Positions 1 through 64,000 of a stretch of DNA of 64,000 nt are shown here, one piece after another. The stretch comes from Micromonospora olivasterospora (GTDB taxonomy: Bacteria > Actinomycetota > Actinomycetes > Mycobacteriales > Micromonosporaceae), in assembly GCF_007830265.1 (NCBI RefSeq), contig NZ_VLKE01000001.1:1302001-1366000 (forward strand), written 5' to 3'. A program made the translations under genes and the position numbers. The notes beneath the pieces are model-generated. The model was not told the origin of the DNA, ran no database searches, and was given only the letters and a program-made list of their open reading frames with translations. How positions within the stretch are numbered: the stretch's first letter is position 1; each line of letters opens with the position of its first letter.

Positions 1-84
1 TGACAACGAGTGACGAGGCGGTGCCCCTGGGCCGGCCGGAGCGGCCCTGAGCAGCGACGCAGCGAACGGCCGGGCGGCGCCGAC

Positions 85-1122
85 TCACGGCAGCACGCAC
101 GTCGGGCTGGGCACCGCGACGGGCTCGCCGACCGGCGTGGGGACGCCGGTGGCGGCGTCCACCCGGAGCACCCGGAGCATGTCGGCGCGCTCGTCGGCGA
201 CGTACAGGTGCTCCCCGGCCAGGGCGAAGTGTCGCGGCCACCCCCCGCCCGTCTCCACCTCGGCGACCAGCTCCGGCAGCTCGCCGCCGACGGCGAAGAC
301 CGACACGGTGCCGACGCCCCGGTTCGCCACGTAGAGGAACCGGCCGTCCGGGCCGACCGCGATCTCGGACGGCTGGACGTGACCGGCCCGGCCGCTGGCG
401 TCCACCCTGCCCCGCTGGTGCAGCGCCCCGTCCGGGGTCAGCTCGTACGCGGTGACCGTGCCGTCCAGCTCGCCGGCGATCCAGCAACGCCGCCCGTCGG
501 GGTGCCGGGCCAGGTGCCGGCAGCCGCTGCCGGCCGCGGCGTGCACCCGGGGGGCCCGGGGCACCAGCCGGCCGGAGGGCGCGTCGAGGTCGTACCGGTA
601 CACCGAGTCGGTGCCGAGGTCGACGGCGAGCAGCGGCCCGGCGTCCGGCGCCGGGGAGACCATGTGGGTGTGCGCCCGCTCCTGGCGGTCCGGGTCGGGG
701 CCGTGCCCGGAGTGCACGACCACGTCGCTGCGCTCCCCCGGCACGCCCTCGGGGTCGAGCGGGAGGACGGTGACGCTCCCGCCGCCGTAGTTCGCGACGA
801 CGAGGTGCCCGCCGTCCGGGGTGACCGCGAGGTGGCAGGGTTCCGCCCCGCCGGTGGCTCGCACGCCCAGCGGGGTCAGGTCGCCGTCCGGCCCGACCCG
901 GAACGCGCTGACCTGCCCCTCGGGCAGCTCGTTCACGGCGTACAGGACCGGCAGGGCGGGGTGCCGGGTCAGGAAGGACGGCGACGGGGTGGCCGCGACC
1001 GTGCCGAGCGGCGTCAGCGCGCCGGTGGCCGGGTCACGCCGGGCGGCGACGATGCCCTCGCCCCGCCCGCCGCTGGCCGCCGTGTATCCCCCGATGTGGA
1101 CGATCGCCCGCTGCCCGGTCAC
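85..1122 (-). CDS. Lactonase-family beta-propeller protein (6-phosphogluconolactonase-like)
   Basis: About 345 residues. The chain is a series of beta-propeller blades with the recurring pattern PDGRFLYVANRG / VTPDGGHLVVANYGGG, typical of the YbhE/Pgl lactonase family, which hydrolyses 6-phosphogluconolactone or related sugar lactones in the cytoplasm. I start at GTG 1122 (VTGQRAIVHIGGYT) because AAAGG lies about ten bases upstream and because residues before it have no family character; the frame is open upstream to 1158. No signal peptide is visible. It follows the conservon operon on the same strand after a gap of about 110 bases. Family call is good; the exact substrate is unknown. Confidence 0.8.
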   Translation of the reverse strand: MTGQRAIVHIGGYTAASGGRGEGIVAARRDPATGALTPLGTVAATPSPSFLTRHPALPVLYAVNELPEGQVSAFRVGPDGDLTPLGVRATGGAEPCHLAVTPDGGHLVVANYGGGSVTVLPLDPEGVPGERSDVVVHSGHGPDPDRQERAHTHMVSPAPDAGPLLAVDLGTDSVYRYDLDAPSGRLVPRAPRVHAAAGSGCRHLARHPDGRRCWIAGELDGTVTAYELTPDGALHQRGRVDASGRAGHVQPSEIAVGPDGRFLYVANRGVGTVSVFAVGGELPELVAEVETGGGWPRHFALAGEHLYVADERADMLRVLRVDAATGVPTPVGEPVAVPSPTCVLP

Positions 1123-1235
1123 CCCGAACCACCTTTCGCCGGTCCTCCGTCGATCCAACCAGAGGTCTACCCACCACCCGGCCGGCTCAGCCCTGATTCC
1201 CGCCGGATCACCCCAGCCGGCCTGACGCGGCGAAC

Positions 1236-1841
1236 TCAGGCTGCGGGCACCGGCTCGCCGCGCTGCCGCGCGACGTGCTCCACCAGGGAGATCAGCACCA
1301 GCTTGCCGGACTGACGGTCCCGGGCGTCGCAGAACACCAGCGGCACCTCCGGGTCCAGGTCGAGGGCGTCGCGTACGGCGTCCAGGCTGAACCGGCGGCT
1401 GCCGTCGAAGCAGTTGACCCCGACCACGAACGGGATGCCCCGCTGCTCGAAGTAGTCGATGGACGGGAAGCAGTCCGCCAGCCGCCGGGTGTCGGCGAGC
1501 ACCACCGCGCCGAGCGCGCCGAAGGCCAGCTCGTCCCAGAGGAACCAGAACCGGTCCTGCCCCGGGGTGCCGAACAGGTAGACCTGCAGGTCCTCGTTGA
1601 TGGTGATCCGGCCGAAGTCCATCGCCACCGTCGTGGTGGACTTCCCCTCCACGCCGGAGACGTCGTCGACGTCGATCCCGGCCCCGGTGAGGACCTCCTC
1701 TGTCTGCAGCGGCCGGACCTCGCTCAGCGCGCTCACCAGCGTCGTCTTGCCCGCGCCGAAGCCCCCGGCGATCAGGATCTTCAGTGCCAGCGGGATCCGC
1801 AGCCCGGATCCGTCACGGTCATAGCGCACGGAGTCCACTGA
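1236..1841 (-). CDS. Conservon GTPase (CvnD-like small ATP/GTP-binding protein)
   Basis: About 201 residues. Walker A GGFGAGKTT lies near residues 25-33 and a Ras-like G3 motif GTPGQDRF near residue 90, followed by FCDARDRQSG. This is the fourth member of the actinobacterial conservon (cvnABCD), where a Roadblock protein, a DUF742 protein and this GTPase form a membrane-associated complex with the sensor kinase. Start GTG 1841 is chosen because it overlaps the end of the DUF742 gene by 23 bases, the usual coupling in these operons, and gives VDSVRYDRDGSGLRIPLALK, a normal family N-terminus. Confidence 0.88.
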   Translation of the reverse strand, partial: SVDSVRYDRDGSGLRIPLALKILIAGGFGAGKTTLVSALSEVRPLQTEEVLTGAGIDVDDVSGVEGKSTTTVAMDFGRITINEDLQVYLFGTPGQDRFWFLWDELAFGALGAVVLADTRRLADCFPSIDYFEQRGIPFVVGVNCFDGSRRFSLDAVRDALDLDPEVPLVFCDARDRQSGKLVLISLVEHVARQRGEPVPAA

Positions 1842-2205
1842 CCACCGCCTTGAGGATGTTGTCGTCGGGTAGGAACGCGCCGCGGCGCGGCTCGTGCACG
1901 GTGACCAGGCCACGGGCGAGCAGGTCGCCGACCAGCACCCGGACCACGCCCACGGCGAGGTCCAGCTCGGCGGCCAGCTCGGCGACCGAAACCGGCCGCC
2001 GGGTCAGCTCGACCAGGCGCCGGTGCTCCGGGTGCAACTGCGGGTGGGCGAACGGGTCGGCACCCCGGTTGGCCAGCACGAACGCCACCAGGTCGAGCCT
2101 GACCGTGGGCCGGACCCGCCCGCCGGTGAGGGTGTACGGGCGGACCACCGGACCGGCGTCGGCGTCCAGCCACTCGTGCCGGGGCGCGGGGGACTCAGCC
2201 CGCAT
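1819..2205 (-). CDS. DUF742 family protein (CvnC-like)
   Basis: About 128 residues with the DUF742 signature: VRPYTLTGGRVRP near the start, then a winged-helix-like segment (LTRRPVSVAELAAELDLAVGVVRVLVGDLLARGLV) and a C-terminal PRRGAFLPDDNILKAVVSGLRAL. It is the third gene of the conservon and overlaps its neighbours on both sides (Roadblock upstream, GTPase downstream), so translation is probably coupled. ATG 2205 is used; GTG 2214 in the same frame is an alternative. Role: adaptor between the Roadblock protein and the GTPase, inferred from the family. Confidence 0.88.
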   Translation of the reverse strand: MRAESPAPRHEWLDADAGPVVRPYTLTGGRVRPTVRLDLVAFVLANRGADPFAHPQLHPEHRRLVELTRRPVSVAELAAELDLAVGVVRVLVGDLLARGLVTVHEPRRGAFLPDDNILKAVVSGLRAL

Positions 2206-2617
2206 CGCTGGCACCCGACCCGGCCCGGGGCGGGGCGGTGAGGTACTCGCCCACCCGGATCACCAGCATCGCCATCTCGTACGCCACCAGGCCGATGTCG
2301 GCGTCGGCCTCGCAGACCACCGCCAGGCACGCGCCCTGCCCGGCCGCCGTGACGAACAGGTACGCGGACTCCATCTCCACGACCGTCTGCCGCACCCCGC
2401 CCGCGGCGAGGTGACGGCTGGCGCCCTTGGCCAGGCTGGAGAAGCCCGAGGCCAGGGCGCAGAGGTGCTCGGCGTTGGCGCGGTCCAGGCCGGCGGAGCC
2501 CCCGAGCAGCAGCCCGTCCGCCGACAGCGCCACCGCCTGGCGGGCGGCCGGCACCCGCTCCACCAGCTCGTCGAGCAACCAGTCGAGGTCCACGTTCGGC
2601 TCTGTCGTGTGCACCAC
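2195..2617 (-). CDS. Roadblock/LC7 domain protein (CvnB-like)
   Basis: 140 residues. A single Roadblock/LC7 domain fills the protein: LDWLLDELVERVPAARQAVALSADGLLLGGS, then ALASGFSSLAKGASRHL and a C-terminal VAYEMAMLVIRVGEYLTAPPR. In conservons this is the regulator partnered with the GTPase. The GTG start at 2617 shares its first base with the TAG stop of the upstream kinase gene (TAGTG), a translational-coupling arrangement that also fixes which frame the kinase must end in. Confidence 0.9.
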   Translation of the reverse strand: MVHTTEPNVDLDWLLDELVERVPAARQAVALSADGLLLGGSAGLDRANAEHLCALASGFSSLAKGASRHLAAGGVRQTVVEMESAYLFVTAAGQGACLAVVCEADADIGLVAYEMAMLVIRVGEYLTAPPRAGSGASDAG

Positions 2618-5075
2618 TAGGCGTCCCTCTCAGTTGGGGGCGGGGAATGCGGCAGCGCCGCGGGGCCCGCCGGGGCGGGCGGCGGGGTGGGAACGACGGG
2701 CACGCCGGCAGGGCTGGCGGGCGCCGGGGCTGGCGGCGCGGGGGCGGCCCGGTCGACGCGCTCCGGGACGGGCGGCGCGGGGGCGGCCCGGTCGACGCGC
2801 CCGGCACGGGCGGCGCGGTGGCAGCCCGGCCGGGCCGTTCCGGCACGGGCGGCGGGTCCGCCGCCCCGTCGCGCCGGCCGCGGGCGGTGCCGGCCTGCAG
2901 CGCGGACATCAGCCGTCGAGCCTCCTCGGGGGCGCGCGGCGCGGGAGCGTCCTGGCCGGTCGGGCGGGGACGCGCGCCGGGAGCGCGCCGGCGCACCCGT
3001 CGCGGCAGGCCGTCGCCACCGGCGTCCGGGTCGGCCGGCACGGAGCGGCTGGGCACCAGCGGCACCACGGCGGTCGCCGTGTCCCCACGCTCGCGGGTGG
3101 TCCGGCCGGCCCGGGCCCGGGGCAGGCTGCTCAGCCGGGTCACCCTGGCCATCCGCCGCCCGTCGGCCGAGCCCTCCGGCCCGGGTCCGGAGGGCTCGGC
3201 GGTCACCAGCTCGGACGGCACCAGCACCACGGCGGTGGTCCCGTTCGGCGCGGCCCGGCGCAGCCGCACCCGGACGCCGTGCCGGTCGGCGAGCCGGGCC
3301 ACCACGAACAGCCCGAGCCGGGCGCTGTCGGCCGGGTCGAACTCCGGCGGGCCGCCCAGGCGCCGGTTGGACTCCTCGATCGCCGCGTCGGGCATGCCCA
3401 GCCCCTGGTCCGTGATCTCCACGGCGTAACCGTTCGGCAGGCTCTGGCCCCGGACGGTGACCCGGGTGCCGGGCGGGGAGAAGGCGGTGGCGTTCTCGAT
3501 CAGCTCGGCGAGCAGGTGGATGACGTCGCCGACCGCCCGGCCGACCGTCGCCGCGGGCTGCACCTCGCCGATGTCGACCCGCTCGTACGACTCCACCTCC
3601 GAGATCGCGCCCCGGATCACGTCGAGCATCGCGACGGGATTGCGCCAGCCCCGGCCGGGCGCGGCCCCGGCCAGGATGACCAGGTCCTCGGCGTGCCGCC
3701 GCAGGCGGGTCGCCAGGTGGTCCACCCGGAACAGCTCGGCCAGGTCGTCCGGGTCCTCGGTACGCCGCTCCATCCGGTCCAGCAGGGCAAGCTGCCGGTG
3801 CACCAGCCCCTGGCTGCGCCGGGCGATGTTGAGGAAGACCTCGTTGAGGCCGCGCCGGAGGGTGACCTCGTCGACGGCGGCCCGGACGGCGGTGCGGCGG
3901 ACCTCGTTGAAGGCGTGCCCCACCTGGCCGATCTCGTCGCGCCCGTACTCCAGCGGCGGCGCTTCCCGGGCCACGTCGACGTCCTCGCCCCGGCGCAGCC
4001 GGGCGACCACGTCCGGCAGTCGCCGCTCGGCCATGTCGAGCGCGGCGGTACGCACCCCGGACAGGCGCGCGGCCAGCGACCGGCCCACCCGCACCGCCAC
4101 CAGCACCGAGGCCACCACGGCGGCCAGCCCGAGCACGCCGGCGACGCCGAGCCGGGCCAGGATGCCGAGGGCCACCGGGACGCTCCGGTCGGCGAGCTTG
4201 TCGGCCTGGGTCAACTCGAAGTCGCGCAGGCGGCGCTGGACGGCGTCCTGGCTGTCCTGCCAGGCACCGGCGTCCACCGCGGGCGGCCCGGCGGCGTCGC
4301 CCCGAATCAGCGCGTCCTGAAGGGCGCGCAGTCTGACGAAGTCCGCGCCGCCGGCCAGCTCCTGGTACGCGCTCCGGTCGGCGGCCGGCAGGTCCGCCAC
4401 CGCCGCCTCCGTCAGGAAGCGTTGGTTGCCGATGGCCTGCACGAGCTGGGCGTGCTCGCCCTCGGCGTAGCGCCCGCTGGTCAGCACCCCGGCGAGCAGG
4501 GCGTCGGCCTGCCCGAGCAGCTCCCGGGAGCGGCCGAGGGCGGTCACCGCCAGGATCTGCCGGTTGAGATCGCGGTCGGGCAGGTCGGCCATCGCGGCGA
4601 ACGCGTGGAAGGCGGCACCGACCATCCCGCTGTACAGTCCGATCGCCCCCGCCCGGTCGACCTGCCGGCCGTCGATGAGTCCCCGGCCGGCGGGCAGCGC
4701 GTCCAGCTCGCCGAGCAGGTGGTCGAGCCGGCTGTCGAGCAGGCCGTCGGCCGCGTCGCGCAGCCGTTCGCCGGCAACCCGGCCCCGCAGCTCGGCGATC
4801 GCCCGGTCGGTGCGCCGCCGCTGCTCGGCCAGGGCCGGCAGCTCGCCGGTGCCGGCGAGCTGCAACACGGTCAGCCGGCGCTCCCGTTGCAGCTCCGCGA
4901 CGACCGTTTCGCCGGGCCGGCCGAGGTCGTAGAACAGAGTGCGGGCGGAGAGCAGGTCCAGGGCGGGGCCGAAGGCGAGCGTGGTCGCGAAGATCCACAA
5001 TGCCAGCAACGCGCTCACCGGCGCGACGACCAGCGCGGTCAGCTTCGAGCGGATCGGCCAGTCGCGGGTGTTCAT
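2617..5075 (-). CDS. Nitrate/nitrite-sensor-type histidine kinase (CvnA-like), apparent frameshift in the C-terminal tail
   Basis: About 819 residues after correction. TM helix near residues 12-32, an extracytoplasmic helical NIT-type sensor to about 290, a second TM helix near 300-330, a HAMP-like linker, then a HATPase_c domain (ENATAFSPPGTRV, DQGLGMPD). No DHp histidine box was recognised, as usual in CvnA. The C-terminus is proline-rich and disordered. The reading frame from ATG 5075 runs past the Roadblock start, whereas the expected end (ERDA stop overlapping the GTG at 2617) is one frame away. The switch falls near 2800-2803 inside a repeated PVPERVDRAAPAPP segment: the intact repeat copy has ten bases where this one has nine, so one base appears lost. 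First gene of a four-gene operon. Confidence 0.85.
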
Positions 5076-5551
5076 CGGACCTCGCCCGGAAGGTGTGGCA
5101 GTGGACGGCGCCGCACCGGCCGGGCATCGCCCCGCCGCGGTGGCTGGGCACCGGCACGGGCGCCTTGGGCAGGATACGTAATCATCGCCCGTTCCGGTAC
5201 CGGCCTCTCGCCGGCCGCGCTCGCCCCGGCACGCTCCGCTGTGGACGCCCGGGACACGCGAGCCGCCGCCCCACGCGGCAATGGACGGAGCGCTTCGTCC
5301 GCGTCCTCCGTGGTCAGACGCCGGCCCCGACGCCGACGCCCTCGGCGACCCGCCGGTCGTACTCCCCGCCGCCCTGGCCCGGCGACGTGACCAGGTTCCG
5401 CGCCGGGTCGCACCCCCTGGCGAGCGGCAACCCTCCCCGACATGTTCTGGAGTGAGTCAAGTTTCGCCGCGCGGGGCAGGTCAGGAAAGTCGCCCGGATC
5501 GGGATTGGCGATCTGGGAACGGAGGGAATACCGGGTGACGAAGGAGGAGCC
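5076..5551. other. Intergenic region between divergent operons
   Basis: About 475 bases between the conservon kinase (minus) and the plus-strand hypothetical gene. It must contain divergent promoters, but no convincing -35/-10 pair was seen. Short open frames occur on both strands, including a minus-strand tail ending EYDRRVAEGVGVGAGV at about 5314, but none has a start with ribosome-binding site or family character. Immediately before 5552 there is a strong AAGGAGGAG ribosome-binding site. Confidence 0.5.
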
Positions 5552-6400
5552 ATGTCGCCCACGCAGGTAGTCGTCATCGTCCTGGTCGTGCTCGCGGTGG
5601 TCGCGGCGCTGGCCGTGGTCGGCCGGCAGGCCGCCCGCCGCCGCGCGCTGCGCGCCCGGTTCGGACCGGAGTACGACCGGTTGGTCGCGGAGAGCAGCAG
5701 CCGCGCGACCGCCGAGCGGGAGTTGCGGGAGCGGGAACGCCGGCACGCGGAGCTGAACCTCACCCCGCTCACCCCCGAGTCCCGGGCCCGGTACGCCGCG
5801 GCCTGGGAGGAGCTTCAGGTCCGCTTCGTCGACACCCCGGCGGAAACGGTGCGCGACGCCGACGAACTGGTCAGTCGGCTCGTCGCCGAACGCGGCTACC
5901 CCACCGGTGACTTCGACGACCAGATCGCCCGGCTCTCGGTCGAGCACGCCCGCACGCTCTCCGACTACCGGGACGCGCACGAGATCCGGCTGCGCGACGA
6001 ACGGGGCGAGGCCGGCACCGAGGACCTGCGCCGGGCCCTCGTCCACTACCGGACACTCTTCGCCGACCTGCTCGGCGCGGACCCGGTGGCGCCGGTGCCG
6101 CAGCAGCGCGGGTCGGAGCAGCACGAGCCGCAGCAGCGCGAGCCGGAGCGCCGCGACCCAGGGCAGCGCGGGTCGGAGCAGCGCGGGTCGGAGCAGCGCG
6201 GGTCGGAGCAGCGCGAGCCGGAGCGCCGCGACCCAGGGCAGCGCGGGCCGGAGCAGCACGAGCCGGAGCGCCGCGACCCAGGGCAGCGCGGGCCGGAGCA
6301 GCACGAGCCGCAGCAGCGCCAGCCGGACCGACGCGAGCAGGAACGGCGCCAGCCGGACACCGCGTCCGTCGACCGGGCGCACGACGTCACGAGCCGTTGA
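5552..6400 (+). CDS. Membrane-anchored hypothetical protein with Gln/Glu/Arg-rich repeat tail
   Basis: 282 residues. An N-terminal TM helix (VVVIVLVVLAVVAALAVVG) is followed by RQAARRRALRARFGPEYDRLVAESSS, then a compact helical domain at about 70-175 (AWEELQVRFVDTPAETVRDADELVSRLV ... LRRALVHYRTLFADLLG) and a low-complexity tail of EQRGSEQ / EPERRDPGQRG repeats (bases about 6100-6330). The helical domain recurs in the next gene (WREVQLRFVDDPKAAAAEAQSLVEEA ... LRVAVRRYRDFLDRVLG), so the two are paralogous in that part. The next gene starts 12 bases downstream, making a two-gene unit. Function unknown. Strong ribosome-binding site supports ATG 5552. Confidence 0.75.
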   Translation: MSPTQVVVIVLVVLAVVAALAVVGRQAARRRALRARFGPEYDRLVAESSSRATAERELRERERRHAELNLTPLTPESRARYAAAWEELQVRFVDTPAETVRDADELVSRLVAERGYPTGDFDDQIARLSVEHARTLSDYRDAHEIRLRDERGEAGTEDLRRALVHYRTLFADLLGADPVAPVPQQRGSEQHEPQQREPERRDPGQRGSEQRGSEQRGSEQREPERRDPGQRGPEQHEPERRDPGQRGPEQHEPQQRQPDRREQERRQPDTASVDRAHDVTSR

Positions 6401-6412
6401 GGGGGAGCCAGG

Positions 6413-7672
6413 ATGCGCCAGGATCAGCAGCAGGTGAGCAGCGACCACCCCGAGGCCGTCCGGTCGGCGCCGGTGCCGGTGCCCGGCGTCCAGCCACCCG
6501 CCCACGGGGGTCGCGACGCCGAGGGTCGGGCCGACGTACCGGAGGACGTGCTGGACGAGCGGGGCACCTTCGACGACCCGGCCGGGGCCGGCGAGCGGTC
6601 CGACGGCCGGTGGGACGGGCAGCGCCCGGACGCCGACGGAACACCCGAGTTCCACGAGCCCGCGCCGCTGCCGTCCGCCTTCGGGGCCACCAGCGTGGGC
6701 GACGCGGTGGCGGCCTCGGCGATGGCGAGCGGCCGCGCCGAGGACGAGCGGGACCCCCGGGGGGAGGACACCGCCCAGCCGGGCGACGGCGCGCCGGGGC
6801 GGACCGACGAGTTCGACGACGTGCGGGCCGACCCGACGGCGGCGGACCGGCTGCACGACCCCGCGCGGTGGGCCGCCGGCACGCCCACCGCCGCGCGCCA
6901 CGACCGGCCCGGCGAGGCCAGGGAGGCCGGCGAGGCCAGCGAGGCCAGCCGAGCCGGGCAGGCCGGCGAGGCCGGCGGAGCCGGGGAGGACCGGCGGGCC
7001 GAACGAGACACGCGGGCGGCTGTGGCGGCCGGCGCCGCCGGGTACGGCAGCGCCACGCCCACCATGGTCGACCCGGACGCCACCGCGCCGAACGCGTCGG
7101 CCGCGGCCGGGGCGGGCGTGACCGGGACGGCCGGGACCGGGACGGCCGGGACCGGGACGGCCGGGACCGGGACGGCCGGGACCGGGACGGCCGGGACCGG
7201 GACGGCCGGGACCGGGACGGCCGGGACCGGGACGGCCGGGACCGGGACGGCCGGGACCGGGACGGCCGGGACCGGGACGGCCGGGACCGGGACGGCCGGG
7301 ACCGGGACGGCCGGGACCGGGACGGCCGGGACCGGGACGGCGGGAGGCCGGGACGGCGGCGTCGTGGCGGCGGCCCGACCCACCGGCCGCGCGGTTCCGC
7401 ATGACGCCGCCACCCTGTTCGAGCCGGACGCCGCGCAGGGCTTCCGGGACCGCTGGCGGGAGGTCCAGCTCCGCTTCGTCGACGACCCGAAGGCCGCCGC
7501 CGCCGAGGCGCAGTCGCTCGTCGAGGAAGCCATCCAGGCGCTCGCCGCCGCGCTCGCCGAGCAGAAGAACCGGCTCGGCGACTGGCAGCGCGCCGACGCC
7601 GACGACACCGAGCAGCTCCGGGTGGCCGTACGCCGGTACCGGGACTTCCTGGACCGGGTGCTCGGCCGCTGA
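6413..7672 (+). CDS. Hypothetical protein with about 15 tandem TAGTG peptide repeats
   Basis: 419 residues, no signal peptide. The N-terminal half is acidic and disordered; residues about 237-310 are a near-perfect array of the pentapeptide TGTAG encoded by a 15-bp tandem repeat; the C-terminal 90 residues form a helical domain (FRDRWREVQLRFVDDPKAAAAEAQSLVEEAIQALAAALAEQ) homologous to the domain of the preceding gene. GGGGGAG upstream supports ATG 6413. The conserved folded part is the C-terminal domain; the rest is probably a linker whose length varies. Function unknown. Confidence 0.72.
   Translation: MRQDQQQVSSDHPEAVRSAPVPVPGVQPPAHGGRDAEGRADVPEDVLDERGTFDDPAGAGERSDGRWDGQRPDADGTPEFHEPAPLPSAFGATSVGDAVAASAMASGRAEDERDPRGEDTAQPGDGAPGRTDEFDDVRADPTAADRLHDPARWAAGTPTAARHDRPGEAREAGEASEASRAGQAGEAGGAGEDRRAERDTRAAVAAGAAGYGSATPTMVDPDATAPNASAAAGAGVTGTAGTGTAGTGTAGTGTAGTGTAGTGTAGTGTAGTGTAGTGTAGTGTAGTGTAGTGTAGTGTAGTGTAGTGTAGGRDGGVVAAARPTGRAVPHDAATLFEPDAAQGFRDRWREVQLRFVDDPKAAAAEAQSLVEEAIQALAAALAEQKNRLGDWQRADADDTEQLRVAVRRYRDFLDRVLGR
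7120..7345 (+). repeat. 15-bp in-frame tandem repeat
   Basis: Unit GACCGGGACGGCCGG, about 15 head-to-tail copies without visible divergence, inside the hypothetical gene at 6413. The length is a multiple of three, so copy-number change keeps the frame and only changes linker length. Confidence 0.95.
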
Positions 7673-7771
7673 CACCCGACGCACGGGCGCCCCGATCGCT
7701 CCGGTCGGGGCGTCCGCCGTGCCCGGTGCGGGGGAAAGCCGGCCGGAACCGGGGTCGGGGTCGATCGGTTT

Positions 7772-7819
7772 AAGTACCGGTCGTCCAGACTGCGGAGTCC
7801 AAGTGCCGGTCGTCCAGAC
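7772..7819 (+). promoter_or_regulatory. 19-bp direct repeat upstream of a small membrane-protein gene
   Basis: AAGTACCGGTCGTCCAGAC (7772-7790) and AAGTGCCGGTCGTCCAGAC (7801-7819) differ at one base and are spaced 29 bases start to start, about 30 bases before the start codon at 7850. Direct repeats placed so close to a start may bind a regulator, but this is only a positional inference. Confidence 0.4.
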
Positions 7820-7849
7820 CGCCGGCTGCCGAAGGAGGGGGTGCGGAAC

Positions 7850-8156
7850 ATGTCGGACCACAGCGAGCGCCCAGCCGACCCGCTGGTGCACCAGAGCGAG
7901 GAGGAGCGCAGCCGCTCGGCCGCCGCGCGGCTGTTCGACATCCGTCGGGTGATCGGTGGGCTGTTCGTCGCGTACGGGCTGATCGTGGGCGACATGTGGC
8001 TCTTCGAGGGGCCGGGAGCTCGAGAAGGCGCAGGGCATTCAGATCAACCTCTGGGCCGGGGCGGGGATGCTGGCCTTGGGCCTGCTGTTCCTGCTCTGGC
8101 AGTGGCTGCGCCCCGCCGAGGCGCCCGCGCCGCCCCTGGAGCGGGACGCGGCCTGA
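7850..8156 (+). pseudogene. Small two-TM membrane protein, split by an apparent one-base insertion
   Basis: From ATG 7850 (GAAGGAGGGG ribosome-binding site) the frame reads MSDHSERPADPLVHQSEEERSRSAAARLFDIRRVIGG and then a TM helix (GLFVAYGLIVGDMWLF). At 8010-8016 the frame is lost; removing one G from GGG at 8014-8016 restores ELEKAQGIQINLWAGAGMLALGLLFLLWQWLRPAEAP and a stop at 8156, giving a 101-residue protein with a second TM helix. The length 307 equals 3 x 102 + 1, fitting a single inserted base. Function unknown. Either a sequencing error or a recent inactivation. Confidence 0.7.
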
Positions 8157-8259
8157 GACCTCGTGCCCGCGCCGCCCGATTCCGGCGCCCCCGGCATGCG
8201 GGGGGCCCGTCGGGGTACGCCGGTGGGATCAGGAGTACCTGGGACAGGAGGGCAGCACG

Positions 8260-8628
8260 ATGACCGATCGTGACCCGAACGCCGGGCGGCCGCTCGAGGA
8301 GCGCCCCGAGGTGGCCGCGGCGGTGGACGACGAGACGACGGTGCCGCAGCTCATGACCGACGGCGGGGCCGACCGGGACACCCCGTCCTTCGCCGAGCCA
8401 CGGGAGCGGCCCGCCGACGCCGGGAGGACCGAGGACCAGCTCGGCGACCCGTACGGCGCCGGCACGGGCGCCGGGGGGCCCAACATCCGCACCGGCGCCG
8501 AGCAGCCGTGGGACCCGGAGGACCTGGTGGCGGCCCGGGGCCAGGACCTGACGCCGGAGAACATCGAACGGGCCCGCCGGGACCTGGCCGAGCTGGGGCG
8601 GGCGGCGGTGGAGCGTACGGTGCCCTGA
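8260..8628 (+). CDS. Small acidic hypothetical protein
   Basis: 122 residues, hydrophilic and acidic, with no TM helix or signal peptide. The C-terminus (QPWDPEDLVAARGQDLTPENIERARRDLAELGRAAVERTVP) looks helical; the rest seems disordered. AGGAGG sits about nine bases before ATG 8260. It follows the small membrane gene on the same strand. Not recognised beyond being a probable lineage-restricted protein. Confidence 0.65.
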   Translation: MTDRDPNAGRPLEERPEVAAAVDDETTVPQLMTDGGADRDTPSFAEPRERPADAGRTEDQLGDPYGAGTGAGGPNIRTGAEQPWDPEDLVAARGQDLTPENIERARRDLAELGRAAVERTVP

Positions 8629-9674
8629 CCCCGGGCCGACGAGCCCTGGGCCCCGACCGGGTCACCGGGCGGCACCCCACCCGGGCGGGCCGAGGCCACC
8701 CTTTGCGCGAGCCGCCCTCGGGCGGCGATCGACCCCATGTCGCCGACATGGCGCCTTCCGACCCGCCCGGACCCCGCCATGTCGCCGACTTGGCGCCTTC
8801 CCCAACCCGCCCGGACCCCGCCATGTCGCCGACATAGACCACCCACCACTCCCCGGCCGGCCTCTCCTGGCACCGAATCGGCCCGGGCTGCCGCTCGGGC
8901 GTCCGGCATGCCTGAGACCCTCGGGCCGTCGGCCTCGCTCCTCGTCGGCTGGGGCGTGGTGGTCCCCGCCATGTCGCCGACATGGCGCCTTCCGACCCGC
9001 CCGGACCCCGCCATGTCGCCGACTTGGCGCTTTCCCCAACCCGCCCGGACCCCGCCATGTCGCCGACATGGACCACCCACCACTCCCCGGCCGGCCTCTC
9101 CGGGCACCGGATCGGCCCGGGCTGCCGCTCGGGCGTCCAGGATGTCTGAGACCCTCGGGCCGTCGGCCTCGCTCCGCGTCGGCCGGGGCGTTGGTGGTCC
9201 CCGCCATGTCGCCGACATGGCGCCTTCCGACCCGCCCGGACCCCGCCATGTCGGCGACATGGCGCTTCCCCGACCCGCCTGGCGTGGTTGAGCCCGTGTG
9301 GACGGTGGGCGACTGCCGTCCGACGTGGGAGCGCTTACAGCGCAACCGCTCGATCAAGTGATCCGCTAGCCCGAGCCGGACGCCGGGTACGAGCAGGGCG
9401 CGCCGCGGGCACCGGTGACGAAGCGACATGACCGACGCGCGCGGGGGCGCCAGCTCGAAGACGCGACAAAGGGGCACGGCCCGGCCTGAACCCAACCGCG
9501 CCGAGACCAACCGACAGGGACGAGACGTGAAAGGCCTTAGCACCCCAACAACCCCAAGGCCGCATAGACTCTTAAACGCGAATCTTTCCCCTGATAAGCC
9601 GCGAAACGGTCTAACGTCTCTCGTAGCTCGACTGACGTCGGGCTCAGGACAACAGGGATGGAGTGACGCAGGTC
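8629..9674. other. Long intergenic region carrying a palindrome-rich tandem repeat
   Basis: About 1 kb without a credible gene. The first half (8737-9285) is the tandem repeat described separately. The second half (about 9290-9674) is less G+C-rich than the surroundings, with patches such as TAGACTCTTAAACGCGAATC near 9566 that could be a promoter for the surface-protein gene at 9675. Open frames here on both strands result from the repeat and have no ribosome-binding site. Confidence 0.6.
8737..9285. repeat. 234/235-bp tandem repeat built of ATGTCGCCGACAT palindrome boxes
   Basis: Two full units (starting 8737 and 8971) and a partial third (9206). Each unit begins with boxes ATGTCGCCGACAT spaced 42 then 44 bases apart (8737/8779/8823; 8971/9013/9057; 9206/9248). 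The middle box reads ATGTCGCCGACTT in two units, and 9248 is ATGTCGGCGACAT. Unit-to-unit identity is high by eye. Pairs of the same box about 41-42 bases apart occur in other intergenic sites of this window (26465-26519, 43045-43099, 53922-53975). Confidence 0.9.
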
Positions 9675-10685
9675 ATGGCTAACAAGAAGCTCGGGAGAGT
9701 CGTTGCGGGTGCCGCCCTCGGCGGTGCGTCCCTGCTGGTGTTCACGCCGGGGATCGCGTTCGCGGACGGCGGCCACCACGACGGCGACGAGGGCAAGGTC
9801 TTCGCCAAGCCCCACGTGGTCCGGGCCGGCGAGGAGGTCAAGCTGCTGGAGATCTGCAAGGAGCCGCAGAAGGACGCCTTCGTCTGGTCCAAGGTCACCG
9901 GCAAGGTCAAGTTGCACAAGGTCGACAAGGACAGGGACGAGCACGGCAAGGGCAAGCACGAAGAGGGCAAGGGCGAAGAGGGCAAGCCCGGCGGCTGGGG
10001 CGGTGGCGCCGCCGACGAGGACTGGGGCGGCTTCGAGCAGGGCCAGAAGCCCGAGGACGAGAAGGGCTTCAAGGGCAAGGAAGAGGACAAGCGCAAGGAC
10101 GACGAGAAGCGCAAGGACGAGGACAAGGGCAAGGACGAGCACAAGGGCAAGGACGAGGGCAAGGGCAAGGACGAGGACAAGGGCCGCCACGAGGACGACA
10201 AGTGGGGCACGGACGACAACTCGACGTGGGGCAAGGACGACGACAAGAGCCGCCACGACGAGGACATGCGCAAGGACGAGGACAAGGGCAAGGACGAGGA
10301 CAAGGGCCACCACGAGGACGACAAGTGGGGCACGGACGACAACTCGACGTGGGGCAAGGACGACGACAAGAGCCGCCACGACGAGGACATGCGCAAGGGC
10401 AAGGGCAAGGACGACGACTGGGAGCACGGCCGGGACTTCGTCTACCTCGGCGAGGCCACGGTCGACAAGGACGCCCGTCCGGGTCGCTACGAGCTGCACG
10501 GCTCCTGCGGCGAGGGTGAGCTCGTGGTCCTGCCGAAGGGCCACGTCGACGGCGGTGACGGCGGCATGACCACCACCAGCACCGACCGCACCCTGGCCAC
10601 GGCCGGGGCCGGCATGCTGGGCGCCTCGGCGCTCGGCGGGATCGTGCTGCTGCGGCGGCGGCGGACCAATGGGTCCCTGGCCTGA
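9675..10685 (+). CDS. Secreted, membrane/wall-anchored protein with Lys-Asp/Glu repeats; probable sortase partner
   Basis: 336 residues. Signal peptide MANKKLGRVVAGAALGGASLLVFTPGIAFA, cleavage likely after AFA. An N-terminal domain (about 35-85, VFAKPHVVRAGEEVKLLEICKEP) is followed by about 200 residues of KDEDKGKDE-type repeat, including two exact 41-residue units, then a short domain (DFVYLGEATVDKDARPGRYELHGSCGEGELVVLPKG) resembling the C-terminus of small sortase-linked actinobacterial proteins. The C-terminus is TDRTLATAGAGMLGASALGGIVLLRRRR: hydrophobic stretch and Arg tail like a cell-wall sorting signal, but no LPXTG; LATAG is the nearest sequence. ATG 9675 is used; GTG 9663 is possible. 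The sortase gene overlaps its 3' end. Confidence 0.78.
   Translation: MANKKLGRVVAGAALGGASLLVFTPGIAFADGGHHDGDEGKVFAKPHVVRAGEEVKLLEICKEPQKDAFVWSKVTGKVKLHKVDKDRDEHGKGKHEEGKGEEGKPGGWGGGAADEDWGGFEQGQKPEDEKGFKGKEEDKRKDDEKRKDEDKGKDEHKGKDEGKGKDEDKGRHEDDKWGTDDNSTWGKDDDKSRHDEDMRKDEDKGKDEDKGHHEDDKWGTDDNSTWGKDDDKSRHDEDMRKGKGKDDDWEHGRDFVYLGEATVDKDARPGRYELHGSCGEGELVVLPKGHVDGGDGGMTTTSTDRTLATAGAGMLGASALGGIVLLRRRRTNGSLA
10188..10402 (+). repeat. 123-bp tandem duplication inside the charged-repeat gene
   Basis: A 41-codon unit starting HEDDKWGTDDNSTWGKDDDK is present twice (second copy truncated) with almost no base differences, showing a recent in-frame expansion of the Asp/Lys-rich stalk. Confidence 0.85.
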
Positions 10686-11406
10686 CGCGACGGCGACACC
10701 GGCCGGCGGCCGTCATGGGAGACCGTGGCGCGCCGCCGGCGCGGCCGTCGTCATCGTGCTCGGGATGGTCGGGGCGGGACTGCTCGGGGCCTCGCACCGG
10801 ACCGCCCCGCCCGTACGGCCGCCGCAGCCACTGGCCCAGGCAAGCCCCGACGTTCCCGGCCCGACGGGGAGCTTCCGGGAACAGCAGCAGCCCGCCGAGG
10901 GCACGGGCGGCCCGGCCGACGCCAGCAGGTCGGCCGCTCCGAGCCTGGACCGGGCCACGCCCACCACCATCTCGATCCCGCGGATCGGGGTACGGGCGCA
11001 GCTCATGACCCTGGGGACGAACCCGGACGGCACCGTCCAGGTTCCCCCGCTCGACCAGGCGCAGAAGGCCGGATGGTACTCCCCGGGGCCGAGCCCGGGC
11101 GAGATCGGCAACGCGGTGATCGTCGGGCACGTGGACTCGGCCAAGATCGGCGGTCCGGCGGTCTTCTTCGAGCTGGGCGCCCTACGGCCCGGCGACGTCA
11201 TCACGGTGTCCCGAGCCGACGGCCGGCAGGTCTCCTTCACCGTCGACAGCGTGAAGTCGTACCCGAAGACCAACTTTCCCAGTGAGGTCGTCTACGGCCC
11301 CAACGACCAGGCCGGCCTGCGGGTCGTGACCTGCGGAGGCCAGTTCGACCAGAACGCGGGCAGCTACCTCAACAACGTGATCGTCTTCGCGACGATGACA
11401 AGCTGA
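10669..11406 (+). CDS. Class F-like sortase domain protein
   Basis: 245 residues. A TM signal anchor (AAGAAVVIVLGMVGAGLLGA, about 23-42), a Pro-rich linker, then a sortase beta-barrel from about 95: ISIPRIGVRAQLMTLG, AGWYSPGPSPGEIGNAVIVGHVDS (catalytic His in GHVDS), and LRVVTCGGQFD (catalytic Cys in TC). ATG 10669 overlaps the preceding gene by 17 bases, so the surface protein is the likely client. Odd: the segment after the Cys (QFDQNAGSYLNNVIVFATMTS) contains no Arg, although sortases normally use an Arg a few residues after the Cys. Either another Arg serves or activity is reduced. Confidence 0.85.
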   Translation: MGPWPDATATPAGGRHGRPWRAAGAAVVIVLGMVGAGLLGASHRTAPPVRPPQPLAQASPDVPGPTGSFREQQQPAEGTGGPADASRSAAPSLDRATPTTISIPRIGVRAQLMTLGTNPDGTVQVPPLDQAQKAGWYSPGPSPGEIGNAVIVGHVDSAKIGGPAVFFELGALRPGDVITVSRADGRQVSFTVDSVKSYPKTNFPSEVVYGPNDQAGLRVVTCGGQFDQNAGSYLNNVIVFATMTS

Positions 11407-11415
11407 CGCCGGGGC

Positions 11416-11454
11416 GCGCCACGGCCGGTCGGGGTCGCCGGCCGGCCGTGGCGC
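11416..11454. terminator. Bidirectional terminator hairpin
   Basis: Perfect 13-bp stem GCGCCACGGCCGG (11416-11428) / CCGGCCGTGGCGC (11442-11454) with a 13-base loop, between the convergent sortase and glutamate dehydrogenase genes. The right arm is partly repeated just downstream (about 11468-11486). Confidence 0.75.
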
Positions 11455-11493
11455 CTGCGCGCCCCGGCCGGCCGTGGCGCCTGCGCGCGCCGG

Positions 11494-14400
11494 TCAGGCC
11501 GCCGAGGTCCGCACCAGGGTACGGATCTGGCGCAGCAGCACCGACAGGGCGGCGAGGTCCGTCCGCGACTCGTCGAACTCCCCCATCGCCCGGCGGGTGC
11601 GGTGGACGGAGGTGGCGTTCGACTGCTCCCACTGCTGCACCCGCTCCTGCGGCGGCAGGTCGTCGGGCGTGGAGCCGAGAACCTCCGCGGTGAGCGCGGC
11701 CAGCGCGGCGTACAGGTCGTAGCGCAACGCCATCCGGGCCAGCGTCTGCCAGCGGTCCTCCCGCGGCAGCAGGGAGATCTTCGACAGCAGCGCGTCGACC
11801 CGGAACAGGTCGGAGAGCACGAAGTAGACCGACGCCACCTCGCCCACGTCCCGTCCGGTGGCGGCCGCCGTCTCCACCACGTCGAGCAGGCCGAAGCTGT
11901 ACATCAGCCGGGTCGCCTGCTCGGCCAGCCCGCGCGGCAGGCCTTTGGCGGTCATCGCGTCCATGTGAGCCACGATGGCCTCGCGCTCGCTGCCGACGAA
12001 GAGGTGCTCCAGGTCGGGCAGGAGCCGGGCCACCCCGCCGCGCAGCCGGGCGATCTCGGCCGGCACGTCGATCGGCGAGCGCCGGTTGGTCACCAGCCAG
12101 CGCACCGCCCGGTCCAGCAGTCGCCGGGTGTCCAGGTAGACGTTGGTCTGGAGCTCCGGCGCCACCTTGTTGTCCAGCGCCTCGACCGCGTCCCACAGCT
12201 CGCCCAGCCCGAACACCTCACGGACCACGACGTACGCGCGCAGCACGTCCGCCGCGGACGCCGCGGTCTCCTCGACCACCCGGAAGACGAACGTGATGCC
12301 GCCCCGGTTGATCGCCTCGTTGACCAGGACCGTGGTGACGATGTCGCGGCGCAGCCGGTGCCGGCCCATCCGGTCGGCGAACCGCTCCCGCATCGGCGTC
12401 GGGAAGTAGTTGACCAGGACGTCGGTCGTCCACTCGTCGTCCGCGAGCCCCTCGGCCAGGATCTCGCGCTCCAGCACGATCTTGGTGTACGCGAGCAGCA
12501 CCGCGAACTCCGGCGCGGTCAGCCCGGACTCCGTGCGCACCGCCAGCTCCTCGTCGGGCGGCAGCGCCTCCAGCGCCCGGTCCAGCGCGCCCGAGCGCTC
12601 CAGTTCGGTGATCATCCGGCGGTGCACGGGGAGCAGCGAGGCGGCCTGGGCCTGCGAGTTGTTGATCGCCCGGGCCTGGTCGTAGTTGTCCCGCAGCACC
12701 AGCTCGGCGACCTCGTCGGTCATCTCGGCGAGCAGCTCGTCGCGCTGGGGCACGCTGAGCACCCCGTCGGCGACCGCCGTGTTGAGCAGGATCTTGATGT
12801 TCACCTCGTGGTCGGAGCAGTCCACCCCGGCCGCGTTGTCGATGAAGTCGGTGTAGATCCGCCCGCCCGCCTGGGCGTACTCGATCCGGCCGAGCTGGGT
12901 GCAGCCGAGGTTGCCGCCCTCGCCGACCACCCGGCAGCGCAGGCTCCTGCCGTCCACCCGGATCGCGTCGTTGGACTTGTCGCCCACCTCGGCGTTGGTC
13001 TGGCTGGACGCCTTGACGTACGTGCCGATGCCACCGTTCCAGAACAGGTCGACCGGCGCGGTCAGGATGGCACGCATCAGCTCCTGCGGCGACAACTGGC
13101 TCACGTCGTCGGCCAGCCCGAGCGCGGCGCGGACCTGCGGCGAGATCGGCACGGACTTCGCCGTCCGCGGGTACACCCCGCCGCCGGCCGAGATCAGCTC
13201 CCGGTTGTAGTCCTCCCACGACGACCGGGGCAGCTCGAACAGCCGCCGCCGCTCGGCGTACGAGGTGGCCGCGTCCGGGTCCGGGTCCAGGAAGATGTGC
13301 CGGTGGTCGAACGCGGCCACCAGCCGGATGTGCTCGCTGAGCAGCATCCCGTTGCCGAACACGTCGCCGGACATGTCGCCGACGCCGACCACCGTGAAGT
13401 CCTGGGTCTGGGTGTCGTGCCCCAGCTCCCGGAAGTGCCGCTTCACCGACTCCCAGGCGCCCCGGGCGGTGATGCCCATCTTCTTGTGGTCGTAGCCGGC
13501 CGACCCGCCGGAGGCGAACGCGTCGCCGAGCCAGAAGGTGTGCCCGGCGGAGATCTCGTTGGCGATGTCGGAGAAGGTCGCCGTGCCCTTGTCGGCAGCC
13601 ACCACCAGGTAGGGGTCGTCGCCGTCGTGGCGGACCACGTCGTCCGGCGGCACGATCTCACCGGCGACGATGTTGTCGGTGATGTCGAGCATCGCCCCGA
13701 CGAACTCCTTGTAGCAGGCGACCGCCTCGTCCCGGTCCCCCGGCTTCTGCTTGAGCACGAAGCCGCCCTTGGCGCCCACCGGCACGATCACCGCGTTCTT
13801 CACCATCTGCGCCTTGACCAGGCCGAGCACCTCGGTCCGGAAGTCCTCCCGCCGGTCGGACCAGCGCAGCCCGCCGCGGGCCACCGGGCCGTACCGCAGG
13901 TGCACGCCCTCGAACCGCGGCGAGTACACGAAGATCTCGAACTTCGGCCGGGGAGCCGGCAGGTCCGGGATGGCCTGCGGGTCCAGCTTGAACGCCACGT
14001 ACGCCTTCGGGCGGCCGCCGGCCGGCTTCTGGTAGAAGCTGGTGCGCAGCGTGGCCTGGATCAACGTCAGGTACGAGCGCAGGATCCGGTCCTGGTCGAG
14101 GCTGGCCACGTCGTCCAGCGCCGCGCCGATCTCCCCCACCAGCTCGCCGCTGCGCTCCTGGCGCTGCCCGGTGGTCAGGTCGCCGGGCTCGAAGCGGGTC
14201 TCGAACAGCTCCACCAGCAGCTCCGCGATCCGCGGGTACGTGATGAAGGTCTGCTCCATGTACTCCTGGGAGAAGATCGTCCCGGTCTGGCGCAGGTACT
14301 TCGCGTACGCCCGCAGCACCACGACCTGCCGCCAGGTGAGCCCGGCGCGCAGCACCAGCTCGTTGAAGCCGTCGACCTCGGCCTCGCCCCGCCAGGCCGC

Positions 14401-16542
14401 CGCGAACGCGTTCTCCACGTGCGGGCGCACCTCAACCAGGTCCTGGTGGACCTCCGGCAGCCGCAGCCCGAAGTCGTACAGCCAGATCCGGCCGTCGACG
14501 CGTTCCACCTCGTACGGGTGCTCGTCGACGACCCGGACGCCGAGGGAGTGCAGCACCGGCAGCACGGCCGACAGCATCATCGGCTCGCCGTACCGGTAGA
14601 CCTTGAACCGCACGTCCATGGCCTCGGCGGGCTCCGCGGGGCCGTCGGTGCGCGGCCCCGACTGCTTGCGGAACAGGTGCATCTCGAGCTGGCCGGGCTC
14701 CTCCAGCAACTCCAGCTTGGCCAGGTCCTTCATCGCCTCGTACGGCGTGTGCCCGTCCTTGTAGCCCTCCGGGAACGCGTCGGCGTACCGGCGGAACAGG
14801 TGCTTGGCCTGCTCGTCGCCGAGCTTGCGCTCCAGCACCAGCCGGTAGTCGTCGTCCCAGAGCCGGGTCGCGTCGGCCAACTCCTCGGCGAGCAGATCGG
14901 CGTCGATCTCGCCCGGCGGGTTGGTCGGGTCGGTGCGGACGATGAAGTGCACCCGGGCGAGCATCGACTCGGTCACCCGCGTCGTGTAGTCCACCCCGAG
15001 GCCGTTCAGCTCGCGCAGCAGGATGTCCTGCATGCGCAGCCGGTTCTGGGTGGTGAACCGGTCGCGGGGCAGGTAGATGAGGCAGGAGATGAACCGCCCG
15101 TACGCGTCCCGGCGCAGGAAGACGCGCAACTGCCGGCGGCCGGCCATGCGCAGCACGCCGGTCGCCGCGTGGTACAGGTCCTCGGTCTTGATCTGGAACA
15201 GCTCGTCGCGCGGGTAGGTCTCCAGGATCTGCAGCAGGTCCTTGCCCGAGTGGCTGCGCTGGCTCAGGCCCGAGCGGTCCAGCACCTCGGCGACCTTGCG
15301 ACGCACCACCGGCAGCTCCCGCACGCTGGTGCGGTACGCGGCGGTGGAGAACAGCCCGAGGAAGCGCCGCTCGCCGACCACCTCGCCGGCGTCGTCGAAG
15401 ATCTTGAAGCCGATGTAGTCCAGGTACGCCGACCGGTGCACCGTCGCCCGCGAGTTGGCCTTGGTGATGATCAGCAGCCGCTTCTCCATCACCTTCTCGT
15501 GCGCCTCGGGCGTCATCGACGCCAGCGACCGCGCCTCCGGCGAGTCCGAGCGCAGGATGCCCAGCCCCGTGCCCAGCATGGCCTCCAGCGCCGGACCGGC
15601 GTCGCCGGGGGCGTCGACCAGCCGGTACTCCCGGTACCCGAGGAACGTGAAGTGATCATGAGCGAGCCAGCGGAGCAGCTCGACCGAGTCCGTGATGTCC
15701 TTCTCCGGCACCGGCGGGCGGCTGTCCGACGTACGGGCCGCCGCCAGCTCGTCCGCGAGCGCCAGGGCGCGCTGGCGCATCTTCGGCCAGTCCTCGACGG
15801 CCTCCCGGACATCGGTGAGCACCCGCTGCAGCTCACGGCGCAGCCGCTCCCGGTCGCCGGCGTCGCGCACCGGGTCGATCTCGATGCGCATCCAGCTCTC
15901 GACGATGTCCCCGTCGATCGCGTCGTCGGGTTCGGTGTCCGCCGAGACCTCGGTCAGCCGGCCCAGCGGCTCGCGGCGCACCACCATCAGCGGGTGGACC
16001 AGCAGGTGCACGTCGAGGTGATGGGAGTTGAGCAGGGCGGTCACCGAGTCGACCAGGAACGGCATGTCGTCGGTGACGATCTCGACCACCGTGTGGTGCT
16101 GGTCGGCGTCCGGCTCGTGGATGCGTAGCTTCAACTCGCCCGGCACCCGCTGCTGGGCCAGGTCCCGGTGCGCCCGGGCCGCCTCCAGCATCTCCTCGGC
16201 CGTGAACCCGATCAGCTCCTCGTCCGGGGCGAACCGCCAGAACCGGCTGACCAGCGTCGCCGCGTCGTGGTCGTCGCCGGTCAGCGCGACGGCCTGGGCG
16301 ATCAGCCGTTCCGCGTTCGGGACCGGCTCGTCGAGCTCGGCGTCCTCCACGTCGCCGGCCAACGCCTCCGCGGGGAGGCCGAGATCGTAGATGGTGTCCA
16401 TGCTCGAACCGGTCATCCCGGTCGTGCCGGTGTCGAGACGGCCGAAACCGTCCCCGTCGGTCGCCGTGTCGAAGCTGTCGTCCCGGCTGGTGTCAACCTG
16501 CCGGAGGTCGGGTTCCGGTTTGATCGCCGGACGCCGGTCCAT
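11494..16542 (-). CDS. gdh: NAD-specific glutamate dehydrogenase, large (180-kDa) class
   Basis: 1,682 residues. Large-class NAD-GDH oxidises glutamate to 2-oxoglutarate and ammonia in the cytoplasm. The N-terminal half holds ACT-like regulatory segments (about 90-600); the catalytic core lies at about 850-1250, with GGLRWSDRREDFRTEVLGLVKAQMVKNAVIVPVGAKGGF (substrate Lys region near 915) and VVGVGDMSGDVFGNGML (NAD-binding Gly-rich loop near 1050-1065). The C-terminal 400 residues are the family-specific helical domain. ATG 16542 is chosen because GAGGGGA (16552-16558) is optimally spaced nine bases upstream; GTG 16551 abuts that site and cannot be used. A perfect palindrome lies directly upstream of the ribosome-binding site. 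Full length, no sign of damage. Confidence 0.95.
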   Translation of the reverse strand: MDRRPAIKPEPDLRQVDTSRDDSFDTATDGDGFGRLDTGTTGMTGSSMDTIYDLGLPAEALAGDVEDAELDEPVPNAERLIAQAVALTGDDHDAATLVSRFWRFAPDEELIGFTAEEMLEAARAHRDLAQQRVPGELKLRIHEPDADQHHTVVEIVTDDMPFLVDSVTALLNSHHLDVHLLVHPLMVVRREPLGRLTEVSADTEPDDAIDGDIVESWMRIEIDPVRDAGDRERLRRELQRVLTDVREAVEDWPKMRQRALALADELAAARTSDSRPPVPEKDITDSVELLRWLAHDHFTFLGYREYRLVDAPGDAGPALEAMLGTGLGILRSDSPEARSLASMTPEAHEKVMEKRLLIITKANSRATVHRSAYLDYIGFKIFDDAGEVVGERRFLGLFSTAAYRTSVRELPVVRRKVAEVLDRSGLSQRSHSGKDLLQILETYPRDELFQIKTEDLYHAATGVLRMAGRRQLRVFLRRDAYGRFISCLIYLPRDRFTTQNRLRMQDILLRELNGLGVDYTTRVTESMLARVHFIVRTDPTNPPGEIDADLLAEELADATRLWDDDYRLVLERKLGDEQAKHLFRRYADAFPEGYKDGHTPYEAMKDLAKLELLEEPGQLEMHLFRKQSGPRTDGPAEPAEAMDVRFKVYRYGEPMMLSAVLPVLHSLGVRVVDEHPYEVERVDGRIWLYDFGLRLPEVHQDLVEVRPHVENAFAAAWRGEAEVDGFNELVLRAGLTWRQVVVLRAYAKYLRQTGTIFSQEYMEQTFITYPRIAELLVELFETRFEPGDLTTGQRQERSGELVGEIGAALDDVASLDQDRILRSYLTLIQATLRTSFYQKPAGGRPKAYVAFKLDPQAIPDLPAPRPKFEIFVYSPRFEGVHLRYGPVARGGLRWSDRREDFRTEVLGLVKAQMVKNAVIVPVGAKGGFVLKQKPGDRDEAVACYKEFVGAMLDITDNIVAGEIVPPDDVVRHDGDDPYLVVAADKGTATFSDIANEISAGHTFWLGDAFASGGSAGYDHKKMGITARGAWESVKRHFRELGHDTQTQDFTVVGVGDMSGDVFGNGMLLSEHIRLVAAFDHRHIFLDPDPDAATSYAERRRLFELPRSSWEDYNRELISAGGGVYPRTAKSVPISPQVRAALGLADDVSQLSPQELMRAILTAPVDLFWNGGIGTYVKASSQTNAEVGDKSNDAIRVDGRSLRCRVVGEGGNLGCTQLGRIEYAQAGGRIYTDFIDNAAGVDCSDHEVNIKILLNTAVADGVLSVPQRDELLAEMTDEVAELVLRDNYDQARAINNSQAQAASLLPVHRRMITELERSGALDRALEALPPDEELAVRTESGLTAPEFAVLLAYTKIVLEREILAEGLADDEWTTDVLVNYFPTPMRERFADRMGRHRLRRDIVTTVLVNEAINRGGITFVFRVVEETAASAADVLRAYVVVREVFGLGELWDAVEALDNKVAPELQTNVYLDTRRLLDRAVRWLVTNRRSPIDVPAEIARLRGGVARLLPDLEHLFVGSEREAIVAHMDAMTAKGLPRGLAEQATRLMYSFGLLDVVETAAATGRDVGEVASVYFVLSDLFRVDALLSKISLLPREDRWQTLARMALRYDLYAALAALTAEVLGSTPDDLPPQERVQQWEQSNATSVHRTRRAMGEFDESRTDLAALSVLLRQIRTLVRTSAA

Positions 16543-16558
16543 CGGTGCCACTCCCCTC

Positions 16559-16578
16559 GACCCACAGCGTTGTGGGTC
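16559..16578. promoter_or_regulatory. Perfect inverted repeat abutting the gdh ribosome-binding site
   Basis: GACCCACAgcgtTGTGGGTC: 8-bp arms, 4-base centre, ending one base from the gdh Shine-Dalgarno sequence at 16552-16558. Could be a repressor operator or an mRNA hairpin that modulates ribosome access. Confidence 0.5.
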
Positions 16579-16830
16579 ACTCTGCCGCCCAACCTTAGGC
16601 CCCCGATCATGATCATTATTCGGCGGACCACTGGCCGGACGTACGGGCTCCTACTCTGGTCCTTTCACCCGTTGCGGGTACGAGGTTGGCCGCATGCTGA
16701 GTACCCCTCGGGATGTTCGTCACACCGCCGAGCAAGCGGTCTTCCCGCACGTCGGCGGCCAGGCGGGACAGTGCGCCGGGCGTCGCCGTACTACGGTGAC
16801 GGGCAGTCCGAGATCCGGAAGGACCGCCGC

Positions 16831-18801
16831 ATGCGTCTGTCGTCCCCGCTCCGCCGGCCCCGTCCAGCGCGCTCCCGCCGGTGGCTCGTGGCGCTCGCCG
16901 CCACCGCGCTGGCCCCGGGCGTGCTCGTCGGCTGCTCGGACTCCGACGGCCCGGACCGCGCCGTGGACGCCTTCCTCGCCGGTTGGCGCACCAGCGACCT
17001 CCAGACCGTCGGCTTCATCAGCCCCGCGGGGTCCAAGCTCCCGGCGGCCGACGTGGCCAAGGAGATCAGGGAACTCTCGGGCGAGCTGGTGGCCACCCCG
17101 CCGGCGCTGCGCCGCACCGGCGACCCGAAGATCACGGCCGACATCGCCACGTCGGGCTTCCGGGTGGAGTGGACGCTGCCGGGCGGGGCCCGCTGGGAGT
17201 ACGACCGCGAGGTTCGCCTCCACCGGGGCGGCGACGGCCAGTGGCAGGTGATCTGGGAGCCGAAGGTGATGCACGAGCAGCTCACGGCAGGCGACCGGCT
17301 CGGGCTGCGTCGTGACACCGGCCCCCGCGCGGGCGTGCTGGACGGCGGTGGCGCGCCCATCGTCGCGCCCCGGCCGGTGGTCCGGGTCGGCCTCCAGCCG
17401 GGTGAGGTGACCGACGTCAAGGCGGTGACGAGGCAGCTCGAGGCCGCGTTCCGCGCGGTACGGCCGGCGATCACCCCGCCGGTCGACCTGTCCGACCTGC
17501 CGAAGCGCCTCGCCGACGCGGACGACGGCGCGTTCGTCGAGGTGGTGACGCTGCGCGAGGAGGCGTACCGGCAGATCAAGTCCCGCATCTACGACCTGCC
17601 CGGCACCAAGTTCCAAACTGACAAGCTCGACCTGGCACCCACCCGCGAGTTCGCCCGGGCCCTGCTCGGCTCGGTGGACCCGGCCCAGGCCGACGACCTG
17701 GCCGCCCACCCGGAGCGGTATCAGCAGGGCGACCTGGTCGGCCACGGCGGCCTCCAGGGCCGCTACGACGAGCGGCTGCGCGGCGCCCCGGGGCTGACCG
17801 TGCTCGTCGAGCGCCGCGAGCCGGACGGGACGCTGAAGCCCACCGGCACCGAACTGTTCCAGCAGGAGCCGAAGCCCGGCCAGGCGGTGAAGACCACCCT
17901 CGACGTGATGACCCAGAACGCCGCCGACGCCGCGCTGCGGGGCGAGAAGCGCCGTGCCGCCCTGGTGGCGGTGCGGATCAGCGACGGCGCCGTGCTGGCC
18001 GCCGCCAACGGCCCCGGCCCGGCCGGCGAGAACCTCGCCTTCACCGCCCAGGTGCCGCCCGGGTCGACGTTCAAGATGGTCAGCGCCCTCGGCCTGCTCG
18101 ACCGGGGCGCGGTCACCCTGGACGGCCCGGTCGACTGCCCGAAGGCGTTCGCGGTGGAGGGCCGGTCGTTCAAGAACTCCGACAACTTCGAGCTGGGCAT
18201 GGTGCCGTTCCGCACCGACTTCGCCCGATCCTGCAACACGGCGTTCGCGGCGCTCGCCCCGAAGCTCGGCCCCGACGGCCTCGCCCAGGCCGGCCGGGCC
18301 CTCGGGCTGGAGGGCGAGTGGGACCTGGGCGTGGACGCGTTCCCCGGCAAGGTCTCCGCCAACGGCCCCCCGGTCGAGCAGGCCGCCGCCGCGTTCGGCC
18401 AGGGCACCACCGTGGTCAGCCCGCTGGCCATGGCCGCCGCCACCGCGGCGGTCGCCCGGGGCCGTTGGGAGCAGCCGAAGCTCGTCCTCGACCCCGCCCC
18501 GGCCAAAAGCGCCCCCGCCGGGCCGCAGCTGCGGGCCGAGTCGGTCGAGCCGCTGCGGACGATGATGCGCGAGGTGGTCACCGCGGGCACCGCGACGGCG
18601 CTGAAGGACGTCCCCGGCGCACCGGTACACGGCAAGACCGGCACCGCCGAGTACGACGACAACCCGGCGCACACCCACGCCTGGTTCGTCGGCTGGCAGG
18701 GCGACGTGGCCTTCGCGGTCTTCGTCGAGAAGGGCGGGGCGAGCACCGACAGCGCGGTGCCGATCACGGAACGCTTCCTGCGCGGTCTGCGCGCCCGCTG
18801 A
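16831..18801 (+). CDS. Penicillin-binding protein (lipoprotein transpeptidase)
   Basis: 656 residues. Signal sequence with a lipobox-like end (ALAPGVLVGC). An NTF2-like MecA_N domain (about 40-150), a PBP dimerisation domain (about 180-350), then a transpeptidase domain with all three motifs: STFK (Ser412/Lys415), SCN (467-469) and KTGT (602-605). Class B, monofunctional D,D-transpeptidase acting outside the membrane in peptidoglycan cross-linking. ATG 16831 follows GGAAGGACC. It is divergent from gdh; the 288-base gap should hold both promoters, but no clear elements were seen. Confidence 0.92.
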   Translation: MRLSSPLRRPRPARSRRWLVALAATALAPGVLVGCSDSDGPDRAVDAFLAGWRTSDLQTVGFISPAGSKLPAADVAKEIRELSGELVATPPALRRTGDPKITADIATSGFRVEWTLPGGARWEYDREVRLHRGGDGQWQVIWEPKVMHEQLTAGDRLGLRRDTGPRAGVLDGGGAPIVAPRPVVRVGLQPGEVTDVKAVTRQLEAAFRAVRPAITPPVDLSDLPKRLADADDGAFVEVVTLREEAYRQIKSRIYDLPGTKFQTDKLDLAPTREFARALLGSVDPAQADDLAAHPERYQQGDLVGHGGLQGRYDERLRGAPGLTVLVERREPDGTLKPTGTELFQQEPKPGQAVKTTLDVMTQNAADAALRGEKRRAALVAVRISDGAVLAAANGPGPAGENLAFTAQVPPGSTFKMVSALGLLDRGAVTLDGPVDCPKAFAVEGRSFKNSDNFELGMVPFRTDFARSCNTAFAALAPKLGPDGLAQAGRALGLEGEWDLGVDAFPGKVSANGPPVEQAAAAFGQGTTVVSPLAMAAATAAVARGRWEQPKLVLDPAPAKSAPAGPQLRAESVEPLRTMMREVVTAGTATALKDVPGAPVHGKTGTAEYDDNPAHTHAWFVGWQGDVAFAVFVEKGGASTDSAVPITERFLRGLRAR

Positions 18802-18924
18802 CCGCCCGCCGGATCCGCCGTCGCCGCGCCACCGCTACTCCCCGAGAGGCGGTGTGGCCGGTGTGGACAGCGCGCCCGTTCCGGCGGAGACATGTTGTGG
18901 GGGGCGGGCCCTGTGGGGCGCGAG

Positions 18925-20220
18925 TCAGGCGATGCCGGCGGCGGGCGGCGGCTCGACGTCCGGATCCGGGCGCGCGTCGCCCCGCAGCGGTAGGGCGTCC
19001 TTGCCGGCCGGCAGGGCCTCGTCCGGGTCCGGCAGGGCGTCGTCCCGGACCGGCGGGGGGACCCGGCGTAACAGGCCCGGCCCGGCCGACGCGGGCGGAC
19101 CCACCGGTTCCAGCGACGCCCCGAGGGACGCGGGGCCGGTGCGGTTGACGAAGCCGCGGGGCTGCCCCGGCTCGACCGGGTCCGCTGCCGGCTCGTCGAC
19201 CGGTTCGGCGGGCTCGGCGAAGCCGACGGTGACGGAGGGGCGGCGGGCGGAGGACCGGCGCGGTGCGGGCGGCGCGGCCGGGAGCAGCCGGGGCGGCACC
19301 GCGCGCGGGGCGGTGACCGGCGTCAGCCCCGCCACCAGGGTGTTGACGATCTCTGCGGCGTACGCGCCGTCCGGGTCGTAGTCGGGGTCGAAGACGGTCA
19401 GCTCGACGCCCAGGCAGTGCGGCGTGTCCACCAGGCCGGCCAGCAGGATCTCCAGCTCGGCGAAGGCGATGCCGCCCGGGTCGGGCGCGTCGACCGCCGG
19501 CATCACCGCCGGGTCGAGCACGTCGACGTCGATGTGCACCCAGTAGCCGGCGCAGTCGGCCAACTCCTCGTGCGCCCACTGGGCGGTGCGGGCCGCACCC
19601 TCGGCGCGCAGCGCCGGTACGGGCCGGGTGGTGATCCCGGCGGCCTGCAGGTCGAGGCGGTACTCGTCCTGGGCCCGGATGCCGAGGACCACCACGTCGA
19701 TGTCGCGGAAGTACGGGCGCCGCCCCTCGATCGCGGTCAGGTCGGCCTGCCCGCGCCCGGTGACCAGGGCCAGGTCCTCCCCCGCCGCCGCGCCGACGTA
19801 CGAGGCGTTGCCGGGGTGCCGGAAGTCGGAGTGCCCGTCGACGAAGACCAGCCCGATCCGGCCGCCGACCGCCTCGCCGAGCCGGTGCATGGCCAGCGCC
19901 GAGCCGAGCAGGATCGAGCAGTCACCGCCGAGAACCAGCGGGAACTCGCCCCGGTCGATGATCGCGCCGATCCGGTCGGCCAGCGCCGCCGAGTACGCGG
20001 CGATCTCCCGCGCGTGGCAGACGCCGTCGCCGGGGCGCCAGTCGCCGGGGTCGTACCGGGGCGGGGTCAGGCAGCCGGCGTCCCGGGCCCGCAGCCGGGC
20101 GAGCAGGCCCTGGTCGCGCAGCGCCCCCGGGGCCTTCACGCAGCCGGGGACCGAGGTCAGCGTCGGCGGGCGCAGGCCGAGGTTGGACGGCGCGTCGAGG
20201 ACGGCGATGCGGCGCGTCAT
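18925..20220 (-). CDS. Arginase/agmatinase-family ureohydrolase with long C-terminal extension
   Basis: 431 residues. Residues 1-305 are a ureohydrolase fold with metal-binding motifs GGDCS (about 98-102), DGHSDF and HIDVDVLDP. In canonical arginases the first motif is GGDHS; here the His ligand position is Cys, so metal occupancy or substrate may differ. The last 120 residues are Pro/Ala/Asp-rich, without family homology that I recognise, and look disordered. Substrate cannot be told from sequence: arginine, agmatine, guanidinobutyrate or formiminoglutamate are options. Next gene upstream on the same strand is the thioredoxin-TPR gene, 64 bases away. Confidence 0.8.
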   Translation of the reverse strand: MTRRIAVLDAPSNLGLRPPTLTSVPGCVKAPGALRDQGLLARLRARDAGCLTPPRYDPGDWRPGDGVCHAREIAAYSAALADRIGAIIDRGEFPLVLGGDCSILLGSALAMHRLGEAVGGRIGLVFVDGHSDFRHPGNASYVGAAAGEDLALVTGRGQADLTAIEGRRPYFRDIDVVVLGIRAQDEYRLDLQAAGITTRPVPALRAEGAARTAQWAHEELADCAGYWVHIDVDVLDPAVMPAVDAPDPGGIAFAELEILLAGLVDTPHCLGVELTVFDPDYDPDGAYAAEIVNTLVAGLTPVTAPRAVPPRLLPAAPPAPRRSSARRPSVTVGFAEPAEPVDEPAADPVEPGQPRGFVNRTGPASLGASLEPVGPPASAGPGLLRRVPPPVRDDALPDPDEALPAGKDALPLRGDARPDPDVEPPPAAGIA

Positions 20221-20284
20221 GGGCTCCCGTCCTCGGTGGGTCGGGCGGGCCGGCGACGCCGGCCCGCGCTGGCGTACGGCGGAA

Positions 20285-21205
20285 TCAGAACAGGGCGCTG
20301 GCCAGGGCCCGGCGGGCGGAGGCGACGGCGGGGTCGTCCGGCCCGGCGATGGTGAAGAGGCCGACCAGGTGCTGGCGGACCTTGTCCCGGTCGTCGCCGG
20401 CGGCGCGGCGCACCAGGCCGACCAGCCGGGCGTACGCCGCCTCGGCCTGGCCGCTGAGCACCTCGATGTCGGCGGCGAGCAGGTGGGCGTCCACGTCGTC
20501 GGGGTCGGCCTCGGCGGCGGCCAGCGCGGCTCCCGGGTCGGCCCCGGCCACCCGGCGGGCCAGCCCGACCTGAGCGAGGCCGGCCTCGGCCGCGACGTCC
20601 CCCGGCGCCTCGGCGAGGATCTTCCGGTACGCGTGCTCGGCCGCGTCCAGGTCCCCGCTCATGAGGGCGTCGTCGGCCTCGTCGAGGCGCGGGTCCACCT
20701 GCTCGGCGACGGCGACGCCGCCGGCCTTGAGCACCGCGGAGATCCACTGCCGCAGCTGGGCCTCGGGAACCACCCCGGAGAACGCGTCGACCGGCTGCCC
20801 GCCGACCACCGCGTAGACCATCGGGATGCCCTGCACCCGGAACATCTGGGCGAGCCGCGGGTTGGCGTCCACGTCCACCTTGGCGAGCACCCAGGCGCCG
20901 CCGCCCTCGACCGCCAGCCGCTCCAGCACCGGCGAGAGCTGCTTGCAGGGCTGGCACCACTCGGCCCAGAAGTCCACGACCACGGGGGTGCTGAGCGAGC
21001 GCTCGAGGACCTCGGACTGGAAGGTCGCCTCGGTCACGTCCATCACGGTGGCCCCGCCACCGGTCGCGCCGCCCGGCGCGCCGGCGGGCGGACCGGCCTG
21101 GGCCGGTGTGCTGGGACGGGCGGGGGTGGGCGCGGTGCTGCGCAGTGCGCTGAGGTCGACCGCGCCGCGGGTGAAGATCGACGAGGTGATCCGTGGGTCG
21201 CTCAT
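20285..21205 (-). CDS. Thioredoxin-TPR protein (YbbN/CnoX-like co-chaperone)
   Basis: 306 residues. After a Pro/Ala-rich linker, a thioredoxin fold at about 58-165 contains the active-site motif WCQPC in [21 protein letters not shown]; the cis-Pro region reads [13 protein letters not shown]. The C-terminal 130 residues are TPR-like helices ([33 protein letters not shown]). This is the architecture of YbbN/CnoX, a redox-linked holdase that protects proteins and hands them to chaperonins. Unlike E. coli YbbN (SXXC), both Cys are retained, so disulfide chemistry is possible. Confidence 0.9.
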
Positions 21206-21327
21206 GGTTACCTAGTCTCGCACGGACACTGCCCAAGTCAGTTCAGCCGCGACGGCGACACCTGTGACTCTCGCGGCTGGTCGTCGGCGGTGCCGGGCCT
21301 CGCCCGGCACCGCCGGCGCGCGCCCGG

Positions 21328-23016
<1,689 letters not shown>

Positions 23017-23069
23017 GGGCAGGGCTCCTCCTCGAGTCCTCGTCTGAAGACCGAGTGTAGAGCCCGAGC

Positions 23070-23085
23070 CTGAACGATCGCTAAG
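23070..23085. promoter_or_regulatory. Putative shared operator, site 1 (icmA)
   Basis: CTGAACGATCGCTAAG, 54 bases upstream of the icmA start. Near-palindromic and similar to sites upstream of thiolase/epimerase (25947), the Hbd double gene (37094) and hbd (50165). Resembles the CNAACGNNCGTTNG pattern I recall for PaaR-type TetR repressors. Confidence 0.55.
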
Positions 23086-23093
23086 CCAGTTTC

Positions 23094-23124
23094 GTACCGG
23101 CCGGTAATCCGCCCGGCCGGGTAC
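23094..23124 (-). terminator. Hairpin downstream of the Asp23 gene
   Basis: GTACCGGCCGG (23094-23104) pairs with CCGGCCGGGTAC (23113-23124) with one bulged base and an 8-base loop, 25 bases past the stop of the minus-strand Asp23 gene. Confidence 0.5.
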
Positions 23125-23148
23125 GCCTCGGGCGGCGGGCGCGGCCGG

Positions 23149-23562
23149 TCAGGCGACGGGCGCGGCCGGGTCGCCCATCGCCACGTCGTCGACCCGAATG
23201 TTGATCTCGTCGACCCGCAGCCCGTACGCCTCGACGGCCTCCGTCACCCTGGCCCGGACCGCGTCGGTCACCTGCGGCACCGGCTGCCCGGCGTCGATCA
23301 CGATCACCAGGTTGACCACGGCGGCCCCGTTGGTGACGTGGGCGGAGCAGCCCCGCCGGGCGTCGCCCACCTGGTCCAGCCCGACCTTGTCGAGCACGGC
23401 GTTGAAGAACCGGGCCACGTCGCCGCCCAGCTCGGCCACCCCGGGCACCGACTTCGCGGCGGCCACCGCGATCTTCTCCACCATCTCGTCGGAGACGAGC
23501 GTGCTCCCGCCCGCCACCGCGTCCGGCGTCACCGACAGCTCCTGGGTCGCCTCGTCAGCCAT
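23149..23562 (-). CDS. Asp23/Gls24 family envelope-stress protein
   Basis: 137 residues from ATG 23562 (GGGGAGAG ribosome-binding site); an in-frame extension to 23589 is less likely. Asp23 domain: VSDEMVEKIAVAAAKSVPGVAELGG, VNLVIVIDAGQPVPQVTDAVRARVTEAVEAYGLRVDEINIRVDDV. Cytoplasmic proteins of this family are abundant, often membrane-associated and linked to envelope stress or alkaline shock. It lies between icmA and meaB on the same strand; a functional link to the mutase genes is not evident. Confidence 0.88.
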   Translation of the reverse strand: MADEATQELSVTPDAVAGGSTLVSDEMVEKIAVAAAKSVPGVAELGGDVARFFNAVLDKVGLDQVGDARRGCSAHVTNGAAVVNLVIVIDAGQPVPQVTDAVRARVTEAVEAYGLRVDEINIRVDDVAMGDPAAPVA

Positions 23563-23650
23563 GCTCTCCCCAACCGCAGACACGCGCACCGCCCCACGGA
23601 TGCGTGAGGCGGTGCGAGCGTACTAGCTCCGGGCGTCCGGGGTGGACACC

Positions 23651-24646
23651 TCAGGAGCCGAGCTGGGACAGCAGCTCGTCGGCTGCCGCGTACGGGTCGA
23701 GCGCCCCCTCCGCCACCTTCGCCGCGAGCGTGGGCAGCTCCGTACCGTCGCGCAGCGAGCCGATCCGGTCGCGCAGCGCGCCGAGCGCGATCGCCTCGAT
23801 CTCGGCGGCGGCCCGCGCCTCCCGGCGACGGCGCAGTTCGCCGTGCCGCTCCAGCCAGTCGCGGTGCTTGCCGATCGCGGCGGCGACCTCGTCGATCCCC
23901 TCGCCGCGGGCGGCGATCGTGCGGACCACCTGCGGCCGCCACTCGCCCGGGCCCCGCTCGCCCAGGGCGATCATGCCCTGGATGTCGCGGACCGTGGCGT
24001 CGGCGCCGTCCCGGTCGGCCTTGTTCACCACGAACACGTCGGCGATCTCCAGGATGCCGGCCTTCACCGCCTGGATCGCGTCGCCCATGCCGGGGGCCAG
24101 CAGCACCAGGGTGGTGTCCGCCAGCGAGGCGACCTCCACCTCGGCCTGCCCCACGCCGACCGTCTCGACCAGCACCACGTCGCAGCCGGCGCCCTCCAGC
24201 ACCCGCACCGCCTGCGGCGTGGCCGCGGAGAGCCCGCCGAGGTGGCCCCGGCTGGACATCGAGCGGATGTAGACGCCCGAGTCGGTGGCGTGGTCCTGCA
24301 TCCGCACCCGGTCGCCGAGGATCGCCCCGCCGGTGAACGGGCTGGACGGGTCGATGGCCAGCACGCCGACCCGGCGCCCGCGCGCCCGCAGCGCCCGGAC
24401 CAACTCGTTGGTGGTGGTCGACTTGCCCACCCCGGGCGAGCCGGTCAGGCCCACCACCTGCGCCTGACCCGCGTACGGGGCGAGCGCCGCGGCGACCCGC
24501 GGCAGCACCTCGTCGCCGGACTCGACCAGGGTGATCAGCCGGGCCACCGCGCGGGGGTCGCCCGCGCGAGCCCGTTCCACCAGCATCGGCACGTCCCGGC
24601 TGCGCCGCACCGGGAGGCCGACCTGCTCCACCTGTTCGCTGCTCAC
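23651..24646 (-). CDS. meaB: Methylmalonyl-CoA mutase-associated G-protein chaperone MeaB
   Basis: 331 residues, GTG start (GTGAGCAGCGAACAG). G3E-family P-loop GTPase: Walker A GLTGSPGVGKSTT, base-recognition NKAD (VFVVNKADRDGAD), and the ArgK/MeaB context VLETVGVGQAEVEVASLADTTLVLLAPGMGDAIQAVKAGILEIADV. MeaB loads AdoCbl on, and protects, B12-dependent acyl-CoA mutases; its location between thiolase and icmA, with a second mutase at 44.5 kb and an adenosyltransferase at 51.7 kb, fits that. It may serve both mutases. A short dispersed repeat fills the gap upstream of its start. Confidence 0.93.
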   Translation of the reverse strand: MSSEQVEQVGLPVRRSRDVPMLVERARAGDPRAVARLITLVESGDEVLPRVAAALAPYAGQAQVVGLTGSPGVGKSTTTNELVRALRARGRRVGVLAIDPSSPFTGGAILGDRVRMQDHATDSGVYIRSMSSRGHLGGLSAATPQAVRVLEGAGCDVVLVETVGVGQAEVEVASLADTTLVLLAPGMGDAIQAVKAGILEIADVFVVNKADRDGADATVRDIQGMIALGERGPGEWRPQVVRTIAARGEGIDEVAAAIGKHRDWLERHGELRRRREARAAAEIEAIALGALRDRIGSLRDGTELPTLAAKVAEGALDPYAAADELLSQLGS

Positions 24647-24663
24647 TGTGCGTTCTCTGTTCG

Positions 24664-24704
24664 CGACTGCGGGGCTCGCAAAACCGGCTCGCTCCTCGCG
24701 CTCA
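24664..24704. repeat. Short dispersed repeat, intergenic copy
   Basis: Contains CGACTGCGGGGCTCGCAA and, six bases later, CTCGCTCCTCGCGCTC. It sits between the thiolase stop and the meaB GTG start. A close copy lies inside the double Hbd gene at 36067-36101, exactly between the two domains. Confidence 0.8.
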
Positions 24705-24713
24705 CTGCGTCCC

Positions 24714-25913
24714 TTACTGACCGGTCTCGCCCGGGGCCGGGACGTGGATGATCAGGGCGTCGCCCTGGCCGCCGCCGCCGCACAGCGCCGCCGCGCCGGT
24801 GCCGCCGCCGCGCCGCTTCAGCTCCATCGCGAGGGTGAGCACCAGCCGGGCGCCGGACATGCCGATCGGGTGGCCGAGCGCGATCGCCCCGCCGTTGACG
24901 TTCACCCTGTCCGGGCTGATGCCCAGGTCGCGGGTGGACTTGATGCCGACGGCGGCGAACGCCTCGTTGATCTCGACGAGGTCGAGGTCGGCGATGGTCA
25001 GGCCGGCCTTGCGCAGGGCGTGGTTGATCGCGTTGGAGGGCTGCGAGTGCAGGGAGTTGTCGGGGCCCGCCACGTTGCCGTGCGCGCCGACCTCGGCCAG
25101 CCAGGTCAGCCCCAGCTCCTTGGCCTTCGCCTTGCTCATCACGACCACGGCGGCGGCGCCGTCGGAGATCGGCGAGGAGCTGCCGGCGGTGATCGTGCCG
25201 TCCTTGCTGAAGGCGGGACGAAGCCTGGCCAGCCCCTCCACCGTCGTGTCCGGGCGGATGCCCTCGTCCTCGCTGATCACCAGCGGGTCGCCCTTGCGCT
25301 GCGGGATCGCCACCGGGGTGATCTCGTCGGCGAAGTGGCCGTTCTTCTGCGCGGCGGCGGCCCGCTGGTGGCTGGCCGCGGCGAACGCGTCCTGCTCCTC
25401 GCGGGTGATGCCGTGCTTCGCGCCGTGCCGCTCGGTGGACTCGCCCATCGAGCAGCAGTCCCAGGCGTCGGTCAGCCCGTCCAGCGCCATGTGGTCCTTG
25501 ACCGTGACGTCGCCGTACTTGTAGCCGGATCGCTGGCCGAGCAGCAGGTGCGGGGCGTTGGTCATCGACTCCATGCCGCCGGCCACCACGATGTCGAACT
25601 CGCCGGCCCGGATGAGCTGGTCGGCCAGGGCGATCGCGTCCAGGCCGGAGAGGCAGACCTTGTTGATCGTCAACGCCGGCACCGACATCGGGACGCCGGC
25701 CTCGACCGCTGCCTGCCGGGCCGGGATCTGCCCGGCGCCGGCCTGCAGCACCTGGCCCATGATGACGTACTGCACCTGCTCGGGGGCCACCCCGGCGCGC
25801 TCCAGCGCCGCCTTGATCGCGATGCCGCCGAGCTTCGTCGCCGGGAGGTCCTTGAGGTTGCCCAGCAGGCGCCCCATGGGGGTCCGCGCGCCGCTGACGA
25901 TCACCGAAGCCAT
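24714..25913 (-). CDS. Acetyl-CoA C-acetyltransferase (thiolase II)
   Basis: 399 residues, full length for a biosynthetic or degradative thiolase. Catalytic residues visible: nucleophilic Cys in [18 protein letters not shown], His in [11 protein letters not shown] and the terminal Cys loop [12 protein letters not shown]. It condenses two acetyl-CoA to acetoacetyl-CoA, the first step toward crotonyl-CoA and the ethylmalonyl-CoA pathway, or cleaves 3-ketoacyl-CoA. GGAGG lies before ATG 25913. Divergent from the epimerase gene, with a candidate operator in the 62-base gap. Confidence 0.93.
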
Positions 25914-25946
25914 TGCCCGCCTCCGAGGGGGTGCCGACCTGTACGC

Positions 25947-25962
25947 CTTAACGATTATTCGG
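25947..25962. promoter_or_regulatory. Putative shared operator, site 2 (thiolase/epimerase divergent region)
   Basis: CTTAACGATTATTCGG (reverse complement CCGAATAATCGTTAAG), 34 bases from the thiolase start and 14 bases before the epimerase ATG. A CAGACT hexamer at 25964-25969 ends six bases before ATG 25976 and no ribosome-binding site is present, so the epimerase mRNA could be leaderless with this operator just upstream of its -10. Confidence 0.55.
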
Positions 25963-25975
25963 TCAGACTAGCGCC

Positions 25976-26443
25976 ATGCCTGAGAACTCCCCCGTCGAGA
26001 CCGCTGCCGACTATGTCACAGACATCGGCCTGCTCCGCATCGACCACGTCGGAATCGCGGTCGCCGACCTGGACACCGCGATCGACTTCTACCAGCGGAC
26101 GTTCGGGATGCGCTGCGTGCACGTCGAGACGAACGTCGAGCAGGGCGTACGCGAGGCGATGCTGGCCGTGGGCCCGACCGCCGAGGGCGGCTGCGTCCAG
26201 TTGCTCGCCCCGTTGAGCCCGGAGTCGACCATCGCGAAGTTCCTGGACCGCAAGGGGCCGGGCATCCAGCAGGTGGCGTACACCGTGGCGGACGTCGACG
26301 CGGCCTGCGCCGCGCTGCGCGAGCGCGGAATGCGGCTGCTCTACGAGACCCCCCGCCGGGGCACCGCGAACTCCCGGATCAACTTCGTCCACCCCAAGGA
26401 CGCCGGCGGGGTCCTCGTCGAACTGGTCGAGCCCGCCCGCTGA
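25976..26443 (+). CDS. mce: Methylmalonyl-CoA epimerase
   Basis: 155 residues, VOC fold with two beta-alpha-beta-beta-beta units. Metal ligands are recognisable: His in LLRIDHVGIAVADLDTAIDFYQ, the central VAYTVADVDAACAALRERGMRLL, and Glu in GGVLVELVEPAR; NFVHPKDAGGV is the family signature. It interconverts (2R)- and (2S)-methylmalonyl-CoA (and ethylmalonyl-CoA in pathways that use Ecm). Divergent from the thiolase, and the nearest gene to ccr. No Shine-Dalgarno sequence before ATG 25976; probably leaderless. Confidence 0.92.
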   Translation: MPENSPVETAADYVTDIGLLRIDHVGIAVADLDTAIDFYQRTFGMRCVHVETNVEQGVREAMLAVGPTAEGGCVQLLAPLSPESTIAKFLDRKGPGIQQVAYTVADVDAACAALRERGMRLLYETPRRGTANSRINFVHPKDAGGVLVELVEPAR

Positions 26444-26464
26444 GTCCCGCCCGACCCACGGCCG

Positions 26465-26573
26465 CTAGCGCCGACATGGCGGTGTCCGTAGGCCCCGGAT
26501 ACCGCCATGTCGCCGACAGAGCGCCCGCCCCAACAAAAGCACGGCCGGTGCCGAATGTGTCGGACGACGACAT
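26465..26573. repeat. Dispersed palindrome-box element
   Basis: CGACATGGCGGT (26472-26483) and ACCGCCATGTCG (26501-26512) form a 12-bp inverted repeat. The underlying boxes (degenerate ATGTCGCCGACAT at 26465 and 26507, another near 26561) match the repeat family at 8.7-9.3 kb. The element fills most of the gap between mce and ccr and could act as a terminator for mce. Confidence 0.7.
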
Positions 26574-26649
26574 GGCGGCCGACGCGCACCGGTGCCGACG
26601 ATGGCAGCACCCAGGCCCCGGCGCGGGTGCGGACGAACGGAGGATCACC

Positions 26650-28005
26650 GTGCAGCACATCCTCGAAGCGATCATGACGGCGGAGGGCTCCGACCAACCC
26701 GGGCGGCACCTCGCCGCCGTCGCCGGCCTGCCGGTGCCCGAGAGCTACCGGGGCGTGGTGGTACGCGCCGACGAGACCCGGATGTTCGAGGGCCTGGCCA
26801 CCCGGGACAAGGACCCGCGCAAGGCGCTGCACGTCCAGGAGGTGCCGACCCCGGAACTGGGGCCCGGCGAGGCGCTGGTCGCCGTCATGGCCAGCGCCGT
26901 CAACTACAACACCGTCTGGACCAGCATCTTCGAGCCGGTCTCCACCTTCACGTTCCTCCGGCGCTACGGCCGGATCTCCCCGCTGGCCGCCCGGCACGAC
27001 CTGCCGTACCACGTCGTGGGGTCGGACGCCGCCGGCGTGGTGCTGCGCACCGGCCCCGGGGTGACCCGGTGGAGGGCCGGCGACGAGGTGGTGGCGCACT
27101 GCCTGTCGGTGGAGCTGGAGGACGCGGCGGGCCACGACGACACGATGCTCGACCCGCAGCAGCGGATCTGGGGCTTCGAGACCAACTTCGGCGGGCTCGC
27201 CGAGCTGGCCGTGGTCAAGGCCAACCAGCTCATGCCGAAGCCGCGCCACCTGAGCTGGGAGGAGGCGGCCAGCCCGGGCCTGGTCAACTCCACCGCGTAC
27301 CGGCAGCTGGTCTCGCCCCACGGGGCGAACATGAAGCAGGGCGACGTGGTGCTGATCTGGGGCGCGTCCGGCGGCCTGGGCGGCTACGCCACCCAGCTGG
27401 CCCTGAACGGCGGGGCGATCCCGGTCTGCGTGGTGTCCTCGCCCGACAAGGCCGAGCTGTGCCGCCGGATGGGCGCCGAGCTGGTCATCGACCGGGCGGC
27501 GGAGAACTTCCGGTTCTGGCGGGACGAGCACACCCAGGACCAGGACGAGTGGCGGCGCTTCGGCGAGCGGATCCGGGAGCTGACCGGCGGTGCGGACCCG
27601 GACATCGTCTTCGAGCACCCGGGCCGGGAGACCTTCGGCGCCAGCGTCTACGTCGCCAAGCGCGGCGGCACCGTCGTCACCTGCGCGTCGACCAGCGGCT
27701 ACCAGCACCAGTACGACAACCGCTACCTCTGGATGCACCTCAAGCGGATCGTCGGCAGCCACTTCGCCAACTACCACGAGGCGTGGCAGGCCAACCGCCT
27801 CGTGGCGCTCGGCCGGATCCACCCGACCGTGTCGCGGACGTACCCGCTGGAGCAGACCGGCCAGGCGGCGTACGAGGTGCACCGCAACCTGCATCAGGGC
27901 AAGGTCGGGGTGCGCTGCCTGGCGCCGGCCGACGGCCTGGGCGTACGCGACCCGGAACTGCGCGCGCGGCACGAGGACGCGATCAACCGGTTCCGCGGGC
28001 GCTGA
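26650..28005 (+). CDS. ccr: Crotonyl-CoA carboxylase/reductase
   Basis: 451 residues, MDR superfamily. NADPH-binding loop WGASGGLGGYATQLA; residues associated with CO2 binding in this family appear conserved: Asn in AVNYN, Phe-Glu in WGFETNFGGLAEL and His in IVGSHFANYHEAWQAN. It reductively carboxylates crotonyl-CoA to (2S)-ethylmalonyl-CoA (and acrylyl-CoA to methylmalonyl-CoA), the committed step of the ethylmalonyl-CoA pathway and a source of polyketide extender units. GTG 26650 is chosen because GGAGGATC lies just upstream and the N-terminus matches the family length; the open frame extends to 26476 through the palindromic repeat. Confidence 0.95.
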   Translation: MQHILEAIMTAEGSDQPGRHLAAVAGLPVPESYRGVVVRADETRMFEGLATRDKDPRKALHVQEVPTPELGPGEALVAVMASAVNYNTVWTSIFEPVSTFTFLRRYGRISPLAARHDLPYHVVGSDAAGVVLRTGPGVTRWRAGDEVVAHCLSVELEDAAGHDDTMLDPQQRIWGFETNFGGLAELAVVKANQLMPKPRHLSWEEAASPGLVNSTAYRQLVSPHGANMKQGDVVLIWGASGGLGGYATQLALNGGAIPVCVVSSPDKAELCRRMGAELVIDRAAENFRFWRDEHTQDQDEWRRFGERIRELTGGADPDIVFEHPGRETFGASVYVAKRGGTVVTCASTSGYQHQYDNRYLWMHLKRIVGSHFANYHEAWQANRLVALGRIHPTVSRTYPLEQTGQAAYEVHRNLHQGKVGVRCLAPADGLGVRDPELRARHEDAINRFRGR

Positions 28006-28427
28006 CCCGCCCGGGGCGAGGGAGGCGGCGGGCGCCGCGCCGACCGCTCGCGCGACGGGCCGGCGGACGCCGGCGCCGACCTTCACCCGCCGGGCCCGGA
28101 CGGCCGCCGTCCGGGTGCCGTCCGGGCGCCGTCCGGCGTCCGGGCGATGGTCGCGTGCCGCCTTTCGTCCGCACGGCCGTGCCCCGTTCCGCGAAAGCGC
28201 GGTCAGTGATCGACAAAGGGGCGCGGGGTGCCTGCGCGACCCTTTTCCCCGCCGCCCCGCCCGAGCGCCAGAACCGGGCCCGGAGCTGCGGGATCGCCCC
28301 CCGACCCCGGACCGGCGGGCGGCGGCGAGTGGGCCGGGTAAAGGCGGCGAGTTGACCATGTAAAGAGGACACGAAAGCCGCGCACCGCTCTTGCGAACCA
28401 CCCCGGGGCGTCTGCCAGTATGTCCCA
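28006..28427. other. Intergenic region upstream of the DivIVA-like gene
   Basis: About 420 bases, very G+C-rich, no credible gene. The last 70 bases contain possible promoter elements for the gene at 28428 (TTGCGA near 28392 and CAGTAT near 28416, spacing 19), but the match is weak. Confidence 0.4.
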
Positions 28428-29693
28428 ATGCCCCAGCAGCAGTCCTCCCCTCTTACGTTCTTCGATAACGCGAACTCGCAGCCAGATTTCACCGTTGGCC
28501 TGCGCGGATACAACGTGGGTCAGGTCGATGACTTCATCGGCCGGCTGACCGCCGCGCTGACCCAGTCCGAGCAGGCCCGCGCCGAGGCCGAGCAGCGGAT
28601 GAACGACGCCCAGCGCCGGCTCCGCCAGGCCGAGCAGCGCCAGAGCGCGCTCGAGCAGAAGCTCGCCGAGACAAACAAGCAGCTCGAGGAGAACAGCCGG
28701 CCGACTCTCTCCGGCCTGGGCACCCGGGTCGAGCAGATCCTGCGGCTGGCCGAGGAGCAGGCCAACGACCACCGCAACGAGGCCAAGCGCGAGTCCGAGG
28801 GCATCCTCTCCGCGGCCCGCCTGGAGGCCCGCGAGATCACCGACAAGGCCCGCGCCGAGGCCGCCGCGATGAAGGCCACCGCCGAGCGCGAGGCGGGCGG
28901 CGTTCGCACCGCCGCCGAGCGCGAGGCCGCCGAGGTGCGCGTGCAGGCCCGCCGGGAGGCGGACACCCTCCGGGCGGACGCCGAGCGGGAGACCAAGCAG
29001 CTGCGCACCGTCACCGCGCACGAGGTCGCCGAGCTGAAGTCGACGGTGGAGCGCGAGGTGGCGACCCTGCGGGCGACCGCCGAGCGGGAGATCACCCAGC
29101 AGCGGGCCAAGGCGGCCCGGGAGGCCGAGGAGAAGCGCGCCGAGGCGACCAAGCTGCTCACCGACGCCCGCGACAAGCGCGACAAGGACCTCCAGGCCCT
29201 GGAGCTGCAACTCGCCGAGCGGCGCGAGAAGGCCGAGCGGGAGGAGTCCGAGCGGCACGCCGCCCACGTCGCGCAGACCCAGAAGCTGGTCGGCGAGGCC
29301 GAGCAGCGGGCCCGGGCCGCCCAGGAGCGGGCCAAGGAGATCGAGCAGCGCGCGGAGGCGCGCCGGGTCGAGTCCGAGCGCAGCGCCAACGAGACGGTCG
29401 AGAAGGCCAAGGCGCTCGCCGAGAAGACCCTCAGCGAGGCGAAGGCCGAGGCGAACCGCCTGCTCACCGAAGCCCGGACGGAGGCCGACCTGACCACGCA
29501 GGCCGCACGCCGCGAGGTCGAGGACCTCACCCGGCAGAAGGACGCGGTCACCGCGCAGCTCGGCCAGATGCTCTCCGGGCTGGCCGGCATCGTGCCGGGC
29601 GTGCCGGCGGCGGCCCCCGGGGCGGGGCAGGCCAAGCCGGAGGCCAAGGACGACGCCAAGGACGAGCCCGCGACCGCGGAGTCGGCCGGCTGA
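28428..29693 (+). CDS. DivIVA-domain coiled-coil protein (polarity/cytoskeletal type)
   Basis: 421 residues. N-terminal DivIVA-like motif FTVGLRGYNVGQVDDFIGRLTAAL (about 24-47), then a nearly continuous coiled coil (about 48-385) rich in Ala, Glu, Arg and Lys, with a break at PTLSGLGTRVEQILRLAEEQAND that is typical of DivIVA family proteins, and a disordered Pro/Ala tail. The architecture is like Streptomyces Scy/FilP or Wag31 relatives, which organise polar growth. The next gene downstream has the same layout. No TM helix. Exact role unknown. Confidence 0.85.
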   Translation: MPQQQSSPLTFFDNANSQPDFTVGLRGYNVGQVDDFIGRLTAALTQSEQARAEAEQRMNDAQRRLRQAEQRQSALEQKLAETNKQLEENSRPTLSGLGTRVEQILRLAEEQANDHRNEAKRESEGILSAARLEAREITDKARAEAAAMKATAEREAGGVRTAAEREAAEVRVQARREADTLRADAERETKQLRTVTAHEVAELKSTVEREVATLRATAEREITQQRAKAAREAEEKRAEATKLLTDARDKRDKDLQALELQLAERREKAEREESERHAAHVAQTQKLVGEAEQRARAAQERAKEIEQRAEARRVESERSANETVEKAKALAEKTLSEAKAEANRLLTEARTEADLTTQAARREVEDLTRQKDAVTAQLGQMLSGLAGIVPGVPAAAPGAGQAKPEAKDDAKDEPATAESAG

Positions 29694-29867
29694 CCGCTCG
29701 CACGGCCGGGGCATGAACGGCGCGGGGCCACACCGGGTGACCGGTGGGCACCGCGCCGTGCGCGTTTCCCAATCCCTGATGTGCCCGGGTACGACCCGGG
29801 TGAAGTAGGTCCCAACAGGCCCGTCCGTATCGCCCCAGCAGAGCCGGATGCGTGTGAGGATGGGGGC

Positions 29868-32161
29868 ATGTCGCACGGCGAGGAACTGTTCGCTCTCGGC
29901 GGGGACGTGACCACGGAGCCCAGCTTCGAGTCCGCCCTGCGTGGGTACGAAAAACGGCAGGTGGACCGGTACGTCGCTCGCGCCGAGCACGAGATCGCGA
30001 CCCTGACGGCCGAGCGGGAACAGGCTTACACGCAGATCCACAAGCTCGCCGGCCAGGTCGAGGTGCTGCAGCGCGACCTCGCGCAGGTGCGCAAGCAGAT
30101 CGGCGTGGTCGACCGCGCCTCGTTCCGGCACCTCGGCCCCCGCGTCGAGCAGATCCTCACCCTTGCCGAGGAGCAGGCCGACGCCATCCTGATCGCCGCC
30201 AACGAGGAGATCGAGGCGCGGCGGGCCGCCGCCGAGCACATCGTCGCCGAGGCCAAGGAGCAGGCCGCCCAGGCGCTCAAGGACTTCGAGATCGCCCTCG
30301 CCGCCCGGCGGGCGGAGGAGGAGCGGCACAGCAAGGCGCGGCGCGACGAGGCGGACGCCGCCCTGCACGCCGCCAAGCAGGAGGCCGGCCGGCTCCGCAC
30401 GACCGCCCAGGAGGAGATGGCCCGGCTCCGCACGGCGACCGAGGAGGAGGTCGCCCGGCTCCGCGAGACGGCCAAGGAGGCGTTGGCCAAGGCGCAGCAG
30501 GAGGCCACCCAGCTCCGCGACACCGCCAAGGAGATCCACACCCGGGCCCAGCAGGAGGCGACCAGGCTGCGCGGGGCCGCCAAGGAGGCGCACGCCAAGT
30601 CCCAGCAGGAGGCCACCCAGCTCCGCGAGGCGGCCAAGGAGGTGCACGTCAAGGCCCAGCAGGAGGCCAAGCGGCTCACCGACGCGGCCACGGAGGCCGG
30701 TCGGGCCACCCACGCCAAGGCGCTGCAGGAGGCCGAGCGGATCACCGACGACGCCGAGGCGGCGGCGAAGGGCACCCGCGACCGGGCCCGGCAGGAGGCC
30801 GAGCGGCTCACGACCCAGGCCGCCGAGGCGGCGAAGCACCAGCGCGCCGACACCGAGGCGTACGTGCAACGGATGCGCACGGAGACCGAGGCGTACGTCC
30901 AGCAGACCCGGTCCCAGACCCAGGAGGAGCTGGGCGCGTGGCGGGCCGGAATCGAGAAGGAGGTCAACGGCCGTCGGGAGGCCGCCGACCGGGAGCTGGT
31001 CCAGCGCAAGGCGGCCGCGGAGCGCGAGTACGCCAAGCGCCGCGACGCGCTTGAGCAGCAGTTCACCGCCCGGCAGGCCGAGCTGGAGCAGCAGTACACG
31101 GCCCGGCGGACGGAGATCGAGGAGGGCGCCGCGGAGATTCGCCGCGCCGCCGAGCAGGACGCCCTGGCGATGCGTCAGCAGGCCGAGGAGGAGGCCACCG
31201 AGCTGCTGCGCCGGGCCGAGGACGACGCGAACGACCGGCGCCGCAAGGCCGACGAGCACGTGGTCGCCTCCCGCCGCCAGTTCGAGGAGTACGCGGCCAC
31301 CACCCAGCAGCACCTGGCCACCACCCAGCAGCACCTCGCGGCCACCCAGCAGGAGGTGGCCGCCGGCCGGCAGCAGCTGGCGCAGGTGATGCTGGAGATC
31401 GCCCAGGCCCAGCAGCAGTTGGCCGACCTGCGGCAGGAGACCTGGCAGTCCCGGCAGGAGTCGGACGAACTCCAGCAGCAACTGCTCGACCTCCGGCAGC
31501 AGGTCGCGGGGGCGAGCCTGTCCGCAGACGGCGCCGGTCCGGCCCGGGTCGGCCCGGTCAGCCTCGCCCCCGTCACCGTGGGCAGGGCCGGCCGGGCCGG
31601 GGCCGCCGAGGACGTCGCCCGGGTCAACGGTGTCCGAGCCGCGGCCACCGCCGGCTCCGGCCCGGCGGACCCGAGCGCCGGGCCGGCCGGGGTCGGGGCG
31701 ACGCCCGCGGGCAGGGCCGAGTCGACCGGCGAGCCCGCCAAGGTCGGGCCGGCCCCGGCGGGCCCAGCACGGCGGCCGTCAGGGCGACAGCGGACGCCGG
31801 CGCGGCGAAGATCTCTCCGGCGGACGGGGCCGCGCCGACGAGGACCACGCCGGCCAACGGCTCGGCTCCGGCGAAGACGACGCCGGCCGGCGACGCCACG
31901 CCGACGAAGAGCGCCCCGGCCGACGACGGCGGGCCCGCGAAGGCCCGGCCGGTGGGCGAGCCGGTCACCACGGTGGACGGCGGCGCGGCGAGCGCCGGGG
32001 TGGACGGGGAGCCGACGGTCGCCGCGGTGCCCGGGGAGGCTGGCCGGGAGGCCACGCCCACCAAGATCACCAGCACCGGCGAGAACGGCAAGCGCCCGAC
32101 GAAGCCGACCACCGACGAGCGCAGCGCGAAGCCGAGCAAGGTCACCGTCGAACCCGAGTGA
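29868..32161 (+). CDS. Second DivIVA-domain coiled-coil protein (Scy-like), apparent frameshift near the C-terminus
   Basis: About 764 residues after correction. ATG 29868 (MSHGEELFALGGDV) precedes a DivIVA-like segment FESALRGYEKRQVDRYVARAEHEI and the shared LGPRVEQILTLAEEQADAI. Then about 480 residues of coiled coil with hendecad-like repeats (EEATQLREAAKEVHVKAQQEA...). The frame from 29868 passes into Arg/Pro nonsense after GPAPAGPA. One base lost near 31763-31766 would join STAAVRATADAGAAKISPADG... and a Pro/Thr/Lys-rich tail ending KVTVEPE at 32161. The tail's Ala-Pro-Thr-Lys character matches that of the upstream paralogue. Large polar scaffold candidate; tandem with the gene at 28428. 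Confidence 0.8.
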
Positions 32162-32202
32162 CCGCCGGAGCCGCCGTCCCCTCCCGCACGCACGACCACG
32201 CC

Positions 32203-32279
32203 CCCGCGATCTTGCACTCTTGGCCCCGACAATACGGGCATATGCCGCAGAACAAGGGCCCAAAGTGCAAGATCGCGGG
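32203..32279. terminator. Long inverted repeat between convergent genes
   Basis: CCCGCGATCTTGCACT (32203-32218) is the exact reverse complement of AGTGCAAGATCGCGGG (32264-32279). Pairing extends inward with bulges (TTGGCCCC against GGGCCCAA). Placed between the coiled-coil gene (plus) and the hydrolase (minus), so it may end both transcripts; it may also be a dispersed repeat. Confidence 0.6.
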
Positions 32280-32287
32280 CGGGATCC

Positions 32288-32341
32288 GGCGGGGGCGCGG
32301 GGCGGGGGCGGGGGTGGGGGGCGGGGGAAGGCGGGGGTGGG
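32288..32341 (+). other. G-run tract with quadruplex potential
   Basis: More than eight runs of three to six G on the plus strand between 32288 and 32341, right next to the inverted repeat and just beyond the hydrolase stop. Potential G-quadruplex; role unknown. Confidence 0.6.
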
Positions 32342-33142
32342 TCAGTCGGTGCGTGGGCCGGGGAGCGGGGTGTCGGCGAACGCGGCGACGGTGCGGTCGG
32401 CGTACGCGCTGACGTCGCCGGTCTCCATCGGGCCGTCCCAGGTGCGCGGCAGGGGCAGCGGGGTGCCCGGGGCGACCCGGCGGACGATCTCGTCGAGCAC
32501 GTTCTCGGCGTCGCCCACCCACAGGTGCTTGGCGCCGGGTATCCCGACCACCTCTGCCTGCGGCACCGCCGCGAACCGCCGCCGGGCCTCGTCCGGCCGC
32601 AGGTAGTCGTCGAACTCCGGCACGAGGGCGGTCAACGGTTTGCCCGCCTCGGCCCAACCGGCGAGGTCGTCGGGGGTGGAGAAGCGCAGCGGCGGGGAGA
32701 GCAGGATCGCGCCCGCCACCACCGGGTCGCAGCCGTACTTCAGGGTCAGGTCGGTGCCGAACGACCAGCCGACCAACCAGATGTTCGGCAGCTCGGCGAA
32801 CTCCGCGTACTCGATCGCGGCGGCGACGTCGAACCGCTCGCCGACCGCCGCGTCGAACTCGCCCTCGCTGGTGCCGCGCACGCTGCTCGTGCCGCGGGTG
32901 TTGAACCGGAGCACGGCCAGGCCGGCCAGCGCCGGCAGCCGCCACGCCGCCTTGCGGAAGACGTGGCTGTCCATCATCCCGCCGTGCGTGGGCAGCGGAT
33001 GCAGGCAGACCAGGGTGCCCACCGGCTCCCGGTCCACCGGCCGGGCCAGCTCACCGACCAGGCGCAGCCCGTCGGCGGTGTGCAGCTCGATGTCCTCCCG
33101 AAAGCCGGGCAGGATCGACGACGCGCGGATCGGTGTGCTCAC
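32342..33142 (-). CDS. Alpha/beta hydrolase
   Basis: 266 residues. Fold landmarks: oxyanion segment LVCLHPLPTHGGMMDSHVFRKAA, LRFNTRGTSSVRGTSEGEFD, nucleophile motif GWSFG (Ser in IWLVGWSFGTDLTLKYG), and a likely catalytic His in GIPGAKHLWVGD near the C-terminus. This belongs to the group of cytoplasmic hydrolases with a long cap-poor core (annotated as alpha/beta hydrolase or dienelactone hydrolase-like). Substrate unknown. It ends facing the coiled-coil gene. Confidence 0.85.
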   Translation of the reverse strand: MSTPIRASSILPGFREDIELHTADGLRLVGELARPVDREPVGTLVCLHPLPTHGGMMDSHVFRKAAWRLPALAGLAVLRFNTRGTSSVRGTSEGEFDAAVGERFDVAAAIEYAEFAELPNIWLVGWSFGTDLTLKYGCDPVVAGAILLSPPLRFSTPDDLAGWAEAGKPLTALVPEFDDYLRPDEARRRFAAVPQAEVVGIPGAKHLWVGDAENVLDEIVRRVAPGTPLPLPRTWDGPMETGDVSAYADRTVAAFADTPLPGPRTD

Positions 33143-33208
33143 CGGTCAAGTCTCGCGCGCCGCCGCGCACGCCGCCCGCCGGGGCGGAAACGGGGTGACC
33201 CAGATCGC

Positions 33209-33535
33209 TCAGCCGTACCGGGGGGCGCCGCGGCCCCGCTGTACCGCCGGGCCGCGCCGGTCCCGGGCCCGCCAGCAGCCGCTGTGCCAGTGCCGGCGGT
33301 CGGTCAGGTCGCCCCGGCCATCCGCCGGCCAGGCCACCACGTGCGCCACGCCCGGCCGGATCTCCTGGTCGCACCCGGGACAGCGGTACGTCTTGACCGA
33401 CGCGCCGCCGGAGATCCCGCGTACCTGCCAGTCGCCGTCGCGCCACTGCTGCACCGCGGGGACGCCCTGCCGGACCCGCTCGGCGTCCAGGTTGGCGTGC
33501 TCGTCCCGGCGGGGACGGTTGCGACGAGGGCTCAC
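33209..33535 (-). CDS. Small actinobacterial protein with Cys-His zinc-type motif
   Basis: 108 residues from GTG 33535 (VSPRRNRPRRDEH); in-frame GTG 33541 and TTG 33544 are alternatives. YRCPGCDQEIRPGVAHVVAW provides CPGC, and HWHSGCW provides further His/Cys, a probable structural zinc site. The rest is basic and hydrophilic. Such proteins are conserved in actinobacteria and often loosely named ATP/GTP-binding, though no P-loop is visible here. Function unknown. Confidence 0.75.
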   Translation of the reverse strand: MSPRRNRPRRDEHANLDAERVRQGVPAVQQWRDGDWQVRGISGGASVKTYRCPGCDQEIRPGVAHVVAWPADGRGDLTDRRHWHSGCWRARDRRGPAVQRGRGAPRYG

Positions 33536-33604
33536 GGTCACCAAGGGTACGGGCCGGCCCGGCGCGGCCGACCCGGGCGGGACCTCACCAGCTCTCCGGC
33601 CGGC

Positions 33605-34688
33605 TCAGGTCGGCGGCGATCCGCGCCCCCCGAGCACGGTCACCGCGTCCGCCTCGGAGAAGCCCCGGCTCGGCCAGGCGAACGTGGCGATCAGGTGCCC
33701 CTTCGGCACGCCGAGCAGCTCCAACTGGCCCAACTGGGGGTCCAGGTGGGCGGGCCGGTCCCCGACCATCCGGTTTCCCTCGGTGCGGGAGCCGACGATG
33801 CCCTCGGCGTACTCCAGGGTGATTGTCATGTGCCTGGCCCCCGCGCCGGCGATGGTCAGCATCGCGCCGAGCCCCGCCGGGAAGTTCGCCACCCTCACCT
33901 CGCAGCCGCTGATCCGGGCCCCCGTCGGCAGGGCGGTCAGCCGCAGCGGGCCGCCGCAGCGGTGGGCCTGGTCCAGCCGCAGCGCGTCGAGCAGGGCGAG
34001 GAGGTCCCGCTGGATCGAGGCGATGTGGATCATGGCTTCGGAGCTGGCGGGGAGGGTCCGGCGCGACGACGGTGGCTCGGGCGTACACCCCGGGGGCCGG
34101 CTTCCAGTGCCGCAGCCAGGCGGGCTCCCCCTGGGCCCCGGTGACCTGCGACACGGCCCCGTCGGCGAACGCCCGCTCGGTGGCCTTCTTCGCCACGCCC
34201 ACGGGCAGGCCCTCCACCCCCTGCTGTGCCAGTTGCGCGGCCGCGCGGTCGATCTCCACGGTCACCGTCCGGCCGCCCGCGTCGAGCCGCGCGCCCTCCA
34301 CCCCGTCCCGCGCGAACCAGGACAGGTAGCGGAAGGCGCCCGGGGCGACGCCGAAGTGCAGCAGGTCCGGGTCGGTGCCGATCAGGTCGGGTCGGTCCGC
34401 CGCGCCCGGCGCGCCGTCCGCCCGCGGTGGCACCACGGCGGCCAGGCGGGACAGCCCGGGCGCGACGGCCGTCCGCTCGGGGCCCAGCCGCGACAGGTCG
34501 ACCGGGCCCGCGGCCACGCCGACGCCGAGCAGGGCCACCACGCCGAACGCGGCGCCGGCGGTGGCCCCGCGGCGGCGGACGCGGCTGCGTCCCCGGGCCA
34601 CCGCGCCGGCCAGTAGCCGGTCGGTGTCCACCCCGCCGTCGGCGCGCTCGTGCAGCGCCCGGACGATCCGCTGGTCGATGTCGGTCAC
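33605..34688 (-). pseudogene. Membrane-anchored partner of the ECF sigma factor, split by one apparent inserted base
   Basis: About 360 residues after correction. GTG 34688 overlaps the sigma factor stop (GTGA). Residues 1-46 are cytoplasmic (MTDIDQRIVRALHERADGGVDTDRLLAGAVARGRSR), a TM helix follows (GATAGAAFGVVALLGVGVAAG), and the rest is extracytoplasmic. After VYARATVVA the frame fails at about 34058-34062; dropping one base (an extra C on the coding strand) continues as RTLPASSEAMIHIASIQRDLLALL and ends at 33605. Length 1,084 = 3 x 361 + 1 fits this. Position and topology suggest an anti-sigma or sensor for the sigma factor; no zinc anti-sigma motif is seen. Confidence 0.65.
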
Positions 34689-35175
34689 GGCTGGCTCCCG
34701 TTCGTCGCCGGGACGCCGCAGCGCTCCCGGAGGTGTCTGAGCGCCCGCATCGCGTGGGTGCGGACGGTGACCGGCGAGCAGTCGAGGATCTGCGCGATCG
34801 TGGCGTCGTCGAAGTCCTCGTAGTAGCGCAGCACCAGCACGGCCCGCTGCCGGTCCGGGAGCACGGCGATCAGCCGCCACATCTCGTCGCGGTCGGCCGC
34901 CTCCCGGCCCAGGTCGCCCCGCTGGGGTCGCTCGGGCAGGGCCGATGTGGCCAGCTCCCGGCTGGAGCGCCGCCGCCACCAGGAGCGTTGGCGTTCACCA
35001 GCATCCGGCGCACGTACACGTCGGGCCGGTCGACGCCGGCGATCCGCCGCCAGTGCACGTACGCGCGGGCCAGCACGTCCTGCGTGAGGTCCTCGGCCCG
35101 GTGCTCGTCCCCGGTGAGCAGGCGGGCCAGCCGGAGCAGCGCCGGGCCGCGGGTGCTGTACTCCTCGAAGGTCAC
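34685..35175 (-). pseudogene. SigE-family ECF RNA polymerase sigma factor, split by one apparent lost base
   Basis: 163 residues after correction. Region 2: MTFEEYSTRGPALLRLARLLTGDEHRAEDLTQDVLARAYVHW; then VYVRRMLVNANA. The frame breaks near 34982-34984; adding one base gives a Ser and continues WWRRRSSRELATSALPERPQRGDLG, and region 4: MWRLIAVLPDRQRAVLVLRYYEDFDDATIAQILDCSPVTVRTHAMRALRHLRE. Both halves match the family closely, so a sequencing error is plausible. It is co-transcribed with the membrane partner. If the shift is real the sigma factor is dead, having lost region 4. Confidence 0.8.
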
Positions 35176-35215
35176 GCCCTCCAGACGCGCCCGGCGGCGC
35201 CGGGCGTTGACCGGG

Positions 35216-37060
35216 TCAGCGACTGGTGTGGTCGCGGAACCCGCGCCCGCTCTTGCGGCCCAGGTAGCCGGCGGTGACCAGGTGCTCCAGCAGCGGCGCC
35301 GGGGCGAAGCCGGGCTCGCGCAGCTCCAGGTACAGCTCGCGCTGGATGGCCAACGCGACGTCCAGGCCGACCACGTCGAGCAGCTCGAACGGGCCCATCG
35401 GGTAGCCGCAGCCGAGCTTCATCGCGTGGTCGATGTCGTCGGCCGTGGAGTAGCTGGCCTCCAGCATCCGCACCGCGTCGTTCAGGTACGGGAAGAGCAG
35501 CGCGTTGACGATGAAGCCGGACCGGTCGCCGCAGACCACCGCGGCCTTGCCGAGCTGGGCGCAGACGGCGCGGGCGGTGGCGGTGGCCTCCGCCGAGGTG
35601 CGGATGGTCTGCACGATCTCCACCAGCGGCATGATCGGCGCCGGGTTGAAGAAGTGCAGCCCGAGCACGTCGGCCGGCCGCTGGGTGGCCATCGCGACGT
35701 CGATCACCGGCAGCGACGAGGTGGTGGTGGCGAACACGACGCCGGGCTTGCAGATCTCGTCGAGGCTGGCGAAGAGGGCCTTCTTGACGCTCAACTCCTC
35801 GACGACCGCCTCCACCACGAGGTCGACGTCGGCGAGGTGCTCCAGGGTGGCCGACCAGGTGACCCGGCCGAGCGCGGCGTCCCGGTCGGCCTCGCCGAGC
35901 TTGCCCCGCACCACGCCCTTGTTCAGCGAGGTCTTGACCGCCTCGCAGACCTTCGCCGACTTCTCCGCGCCGCGGGTGATCGAGACGACCTCGTACCCGG
36001 CCCTGGCGAACACCTCGATGATCCCGGTGGCCATCGTGCCCGACCCGACGACGCCGACCTTGCTCACGACTGCGGGGCTCGCAAGCTCACTCCTCGCGCT
36101 CGCGATACCGACCCTGGCGGTCACCCGGGCGCCGTCGGCCAGCGCCGGCTCCGCCGTCACCGGCGTGTGCTCGTCCGGTACGACCTTCGGCGAGCCCGGC
36201 CGCTCGTACGTGTAGAAGCCCCGGCCGGACTTGCGGCCGAGCAGGCCCGCGGTGACCATCTGCTTGATCAGCGGCACCGGGGCGTGCCGGCGGTCCCGCC
36301 CGCCCCGCCGGTACATGGTGTCCAGGATCTCGTACGCGGTGTCCAGGCCGATCAGGTCCATCAGGGCCAACGGGCCCATCGGCAGGCCGCAGCCGAGCTT
36401 CATCGCGGCGTCGATGTCCTCGCGGCTGGCGTAGTGCGACTCGAACAGCGCCACGGCGTGGTTGAGGTAGCCGAAGAGCAGGGCGTTGGCGATGAATCCC
36501 GCCCGGTCGCTGATGGTGACGTCGACCTTGCCGAGCCGGGCGCAGAGCGCCTCCACGTCCTCGACCACGTCGGCCGACGTGACCACCGTGCGGACCACCT
36601 CGACCAGCTTCATGATGGGGGCCGGGTTGAAGAAGTGGATGCCGATGACCTGGTTGGGCCGGGTGGTGGCGACCGAGATCTCGGTGACCGACAGCGACGA
36701 GGTGTTGGTGGCCAGGATCGCCTCGGGCTTGCAGACCCGGTCCAGCTCGGCGAAGATCCGCTGCTTGAGGTCGAGGTGCTCGGGGACCGCCTCGATCGCC
36801 AGGTCCACCGAGTGCAGCGCGTCCAGCCCGACGGCGAAGCGCACCCGGGACAGCAGCGCGTCCCGGTCGGCCTCGGCGAGCTTGCCCCGGGCGACCGCCC
36901 GGTCGGTCGAGCCGGTCAGGTTTGCCCGGCCGCGCTCCAGGGCGGCGTCGGAGATCTCGACCGCGACGACGTCGAGGCCGTTGCGCGCGAACACCTCCAC
37001 GATGCCCGCACCCATGGTGCCCAGCCCCACAACGCCCACGCTGGTGAACTCGCGCGCCAC
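35216..37060 (-). CDS. Double 3-hydroxybutyryl-CoA dehydrogenase (two complete Hbd domains in one chain)
   Basis: 614 residues. Domain 1 (about 1-290): NAD loop VGLGTMGAGIVEVFARNG, FFNPAPIMKLVEVVRT, catalytic-region NALLFGYLNHAVAL, end LLGRKSGRGFYTYERPG. Domain 2 (about 330-614): VGSGTMATGIIEVFARAG, FFNPAPIMPLVEIVQT, NALLFPYLNDAVRM, end YLGRKSGRGFRDHTSR. Each half is a full-length (S)-3-hydroxyacyl-CoA dehydrogenase. The linker includes IASARSELASPAVVSK, encoded by a dispersed repeat, followed by GTGAGCAAG (36067), which could start the second domain independently (283 residues). Start GTG 37060 has GGGAGG six bases upstream; an in-frame ATG at 37105 lies inside the candidate operator. Reduces acetoacetyl-CoA toward crotonyl-CoA. 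Confidence 0.9.
   Translation of the reverse strand: MAREFTSVGVVGLGTMGAGIVEVFARNGLDVVAVEISDAALERGRANLTGSTDRAVARGKLAEADRDALLSRVRFAVGLDALHSVDLAIEAVPEHLDLKQRIFAELDRVCKPEAILATNTSSLSVTEISVATTRPNQVIGIHFFNPAPIMKLVEVVRTVVTSADVVEDVEALCARLGKVDVTISDRAGFIANALLFGYLNHAVALFESHYASREDIDAAMKLGCGLPMGPLALMDLIGLDTAYEILDTMYRRGGRDRRHAPVPLIKQMVTAGLLGRKSGRGFYTYERPGSPKVVPDEHTPVTAEPALADGARVTARVGIASARSELASPAVVSKVGVVGSGTMATGIIEVFARAGYEVVSITRGAEKSAKVCEAVKTSLNKGVVRGKLGEADRDAALGRVTWSATLEHLADVDLVVEAVVEELSVKKALFASLDEICKPGVVFATTTSSLPVIDVAMATQRPADVLGLHFFNPAPIMPLVEIVQTIRTSAEATATARAVCAQLGKAAVVCGDRSGFIVNALLFPYLNDAVRMLEASYSTADDIDHAMKLGCGYPMGPFELLDVVGLDVALAIQRELYLELREPGFAPAPLLEHLVTAGYLGRKSGRGFRDHTSR
36067..36101. repeat. Short dispersed repeat, in-frame copy inside the double Hbd gene
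   Basis: Contains CGACTGCGGGGCTCGCAA then CTCACTCCTCGCGCTC, the same two blocks as the intergenic copy at 24664-24704 but five bases shorter between them. It lies between the two dehydrogenase domains. Confidence 0.8.
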
Positions 37061-37093
37061 GACCGGGCCTCCCCAAACGTCCGCGGGGCCGCG

Positions 37094-37109
37094 ATGAACG
37101 GCCACTAAG
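37094..37109. promoter_or_regulatory. Putative shared operator, site 3 (double Hbd gene)
   Basis: ATGAACGGCCACTAAG, 34 bases upstream of GTG 37060; 12 of 16 positions match site 1 (CTGAACGATCGCTAAG). Confidence 0.5.
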
Positions 37110-37213
37110 GTTATGCGCGCGAGTCTGCCACGTGGCGCTCGGTTGTCGAGACGCGGTGGGCCATTTCGCGGCCCGTGCCGCCCGGCTGCCCGGTCGGTGC
37201 CGCCGGGCCCGGC

Positions 37214-38287
37214 TCAGGCCGCCGCGGGCACCCCGGTCAGGGCCAGCAGCTCCGCGACGAACTCCGCCGGCCGCTCCAGGTGCGGGCTGTGCCCGCAGCC
37301 GGGGAACACCACCTCCCGGTACGTCCCGCCGGCCGCCGCGTACCGGTCGAGCACCGCCCGGGTCTGGCCGACCATCGGCTGCGGCGGGCAGTCGGCCGCC
37401 CCCGGCCAGCCCGGCACCGCCCCGAGCGAGCCCAGGTACGCCAGGTCGAACAGCGAGGTGTCCGAGACGATCACGTCGGCGTCCCCGCGTACCCAGGTGA
37501 CCGGGGGCTTGCCGGCGCCGGCGACCAGCTCGTCGGCGATCCGGAAGTGGGTCGGGGCGAGCGCGTTCAGCACGCCCCGGTCACCCGGCGCGGTGCCCGG
37601 CCAGTGCGGCGATCCGGCGGCCGTGCCGGGGTAGTTGTCGCTCCCGGTCGCCGTGGACAGGACGCTGTCCAGCAGCAGCTCCTCGTCCTCGCGGAGCGAC
37701 GCGGGGTCGGCCACGTACGCCGTCCGCAGCACGTTGCGCGGGCTCGTCGGGCCGTCCGTGCCCCGGTCACCGGCGGCGAGCCGGGCGACGAAATCCGCGT
37801 TCGCGGTGCCGGCGCCGGTGCCCGCGAAGTCGGGGGTGGTCGGCGTGCCGTCCAGGTCGCGGGTGCCGCCGAAGCCGTACGGGGAGACGGGCGCCGCCAG
37901 CAGCAGGCCGGCCACCCGGTCGGGGCGGTCGACCAGCAGCCGCATCGCCACTCCCCCGCCGAGCGAGTGCCCCACCACGACGGGTCGCGCCCCGGCCGCG
38001 AACAGCCCGGGCTCATCGAGCAGCGCGGCGACGTCGTCGGCGAAGTCCCGCAGCCCCCGCGTCGCGTCCACCGGGGCGGTCTCCGTGTCGCCGTACCCGC
38101 GCAGGTCCGGGGCGACGACCCGGAGGGTGGGCGGCAGCCGGCGCACCAGCGGCTCCCAGAACGCCGACGACGAGCAGTTGCCGTGGACGAGCAGCACAGG
38201 CACCCCGTCCGGCGGTCCGGCGACCCGAAGCCGCTGGACGATCCCGTTCGCCGTGCGGGTGTGCTGTGCCGTCTCCATCCGCGGCAT
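37214..38287 (-). CDS. Alpha/beta hydrolase
   Basis: About 357 residues. VLLVHGNCSSSAFWEPLVRRL (oxyanion HGN), VVAPDLRGYGDTETAPVDATRGLRDFADDVAALLD, nucleophile elbow VVVGHSLGGGVAM, acid in VTWVRGDADVIVSD and His in VVFPGCGHSPHLERPAEF: a complete catalytic triad. Family includes epoxide hydrolases, esterases and haloalkane dehalogenases; substrate not deducible. ATG 38287 (MPRMETAQ) or ATG 38278 are the possible starts; upstream residues look non-coding. No signal peptide. Confidence 0.85.
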   Translation of the reverse strand: MPRMETAQHTRTANGIVQRLRVAGPPDGVPVLLVHGNCSSSAFWEPLVRRLPPTLRVVAPDLRGYGDTETAPVDATRGLRDFADDVAALLDEPGLFAAGARPVVVGHSLGGGVAMRLLVDRPDRVAGLLLAAPVSPYGFGGTRDLDGTPTTPDFAGTGAGTANADFVARLAAGDRGTDGPTSPRNVLRTAYVADPASLREDEELLLDSVLSTATGSDNYPGTAAGSPHWPGTAPGDRGVLNALAPTHFRIADELVAGAGKPPVTWVRGDADVIVSDTSLFDLAYLGSLGAVPGWPGAADCPPQPMVGQTRAVLDRYAAAGGTYREVVFPGCGHSPHLERPAEFVAELLALTGVPAAA

Positions 38288-38359
38288 CGTGCCACGCCCC
38301 GTTCGCCCGCTCCATGTGGCCGCCCCACTGCCCACCCGGCTCCCGAGTGTGGGCGGGCC

Positions 38360-38773
38360 TCAGTTGCGGGCGGGCAGCGGCAGCGGCAGCGGCAGGGTGG
38401 GGCGCGGGTCCCGGCGGCGACCGCCGAGCCGCAGCCCCACCGGGTCGGTGTGGGCCAGCCCGGGGTCGAAGAAGCGCAGCTCGGTGCGGCCCACCCGGAT
38501 CACGTCCCCGTCGGCCAACCGCTCCGGGCCGTCGATCCGGCGGTCGTTGAGCCAGGTGCCGTTGGTCGAGCCGAGGTCCACGAGCGCCACCCCCTCGGCG
38601 GTGAGCAGCACGCTCGCGTGCCGCCGGCTCAGGTGCGGGTCGTCGACTCCGATGTCCGCGCTCGGCCCACGGCCGATCACCTGCGGTTGCCGGCTGAGCC
38701 GGAAGCTCGCGCCCCGCATCGGCCCGCCCGCCACCGTCAGCAGCGGCATCAATTCCGGAAGAAGCTCCTCCAT
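38360..38773 (-). CDS. FHA domain protein
   Basis: 137 residues. One forkhead-associated domain covering about 20-110 with the phosphothreonine-binding signature: IGRGPSADIGVDDPHLSRRHASVLL, LVDLGSTNGTWLNDRRI. It should bind Ser/Thr-kinase-phosphorylated partners. ATG 38773 has GGAGG ten bases upstream; GTG 38794 is in frame. The C-terminus ends in a Pro/Leu run. No kinase gene is nearby. Confidence 0.9.
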   Translation of the reverse strand: MEELLPELMPLLTVAGGPMRGASFRLSRQPQVIGRGPSADIGVDDPHLSRRHASVLLTAEGVALVDLGSTNGTWLNDRRIDGPERLADGDVIRVGRTELRFFDPGLAHTDPVGLRLGGRRRDPRPTLPLPLPLPARN

Positions 38774-38987
38774 GGACGGTACGCCTCCAGCCACCAGGGT
38801 CCGGGCGTCAGACTGCCATCACACCGTAGCGGCCCGTACCACCGCAGGGTCACCCCAGTGACGCCGGCCGGACAGCTCACATTGGCCGATTCGGCACCCG
38901 CCGTCCCGTTCCGCCGACGGCCGCCGGCCCCGCGGACCGCCGCCGGCAGTCCTACCGACGGGTAGCTTCCGGGTCTAGACTTCCGTC

Positions 38988-40490
38988 ATGACGGCTGCGC
39001 ATGTCCCGGGTAGCCCGGTCATCGAGGACGGCCGACTGGTGTCGACCAGCCCGGCCACCGGGGTGGAGGCGGGGCGGCTGCCGGTCGCGGCCCCGGCCGA
39101 CGTCGAGCGGACCGTCGAGCGCGCCCGCGAGGCGGGGCGATGGTGGGCCGGCCTCGGCTTCACCGCCCGCCGGGAACGGCTGCTGCGCTGGCGGAGCCTG
39201 CTCGCCGGGCGGATCGAGGAGCTGGCCGAGCTGGTGCACACCGAGGGCGGCAAGCCGGTCGCCGACGCCGTCGTCGAGATCCTCACCGCGATCGAGCACG
39301 TCGACTGGGCCGCCCGCAACGCCCGGCGCGTGCTCGGGCCGCGCCGCGTCCGCTCCCGGCTCATCGTGGTCGAGTTCTCGGCCCACCTCGAATACCAGCC
39401 GTACGGGGTGGTGGGCGTCATCGGCCCCTGGAACTACCCCGTCCACACCCCCCTCGGCTCCGCCGCGTACGCCCTCGCCGCCGGCAACGCCGTCGTGTTC
39501 AAGCCCAGCGAGTACACCCCCGCGGTCGGGCAGTGGCTGGTGGACACCTTCACCGAGGTGGTGCCGGAGCAGCCCGTGTTCACCACGGTGCACGGCCTCG
39601 GCGACGTCGGGGCGGCGCTGTGCCGCTCCGGGGTCGACAAGCTCGCCTTCACCGGCTCGACGGCCACGGCCAAGAAGGTGATGGCCGCCTGCGCCGAGTC
39701 GCTGACGCCGGTGCTCGTGGAGGCGGGCGGCAAGGACGCGATGATCGTCGACAGCGACGCCGACCTGGACGCCGCCGCCGAGGCGTGCGTCTGGGGCGGG
39801 CTCACCAACGCCGGCCAGACCTGCATCGGCATCGAGCGGGTGTACGCGGTCGAGCCGGTCTTCGACGCGTTCGTCGCCAAGGTGGTGGAGCGGGCCGGGC
39901 GGCTGACGGTGGGCGCCGAGGGGGCCGACATCGGGCCCATCACCATGCCCCGCCAGCTGGACGTGATCCGCCGGCACATCGACGACGCGCTGGCCCGGGG
40001 CGGCCGCGCCGTGCTCGGCGGCGCCGACGCCGTACGGCCCCCGTACGTGCATCCGACCGTGCTCGTGGACGTGCCGGAGGACGCGGACGCCGTGCGGCAG
40101 GAGACCTTCGGGCCGACGCTGACCGTCAACCGGGTCCGCGACGCCGACGAGGCGGTCACCCGGGCCAACGCCCTCCCGTACGGCCTGGGGGGTTCGGTCT
40201 TCGGCCGACGGCGGGCGGTGGCCGTCGCGCGGCGGCTGCGCGCCGGGATGGTCGCGGTGAACTCGGCCCTGACCTTCGCCGGGATGTCCACCCTGCCGTT
40301 CGGCGGCGTCGGCGAGTCCGGCTTCGGCCGGATCCACGGCGAGGACGGCCTGCGCGAGTTCGGCCGCGCCAAGGCCGTCACCCGCCGCCGCGGCCCCTCG
40401 CTGCTGCCGGCGGCGACGTTCGAGCGCACCCCGGCCGACGTCGCCCGCCTGGTCAGGGCCACCAAGCTCCTGTACGGCCGCCGCCGCTGA
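38988..40490 (+). CDS. Aldehyde dehydrogenase family protein
   Basis: 500 residues. PWNYP (GVIGPWNYPVHTPLGSAAYALAAGN), general-base Glu in VLVEAGGKDAMIV, catalytic Cys in NAGQTCIGIERVY and FGPTLTVNRV are all present, so the enzyme should oxidise an aldehyde to an acid with NAD(P). The SRLIVVEFSAHLEYQPYGVV region and truncated C-terminus resemble succinate-semialdehyde or long-chain aldehyde dehydrogenase-like members; substrate unknown. About 60 extra residues at the C-terminus are basic and may extend past the catalytic fold. Confidence 0.88.
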   Translation: MTAAHVPGSPVIEDGRLVSTSPATGVEAGRLPVAAPADVERTVERAREAGRWWAGLGFTARRERLLRWRSLLAGRIEELAELVHTEGGKPVADAVVEILTAIEHVDWAARNARRVLGPRRVRSRLIVVEFSAHLEYQPYGVVGVIGPWNYPVHTPLGSAAYALAAGNAVVFKPSEYTPAVGQWLVDTFTEVVPEQPVFTTVHGLGDVGAALCRSGVDKLAFTGSTATAKKVMAACAESLTPVLVEAGGKDAMIVDSDADLDAAAEACVWGGLTNAGQTCIGIERVYAVEPVFDAFVAKVVERAGRLTVGAEGADIGPITMPRQLDVIRRHIDDALARGGRAVLGGADAVRPPYVHPTVLVDVPEDADAVRQETFGPTLTVNRVRDADEAVTRANALPYGLGGSVFGRRRAVAVARRLRAGMVAVNSALTFAGMSTLPFGGVGESGFGRIHGEDGLREFGRAKAVTRRRGPSLLPAATFERTPADVARLVRATKLLYGRRR

Positions 40491-40565
40491 CCTGCGGCCG
40501 GCGCGACTGACCGCCGCCCGGCGACCCGCGACCGGCGCGGCACCCGCCGGCCCGGGCCGGTCGGA

Positions 40566-41225
40566 TCAGAACAGGGTCAGCTCGTCGCGCTCGATGCCGC
40601 GCAGCTTGTCGTAGTCGACCACCACGCACCGGATGCCCCGGTCGGTGGCCAGCACCCGGGCCTGCGGCTTGATCTCCTGGGCGGCGAACACGCCGGCCAC
40701 CGGCGCGAGCAGCGGATCCCGGTTCAGCAGTTCGAGGTAGCGGGTCAACTGTTCCACGCCGTCGATCTCGCCGCGCCGCTTCACCTCGACCGCGACCGTG
40801 CCCTGTTCGGCGTCCCGGCAGAGCAGGTCCACCGGCCCGATCGCCGTCATGTACTCCCGGCGGATCAGCGTGAACCCGTCGCCGAGCGCGGTCGGGTTGG
40901 CGGCCAGCAGCTCCTGCAGGTGGGCCTCCACGCCGTCCTTGCGCAGGCCCGGGTCGACGCCCAGGTCGTACGAGGTGTCCTGGAAGATCTCCTCCAGGGT
41001 GATCCGCAGCTCCTCGCCGGCCTTGTTCACGACCCGCCAGACCCCGGGGGCCTCCTTTAGCCGGCAGGGCGGGCTCATCCAGTTCAACGGCTTGTACGCC
41101 CGGTCGTCGGCGTGGATCGACACCGACCCGTCCGCCTTCACCATCAGCAACCGGGTGGCCATCGGCAGGTGTGCCGAGAGCCGTCCGACGTAGTCCACCG
41201 AGCACTTCGCAATCACCAGCCGCAC
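40566..41225 (-). CDS. nucS: Mismatch-specific endonuclease NucS (EndoMS)
   Basis: 219 residues, start GTG 41225 ([16 protein letters not shown]). N-terminal DNA-binding/dimerisation domain, then a RecB-like nuclease domain with catalytic residues visible: [23 protein letters not shown] (Asp, Glu, Lys) and [11 protein letters not shown]. The C-terminus ERDELTLF matches the sliding-clamp-binding tail described for NucS. Actinobacteria lack MutS/MutL and use NucS for mismatch repair. It is divergent from the DUF4126 gene with starts 72 bases apart. Confidence 0.94.
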
Positions 41226-41296
41226 CCGACGAGGGTAACGGAGACCCCGGCCCGCGCCGGCGAGCGGCACTGGCGTGCCGGTGCGATGCTGAGACG

Positions 41297-41914
41297 GTGT
41301 TCGAAGTGCTCACGGGTACGGGCCTCGCCGCCTCGGCGGGCCTGAACGCCTACATTCCCCTGCTCACCATGGGGCTGCTGGCCCGCTACACCGACCTGAT
41401 CGAGCTGCCCAGCGGCTGGCAGTGGCTCGGCAACGGCTGGGTCGTCGTGATCCTCGCGGTGCTGCTCGCCGTCGAGGTCGTCGCCGACAAGGTCCCCGTG
41501 GTCGACCACGTCAACGACGTCGTGCAGACCGTGGTCCGGCCCACCGCCGGCGGACTCGCCTTCGGTGCCGGCTCCAGCTCCGAGACCGTCACCGTCACCG
41601 ACCCCGGCCACTTCTTCTCGTCCAGCCAGTGGGTGCCGGTGGTGAGCGGCGTCCTGATCGCCCTCGGCGTCCACACGCTCAAGGCCGCGGCCCGCCCGGT
41701 CATCAACGCGACCACGGCCGGCGTCGGCGCCCCGGTGGCCAGCACCGCCGAGGACGCCACCAGCATCGTGATGTCCCTGGTCGCGATCATCCTGCCGGTG
41801 CTCGTGCTGGCGTTCCTGGTCGGCCTGTTCCTGTTCCTCCTCTGGTTCCTGCGCCGCCGCAAGGACCGCCGCCGCGAGCGCCGGGCAGCGCGGGCGGCGG
41901 GCTTCCGCGTCTGA
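41297..41914 (+). CDS. DUF4126 family membrane protein
   Basis: 205 residues from GTG 41297. [31 protein letters not shown] is the DUF4126 signature; TM helices at about 10-35, 50-68, 115-135 and 165-190, with [29 protein letters not shown] between. It ends in a basic tail [17 protein letters not shown]. Function unknown. The gene precedes the strong terminator at 41930 that it shares with the opposing lysozyme-like gene. Confidence 0.85.
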
Positions 41915-41929
41915 CCTTCTCCGGGTACG

Positions 41930-41968
41930 CCGCTGGCCGGGTCCCCGGTTCGGGGACCCGGCCAGCGG
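41930..41968. terminator. Very strong hairpin terminator, copy 1
   Basis: Perfect 18-bp stem CCGCTGGCCGGGTCCCCG (41930-41947) / CGGGGACCCGGCCAGCGG (41951-41968) with a 3-base loop, between the convergent DUF4126 and lysozyme-like genes. A second copy at 52769-52807 carries a compensatory base-pair change. Confidence 0.9.
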
Positions 41969-41980
41969 ATCGTGCTTCTG

Positions 41981-42577
41981 TCAGCTGTTCCAGTGCTGGG
42001 CGACCAGGTCGGCGGCCTGCTGCTCCCACTGGGCGTACGCGTCCGGGTAGGCCGACACCTGCACCGTCTGCGCGGCCTGGGTCAGGGGCATGTCCTGCCA
42101 CCCGTCGACCTGCCGCAGGCCCTTCAGGAACGCGGTCGTCGAGTACTCGGGGTCGGTGATCTGCTCCGGGGTGCCCCAACCCGAGGACGGGCGCTGCTGG
42201 AACAGGCCCAGCGAGTCGTGGTCGTTGGCGTCACCCAGGTGGCCGAGGTTCTCCAGCTTCGACTCCTGCAGGCTGGTGGCGATCGAGATCACCGCCGCCC
42301 GCTCCGGCAGACCGGCCTTCTTCGTCGCCGCGATGATCGCCTTCGCGTTCGCGATCTGCTCGTCGTTCAGGGCGATACGCGACTGCTGGCCCTGCACACC
42401 GTGCGGGATCAGCTTGGTGTTGTCGGGCTTGTCGGCCTGCACCACGGCAACCGGCTTCGCCTCGACCGGCGAGGCGGTGGTGGTGCTCGTGGCGTGCAGC
42501 GGACCAGCGGCCAGCCCACCGGCGAAGGCCAGACCAGCAATACCGAGAACGCTCTTACGCAGCAGCATCGTGTTCAT
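41981..42577 (-). CDS. Secreted lysozyme/transglycosylase-like protein, copy 1
   Basis: 198 residues. Signal peptide MNTMLLRKSVLGIAGLAFAGGLAAGPLHA; a linker; then a lysozyme-like domain from about 75: AKAIIAATKKAGLPERAAVISIATSLQESKLENLGHLGDANDHDSLGLFQQRPSSGWGTPEQITDP. The Glu in LQES is the likely acid catalyst, as in SLT-type enzymes; the HDSLGLFQQRPSQGWGT motif is common in secreted actinomycete proteins of this type. Probably cleaves peptidoglycan glycan, but activity is untested. A nearly identical gene lies at 52820-53416. GGAGC sits about ten bases before ATG 42577. The leader is about 345 bases long. Confidence 0.82.
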   Translation of the reverse strand: MNTMLLRKSVLGIAGLAFAGGLAAGPLHATSTTTASPVEAKPVAVVQADKPDNTKLIPHGVQGQQSRIALNDEQIANAKAIIAATKKAGLPERAAVISIATSLQESKLENLGHLGDANDHDSLGLFQQRPSSGWGTPEQITDPEYSTTAFLKGLRQVDGWQDMPLTQAAQTVQVSAYPDAYAQWEQQAADLVAQHWNS

Positions 42578-42705
42578 GATCAAAGCTCCATTCGGGGGTC
42601 GACGCACACCAAAGGGGACGGCGTGCGCAAGCACCGCCAGGCGCTCGAAGGGGGGAAAGTCTCTGCCCGGTGCGACCGCGGGGCCGGGGGGTGCCTCGTC
42701 GCGGC

Positions 42706-42795
42706 GGGGCCTCGACACGGCGGGGGGCCTCGACACGGCGGGGGCCTCGACACGGCGGGGGCCTCGACACGGCGGGGGCCTCGACACGGCGGGGG
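42706..42795. repeat. 17-bp minisatellite (GCCTCGACACGGCGGGG)
   Basis: About five units of CCTCGACACGGCGGGGG-type repeat with small length differences, inside the leader of copy 1. Absent from copy 2, which has its own 24-bp minisatellite. Confidence 0.85.
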
Positions 42796-42929
42796 GCCTC
42801 GTCGCGGGCGGGGGGCCTCGTCGCGGTGCCGGGAACCATGTCCAACGACCGGCGGCCCACCATCATTCCCGGCCCGGCCACCCCGCCTCCCTGAGAGCGG
42901 GCGGCCTTCCTCGGTCGTGCGTCAGGTGT

Positions 42930-42955
42930 AACGACCCCACCCCGCCGACGATTCC
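42930..42955 (-). promoter_or_regulatory. Candidate SigR-type promoter of lysozyme-like copy 1
   Basis: On the minus strand GGAAT (42955-42951), 18 bases, GTT (42932-42930). This fits the GGAAT-N18-GTT consensus of the Streptomyces disulfide-stress sigma factor SigR, and the same arrangement is kept in copy 2 (53829-53804) despite spacer differences. Confidence 0.5.
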
Positions 42956-43044
42956 GCCCCCACGATGCCGCCGGTCACACCCCGGCGCCCCGCCGGATCG
43001 GACATTCGACGCAGAATGGCGCCCGCCGGGCGTTGATCGACTCC

Positions 43045-43099
43045 GTGTCGCCGACATGGTGGCTTCTGGATCGCTCGGATACCCCCATGTCTCCGCCAT
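43045..43099. repeat. Dispersed palindrome-box element
   Basis: GTGTCGCCGACAT (43045-43057) and ATGTCTCCGCCAT (43087-43099), 42 bases apart, as in the tandem block at 8.7-9.3 kb. Confidence 0.7.
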
Positions 43100-43194
43100 G
43101 GTGTCGATCACGACACCTGGCGGCGTACCGGACGATGGGGTCAGGGCCGGGACCCCGACCGGAACGAGGGACGGAGACCGAGCAGAATCGCCAC

Positions 43195-44145
43195 GTGAAC
43201 CGCACTCGCGTCCTCCCCCTCGTCGCGATCCTGACCGCCCTGGCCGGCGTGCTCGCCCTACTCGCCCTACCGACGCCCGCAGCGGAGCGCGGCCCGGCGG
43301 CGATCGTCTGGATGCCGGCGGACGCGGCGACGCCTACCCCCGAGGCGGCCCGGCCGACGCCGACATCCGGGGCGGCCCGGCCGACGGCGACGGCCGAGGC
43401 GGACGCGGCGACGGCGACGCCCGAGGCGAGGCCCGGTAGCTCCGATCCCCGACACCGGCCGCCGGTGGTCGACCACGGTCCCCGCACCGGCAACAGGGTG
43501 GCGCTCACCTTCGACGCCGACATGACCGACGCGATGCGCTACCAGCTGCGCAGCGGCGCGGTCCGGTCGTACGCGAACGCGGCGATCGTGGACCTCTTGG
43601 AACGGCAGCAGGTGCCCGCCACCTTCTTCCTGACCGGGAAGTGGGTCGAGGAGTACCCCGAGATGACCCGCCGCCTGGCCGCGAACCCGCGCTTCGAGCT
43701 GGCCAACCACACCTACGGGCATCTCGCCTTCACGCCGGACTGCTACGGCCTCCCGACGATCTCCCGCCAACGGATGGCGGCGGACGTGGCACGCACGTTC
43801 GACGTCATCGCCCCGTACGGCGGCCGGCAGACCCGCTACTTCCGCTTCCCGGGGCTGTGCCACGACCAGGTCGCGCTCACCGCGTTGGCACCGCTGGGCG
43901 TGACGGTGGTGGACGGCGACGTGGTCAGCGGGGACCCGTTCGCGAAGTCGTGGCGGCCGATCGTGGCCGCGGTGCTGTCCCGGGTACGCCCGGGCTCGGT
44001 CGTCGTCCTGCACGTCACCGAGGCGAACGCGCCGATGACCGACGAGGCGCTGCCGCACATCCTGGCCGGGCTCGCCGAGCGCGGCCTCACGCCGGCCCCG
44101 CTGTCCGAGGTACTCGACCCGGACCAGGAGCAGCCAATCCGGTAA
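43195..44145 (+). CDS. Secreted polysaccharide deacetylase (NodB family)
   Basis: 316 residues from GTG 43195. TM/signal segment VLPLVAILTALAGVLALLALPTPA, a Thr/Pro/Ala linker, then a NodB domain: motif 1 ALTFDADMTDAM (Asp-Ala-Asp in place of the usual Asp-Asp), motif 2 HTYGHLAF (His-X3-His metal site), motif 3 RYFRFPGLCHDQ, and VVLHV near the end (HxxE-like motif 5, EANAP). A metal-dependent deacetylase acting outside the membrane on peptidoglycan or another glycan. Good family match; catalytic base variant should be noted. Confidence 0.88.
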   Translation: MNRTRVLPLVAILTALAGVLALLALPTPAAERGPAAIVWMPADAATPTPEAARPTPTSGAARPTATAEADAATATPEARPGSSDPRHRPPVVDHGPRTGNRVALTFDADMTDAMRYQLRSGAVRSYANAAIVDLLERQQVPATFFLTGKWVEEYPEMTRRLAANPRFELANHTYGHLAFTPDCYGLPTISRQRMAADVARTFDVIAPYGGRQTRYFRFPGLCHDQVALTALAPLGVTVVDGDVVSGDPFAKSWRPIVAAVLSRVRPGSVVVLHVTEANAPMTDEALPHILAGLAERGLTPAPLSEVLDPDQEQPIR

Positions 44146-44147
44146 AA

Positions 44148-44157
44148 ATACTAGTAT
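44148..44157. promoter_or_regulatory. A+T-rich palindrome before the DUF1540 gene
   Basis: ATACTAGTAT, perfect 10-bp palindrome in an unusually A+T-rich patch (GTAAAAATACTAGTATCGGG) right after the deacetylase stop and 35 bases before the DUF1540 start. It may contain a -10 (TAGTAT) and an operator. Confidence 0.4.
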
Positions 44158-44191
44158 CGGGAGAAAGCCGGCTAAGGAGCAGGAGGCCGCC

Positions 44192-44488
44192 ATGACCGCG
44201 TCGACGGAGAGGCCCCGCGTCCGGGAGTGCGTCGTGGCGGCCTGCGCCTACAACCGGCGCGGCGACTGCCACGCCTTCGCCATCACCATCGGCAGCAGCG
44301 ACCACGCCCACTGCCACACCTTCACCACCCTTCCGAAGCCCGGCGGCGTGGACACGCTGATCGCCCAGGTCGGCGCCTGCCAGCGGGAGGACTGCCGGCA
44401 CAACTCGCGCCTGGAGTGCCACGCCCCGGGCATCCGGGTCGGGCCGGACAACGACCTGGCGGACTGCATGACGTACGACCGCCGCTGA
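44192..44488 (+). CDS. DUF1540 Cys-rich protein
   Basis: 98 residues with two copies of a Cys/His motif: VRECVVAACAYNRRGDCHAFAITIG and VGACQREDCRHNSRLECHAPGIRVG, each with three Cys and one His and followed by a DHAHCHTF / DNDLADCMTY loop, the DUF1540 pattern. Probably binds metal (zinc or iron). Strong AGGAGG upstream of ATG 44192. Function unknown. Confidence 0.88.
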   Translation: MTASTERPRVRECVVAACAYNRRGDCHAFAITIGSSDHAHCHTFTTLPKPGGVDTLIAQVGACQREDCRHNSRLECHAPGIRVGPDNDLADCMTYDRR

Positions 44489-44497
44489 CCCGAGGGC

Positions 44498-46504
44498 TCA
44501 GCCCAGGGCGTTGGCCTCCCGGATCACGGTCACGAGGTCGCCGATGATGTCGGTGAGGGCGAAGTCCTTGGGCGTGAACACCCGGGCGACCCCGGCCGCC
44601 CGCAGCGCTTCGGCGTCGCCCCGCGGGATGATGCCGCCGACCACCACGGGCAGGTCCCCCCGGCCGGCGGCGCGCAGGCCGTCCAGCACCGCCGGCACGG
44701 CGGCCAGGTGCGAGCCGGAGAGCACCGACAACCCGACCAGGTCGACGTCCTCCTCGACCGCGGCGGCCACGATCTCCCCGGCGGTCAGCCGGATGCCCTG
44801 GTAGACGACCTCGAAGCCGGCGTCGCGGGCGCGTACCGCGATCTGCTCGGCGCCGTTGGAGTGCCCGTCCAGGCCGGGCTTGCCGACCAGCAGCCGCAGC
44901 CGCCCGGTGCCCAGCTCGCGGGCGGTGGCGACGACGCGCTCCCGCACGGCGGCCAGTCCCGCGCCGCCGCCTGCCCCGGCCGCGCCGGCCAGCCCGGTCG
45001 GCCCCCGGTACTCCCCGAAGACCTGGCGCAGCGCGCCGGCCCACTCGCCGGTGGTCACCCCGGCCCGCACGCACTCCAGCGTCGCCGGCATCAGGTTGGC
45101 CGACGACGCGGCGTCCGCCCGCAGCCGGTCGAGCGCCGCCGCGACCGCCGCGCCGTCCCGCCCGGCCCGCCACTCGCGTACGGCGGCCACGGCCGCCGCC
45201 TCCCCCGCCGGGTCGACCTGCTCGATCGCCTCGGCGCCGGCGGCGGTCAGCGGGGACGGCTCGGTCTCGGTGAACCGGTTGACGCCGACCACCACGTCCG
45301 TGCCGGCCTCCATCCGGCGGCGGCGGTCGGCCAGCGAGGCGACCAGCGCGCTCTTGAGGTACCCGGACTCGACGGCGGCCACCACGCCGCCCATCTCCAG
45401 CACCTTCTCCAGCTCCACCCGCGCCCCGGCGACGATCCCGTCGACCAGCGCGGTCATCACGTGCGAGCCGTCGAACAGGTCCGGGTACTCCAGCAGGTCC
45501 GACTCGTACGCCAGCACCTGCTGCATCCGCAGCGACCACTGCTGGTCCCACGGACGGGGCAGCCCGAGCGCCTCGTTCCAGGCGGGCAGCTGCACGGCCC
45601 GGGCCCGGGCGTCGCGGGACAGCGTCACGCCGAGCATCTCCAGCACGATCCGCTGGACGTTGTTCTCCGGCTGGGCCTCGGTCAGCCCGAGCGAGTTGAC
45701 CTGCACGCCGTACCGGAAGCGACGCTGCTTCGGGTCGGACACGCCGTACCGCTCGCGGGTGATCTCGTCCCAGAGCGCGCCGAACGCGCGCATCTTGGCG
45801 ATCTCCTCGACGAAGCGCACCCCGGCGTTCACGAAGAACGAGATCCGGGCGACCACGTCGCCCATCCGCTCGGCCGGCACCTGGCCGGAGTCGCGGACGG
45901 CGTCCAGCACGGCGACGGCGGTGGCGAGGGCGAAGCCGACCTCCTGCACCGGCGTCGCGCCCGCCTCCTGCAGGTGGTACGAGCAGATGTTCACCGGGTT
46001 CCAGCGCGGCAGCTCCCGCAGCGCGTACGCGACGACGTCCGCGGTCAGCCGCAGCGACGCGGCCGGCGGGAAGATGTACGTCCCCCGGGACAGGTACTCC
46101 TTGATGATGTCGTTCTGCGTGGTGCCCGCGCAGCGGGCCAGCTCGACGCCCTGCTCCGTCGCCACCGTGCCGTAGAGGGCGAGCAGCCACATCGCCGGCG
46201 CGTTGATCGTCATCGAGGTGTTCATGTCGGCGAGCGGGATGCCGTCGAAGAGGGCACGCATGTCGCCGAGGTGGGCCACGGGCACCCCGACCCGGCCGAC
46301 CTCACCGGCGGCCAGCTCGTGGTCCGGGTCGTACCCGGTCTGGGTGGGCAGGTCGAAGGCCACCGACAGCCCGGTCTGCCCCTTGGCGAGGTTGCGCCGG
46401 TAGAGCGCGTTGCTCGCGGCGGCCGAGGAGTGCCCGGCGTAGGTGCGCATCACCCAGGGGCGGTCCCGCTCGGGCAGCCGGCCGGGGAGAGCGTTCTCGT
46501 CCAT
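44498..46504 (-). CDS. ecm: Ethylmalonyl-CoA mutase (MeaA-like, AdoCbl-dependent)
   Basis: 668 residues: substrate TIM barrel (1-510) fused to a B12-binding domain (about 530-668) with the DxHxxG motif LLVGKPGLDGHSNGAEQIAVRARDAGFEVVYQGIRLT, VGLSVLSGSH and VVVGGIIPRGD. The N-terminal PWVMRTYAGHSSAAASN and KEYLSRGTYIF keep the Tyr/Arg pair expected for carboxylated substrates. It lacks the long N-terminal stretch of methylmalonyl-CoA mutase, which fits MeaA/Ecm. It converts (2R)-ethylmalonyl-CoA to methylsuccinyl-CoA. No Shine-Dalgarno sequence: TAGACT (46516-46511) is six bases from ATG 46504, so the transcript is probably leaderless. Confidence 0.92.
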   Translation of the reverse strand: MDENALPGRLPERDRPWVMRTYAGHSSAAASNALYRRNLAKGQTGLSVAFDLPTQTGYDPDHELAAGEVGRVGVPVAHLGDMRALFDGIPLADMNTSMTINAPAMWLLALYGTVATEQGVELARCAGTTQNDIIKEYLSRGTYIFPPAASLRLTADVVAYALRELPRWNPVNICSYHLQEAGATPVQEVGFALATAVAVLDAVRDSGQVPAERMGDVVARISFFVNAGVRFVEEIAKMRAFGALWDEITRERYGVSDPKQRRFRYGVQVNSLGLTEAQPENNVQRIVLEMLGVTLSRDARARAVQLPAWNEALGLPRPWDQQWSLRMQQVLAYESDLLEYPDLFDGSHVMTALVDGIVAGARVELEKVLEMGGVVAAVESGYLKSALVASLADRRRRMEAGTDVVVGVNRFTETEPSPLTAAGAEAIEQVDPAGEAAAVAAVREWRAGRDGAAVAAALDRLRADAASSANLMPATLECVRAGVTTGEWAGALRQVFGEYRGPTGLAGAAGAGGGAGLAAVRERVVATARELGTGRLRLLVGKPGLDGHSNGAEQIAVRARDAGFEVVYQGIRLTAGEIVAAAVEEDVDLVGLSVLSGSHLAAVPAVLDGLRAAGRGDLPVVVGGIIPRGDAEALRAAGVARVFTPKDFALTDIIGDLVTVIREANALG

Positions 46505-46510
46505 GGCGGG

Positions 46511-46532
46511 AGTCTAGGTTACCGACCAGTAA
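46511..46532 (-). promoter_or_regulatory. ecm promoter with overlapping inverted repeat
   Basis: TTACTGGTCGGTAA (minus-strand reading of 46532-46519) is an imperfect palindrome (TTAC..GTAA arms) located immediately upstream of the candidate -10 TAGACT (46516-46511). A TetR-type repressor could act here; the motif differs from the four CTGAACG-type sites. Confidence 0.45.
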
Positions 46533-46558
46533 AAGAGGCTGTGGAAAACCACACAGGT

Positions 46559-46597
46559 CCATGTCGGGGACGAGGGGGCACAGACGGCCCGACATGG
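46559..46597. repeat. Variant palindrome element
   Basis: CCATGTCGGG (46559-46568) pairs with CCCGACATGG (46588-46597), 19-base loop, between ecm and the ABC transporter genes. Related in sequence to the ATGTCGCCGACAT boxes. Confidence 0.6.
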
Positions 46598-46655
46598 GCC
46601 GGACCGCCACACCCCGGGCGCCGCCGGATAGCCCCGGGGTCGCACACTGGACGGC

Positions 46656-47504
46656 ATGGATGACCAGCTCGCGATCTCCGTACGGGGACTGCGCAAGGCG
46701 TACGGCGACAACGTCGCGGTGGCGGGCCTGGACCTCGCCGTCTCCCGTGGCGAGGTGTTCGCCCTGCTCGGCCCGAACGGCGCGGGCAAGACCACGACCG
46801 TGGAGATCCTGGAGGGCTACCGGCAGCGCGACGCGGGCGAGGTGTCCGTGCTGGGCAGCGACCCCGCCAGCCCCGACCCGCGCTGGCGGTCGCGGGTCGG
46901 CATCGTGCTGCAGGGCACCGGCGAGTTCGACGAGCTGACCGTCGCCGAGGTGGTCCGGCACTTCGCCGGCTTCTATCCGGGCGCCGACGACCCGGACAAG
47001 GTGATCGAACGCGTCGGCCTGGGCGCCAAGGCCCGGGCGCGCACCCACACGCTCTCCGGCGGGCAGAAGCGCCGCCTGGACGTGGCGCTCGGCATCATCG
47101 GCCGGCCCGAGCTGCTCTTCCTCGACGAGCCGACCACCGGCTTCGACCCGGAGGCCCGGCGCGAGTTCTGGGAGCTGATCCGAGACCTCGCCGCCGCCGG
47201 CACCACCATCGTGCTCACCACCCACTACCTGGACGAGGCCGAGGCGCTGGCCGACCGGGTCGGGGTGATCGCCAGCGGCCGGCTGGTGGAGGTGGCCCCG
47301 CCCGACCTCCTCGGCAACCGCCAGGAGGCCCTGGCGACGGTCTCCTGGCGTACGCCGGAGGGGGCCGTCGAGAGCGCGGAGAGCGCGACGCCGACGGCGC
47401 TGGTCGCCGAGCTGGCCGCGCGCCACGGCGGCGAGGTGCCCGGCCTCACCGTGACCCGGCCGACCCTGGAAGACGTCTACCTCAAGATGATCGGACACCG
47501 ATGA
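46656..47504 (+). CDS. ABC exporter ATP-binding subunit
   Basis: 282 residues. Walker A GPNGAGKTT, Q-loop VLQGTGEFDELTVAEV, signature LSGGQKRRLDVALG, Walker B LLFLDEPTTGFDPEARR and H-loop LTTHYLDEAEALADR. DrrA/ABC-2 exporter type with the C-terminal dimer extension ending TLEDVYLKMIG. The stop overlaps the permease start by four bases (ATGA), so the two form one exporter. Substrate unknown; lipids, antibiotics and peptides are typical. The organism keeps it beside ecm without evident link. Confidence 0.92.
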   Translation: MDDQLAISVRGLRKAYGDNVAVAGLDLAVSRGEVFALLGPNGAGKTTTVEILEGYRQRDAGEVSVLGSDPASPDPRWRSRVGIVLQGTGEFDELTVAEVVRHFAGFYPGADDPDKVIERVGLGAKARARTHTLSGGQKRRLDVALGIIGRPELLFLDEPTTGFDPEARREFWELIRDLAAAGTTIVLTTHYLDEAEALADRVGVIASGRLVEVAPPDLLGNRQEALATVSWRTPEGAVESAESATPTALVAELAARHGGEVPGLTVTRPTLEDVYLKMIGHR

Positions 47505-48343
47505 CGACCACCACGAAGCCGGCGGCCCCGGTCGCCGCCGCCCCGGCGCGTCGGCTGGGGCCGGCCGCGCTCGCCCTGCGCCAGGGCCGCCTGGAGATCA
47601 CCCAGTTCCTGCGCAGCCGGGAATCCGTCGTCTTCACGCTGGGCTTCCCGATCATCATGATCCTGATCTTCGCCTCGATCTTCAACGGCGAGCTCGGCGG
47701 CGGGGTGAAATTCACCCAGTACTTCGTCACCGGCATGATCGCGAGCGGCCTGATGACGGTGAGCTTCCAGAACCTCGGCATCTGGATCCCGATCGAGCGG
47801 GACCGGGGGGTGCTCAAGCGCTACCGGGGCACGCCGATGCCGAAGTGGGTGTGGTTCGCCGGCAAGGTGATCATGGTGGTGGCGGTCGGGGTGCTCGAGA
47901 TCGCCCTGCTGCTCGCCGTCTCCGTCGCCCTGTTCGACCTGAGACTGCCGAGCGCGAGCGGCTGGCTCACCTTCGGCTGGGTCTCCGTCCTCGGGGTCAC
48001 CGCCTGCACGCTGTGCGGCATCGCCATCTCCTCGTTGGCCCGTACGGCGCGCAGCGGTTCGGCCGTGGTCACCCCGGTCGCCCTGGTGCTCCAGTTCATC
48101 TCCGGCGTCTTCTTCGTCTTCACCGAGCTGCCGTCCTGGATGCAGCAGGTGGCGGCGCTGTTCCCGCTCAAGTGGATGTGCCAGGGCCTCCGGTCGGTCT
48201 TCCTCCCGGAGAGCTTCGGCGCCCGGGAGGCGGCCGGCGGGTTCGAGCTGGGCCGGGTGGCCCTCGTCCTCGCCCTCTGGTGCGTGATCGGCCTCGTCCT
48301 CTGCCTGACCACCTTCCGCTGGACCACCAGGCGCGACGGCTGA
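47501..48343 (+). CDS. ABC-2 type permease subunit
   Basis: 280 residues. Six TM helices (about 42-60, 72-92, 118-142, 154-175, 185-205, 245-268) with the ABC2-type sequence QFLRSRESVVFTLGFPIIMILIFASIFNGELGG and the central VTPVALVLQFISGVFFVFTELPSWMQQVAALFPLKWMCQGLRS. Partner of the ATPase encoded directly upstream (overlapping start). Confidence 0.9.
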   Translation: MTTTTKPAAPVAAAPARRLGPAALALRQGRLEITQFLRSRESVVFTLGFPIIMILIFASIFNGELGGGVKFTQYFVTGMIASGLMTVSFQNLGIWIPIERDRGVLKRYRGTPMPKWVWFAGKVIMVVAVGVLEIALLLAVSVALFDLRLPSASGWLTFGWVSVLGVTACTLCGIAISSLARTARSGSAVVTPVALVLQFISGVFFVFTELPSWMQQVAALFPLKWMCQGLRSVFLPESFGAREAAGGFELGRVALVLALWCVIGLVLCLTTFRWTTRRDG

Positions 48344-48399
48344 GGGCGGCGCCCCGCGGCGGGGCGGCCCGGAGGGGCCGAGGCTGCCAGACTGGGCCG

Positions 48400-49215
48400 G
48401 TGGTGCTTCGACTGACCCGGCGACGACTGCTGCTGGCCGGGGCCGGCACGGCCACCCTGGCCGTGGGGGCGGGCTGGACGGCCCGGGAGCTGACCCGGCC
48501 CCGCCCCGGGCCCGCGCCCGCGTTGCCGGACGCTCCGGCCGGCGACGAGCGGCTGGTCCAGCGGGCGTCCGCCACGCGGGGCCGTTCCGTCGACTTCTGG
48601 ACGGCCGTGCCCGCGGGCCACAGCGACGGACGGGGCCTGCCGGTCTGCCTGGTGCTGCACGGCGCGTCCTCGACCCCGCGCGACTTCGCCCGGTTCGGGC
48701 TGGCCCGGTTCCTCACCGACGCCGTACGCCGGGGCGCCCCGCCGTTCGCGCTCGCCGGCGCGACCGGCGGCCGGCTGTCGTGGCGCCGCTCGGGCTCGGA
48801 CGACCCGCAGCGGATGGTGCGCGAGGAACTGCCGGCGTGGTGCGCCGAGCGCGGGTTCGACACCAGCCGGATCGCCGCCTGGGGCTGGTCGATGGGGGGC
48901 TTCGGGTCGCTGCTGCTCGCCGAGACGTACCCCGGCTGGCTGCGCGCGGTGGCCGCCTTCTCCCCCGCCGTACGGCCCGGGGACGCCGTCTTCGCGGGCG
49001 CCCAGCGGCTGCGCGGGACCCCGGTGGGGCTCTGGTGCGGCCGGCAGGACGGCCTGCTACCCGAGGTACGGGCGCTCGCCCGCGCGCTGCCCGAGCCGCC
49101 GGCCCTGGCCGAGTACGCCGACGGCCGGCACAACTTCGTCTACTGGGGCACGGTGGTCCCCACCGCCTTCCCGTTCCTGGCCGGCGCGCTCACCCCACCC
49201 CGCCCGGGCCGCTGA
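48400..49215 (+). CDS. Secreted alpha/beta hydrolase (esterase) with Tat-like signal
   Basis: 271 residues from GTG 48400 (GTG 48403 also possible). Signal: LTRRRLLLAGAGTATLAVGAG, a Tat-type RR motif followed by a hydrophobic stretch. Mature domain: VCLVLHGASSTPRDFARFG, SRIAAWGWSMGGFGSLLLAE (nucleophile GWSMG), VGLWCGRQDGLLPEV (acid) and YADGRHNFVYWG (His). The fold resembles Esterase D/mycolyltransferase-like enzymes. Substrate unknown. Confidence 0.85.
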   Translation: MVLRLTRRRLLLAGAGTATLAVGAGWTARELTRPRPGPAPALPDAPAGDERLVQRASATRGRSVDFWTAVPAGHSDGRGLPVCLVLHGASSTPRDFARFGLARFLTDAVRRGAPPFALAGATGGRLSWRRSGSDDPQRMVREELPAWCAERGFDTSRIAAWGWSMGGFGSLLLAETYPGWLRAVAAFSPAVRPGDAVFAGAQRLRGTPVGLWCGRQDGLLPEVRALARALPEPPALAEYADGRHNFVYWGTVVPTAFPFLAGALTPPRPGR

Positions 49216-49260
49216 CCCTGTCCCCGCCGGCACCCGGCGGGGACAGGTGAGCCCAGCGGT

Positions 49261-50109
49261 TCAGTAGGTGTAGAAACCCCTGCCGGTCTTGCGGCCCAGG
49301 TCGCCGGCCGTGACCATGCGCTGGAGCAGCTCCGGCGGGAAGAACTTCTCGTCGGCGGTGTCGGTGTAGATGTTCTTCGAGGCGTGCAGCAGCACGTCCA
49401 CGCCGGTCAGGTCGCAGGTGGCCAGCGGGCCCATGGCGTGGCCGAAGCCGAGCCGGCAGGCGGTGTCCAAATCCTCGGCCGACACCACGCCCGACTCGAC
49501 CAGCTTCACCGCCTCCACGACCAGCGCGGCGATCAGCCGGGTGGTGACGAAGCCGGCGATGTCCCGGTTCACCACCACGACCGTCTTGCCCACGCCCTCG
49601 GCGAACGCCTTCGCGGTGGCCAGCGTCTCGTCGCTGGTCTTGTAGCCGCGCACCAGCTCGCAGAGCTTCATCATCGGCACGGGCGAGAAGAAGTGGGTGC
49701 CGACGACCGACTCGGGGCGCTCGGTCACCGCGGCGATCTGGGTGACCGGAATGGCGGAGGTGTTGGTGGCCAGCACCGCGTCGGCCTTGCAGATCTTGTT
49801 TAGCGCGCGGAACACCTCGTGCTTGACGTCCAGCCGCTCGAAGACCGCCTCGACGACGATGTCGGCGTCGGCGGCGGCCTCCAGGTCGGTGGTCGGGGTG
49901 ATCCGGCCCAGCGTCGCCTCGACCTCGGAGCGGTCGATCGTGCCCTTCTCGGCGAACTTCTCCAGCGACTTCCGGATGCCGGCCAGCCCCCGCCCGGTGG
50001 CCGCGTCGTCCAGGTCCCGCAGCGTCACCTGCCAGCCCGCCTGCGCCGCCACCTGGGCGATGCCCGAGCCCATCGGCCCGGCCCCGACGACCGCGAGTCG
50101 ACCCGCCAT
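49261..50109 (-). CDS. 3-Hydroxybutyryl-CoA dehydrogenase
   Basis: 282 residues, single-domain Hbd: NAD loop VVGAGPMGSGIAQVAAQAG, ATNTSAIPVTQIAAVTERPESVVGTHFFSPVPMMKLCELVRG, FVTTRLIAALVVEAVKLVESG, and GRKTGRGFYTY at the C-terminus. Converts acetoacetyl-CoA to 3-hydroxybutyryl-CoA; second locus for this step besides the double Hbd gene at 35216. GGGAGAG precedes ATG 50109. A candidate shared operator lies 56 bases upstream. Confidence 0.92.
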   Translation of the reverse strand: MAGRLAVVGAGPMGSGIAQVAAQAGWQVTLRDLDDAATGRGLAGIRKSLEKFAEKGTIDRSEVEATLGRITPTTDLEAAADADIVVEAVFERLDVKHEVFRALNKICKADAVLATNTSAIPVTQIAAVTERPESVVGTHFFSPVPMMKLCELVRGYKTSDETLATAKAFAEGVGKTVVVVNRDIAGFVTTRLIAALVVEAVKLVESGVVSAEDLDTACRLGFGHAMGPLATCDLTGVDVLLHASKNIYTDTADEKFFPPELLQRMVTAGDLGRKTGRGFYTY

Positions 50110-50164
50110 CTGCTCTCTCCCTCGCCTGAATTCGAGTGTCTGTCAGCACCCTAGTCGGCAAGAC

Positions 50165-50180
50165 TGAACGAAGGTTAAGT
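50165..50180. promoter_or_regulatory. Putative shared operator, site 4 (hbd)
   Basis: CTGAACGAAGGTTAAG, 56 bases upstream of the hbd ATG. The first eight bases are identical to site 1 and the last five (TTAAG) are also found in the reverse complement of site 2. Confidence 0.55.
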
Positions 50181-50277
50181 CGGCCACGGCGTCCACCGGT
50201 GTTGGCGGCGTTGGGGCCCAAACATCACGCGTGACCCCGGGACCCGTCGGGGTCGGCCCCGCGCGGCCGGCGCCCGG

Positions 50278-51744
50278 TCAGATCTCCAGGGCCGGCTCGT
50301 CCGGTACAGTGCCCCGCTCGACCTCCACCCCCAGCGCCCGCAGGTCGGCGACGAAGTCCGGGTAGCCGCGGTCGACGTGGTGCACGTGGGAGACCTCGGT
50401 GACCCCGTCGGCGCACAACCCGGCGATGATCAGCCCTGCGCCGGCCCGGATGTCGGTGGCCCGGACGGGCGCGCCGGAGAGCCGGTCCCGCCCCCGGACA
50501 ACGGCGTGATGGCCGTCGGTCTTGATGTCCGCGCCCAACCGCATCATCTCGTTGGCGAACATGAACCGGCCGTCGAAGATGTTCTCGGTGATCAGGGACG
50601 CCCCCTCGCTCACCGTGGCGAGCCCGATCGCCATCGGCAGCAGGTCGGTGGCGAAGCCCGGGTACGGCAGGGTCACCACGTCCACCGCCCTCGGGCGGTC
50701 CGCCATCCGTACCCGGAAGGCGCCCTCGCGGGTCTCGACCAGGCCGCCGGCGCAGACCAGCTTGTCCAGCGCGACCTCCAGGAACGCCGGGTCGATGCCG
50801 GTCACGGTCACGTCGCCCCGGGTCATCGCGGCGCCGAACGCCCAGGTCCCGGCGACGATCCGGTCCCCCACGGTCGCGTGCCGCACCGGCCGCAGCTCGG
50901 ACACCCCCTCGATGCGCAGGGTGGAGGTGCCCTCCCCCTCGATGCGGGCGCCCATCCGGATCAGCATCGAGCAGATGTCGACGATCTCCGGCTCCCGGGC
51001 CGCGTTGTCGATCACCGTCGTGCCCCGGGCCAGCACCGCGGCCATCACCAGGTTCTCGGTGGCGCCGACGCTGGGGAAATCGAGGACGATGTCCGCGCCG
51101 TGCAGCCCGTCCGGGGCGTCGGCGATGACGAAGCCGTGCTCGCCGGAGATGTCGGCGCCCATCCGGGTCAGCCCCGAGATGTGCATGTCCAGCCCCCGGG
51201 AGCCGATGGCGTCCCCGCCGGGGTGGGCCACCCGCACGTACCCCCGCCGCGCCAGCAGAGGGCCGAGCACGCAGATCGACGCCCGCAGCCGGCGTACCAG
51301 GTCGTAGTCGGCCTCCGCGCCCGGCTGCTCCGGCACGTCGATGGTGACCGACCGGGAGCGGGCCACCCCGCCCCGGGCCACCATCGGGTCGACCGGGTCG
51401 TCGGCGTCGAACCGTACGCCGCAGCCCAGCCGGCGCAGCACCTCCCCCATGATGGCGATGTCCGTGATCCGGGGGACGTTGGTGATCACGCTTCGCCCCG
51501 GCGCGAGCAGCGCGGCGGCCATGAGCTTGAGCGCGGAGTTCTTCGCCCCGACGACGTGCACCGTCCCGCCGAGCCGGGCGTTACCGGCCACCCGGATGAC
51601 ATCGACGTCGTTGACCGCCGGGTCGCCGGCGTCCCCGGGGCCGACGCCGGCCGGCCGGCTCTGCTCCGGTGGACCCTGCTCCAGCCGGCCCTGCTCCGGC
51701 CGCATCGGGATGGTCAGGTCCGGGATCCGTAGGCTGTGCGTCAT
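50278..51744 (-). CDS. murA: UDP-N-acetylglucosamine 1-carboxyvinyltransferase
   Basis: 488 residues from ATG 51744; in-frame ATG 51765 or internal ATG near residue 14 are alternatives, and the extended N-terminus before [14 protein letters not shown] is not family-conserved. GAKNS (Lys68/Asn69 in this numbering) binds substrate; catalytic-loop residue is Asp178 in [18 protein letters not shown], where fosfomycin-sensitive MurA enzymes have Cys. It transfers enolpyruvate to UDP-GlcNAc, first committed step of peptidoglycan synthesis. Its ATG overlaps by two bases the ATG of the divergent adenosyltransferase gene. Essential enzyme; this is the only copy in the window. Confidence 0.93.
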
Positions 51745-52315
51745 GGCCGTCCACCTCACGCGCATCTACACCAGGGCCGGCGACGCCGGCACGACCAGGC
51801 TGAACAACAACGAAGAGGTCGCGAAGACCGATCCGCGGATCGCCGCGTACGCCGACGTGGACGAGTGCAACGCGGCCATCGGGGTCGCGATCGCGCTCGG
51901 GCAACTCGACGACGAGCTGCGCGCGGTGCTGGGGTCGATCCAGAACGACCTGTTCGACGTCGGCGCCGACCTGGCCACGCCGGTCGAGCCGGACCCGAAG
52001 TACCCGCCGCTGCGGGTGACCGAGGAATACGTGCAGCGCCTTGAGGGCTGGTGCGACGAGTACAACGAGCGCCTGGCCAAGCTCGACTCCTTCATCCTGC
52101 CCGGCGGGACGCCGGGCGCGGCGCTGCTGCACGTGGCACGGACGGTCGCCCGGCGGGCCGAGCGCGCGGCGTGGGCACTGGTGACCCACGATCCTGACCG
52201 GACCAGCACACTTCCGGCAAAGTATCTCAACCGGCTCTCCGATCTGCTCTTCATCCTGTCAAGAACGGCAAATCCGGCGGGCGACGTGCTATGGGTCCCG
52301 GGCGGTCAGCGCTGA
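51743..52315 (+). CDS. Cob(I)yrinic acid a,c-diamide/cobalamin adenosyltransferase (PduO type)
   Basis: 190 residues. ATP-binding loop [41 protein letters not shown], then [14 protein letters not shown] and [31 protein letters not shown]: PduO-type ATR signatures. It makes adenosylcobalamin, needed by the two acyl-CoA mutases in this window (icmA and ecm). ATG 51743 shares two bases with the divergent murA start. The VOC gene overlaps its end by 25 bases. Confidence 0.93.
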
Positions 52316-52758
52316 ACGGGGAAGCGTCAGGCTCGGTTGACGCCCGGGGCCCGACTGCCGCCCCCGCCGGCGGGCTGCACCACGTCGAGGTCTGGGTGCC
52401 GGACCTGCCCGGGGCGATCCGCAGCTGGGGCTGGCTGCTGCGCGAGCTGGGCTGGACCCCGCACCAGGACTGGCCCGCCGGCCGTTCGTGGCGGCTCGGT
52501 CCGACGTACCTCGTGCTGGAGGAGTCCCCGGCGCTGTCCGGACGAAACCACGATCGGCTCGCCCCCGGCCTGAACCACCTCGCCTTCCACGCCGGGCCGC
52601 CCGCCGCGGTGGACCGGCTCGTCGCGGCCGCTCCGCGTCACGGCTGGTCACTGCTCTTCCCGGACCGCCACCCGTACGCGGGCGGTCCGCAGACGTACGC
52701 CGCGTACCTCGCGAACGACCAGGGCTACGAGGTGGAACTGGTGGCCTCCCCCACCTGA
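52291..52758 (+). CDS. VOC-family protein
   Basis: 155 residues. GGLHHVEVWVPDLPGAIRSWGWLLRELGW opens a VOC (glyoxalase/bleomycin-resistance) fold; LAPGLNHLAFHAGPPAAVDRLVAA and GYEVELVAS complete it. First metal-ligand His (HHVEVWV) and final Glu (YEVELV) are present. Start ATG 52291 overlaps the adenosyltransferase end, implying coupling. Function not deducible. Confidence 0.82.
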   Translation: MGPGRSALNGEASGSVDARGPTAAPAGGLHHVEVWVPDLPGAIRSWGWLLRELGWTPHQDWPAGRSWRLGPTYLVLEESPALSGRNHDRLAPGLNHLAFHAGPPAAVDRLVAAAPRHGWSLLFPDRHPYAGGPQTYAAYLANDQGYEVELVASPT

Positions 52759-52768
52759 CCCGGGTACG

Positions 52769-52807
52769 CCGTTGGCCGGGTCCCCGGTTCGGGGACCCGG
52801 CCAACGG
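52769..52807. terminator. Very strong hairpin terminator, copy 2
   Basis: CCGTTGGCCGGGTCCCCG (52769-52786) / CGGGGACCCGGCCAACGG (52790-52807), perfect 18-bp stem, 3-base loop. Compared with copy 1 one C-G pair has become T-A on both arms, so pairing is preserved. Confidence 0.9.
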
Positions 52808-52819
52808 GTTGCGCTTCTG

Positions 52820-53416
52820 TCAGCTGTTCCAGTGCTGGGCGACCAGGTCGGCGGCCTGCTGCTCCCACTGGGCGTACGCGTCCGGGTAGGCCGACACCTG
52901 CACCGTCTGCGCGGCGTCGGTCAGCGGCATGTCCTGCCACCCATCGACCTGCCGCAACCCCTTCAGGAACGCGGTCGTCGAGTACTCCGGGTCGGTGATC
53001 TGCTCCGGGGTGCCCCAACCCGACGACGGGCGCTGCTGGAACAGGCCCAGCGAGTCGTGGTCGTTGGCGTCACCCAGGTGCCCCAGGTTCTCCAGCTTCG
53101 ACTCCTGCAGGCTGGTGGCAATCGAGATCACCGCCGCCCGCTCCGGCAGACCGGCCTTCTTCGTCGCGGCGATGATCGCCTTCGCGTTACCGGTCTGCTC
53201 CCCGTCCAGGGTGAGGTGCGACTGCGCGCCCTGCACACCGTGCGGGATCAGCTTGCTCGTGTCGGGCTTGTCGGCCTGCACGGCCACCGCGACCGGCTTC
53301 GCCTCGACCGTGGAGGCGGCGGTGGTGTCGTGGTGCAGGGGGCCGGCGGCGAGGCCACCGGCGAAGGCCAGACCGGCGATACCGAGAACGCTCTTACGCA
53401 GCAGCATCGTGTTCAT
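52820..53416 (-). CDS. Secreted lysozyme/transglycosylase-like protein, copy 2
   Basis: 198 residues. Identical signal peptide and near-identical lysozyme-like domain to copy 1 (41981-42577): from PERAAVISIATSLQESKLEN to the C-terminus only one residue (Asp for Gln in MPLTDAAQ) differs by eye. Differences cluster in the linker between the signal peptide and about residue 75. Both copies lie on the minus strand, with 10.8 kb between them. ATG 53416 is preceded by GGAGC. See copy 1 for function. Confidence 0.85.
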   Translation of the reverse strand: MNTMLLRKSVLGIAGLAFAGGLAAGPLHHDTTAASTVEAKPVAVAVQADKPDTSKLIPHGVQGAQSHLTLDGEQTGNAKAIIAATKKAGLPERAAVISIATSLQESKLENLGHLGDANDHDSLGLFQQRPSSGWGTPEQITDPEYSTTAFLKGLRQVDGWQDMPLTDAAQTVQVSAYPDAYAQWEQQAADLVAQHWNS

Positions 53417-53639
53417 GATCGAAAGCTCCATTCGGGGGTCGACGCACACCAAAGGGGGGACGGCGTGCGCAAGCACCGCCAGGCGCTCGAAGGGGGAAAG
53501 TCTCTGCCCGGTGCGACCGCGGGGCAGGGATGCCTCGCGCGGGCGGGGTGCCTCGTCGCGGCGCCGGGAACCATGTCCAACGACCGGCGGCCCACCATCA
53601 TTCCGGCCCGCTGTTACACGTGGGCACTCCGGCTCGGTG

Positions 53640-53767
53640 TTGCCCGGGGCATTGCGGCCCGCTGTTGCCCGGGCATTGCGGCCCGCTGTTGCCCGGGCAT
53701 TGCGCCCCGCTGTTGCCCGGGCATTGCGGCCCGCTGTTGCCCGGGCATTGCGGCCCGCTGTTGCTCG
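53640..53767. repeat. 24-bp minisatellite (CGGCCCGCTGTTGCCCGGGCATTG)
   Basis: About five units between 53640 and 53767 within the leader region of copy 2; one unit has CGCCCC for CGGCCC. Different sequence and slightly different position from the 17-bp array in copy 1. Confidence 0.85.
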
Positions 53768-53803
53768 GGGACGGCGGTGGCTGCTCGGTCGTGCGTCACG
53801 TGT

Positions 53804-53829
53804 AACGACCCCACCCCCGCCACGATTCC
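53804..53829 (-). promoter_or_regulatory. Candidate SigR-type promoter of lysozyme-like copy 2
   Basis: GGAAT (53829-53825, minus strand), 18 bases, GTT (53806-53804). Same spacing as copy 1 with two base differences in the spacer. Confidence 0.5.
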
Positions 53830-53921
53830 GCCCCCACGATGCCCCCGGTCACACCCAGACGCACCACCGGAACGGACATAAGCCGCGGATCGACGCACCC
53901 GGTGCCGGGTGATCCACCCTC

Positions 53922-53975
53922 ATGTCGCCGACATGGCGGCATCCCGCCGGCTGGACACCCCAATGTCGCCGACAT
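53922..53975. repeat. Dispersed palindrome-box element
   Basis: Two perfect ATGTCGCCGACAT boxes at 53922-53934 and 53963-53975, 41 bases apart. Confidence 0.75.
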
Positions 53976-54340
53976 GGCGCCGATCACGGGCCCCCACGGA
54001 CAGCCCGCGGGGGCCAGGCGAGGTCATATCCGACAAAGCGCTTGAAGCGGACCGAATCGGATGGACCGAGATCAGACCAACCGCGCCGAGACCGCGGCTG
54101 ATCAGACCCGGGCCGGGTTGATCCACGCGAGGTCACCGACAACGCAGAGCTGATCAGACCGCGGGCGGGCTGATCCACGCGAGTCACCGACACGGCGGAG
54201 CCGCCCGGAGACCCTGGCAGGATTCGGCCGCTCCAGGGCCCGTTCCGCACCAAGATCTTCAAGAGCCGAGGCGCGCACCCGCCCATGCCGCCGCACAGCG
54301 GCGACCCCGACCGACGCACCCCAAGATGCGGACAACTTCG

Positions 54341-54382
54341 CTGAAACTGCTGCCTCAAGCCGTCGGGAGGCCGCAGTTTCAG
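54341..54382. other. Stem-loop, 16-bp arms
   Basis: CTGAAACTGCTGCCTC (54341-54356) and GAGGCCGCAGTTTCAG (54367-54382) pair with one mismatch and a 10-base loop. Flanks also show partial pairing (CCAAGAT near 54321 and ATCTTGG near 54396). Possibly a dispersed element or terminator. Confidence 0.55.
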
Positions 54383-54535
54383 TGAAACTGCGCGGATCTT
54401 GGACGCGGGCGCGCGGGGACGCGCACACGGGCGGGCCGCGCAACCACCACACGCCGGGACCGGACGGCAGCGGAGAAAGCGCCGCAGTGCGGAGAGCAAC
54501 CGCGGCTAGGAGAGCGACCGCAGCGAAGGAAAGGG

Positions 54536-54991
54536 TCAGGCCGCGGGCCAGTCCTGGGAGGCCAGACGCGGCGAGGCCGCCCCGGGCGGGGCGGCCTCGA
54601 GCCAGGAGAGGAAGCCGGTGACCGTGGAGCGAGCCATGGCGATCTCCACGGGCACCCGCTGGCTGCTACAGCGGAGGATCACCCAGTCGGCGGGCATGGA
54701 GAGCCGCTCCTGCCCCTCGGGCAGCCGCCGCCGCTCCACGACCAGCGTCTTGCGGGAGAGCACCCGCTTGGGGCGCAGAGCGAAGCTGAACATCCGGTAC
54801 CAGCGGAGTTCTTCGCCGGAGAAGCGGCCGAAACCGGGCGACCAGCCCCGGCCGTCGAGGATCGTGGAGACCCGGACGCTGAGTCGGATGATCCCGCCGC
54901 TGCGGGTCACCAGTGCCCGCCGGACGAAGAGGATCAGGAGAGCGGCGAGCACGGCGGCGAGGCCGATGCCGATTCCCTCCACGATCTCCAT
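54536..54991 (-). CDS. DUF2550 family membrane protein
   Basis: 151 residues. N-terminal TM helix IGIGLAAVLAALLILFVRRAL, then a compact domain GIIRLSVRVSTILDGRGWSPGFGRFSGEELRWYRMFSFALRPKRVLSRKTLVVERRRLPEGQERLSMPADWVILRC, typical of DUF2550. Its place 12 bases after atpC, on the same strand, is the usual actinobacterial arrangement. Function unknown; probably membrane-associated. Confidence 0.88.
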   Translation of the reverse strand: MEIVEGIGIGLAAVLAALLILFVRRALVTRSGGIIRLSVRVSTILDGRGWSPGFGRFSGEELRWYRMFSFALRPKRVLSRKTLVVERRRLPEGQERLSMPADWVILRCSSQRVPVEIAMARSTVTGFLSWLEAAPPGAASPRLASQDWPAA

Positions 54992-55003
54992 CGGCGGGTC
55001 GGC

Positions 55004-55288
55004 TCAGCGACTCTGCGCGGCGGAGACGGGGGTGGCGGTCTCGGCCAGGACCGTTACGCCCTGGCTGCTCACCGAGAGGAAGCCGCCGGCCACCTCGTAC
55101 GACACCTGCTCGCCGCCGGGGAGCTTGATCCGGACCTGGCCGGGCTCGGCGAGCTGGCCGAGCAGGGGCGCGTGCCCCGGCAGCACGCCCAGCTCACCCT
55201 CGGTCGTCCGGGCGACGACCATCTCGGCCTCGCCGGACCAGACCTTCTCCTCGACGGCTACGAGCTCGACGTGAAGCTGCTGTGCCAC
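55004..55288 (-). CDS. atpC: F1 ATP synthase epsilon subunit, short form lacking the C-terminal helices
   Basis: 94 residues from GTG 55288 (AAGGAG upstream). The N-terminal beta-sandwich is complete: [65 protein letters not shown]. The protein stops at about the point where the two-helix C-terminal domain, which inhibits ATP hydrolysis in many bacteria, should begin (usual length 120-135). Epsilon is normally encoded directly after beta; here an LCP gene lies between them. Confidence 0.9.
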
Positions 55289-55321
55289 GCTGTCTCCTTG
55301 CTGCGGCGGCGGATTGTCAAA

Positions 55322-55351
55322 AGTCTAGTCGCGCCGCCTGTGCGCCCCCAA
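55322..55351 (-). promoter_or_regulatory. Possible independent promoter of atpC
   Basis: Minus-strand TTGGGG (55351-55346), 18 bases, TAGACT (55327-55322), followed by a leader of about 28 bases to GTG 55288. It lies just past the terminator hairpins of the LCP gene. Confidence 0.35.
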
Positions 55352-55353
55352 CG

Positions 55354-55400
55354 CGGGTGGCGTAAGCTGCGCCACCCGTTTCGGGACCGCCCGGCGGTCC
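55354..55400 (-). terminator. Two hairpins after the LCP gene
   Basis: CGGGTGGCG (55354-55362)/CGCCACCCG (55370-55378) and GGACCGCC (55384-55391)/GGCGGTCC (55393-55400). The second directly adjoins the LCP stop codon, so the LCP transcript probably ends before atpC. Confidence 0.6.
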
Positions 55401-56548
55401 TACTTGGTCTTGTTGCGGAAGTCCGGGTGCTCCAGAAGGAACTGGTCCAGCCGTTCTTCCCGCAGTGCGGCGAAGAAGTCCTCCGCGAGCGGCAGCAACC
55501 GCTCGCCCTTGTACGCCCGGCCGGCGCCGATGCTCGTCCCCGGCAGCTTGATCAGCTCGACGTTGCTAGAGCGGATGTTCTTCAGCGCGAGCGCGAAGTC
55601 GACGACGCTGTTACCCCGGCCATTGAAGATCAGCGACTGCCCGGCGGCCCGGAGCACGTTGTCCAGCTTGATCGGGTTGGCCACCACGTCGGCGCTGAAC
55701 GCCTGGTCGACCATCGCCTTGATGAACTGCTGCTGGTGGCGCTGCCGGCCGTAGTCGGCGTCCGGGACGCCGTTCTTCGGGTAACGCTGCCGGACGTAGT
55801 CCAGCGCCTGCCACCCGCTCAGGTGCTGGTCGCCCTTCTGGTAGACCGCCTGCGGGCCGATGTAGCCCTCACCGTTCGGGTTGCCCTTGCGGTGCACCCC
55901 GCTCGGCTCCCGGTGCTCGGAGCGCACCTCGCGCTCGATGTACATGTCGACGCCGCCCATCGCGTCGACGATCTTCTGGAAGCCGGTGAAGTTGATGATC
56001 GCGCCCGCGTCGAACCGGTCGATCCCGGTCACCTGCTGCACTGTCATGGCCAGCAGCTCGAAGCCTCGCGCGGCGTCCGGGTTCTGACCCGGGACCCGGC
56101 TGCCGTACGACATGGCGGCGTTGAGCTTGTCGGTGCCGCCGTGGAACTCCGCCTTGCTGAACTTCGGGATCTCCACCCGCAGATCCCGCGGCATCGAGAA
56201 CAGGTACGCGCGGTCGAGCTCGGCCGGCACGTGCAGCACCATGATCGAGTCGGCCAGCGGCGGGGTCTCCGGGTTGCGCGGGTCGATGCCGACCAGCAGG
56301 ATGTTGAGTGGGCCCTTGAGGTCGGTCTTGCGCTGCTGGGCACCCGCGGCCTGGTCGCCGAAGAGGTCGCCCTTGCCGATCGCGCCCTCGTAGCGCGACA
56401 GCAGCGCCTCGTAGCCCACCAGCATCGTGCCGCTGAGCAGCATGAGCACGGCGCCGAACACCGTGCACACCCGCGCCCAACGCGGGACGAGCGCCCACCC
56501 GGACGGTTTCCTCCTCCTGCCGTCCTTGCCGGCCTTACCCACGATCAT
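55400..56548 (-). CDS. LCP (LytR-CpsA-Psr) family glycopolymer transferase
   Basis: 382 residues. Cytoplasmic basic N-terminus, one TM helix (VCTVFGAVLMLLSGTMLVGYEALL), then the LCP domain: LNILLVGIDPRNPETPPLADSIMVLHVPAELDRAYLFSMPRDLRVEIP, KLNAAMSYGS, VDAMGGVDMYIEREV, LDYVRQRYPKNGVPDADYGRQRHQQQFIKAMVDQA, which carry the Arg/Asp residues typical of the pyrophosphate-lipid site. LCP enzymes attach wall glycopolymers (arabinogalactan, teichoic or capsule polymers) to peptidoglycan outside the membrane. Odd location: inside the ATP synthase cluster between atpD and atpC, bounded by hairpins on both sides. Confidence 0.93.
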   Translation of the reverse strand: MIVGKAGKDGRRRKPSGWALVPRWARVCTVFGAVLMLLSGTMLVGYEALLSRYEGAIGKGDLFGDQAAGAQQRKTDLKGPLNILLVGIDPRNPETPPLADSIMVLHVPAELDRAYLFSMPRDLRVEIPKFSKAEFHGGTDKLNAAMSYGSRVPGQNPDAARGFELLAMTVQQVTGIDRFDAGAIINFTGFQKIVDAMGGVDMYIEREVRSEHREPSGVHRKGNPNGEGYIGPQAVYQKGDQHLSGWQALDYVRQRYPKNGVPDADYGRQRHQQQFIKAMVDQAFSADVVANPIKLDNVLRAAGQSLIFNGRGNSVVDFALALKNIRSSNVELIKLPGTSIGAGRAYKGERLLPLAEDFFAALREERLDQFLLEHPDFRNKTK

Positions 56549-56711
56549 CTCCGTTCGTCACGCCCACGAGTAGGAGACGGGCGTACGCAGCCGAATAGTT
56601 GCAGTGACCACCGCTCGCCCAGGGGAAGACGGCGTGGATCGACGGTACCTCGCGCACGGCGGTCCCGCCGGTCGGTGAACCGGACAGCGGAGATCATAGG
56701 GCCTCAACATG

Positions 56712-56750
56712 AACGAAAACCGCCCCGGTATGCACCGGGGCGGTTTCGTT
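56712..56750 (-). terminator. Intrinsic terminator after atpD
   Basis: AACGAAAACCGCCCCGGT (56712-56729) and ACCGGGGCGGTTTCGTT (56734-56750) form a 17-bp stem (one bulged A) with a 4-base loop, 16 bases past the atpD stop on the minus strand. The base of the stem is A+T-rich, as in bidirectional terminators. Confidence 0.85.
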
Positions 56751-56765
56751 GGTGTGAGGAGGACC

Positions 56766-59131
<2,366 letters not shown>

Positions 59132-59140
59132 CCGTCAGCC

Positions 59141-60781
59141 CTACTGCTTCTCGGCGGTGTCGCGGTAGCGGGTCACCGACTCGCGGTTCTCCTCGCCCTC
59201 CATGGGGGCGGCCGGCGCCTCGTTGATCCGAGGCTCGTCCTCCTTGCCCAGGAAGAGCTTCTTGAACTCGGTGATCGCGGCGTCCAGCGAGGCGATGATC
59301 TCGTCGTCCCACTTGAAGTCGGCGATCCCCGCCAGCACGCCCTCGTGCTTGTGGCGCAGGTACTGGAGGAACTCCGACTCGAAGCGCTTGATCTCGCCGA
59401 CCGGGATGTCGTCGAGCTTGCCCTCGGTGCCGGCCCAGACGGAGACGACCTGCTCCTGCACCGGGTACGGCGAGTAGTTCGGCTGCTTCAGCAGCTCGAC
59501 CAGCCGGGAGCCACGCTCCAGCTGGGCGCGGGACGCCTTGTCCAGGTCCGAGGCGAAGGCCGCGAACGCCTCCAGCTCGCGGTACTGGGCCAGGTTGAGC
59601 CGCAGCGAACCGGAGACCTTCCGCATCGGCTTCACCTGGGCGGCGCCGCCGACCCGGGAGACCGAGGTGCCGACGTTGATGGCCGGCCGGACGCCCTGGT
59701 TGAACAGGTCGGTCTCGAGGAAGATCTGGCCGTCGGTGATGGAGATGACGTTGGTCGGGATGAAGGCCGAGATGTCGTTGGCCTTCGTCTCGATGATCGG
59801 CAGGCCGGTCATCGAGCCGCCGCCCAGCTCGTCGGAGAGCTTGGCGCAGCGCTCCAGCAGCCGGGAGTGCAGGTAGAAGACGTCACCCGGGTACGCCTCG
59901 CGGCCCGGCGGGCGGCGCAGCAGCAGCGACACGGCCCGGTACGCCTCGGCCTGCTTGCTCAGGTCGTCGAAGACGATCAGGACGTGCTTGCCGCCGTACA
60001 TCCAGTGCTGCCCGATGGACGAGCCGGTGTACGGGGCGAGGTACTTGAAGCCGGCCGGGTCGGAGGCCGGGGAGGCGACGATGGTGGTGTACTCCATCGC
60101 GCCGGCCTCCTCCAGCGTGCCCTTGATCGAGGCGATCGTGGAGGCCTTCTGGCCGATGGCGACGTAGATGCAGCGGACCTGCTTCTTCGGGTCGCCGGAG
60201 CGCCAGTTGTCCCGCTGGTTGAGGATGGTGTCCAGCGCGACGGTGGTCTTGCCGGTCTTTCGGTCGCCGATGATCAGCTGCCGCTGGCCCCGGCCGATCG
60301 GGGTCATGGCGTCGACGGCCTTGAGGCCGGTCTGCATCGGCTCGGAGACGGACTGCCGGGACATCACGTTCGGGGCCTGGAGCTCCAGCTCGCGGTAGCC
60401 CTCGTTGGCGATGTCGCCGAGGCCGTCGATCGGCTGGCCGAGCGCGTTGACCACGCGGCCGAGGAAGGCGTCGCCGACCGGCACGGAGAGCACGCGCTCG
60501 GTGCGCTTGACGCGCTGCCCCTCCTCGATCCCGCCGAAGTCACCGAGGACGACGACACCGATCTCCCGGACGTCGAGGTTCAGCGCCACGCCGAGCGTGC
60601 CGTCCTCGAACTCCAGGAGCTCGTTGGTCATGGTCGAGGGGAGGCCCTCGACGTGGGCGATGCCGTCGCCGGCGTCGGCGACGGTGCCGACCTCCTCACG
60701 GGAGACGGCGGTCGAGTAGGAGGAGACGTAGCGCTCCAGGGCGCCGCGGATCTCCTCCGTCGAGATGGTCAGCTCGGCCAT
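59141..60781 (-). CDS. atpA: F1 ATP synthase alpha subunit
   Basis: 546 residues. Walker [99 protein letters not shown] contains the alpha signature. Slightly long C-terminus ([17 protein letters not shown]), as seen in actinobacteria. Nucleotide-binding, non-catalytic F1 subunit. Confidence 0.97.
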
Positions 60782-60882
60782 CCTCTGCTTCCTTCAAGTA
60801 TCAGGGGCCCGGGATACCTAGTACCGACCGGTCCGAATGGCGTCTGGCATTCAGTGCTTCGCGGGTCGCCGGTGCGTGCCGG

Positions 60883-61704
60883 TCAGCGCTTGGCGAGCGC
60901 GTTGCGGGTCTCGTTGAGGCGGCGCAGGACGGTGCCGTCGTACAGGTCGGAGCCAACCCGGACGCTGACGCCACCGAGGATCGAGGGGTCGACCGTCTGC
61001 TTGACGGAGACCTCCCGACCGTACATCGCGGAGAGCCGGGCACCCAGGCGGCGCTCGTCCTCGTCACTCAACGGGGCCGCCACGGTGACGTACGCGACCT
61101 GCCGGTCCCGCCGGTCGGCGGCGAGCTCGACCAGCCGGGTGAGCGAGCCGGTGAACGATCGCCCGCCGAACCCGCCCAGCGCCACCTCGACGAGGCGGAC
61201 GGTGACCGGGCGGGCCTTGCCGGCCAGCAGCTCGCGGGCCAGCCCGGCCCGCTGCTCGGCCGGGGCGATCGGGTCGGCGAACGCCGCGGAGAGCGCGGGC
61301 TCGCCGGCGACCACCTGACCGAAGCGGAACAGCTCGTCCTCGACCTCGCCGAGGTCGCCGGCCGCGTCGGCGCTGGCGAGCAGCGCCTCCACGCCCAGCC
61401 GCTCGGCGCCGTCGAGCAGCTCCGACGGCGCCGACCAGCGGTCGGACACCAGCGCGGTGAGCAGGTCGAGCGCGTCCGCGCCGATCTTGCCCTGGAGCAT
61501 CCCGGAGAGCAGCCCGGCGCGGTCCGATCCCGGCCGGGCCGGGTCGGACAGCGCCCGGCGCAGCCGCGGCTCGCGCCGCAGCAGGCCGGCGACGGCGAGC
61601 AGGTCGTCGGCGGTGGTGGCCACCGCCGACGGCTCCGCACCCCGCGCGTACGCCGCCAGGCGCCCGGTCGCGGCCTGGTACGACTCCCGGCTGGCGGCCT
61701 GCAT
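60883..61704 (-). CDS. atpH: F1 ATP synthase delta subunit (actinobacterial long form)
   Basis: 273 residues, the usual length for actinobacterial delta with an N-terminal extension. LEDEL-type sequence DLGEVEDELFRFGQVVAGEPALSAAFADPIAPAEQRAGLARELLAGKARPVTVRLVEVAL, and C-terminal SVKQTVDPSILGGVSVRVGSDLYDGTVLRRLNETRNALAK. Connects F1 to the b-subunit stalk. It overlaps atpF by one base (stop/start). Confidence 0.95.
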   Translation of the reverse strand: MQAASRESYQAATGRLAAYARGAEPSAVATTADDLLAVAGLLRREPRLRRALSDPARPGSDRAGLLSGMLQGKIGADALDLLTALVSDRWSAPSELLDGAERLGVEALLASADAAGDLGEVEDELFRFGQVVAGEPALSAAFADPIAPAEQRAGLARELLAGKARPVTVRLVEVALGGFGGRSFTGSLTRLVELAADRRDRQVAYVTVAAPLSDEDERRLGARLSAMYGREVSVKQTVDPSILGGVSVRVGSDLYDGTVLRRLNETRNALAKR

Positions 61705-62243
61705 CAGCGGGCCCCCGTGCTCTCGAGGTCGTTCAGGAACCGGTCGACGGTGCCCTTGCGGCGGGCCTCGTCGGCCAGCGACTCACCGACGATCTTGCTG
61801 GCCAGGTCGACCGCGATCGTGCCGACCTCCGTGCGCAGCTCGCGCACGATGGTGGCCCGCTCGGCGGCGAGCTGCTCCTTGCCGGCCGCGATGATCCGGT
61901 CGGACTCCTCCCGCGCCTTGGCGAGGATGTCCTGGCGGATGCCCTCGGCGTCGGCGCGGGCGTCGTCCCGGATCCGGGCGGCGTCGGTCCGCGCCTCGGC
62001 GAGCTGGGCCCGGTACTGCTCGAGGAGCTGGTTGGCCTCGGCCTGGGCGGCCTCGGCGCGCTTGATGCCACCCTCGATCGCATCGACGCGGGCCTGGAAC
62101 GTCTGCTCCATGCGGGGGAAGACGAACTTCATCAGCACGACGCAGAGCACGATGAAGGCGATGCCACCGACCACCAGCTCCTGCCAGAGCGGGATGATCG
62201 GGTTGTGGGTGGATTCACCACCCTCAGCGGCGAGCAGGAACAT
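61704..62243 (-). CDS. atpF: Fo ATP synthase b subunit
   Basis: 179 residues. TM helix PLWQELVVGGIAFIVLCVVLMKFVFPRMEQ, followed by a long hydrophilic helix with charged heptads (EGGIKRAEAAQAEANQLLEQYRAQLAEARTDAARIRDDARADAE), the peripheral stalk. Actinobacterial b subunits of this length are normal. Confidence 0.95.
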   Translation of the reverse strand: MFLLAAEGGESTHNPIIPLWQELVVGGIAFIVLCVVLMKFVFPRMEQTFQARVDAIEGGIKRAEAAQAEANQLLEQYRAQLAEARTDAARIRDDARADAEGIRQDILAKAREESDRIIAAGKEQLAAERATIVRELRTEVGTIAVDLASKIVGESLADEARRKGTVDRFLNDLESTGAR

Positions 62244-62271
62244 GGGAAACCTCCCGGTCTAAGGGCGGGAC

Positions 62272-62523
<252 letters not shown>

Positions 62524-62576
62524 TTATCACGCGTGACGGTCACGCGGGACGACAACGGGTGGTGCGAGAAGGTGGA

Positions 62577-63374
62577 TCAGTGTTCCTCGGCGAGGGCGCC
62601 CTGCACGTAGCTGGCGGTCAGCACGGTGAAGACGTACGCCTGCAGGCAGATCACCAGGAACTCGAGGAAGGTGAGCGCGACGGTCATCACCCAGGACAGC
62701 ACCGAGACCGGGGCCAGCCAGGTGTTGGCGCTGATCATCGCGAAGCCGCCGAGCGTGAAGACCAGCAGGAGCATGTGGCCGGCGAACATGTTCGCGAAGA
62801 GACGGACGGCCAGCGAGAACGGCCGGACCAGGAAGGTCGAGAAGAACTCGATCGGGATCAGAATCGGCAGGATGTACCAGGGGGCCGGCGGGATCAGCGA
62901 GTTCTTGAAGTACTTCACGAAGCCGTGGTGCCGGATGCCGATCCAGTTGAACATCACGTAGCTGATCGCGGCGAGGAAGGCCGGGAAGGCGATGTGCGAG
63001 TTCGGCGAGATCTGGAAGAACGGCACGATCGCGAAGAAGTTCGTCAACAGGATGAAGCAGAACAGCGTGGTGAAGTACGGCGCGAACCGCACACCCGCGT
63101 GCCCGATCATGTCGACGGCGATGTTGTTCCGGACGAAGCCGTAGATCGACTCGGCGATCCACTGCTTCTTCGTCGGCACCAGCTGCGGCTTCCGGTAGCT
63201 GGCCAGGAAGAAGATGATCAGGACGCCGACGGCGATCCAGACCATGGCCGTGATCTTGGTGAACCAGTACGAGTTGTGCTCACCCCACGGGAGGATGCTG
63301 GGCAGGTAGAAGTCCTCCACGCTGGGTGGGAAACCTGCCGCGCCCTGTGCCAGGACGTTCGCCTGTCCGAACAC
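62577..63374 (-). CDS. atpB: Fo ATP synthase a subunit
   Basis: 265 residues from GTG 63374 (AAGGGA upstream). Several TM helices; functional Arg in helix 4: FSLAVRLFANMFAGHMLLLVF, and C-terminal FLEFLVICLQAYVFTVLTASYV. Forms the proton path with the c ring. The upstream frame extends to 63554, but the residues are non-conserved. Confidence 0.95.
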   Translation of the reverse strand: MFGQANVLAQGAAGFPPSVEDFYLPSILPWGEHNSYWFTKITAMVWIAVGVLIIFFLASYRKPQLVPTKKQWIAESIYGFVRNNIAVDMIGHAGVRFAPYFTTLFCFILLTNFFAIVPFFQISPNSHIAFPAFLAAISYVMFNWIGIRHHGFVKYFKNSLIPPAPWYILPILIPIEFFSTFLVRPFSLAVRLFANMFAGHMLLLVFTLGGFAMISANTWLAPVSVLSWVMTVALTFLEFLVICLQAYVFTVLTASYVQGALAEEH

Positions 63375-63385
63375 CGCGTCCCTTC

Positions 63386-63622
63386 CTAAGTAGGCGTGCC
63401 CAGTCGGCGGACGACCAGGACGATCCCCCCGGCCATGCCGAGCACGACGCCGATCCCGGTGGCGATGCCGCCGGTGTCGAGCCACTGGTCGACCAGCCAG
63501 CCGATGAAGCCCCACACGAGCATGCCCGCGATCAGGTAGCTGAGCGCGGTCCAACCCTGGCCGGCTCCGGTCGGAGGTTCGTCCGGGCCGCCACTGGGTC
63601 GGGGGGTTTGGTCACCAGCCAT
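63386..63622 (-). CDS. AtpZ/AtpI-like small membrane protein
   Basis: 78 residues from ATG 63622 (MAGDQTP); ATG 63646 (MADIVRPVMAGDQTP) is an alternative, and neither has a clear ribosome-binding site. Two TM helices: WTALSYLIAGMLVWGFIGWLVDQWL and GGIATGIGVVLGMAGGIVLVV, the AtpZ pattern (GWLxDxxLxTxP-like). AtpZ/AtpI proteins assist c-ring assembly or Mg2+ handling in ATP synthase clusters. 11 bases from atpB. Confidence 0.8.
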   Translation of the reverse strand: MAGDQTPRPSGGPDEPPTGAGQGWTALSYLIAGMLVWGFIGWLVDQWLDTGGIATGIGVVLGMAGGIVLVVRRLGTPT

Positions 63623-63671
63623 GACGGGGCGAACGATATCAGCCATGCAGACGAGGCTGTGCCTCACCCCC

Positions 63672-63693
63672 CGCACAACCGTCGTTGTGTGGG
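63672..63693. other. Hairpin upstream of the small AtpZ-like gene
   Basis: CCGCACAAC (63672-63680) can pair with GTTGTGTGG (63685-63693), one G-T wobble, 4-base loop. It lies between the AtpI-like gene and the AtpZ-like gene in a 180-base gap and might influence the cluster's transcription. Confidence 0.35.
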
Positions 63694-63804
63694 CGTCGGG
63701 CGGGAAAATCGTCTGTGGGCACGCTACTCCCCTCACGCCAGCGAGAGAATGACCGGTACCGGACACATTGGCGCGTCGTCCGAAGCGTGGGACGGCGGGG
63801 CGGA

Positions 63805-64000
63805 TCAGCCCTGCTGGCGGCGGGTGTGCACCGTGGTCAGCCACCAGATGTGCACGCCGGTCCACACCGCCACGCCGGCCGCGATGCCGAGGCAGAGCGG
63901 GACCAGCCCCGCCCAGCCGCTCGACGCGACCAGCACCATCACCCCGCCGAGCAGGGTGAGCTTGGCGACGTAAAGGCCGACGCCGAACGGCAACACCAAC
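63805..64000 (-). CDS. AtpI-like membrane protein, incomplete at the window edge
   Basis: At least 64 residues are visible: LPFGVGLYVAKLTLLGGVMVLVASSGWAGLVPLCLGIAAGVAVWTGVHIWWLTTVHTRR, two TM helices and a basic tail with a partial similarity to ATP synthase protein I. The frame continues beyond 64000, so the N-terminus is unknown. First recognisable gene of the ATP synthase cluster in this direction. Confidence 0.65.
   Translation of the reverse strand, partial: LVLPFGVGLYVAKLTLLGGVMVLVASSGWAGLVPLCLGIAAGVAVWTGVHIWWLTTVHTRRQQG

Follow-up and report, generated by a model that had tools for sequence, protein, structure and literature searches.

Four palindromic sites in the window, the 64-kb stretch of DNA analysed here, are very probably operators of one TetR-family repressor that is encoded outside it, in the cluster of the acyl-CoA carboxylase gene accD. 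Sequence comparison supports the sites and their conservation, the target set, the regulator's homology and synteny together with the copy of the site that it carries in other genera, and the operator difference. From it we predict that the operator is real and that the regulon is a variant, specific to this lineage, of a known one. The repressor is of a known kind and its DNA site differs across Micromonosporaceae, offering a natural case in which a regulatory protein appears to differ across a bacterial family together with many of the operators that it would bind. Micromonospora, Salinispora, Actinoplanes, and their relatives are known for polyketides, and for these organisms the analysis predicts which repressor would control the supply of acyl-CoA precursors and which genes it would target.

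Palindromic sites in the window

An earlier note had reported the four sites before genes of C4/C5 acyl-CoA metabolism. All four strings are present, the fourth (hbd) beginning one base before the place it had given. We scored them with the full matrix and with a leave-out matrix of eight sites, all from outside the window (Table 1). In 60 simulated 64-kb sequences, used to set the chance level, the best score had a mean of 13.2 and a maximum of 20.1. With the leave-out matrix the icmA and hbd sites exceed this maximum and hence chance on sequence alone, the thiolase/epimerase site is borderline, and the double Hbd site is no better than chance. The last ranks seventh in the window by this matrix, under a string in atpH at 61151 (8.1 bits) that had already been noted as a similar chance occurrence.

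Table 1. Predicted operators and associated genes in the window
Feature	Position	Strand	Details
Operator before icmA	23070..23085	-	CTTAGCGATCGTTCAG towards gene; 26.2 bits, leave-out 25.9
Operator between divergent thiolase (-) and epimerase (+)	25947..25962	.	21.3 bits, leave-out 15.4
Operator before double Hbd	37094..37109	-	CTTAGTGGCCGTTCAT towards gene; 14.8 bits, leave-out 7.8
Operator before hbd	50164..50179	-	CTTAACCTTCGTTCAG towards gene (string CTGAACGAAGGTTAAG); 25.1 bits with either matrix
icmA, isobutyryl/methylmalonyl-CoA mutase large subunit	21328..23016	-	TIGR00641, 660 bits; name icmA taken from the earlier note
meaB	23651..24646	-	TIGR00750, 337.6 bits
Acetyl-CoA acyltransferase (thiolase)	24714..25913	-	TIGR01930, 464.8 bits
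Methylmalonyl-CoA epimerase	25976..26443	+	TIGR03081, 135.3 bits; 13 bases past operator
ccr, crotonyl-CoA carboxylase/reductase	26650..28005	+	TIGR01751, 611.9 bits on longer frame 26476-28005
Double 3-hydroxybutyryl-CoA dehydrogenase (double Hbd)	35216..37060	-	NF005875, two stretches (longer frame scored); likely start GTG 37060, 33 bases past site
hbd, 3-hydroxybutyryl-CoA dehydrogenase	49261..50109	-	NF004474, 324.7 bits, under cut-off 408

As first described, neither ccr nor ecm is preceded by a site: only a 9.9-bit string (at 46518) precedes ecm, and ccr, which likely starts at GTG 26650 judged by its GGAGG, has no site of its own. This start lies 206 bases past the epimerase stop. The longest frame, which would place ccr directly behind epimerase (32 bases), was dropped for this better start, and ccr is therefore no longer claimed for the epimerase operon. 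The same statement for meaB needs qualifying; the gene begins 67 bases past the thiolase stop and is possibly part of the thiolase transcript, in which case it would share the thiolase operator.

The sites are conserved before orthologous genes in every same-genus genome compared, at 19/19 for icmA and 13/13 each for epimerase/thiolase, double Hbd (13.0 to 21.5 bits), and hbd, the own genome counted each time; owing to common ancestry, these counts are not independent. Mean identity is 0.98 within the icmA site compared to 0.58/0.59 in its upstream/downstream flanks, 0.91 compared to 0.70/0.65 at epimerase (14 rows, one from another family), and 0.86 compared to 0.35/0.73 at hbd. At double Hbd the values are 0.83 and 0.84/0.38, so that the upstream flank is equally conserved there, and a conserved CATAAC stretch adjoins the site. 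Conservation before orthologues rescues the weak window sites, and the double Hbd site is retained only because of it.

A reading of the four strings as chance resemblances picked by eye could draw on the loose consensus, which is not enriched across the window (21 matches versus 27.15 expected), and on the double Hbd site scoring under the atpH string with the leave-out matrix. For the set, however, it is already contradicted by the conservation in all same-genus genomes compared and by the near-exact matches in seven other genomes of the genus, 23 versus 1 for a reversed control pattern, and we find it scarcely credible.

At icmA and hbd the motif lies exactly 10 nt ahead of a -10-like box (TACACT at 23054-23059 and TAGGGT at 50148-50153, respectively), as might be expected of an unusual -35 element or an alternative sigma factor site. 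That it is such a promoter part rather than an operator is nevertheless very improbable, as the motif is palindromic, is found in either orientation with respect to genes, and varies in position, from ahead of the box at these two genes to the start region at double Hbd and 8 bases ahead of the start codon at two further loci (L022 and L025).

A TetR gene of the accD cluster as candidate regulator

In agreement with the earlier note, the 150 candidates scored out of 172 in the window yielded no TetR domain. About 1.4 Mb away, at G000:C1 2695619-2696227, a TetR gene is followed by biotin carboxylase, HMG-CoA lyase, a predicted operator, and acyl-CoA carboxylase beta (accD). The Micromonosporaceae clusters examined are similarly arranged; the TetR is present in 76/81 genomes of the family, and the site precedes accD in 68/68 named loci that reach this gene. 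Two divergent family clusters (L167 and L168) contain the TetR with no recognizable site, and a search of both for an alternative palindrome gave nothing convincing.

The best solved relative of this TetR is M. tuberculosis Fad35R/BkaR (PDB 4G12; E 1.9e-42, residues 15-199 of 203), and by sequence it is the Micromonosporaceae orthologue of mycobacterial BkaR/Fad35R (MSMEG_4718, Rv2506). Placement of the gene with acyl-CoA carboxylase genes and a 16-bp palindrome are features common to both, and the published BkaR targets include accD1 and the thiolase gene fadA4 (PMC3920632). Here too the predicted operator precedes accD and a thiolase of the fadA4 type, in the 68/68 and 13/13 loci given above. 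Mycobacterial fadA4 adjoins an epimerase gene. The best NCBIfam match, NF050111 (SACE_7040 family; 228.6 bits), falls under the cut-off of 250; SACE_7040 is a TetR affecting Saccharopolyspora morphology, and the portion of its description available to us mentions no acyl-CoA targets (PMC3825060).

From these comparisons the accD-cluster TetR is predicted to be the likely regulator of the sites. It could instead be only one target of another regulator, be it a second TetR or the PadR-like gene that is divergent from pccA. In Micromonospora no site precedes the accD-cluster TetR gene, the PadR-like gene begins beside the pccA site, and two copies of a similar CTGACCGATCGGTCAG stand just upstream of the TetR at 1400116. 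We consider this alternative unlikely. In 12 of 26 genera (16/40 loci), none of them Micromonospora, the site precedes the accD-cluster TetR at a near-constant distance, 35 to 88 bases upstream of its start, so that the TetR gene with an upstream copy sought by the earlier note does exist in relatives; among named loci, the site precedes the TetR gene in 8/80, again none from Micromonospora. Further, in orthologues outside Micromonosporaceae this place is occupied by the known BkaR/AccR operator. ABC-transporter genes follow the PadR gene. All 30 TetR domains found were checked for a site of 14 bits or more nearby, and besides the accD cluster only the two at 1400116 and 1479425 had one; the former is located among other genes, and both were set aside, their neighbors reading as transport genes from translations.

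Taking the accD-cluster TetR as the regulator, we infer that its dimer would bind CTKAACGNNCGTTMAG, covering the -35 region at icmA, hbd, and thiolase/epimerase and the start region at double Hbd, and would keep transcription off until released by a short or branched acyl-CoA.

Predicted targets in the genome and its relatives

Outside the window, close matches in the own genome stand before accD, pccA, icmB, ilvE, an ETF gene, PPDK, and a peptidase/acyl-CoA dehydrogenase locus, and the same TetR would govern these genes. Conservation and near-exact matches support the original proposal of a TetR-type operator common to C4/C5 acyl-CoA genes; the shared site holds, and the predicted set is wider, taking in branched-chain amino acid catabolism, the ETF gene, and PPDK. 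It would span branched-chain amino acid transamination, dehydrogenation, carboxylation, mutase, C4 and propionate steps, and PEP formation.

Almost all near-exact matches in the seven genomes (21/23) precede orthologues of target-set genes. Within two mismatches, five of these genomes contain 89 places, 46 before listed-gene orthologues and 43 not; by mismatch, the former make up 6/6 (zero), 10/12 (one), and 30/71 (two). The earlier note had named two results that would refute it, equal frequency of the motif in coding DNA and lack of conservation at orthologous promoters; for close matches both checks favoured its proposal. Of the 71 two-mismatch places, 41 are off target, and 22 of these 41 lie inside called genes. 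Similarly, 9/16 places within two mismatches in the own genome are before listed targets and 7/16 are not. Three mismatches leave a small genome-wide excess (89/93 versus 68/65).

In none of the five genomes does the L025 dehydrogenase site recur at up to two mismatches. An S1-protein site at 637392 recurs in 2/5 and was excluded from the set. Sites at a malic enzyme/zinc dehydrogenase locus (L256), a BTAD regulator (L358), and another acyl-CoA dehydrogenase (L353) recur with no clear tie to the set. In other families, 23 icmA, epimerase, double Hbd, and hbd loci were searched for GTTA-N8-TAAC, which occurs only in L212, L213, L214, and L229 and there never fits the fuller GTTAR...YTAAC form. 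We therefore do not claim set membership of these genes outside Micromonosporaceae.

Operator and recognition helix compared with known systems

The regulator type proposed earlier appears correct, with the refinement that the candidate belongs by orthology to the known BkaR family and that its predicted operator is unlike the published BkaR/AccR forms. The BkaR operator in mycobacteria is GTTA(N)T(N4)A(N)TAAC (PMC3920632), whereas the operator here is CTKAACGNNCGTTMAG, and the predicted set adds icmA, icmB, hbd genes, the ETF gene, ilvE, and PPDK. AccR (SAVERM_5279) of Streptomyces avermitilis, likewise a TetR protein, represses accD1A1-hmgL-fadE4 along with further short-chain acyl-CoA genes and recognizes a 16-nt palindrome, GTTAA-N6-TTAAC (PMC10933834); by this published description, the outer operator bases are G..C there and C..G here. 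A mycobacterial PccD is reported to be 45% like AccR and 68% like BkaR (PMC11596240).

GTTA-N8-TAAC flanks 26/28 TetR orthologues outside Micromonosporaceae and is found between -250 and +60 of the TetR start in 0/40 loci within the family. A single recognition-helix residue separates the two groups: position 57, corresponding to Arg64 of Fad35R, is His in 120/120 from Micromonosporaceae and Arg/Lys in 28/28 from outside. The correlation of residue and operator probably amounts to one evolutionary change and carries no statistical test of cause. We tentatively suggest, with somewhat less than even confidence, that in an ancestor of Micromonosporaceae a change from Arg/Lys to His at this position rewired a BkaR/AccR repressor, which came to recognize a new operator (outer G:C to C:G), a role for His57 that we likewise infer; about a dozen promoters would have followed or been recruited. 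The repressor would then gate how much branched-chain amino acid carbon reaches the butyryl-, propionyl-, and methylmalonyl-CoA pools from which polyketides are fed. Since a single residue and a single base pair are the candidates, such regulon rewiring is directly testable. Among the open-licence papers listed in our searches none described such a system in Micromonosporaceae, and a subscription paper could exist. The ligand-binding domain also has family-specific residues, Leu118-His119 versus Asp/Glu-Arg elsewhere, which hints at a possible change of effector too.

Near-palindromic sites in the window and their conservation

All four strings that the earlier note placed before icmA, thiolase/epimerase, double Hbd and hbd were found in the window (73% G+C; C1:1302001-1366000 of the 7.07-Mb genome). 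They were scored against a matrix trained on eight sites, all outside the window; among 60 simulated 64-kb sequences, the best-site score had a mean of 13.2 and a maximum of 20.1. The icmA and hbd sites are distinct on sequence alone and the thiolase/epimerase site is borderline. The sequence score of the double Hbd site is not distinct from the best sites of the 60 simulated sequences.

Sites in the window, with scores (bits) from the matrix trained outside the window
Site	Position	Sequence	Reading	Score
icmA		CTTAGCGATCGTTCAG	towards icmA	25.9
thiolase/epimerase	25947	CTTAACGATTATTCGG	+ strand	15.4
double Hbd	37094	CTTAGTGGCCGTTCAT	towards double Hbd	7.8
hbd	50164-50179	CTTAACCTTCGTTCAG	towards hbd	25.1

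Stretches upstream of orthologues were then scanned, counting in the own genome and leaving out 3 of the 30 loci of the first orthologue sample (paralogues or a 51% relative). Within the genus, the site is conserved in the promoters of all four genes (icmA, 19/19; epimerase/thiolase, double Hbd and hbd, 13/13 each), upholding the earlier proposal of a shared element. In other families of the order, it was found before none of the icmA (0/8), double Hbd (0/5) or hbd (0/2) orthologues and in one of eight epimerase/thiolase loci (L214, 14.8 bits). At icmA, epimerase and hbd, identity is higher within the site than on either side of it. The double Hbd site is as conserved as its upstream flank, which includes a conserved promoter-like stretch with CATAAC at its end. 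Two icmA loci from other families (L050:1448-1463 in G022 and L053:1480-1495 in G026) carry a different palindrome directly 5' of the gene, ACTAGGACGTCCTAGT (ACTAGGACGTCCTACT in L053), as if the promoter had been taken over by another regulator.

The thiolase stop and the meaB start are 67 bases apart, and meaB may be co-transcribed with thiolase. The most likely start of ccr (TIGR01751) is GTG 26650, 206 bases past the epimerase stop. A weak operator-like string (GTTACCGACCAGTAAA, 9.9 bits, window 46518-46533) lies 13 bases 5' of the start, at 46504, of the B12-dependent mutase gene ecm.

Distribution of the site in Micromonospora genomes

Searching the own genome for CTTARCGNTCGTTCAG with up to 2 mismatches gave 16 distinct places. 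Nine are at gene starts: icmA, hbd, accD, an M24-peptidase/acyl-CoA dehydrogenase pair, PPDK, an icmB-like B12 subunit, pccA, an ETF gene and ilvE. The pattern was shaped by icmA and hbd and is independent of the other seven. The remaining seven places do not fit, with four inside called genes and three elsewhere (near an S1-protein start, 5' of a PIG-L gene, and without a called gene nearby). Up to 3 mismatches, the excess is small (89/93 versus 68/65 for the reversed pattern, our control).

Seven other same-genus genomes hold 23 places with up to 1 mismatch, versus 1 for the reversed pattern, and 21 of these lie 5' of icmA (7), accD (7), hbd (3), double hbd (2) and the dehydrogenase locus (2). 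Allowing 2 mismatches in five of these genomes gave 92 strand-wise matches (27 reversed) at 89 distinct places, 46 of them 5' of orthologues of the listed genes (those nine plus double Hbd and epimerase/thiolase); since the list was drawn from the own genome, this count is a test in other, yet related, genomes. Broken down by 0, 1 and 2 mismatches, the fractions before listed genes are 6/6, 10/12 and 30/71. The idea that a scan would find the site concentrated before acyl-CoA genes holds for matches with up to 1 mismatch; at 2 mismatches, 41 of 71 places lie away from listed genes, 22 of these 41 within called genes. Sites recur in all five genomes at icmA, accD, ilvE and the dehydrogenase locus, in four at icmB, PPDK, hbd and double hbd, in three at pccA and epimerase/thiolase, and in two at ETF and the S1 gene. 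The L025 dehydrogenase site does not recur in the five genomes at up to 2 mismatches.

The proposed TetR-family regulator and its relatives

The gene order at the accD site is TetR, biotin carboxylase, HMG-CoA lyase, accD. The TetR protein has 203 aa, and its named close relatives are from Micromonospora, with at most 96% identity over the best segment. A relative was found in 76 of 81 Micromonosporaceae genomes and 41 of 44 genera. Its PDB match, 4G12, spans residues 15-199. According to published reports, 4G12 is Fad35R, with Tyr63, Arg64 and His65 among its conserved DNA-binding residues (PMC4418694); Fad35R is BkaR, which represses accD1-bkdC, thiolase fadA4 and itself and has the operator core GTTA(N)T(N4)A(N)TAAC (PMC3920632); and Streptomyces AccR represses accD1A1-hmgL-fadE4 and others via GTTAA-N6-TTAAC (review PMC10933834). 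This kind of system is already known. Over the same 16 positions the operator of the present set is CTKAACGNNCGTTMAG. A search of open-licence papers turned up no description of the changed operator, the set size or the spread in Micromonosporaceae.

From 436 named loci the top 80 were taken, belonging to Micromonospora, Salinispora, Verrucosispora, Dactylosporangium, Phytohabitans, Actinoplanes, Catenuloplanes and Catellatospora. Of these, 68 extend as far as accD, every one with a site 5' of it, and a site precedes the TetR gene in 8 of the 80 (Dactylosporangium, Actinoplanes, Catenuloplanes, Catellatospora). Among 40 further family loci, one per genome, 16 have a site 5' of the TetR gene (12 of 26 genera), which in 14 cases lies at -47 to -50. 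None of the four same-genus loci among the 40 has one. A site in the own promoter is the usual sign of an autoregulated TetR gene, as generally known and as stated in PMC3920632. In 18 of 20 clusters from other genera a site scores 12 bits or more; the two without are L167 and L168, which have the most divergent TetR.

All 30 TetR domains found in the own genome were checked; apart from the accD cluster, a nearby site scoring 14 bits or more was present only for those at 1400116 and 1479425. A close motif variant, CTGACCGATCGGTCAG, stands twice in tandem directly 5' of a TetR gene (G000:C1 1400034-1400068; L085:2535-2569), and these copies probably belong to that other repressor at 1400116. 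Several Micromonospora (L263:6640, L264:5549, L265:6629, L278:6568 and others) have a perfect palindrome, such as CTTAACGCCCGTTAAG, directly 3' of the cluster TetR gene and 5' of the biotin carboxylase gene, which may serve as a further operator or form the stem of a terminator.

Operator and protein divergence, and a proposed mechanism

GTTA-N8-TAAC occurs near the TetR start in 26 of 28 loci outside the family (the best orthologue loci from the 83 of 118 non-family genomes with a match), made up of 21/21 whose counterpart of Arg64 is Arg and 5/7 in which it is Lys, versus 0 of 40 family loci, all with His there. When 120 family rows (40 + 80; species may overlap) are set against the 28 from outside, no recognition-helix residue other than position 57 separates the groups fully (His in 120; Arg in 21 and Lys in 7 outside); Met41 and Pro72, outside this helix, likewise separate them. 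The shift in operator and residue probably arose once on the tree. In L167 and L168, position 57 is His and no recognisable site is present. In the ligand domain, residue 118 is Leu in the family versus Asp/Glu outside, and position 119 is His (118 rows), Asn (1) or Gln (1) versus Arg; this Leu-His replacement (TetR at L024:1120-1731) hints at a changed ligand or allosteric link.

The sites, their conservation, the target set, the homology and synteny of the proposed regulator and the placement of its own site in relatives are all established from sequence, and a mechanism can be proposed. The icmA and hbd sites lie 10 nt 5' of TACACT and TAGGGT, respectively, and a dimer of the cluster TetR would cover the -35 region at both genes, sit between the promoters of the divergent thiolase and epimerase genes, and at double Hbd overlie the start region. 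Build-up of short or branched acyl-CoAs would release it, so that transamination, dehydrogenation together with the electron acceptor for it, carboxylation, the mutase step, the C4 and propionate steps, and PPDK would be switched on jointly.

Two other repeats were seen in the own genome. The 16-mer CTGAGCGGGCGTTCAA occurs at nine places of G000:C1 (185062, 265076, 302004, 2288824, 2368278, 2906686, 3780075, 5662469 and 6714939), suggesting a dispersed repeat. CGTCCCGGTCGTTCAG recurs with a 315-base period, one copy varied, at G000:C1 2339888-2341793, with more copies near 2316225 and 3159342; the periodicity suggests that a gene here contains a long internal repeat.
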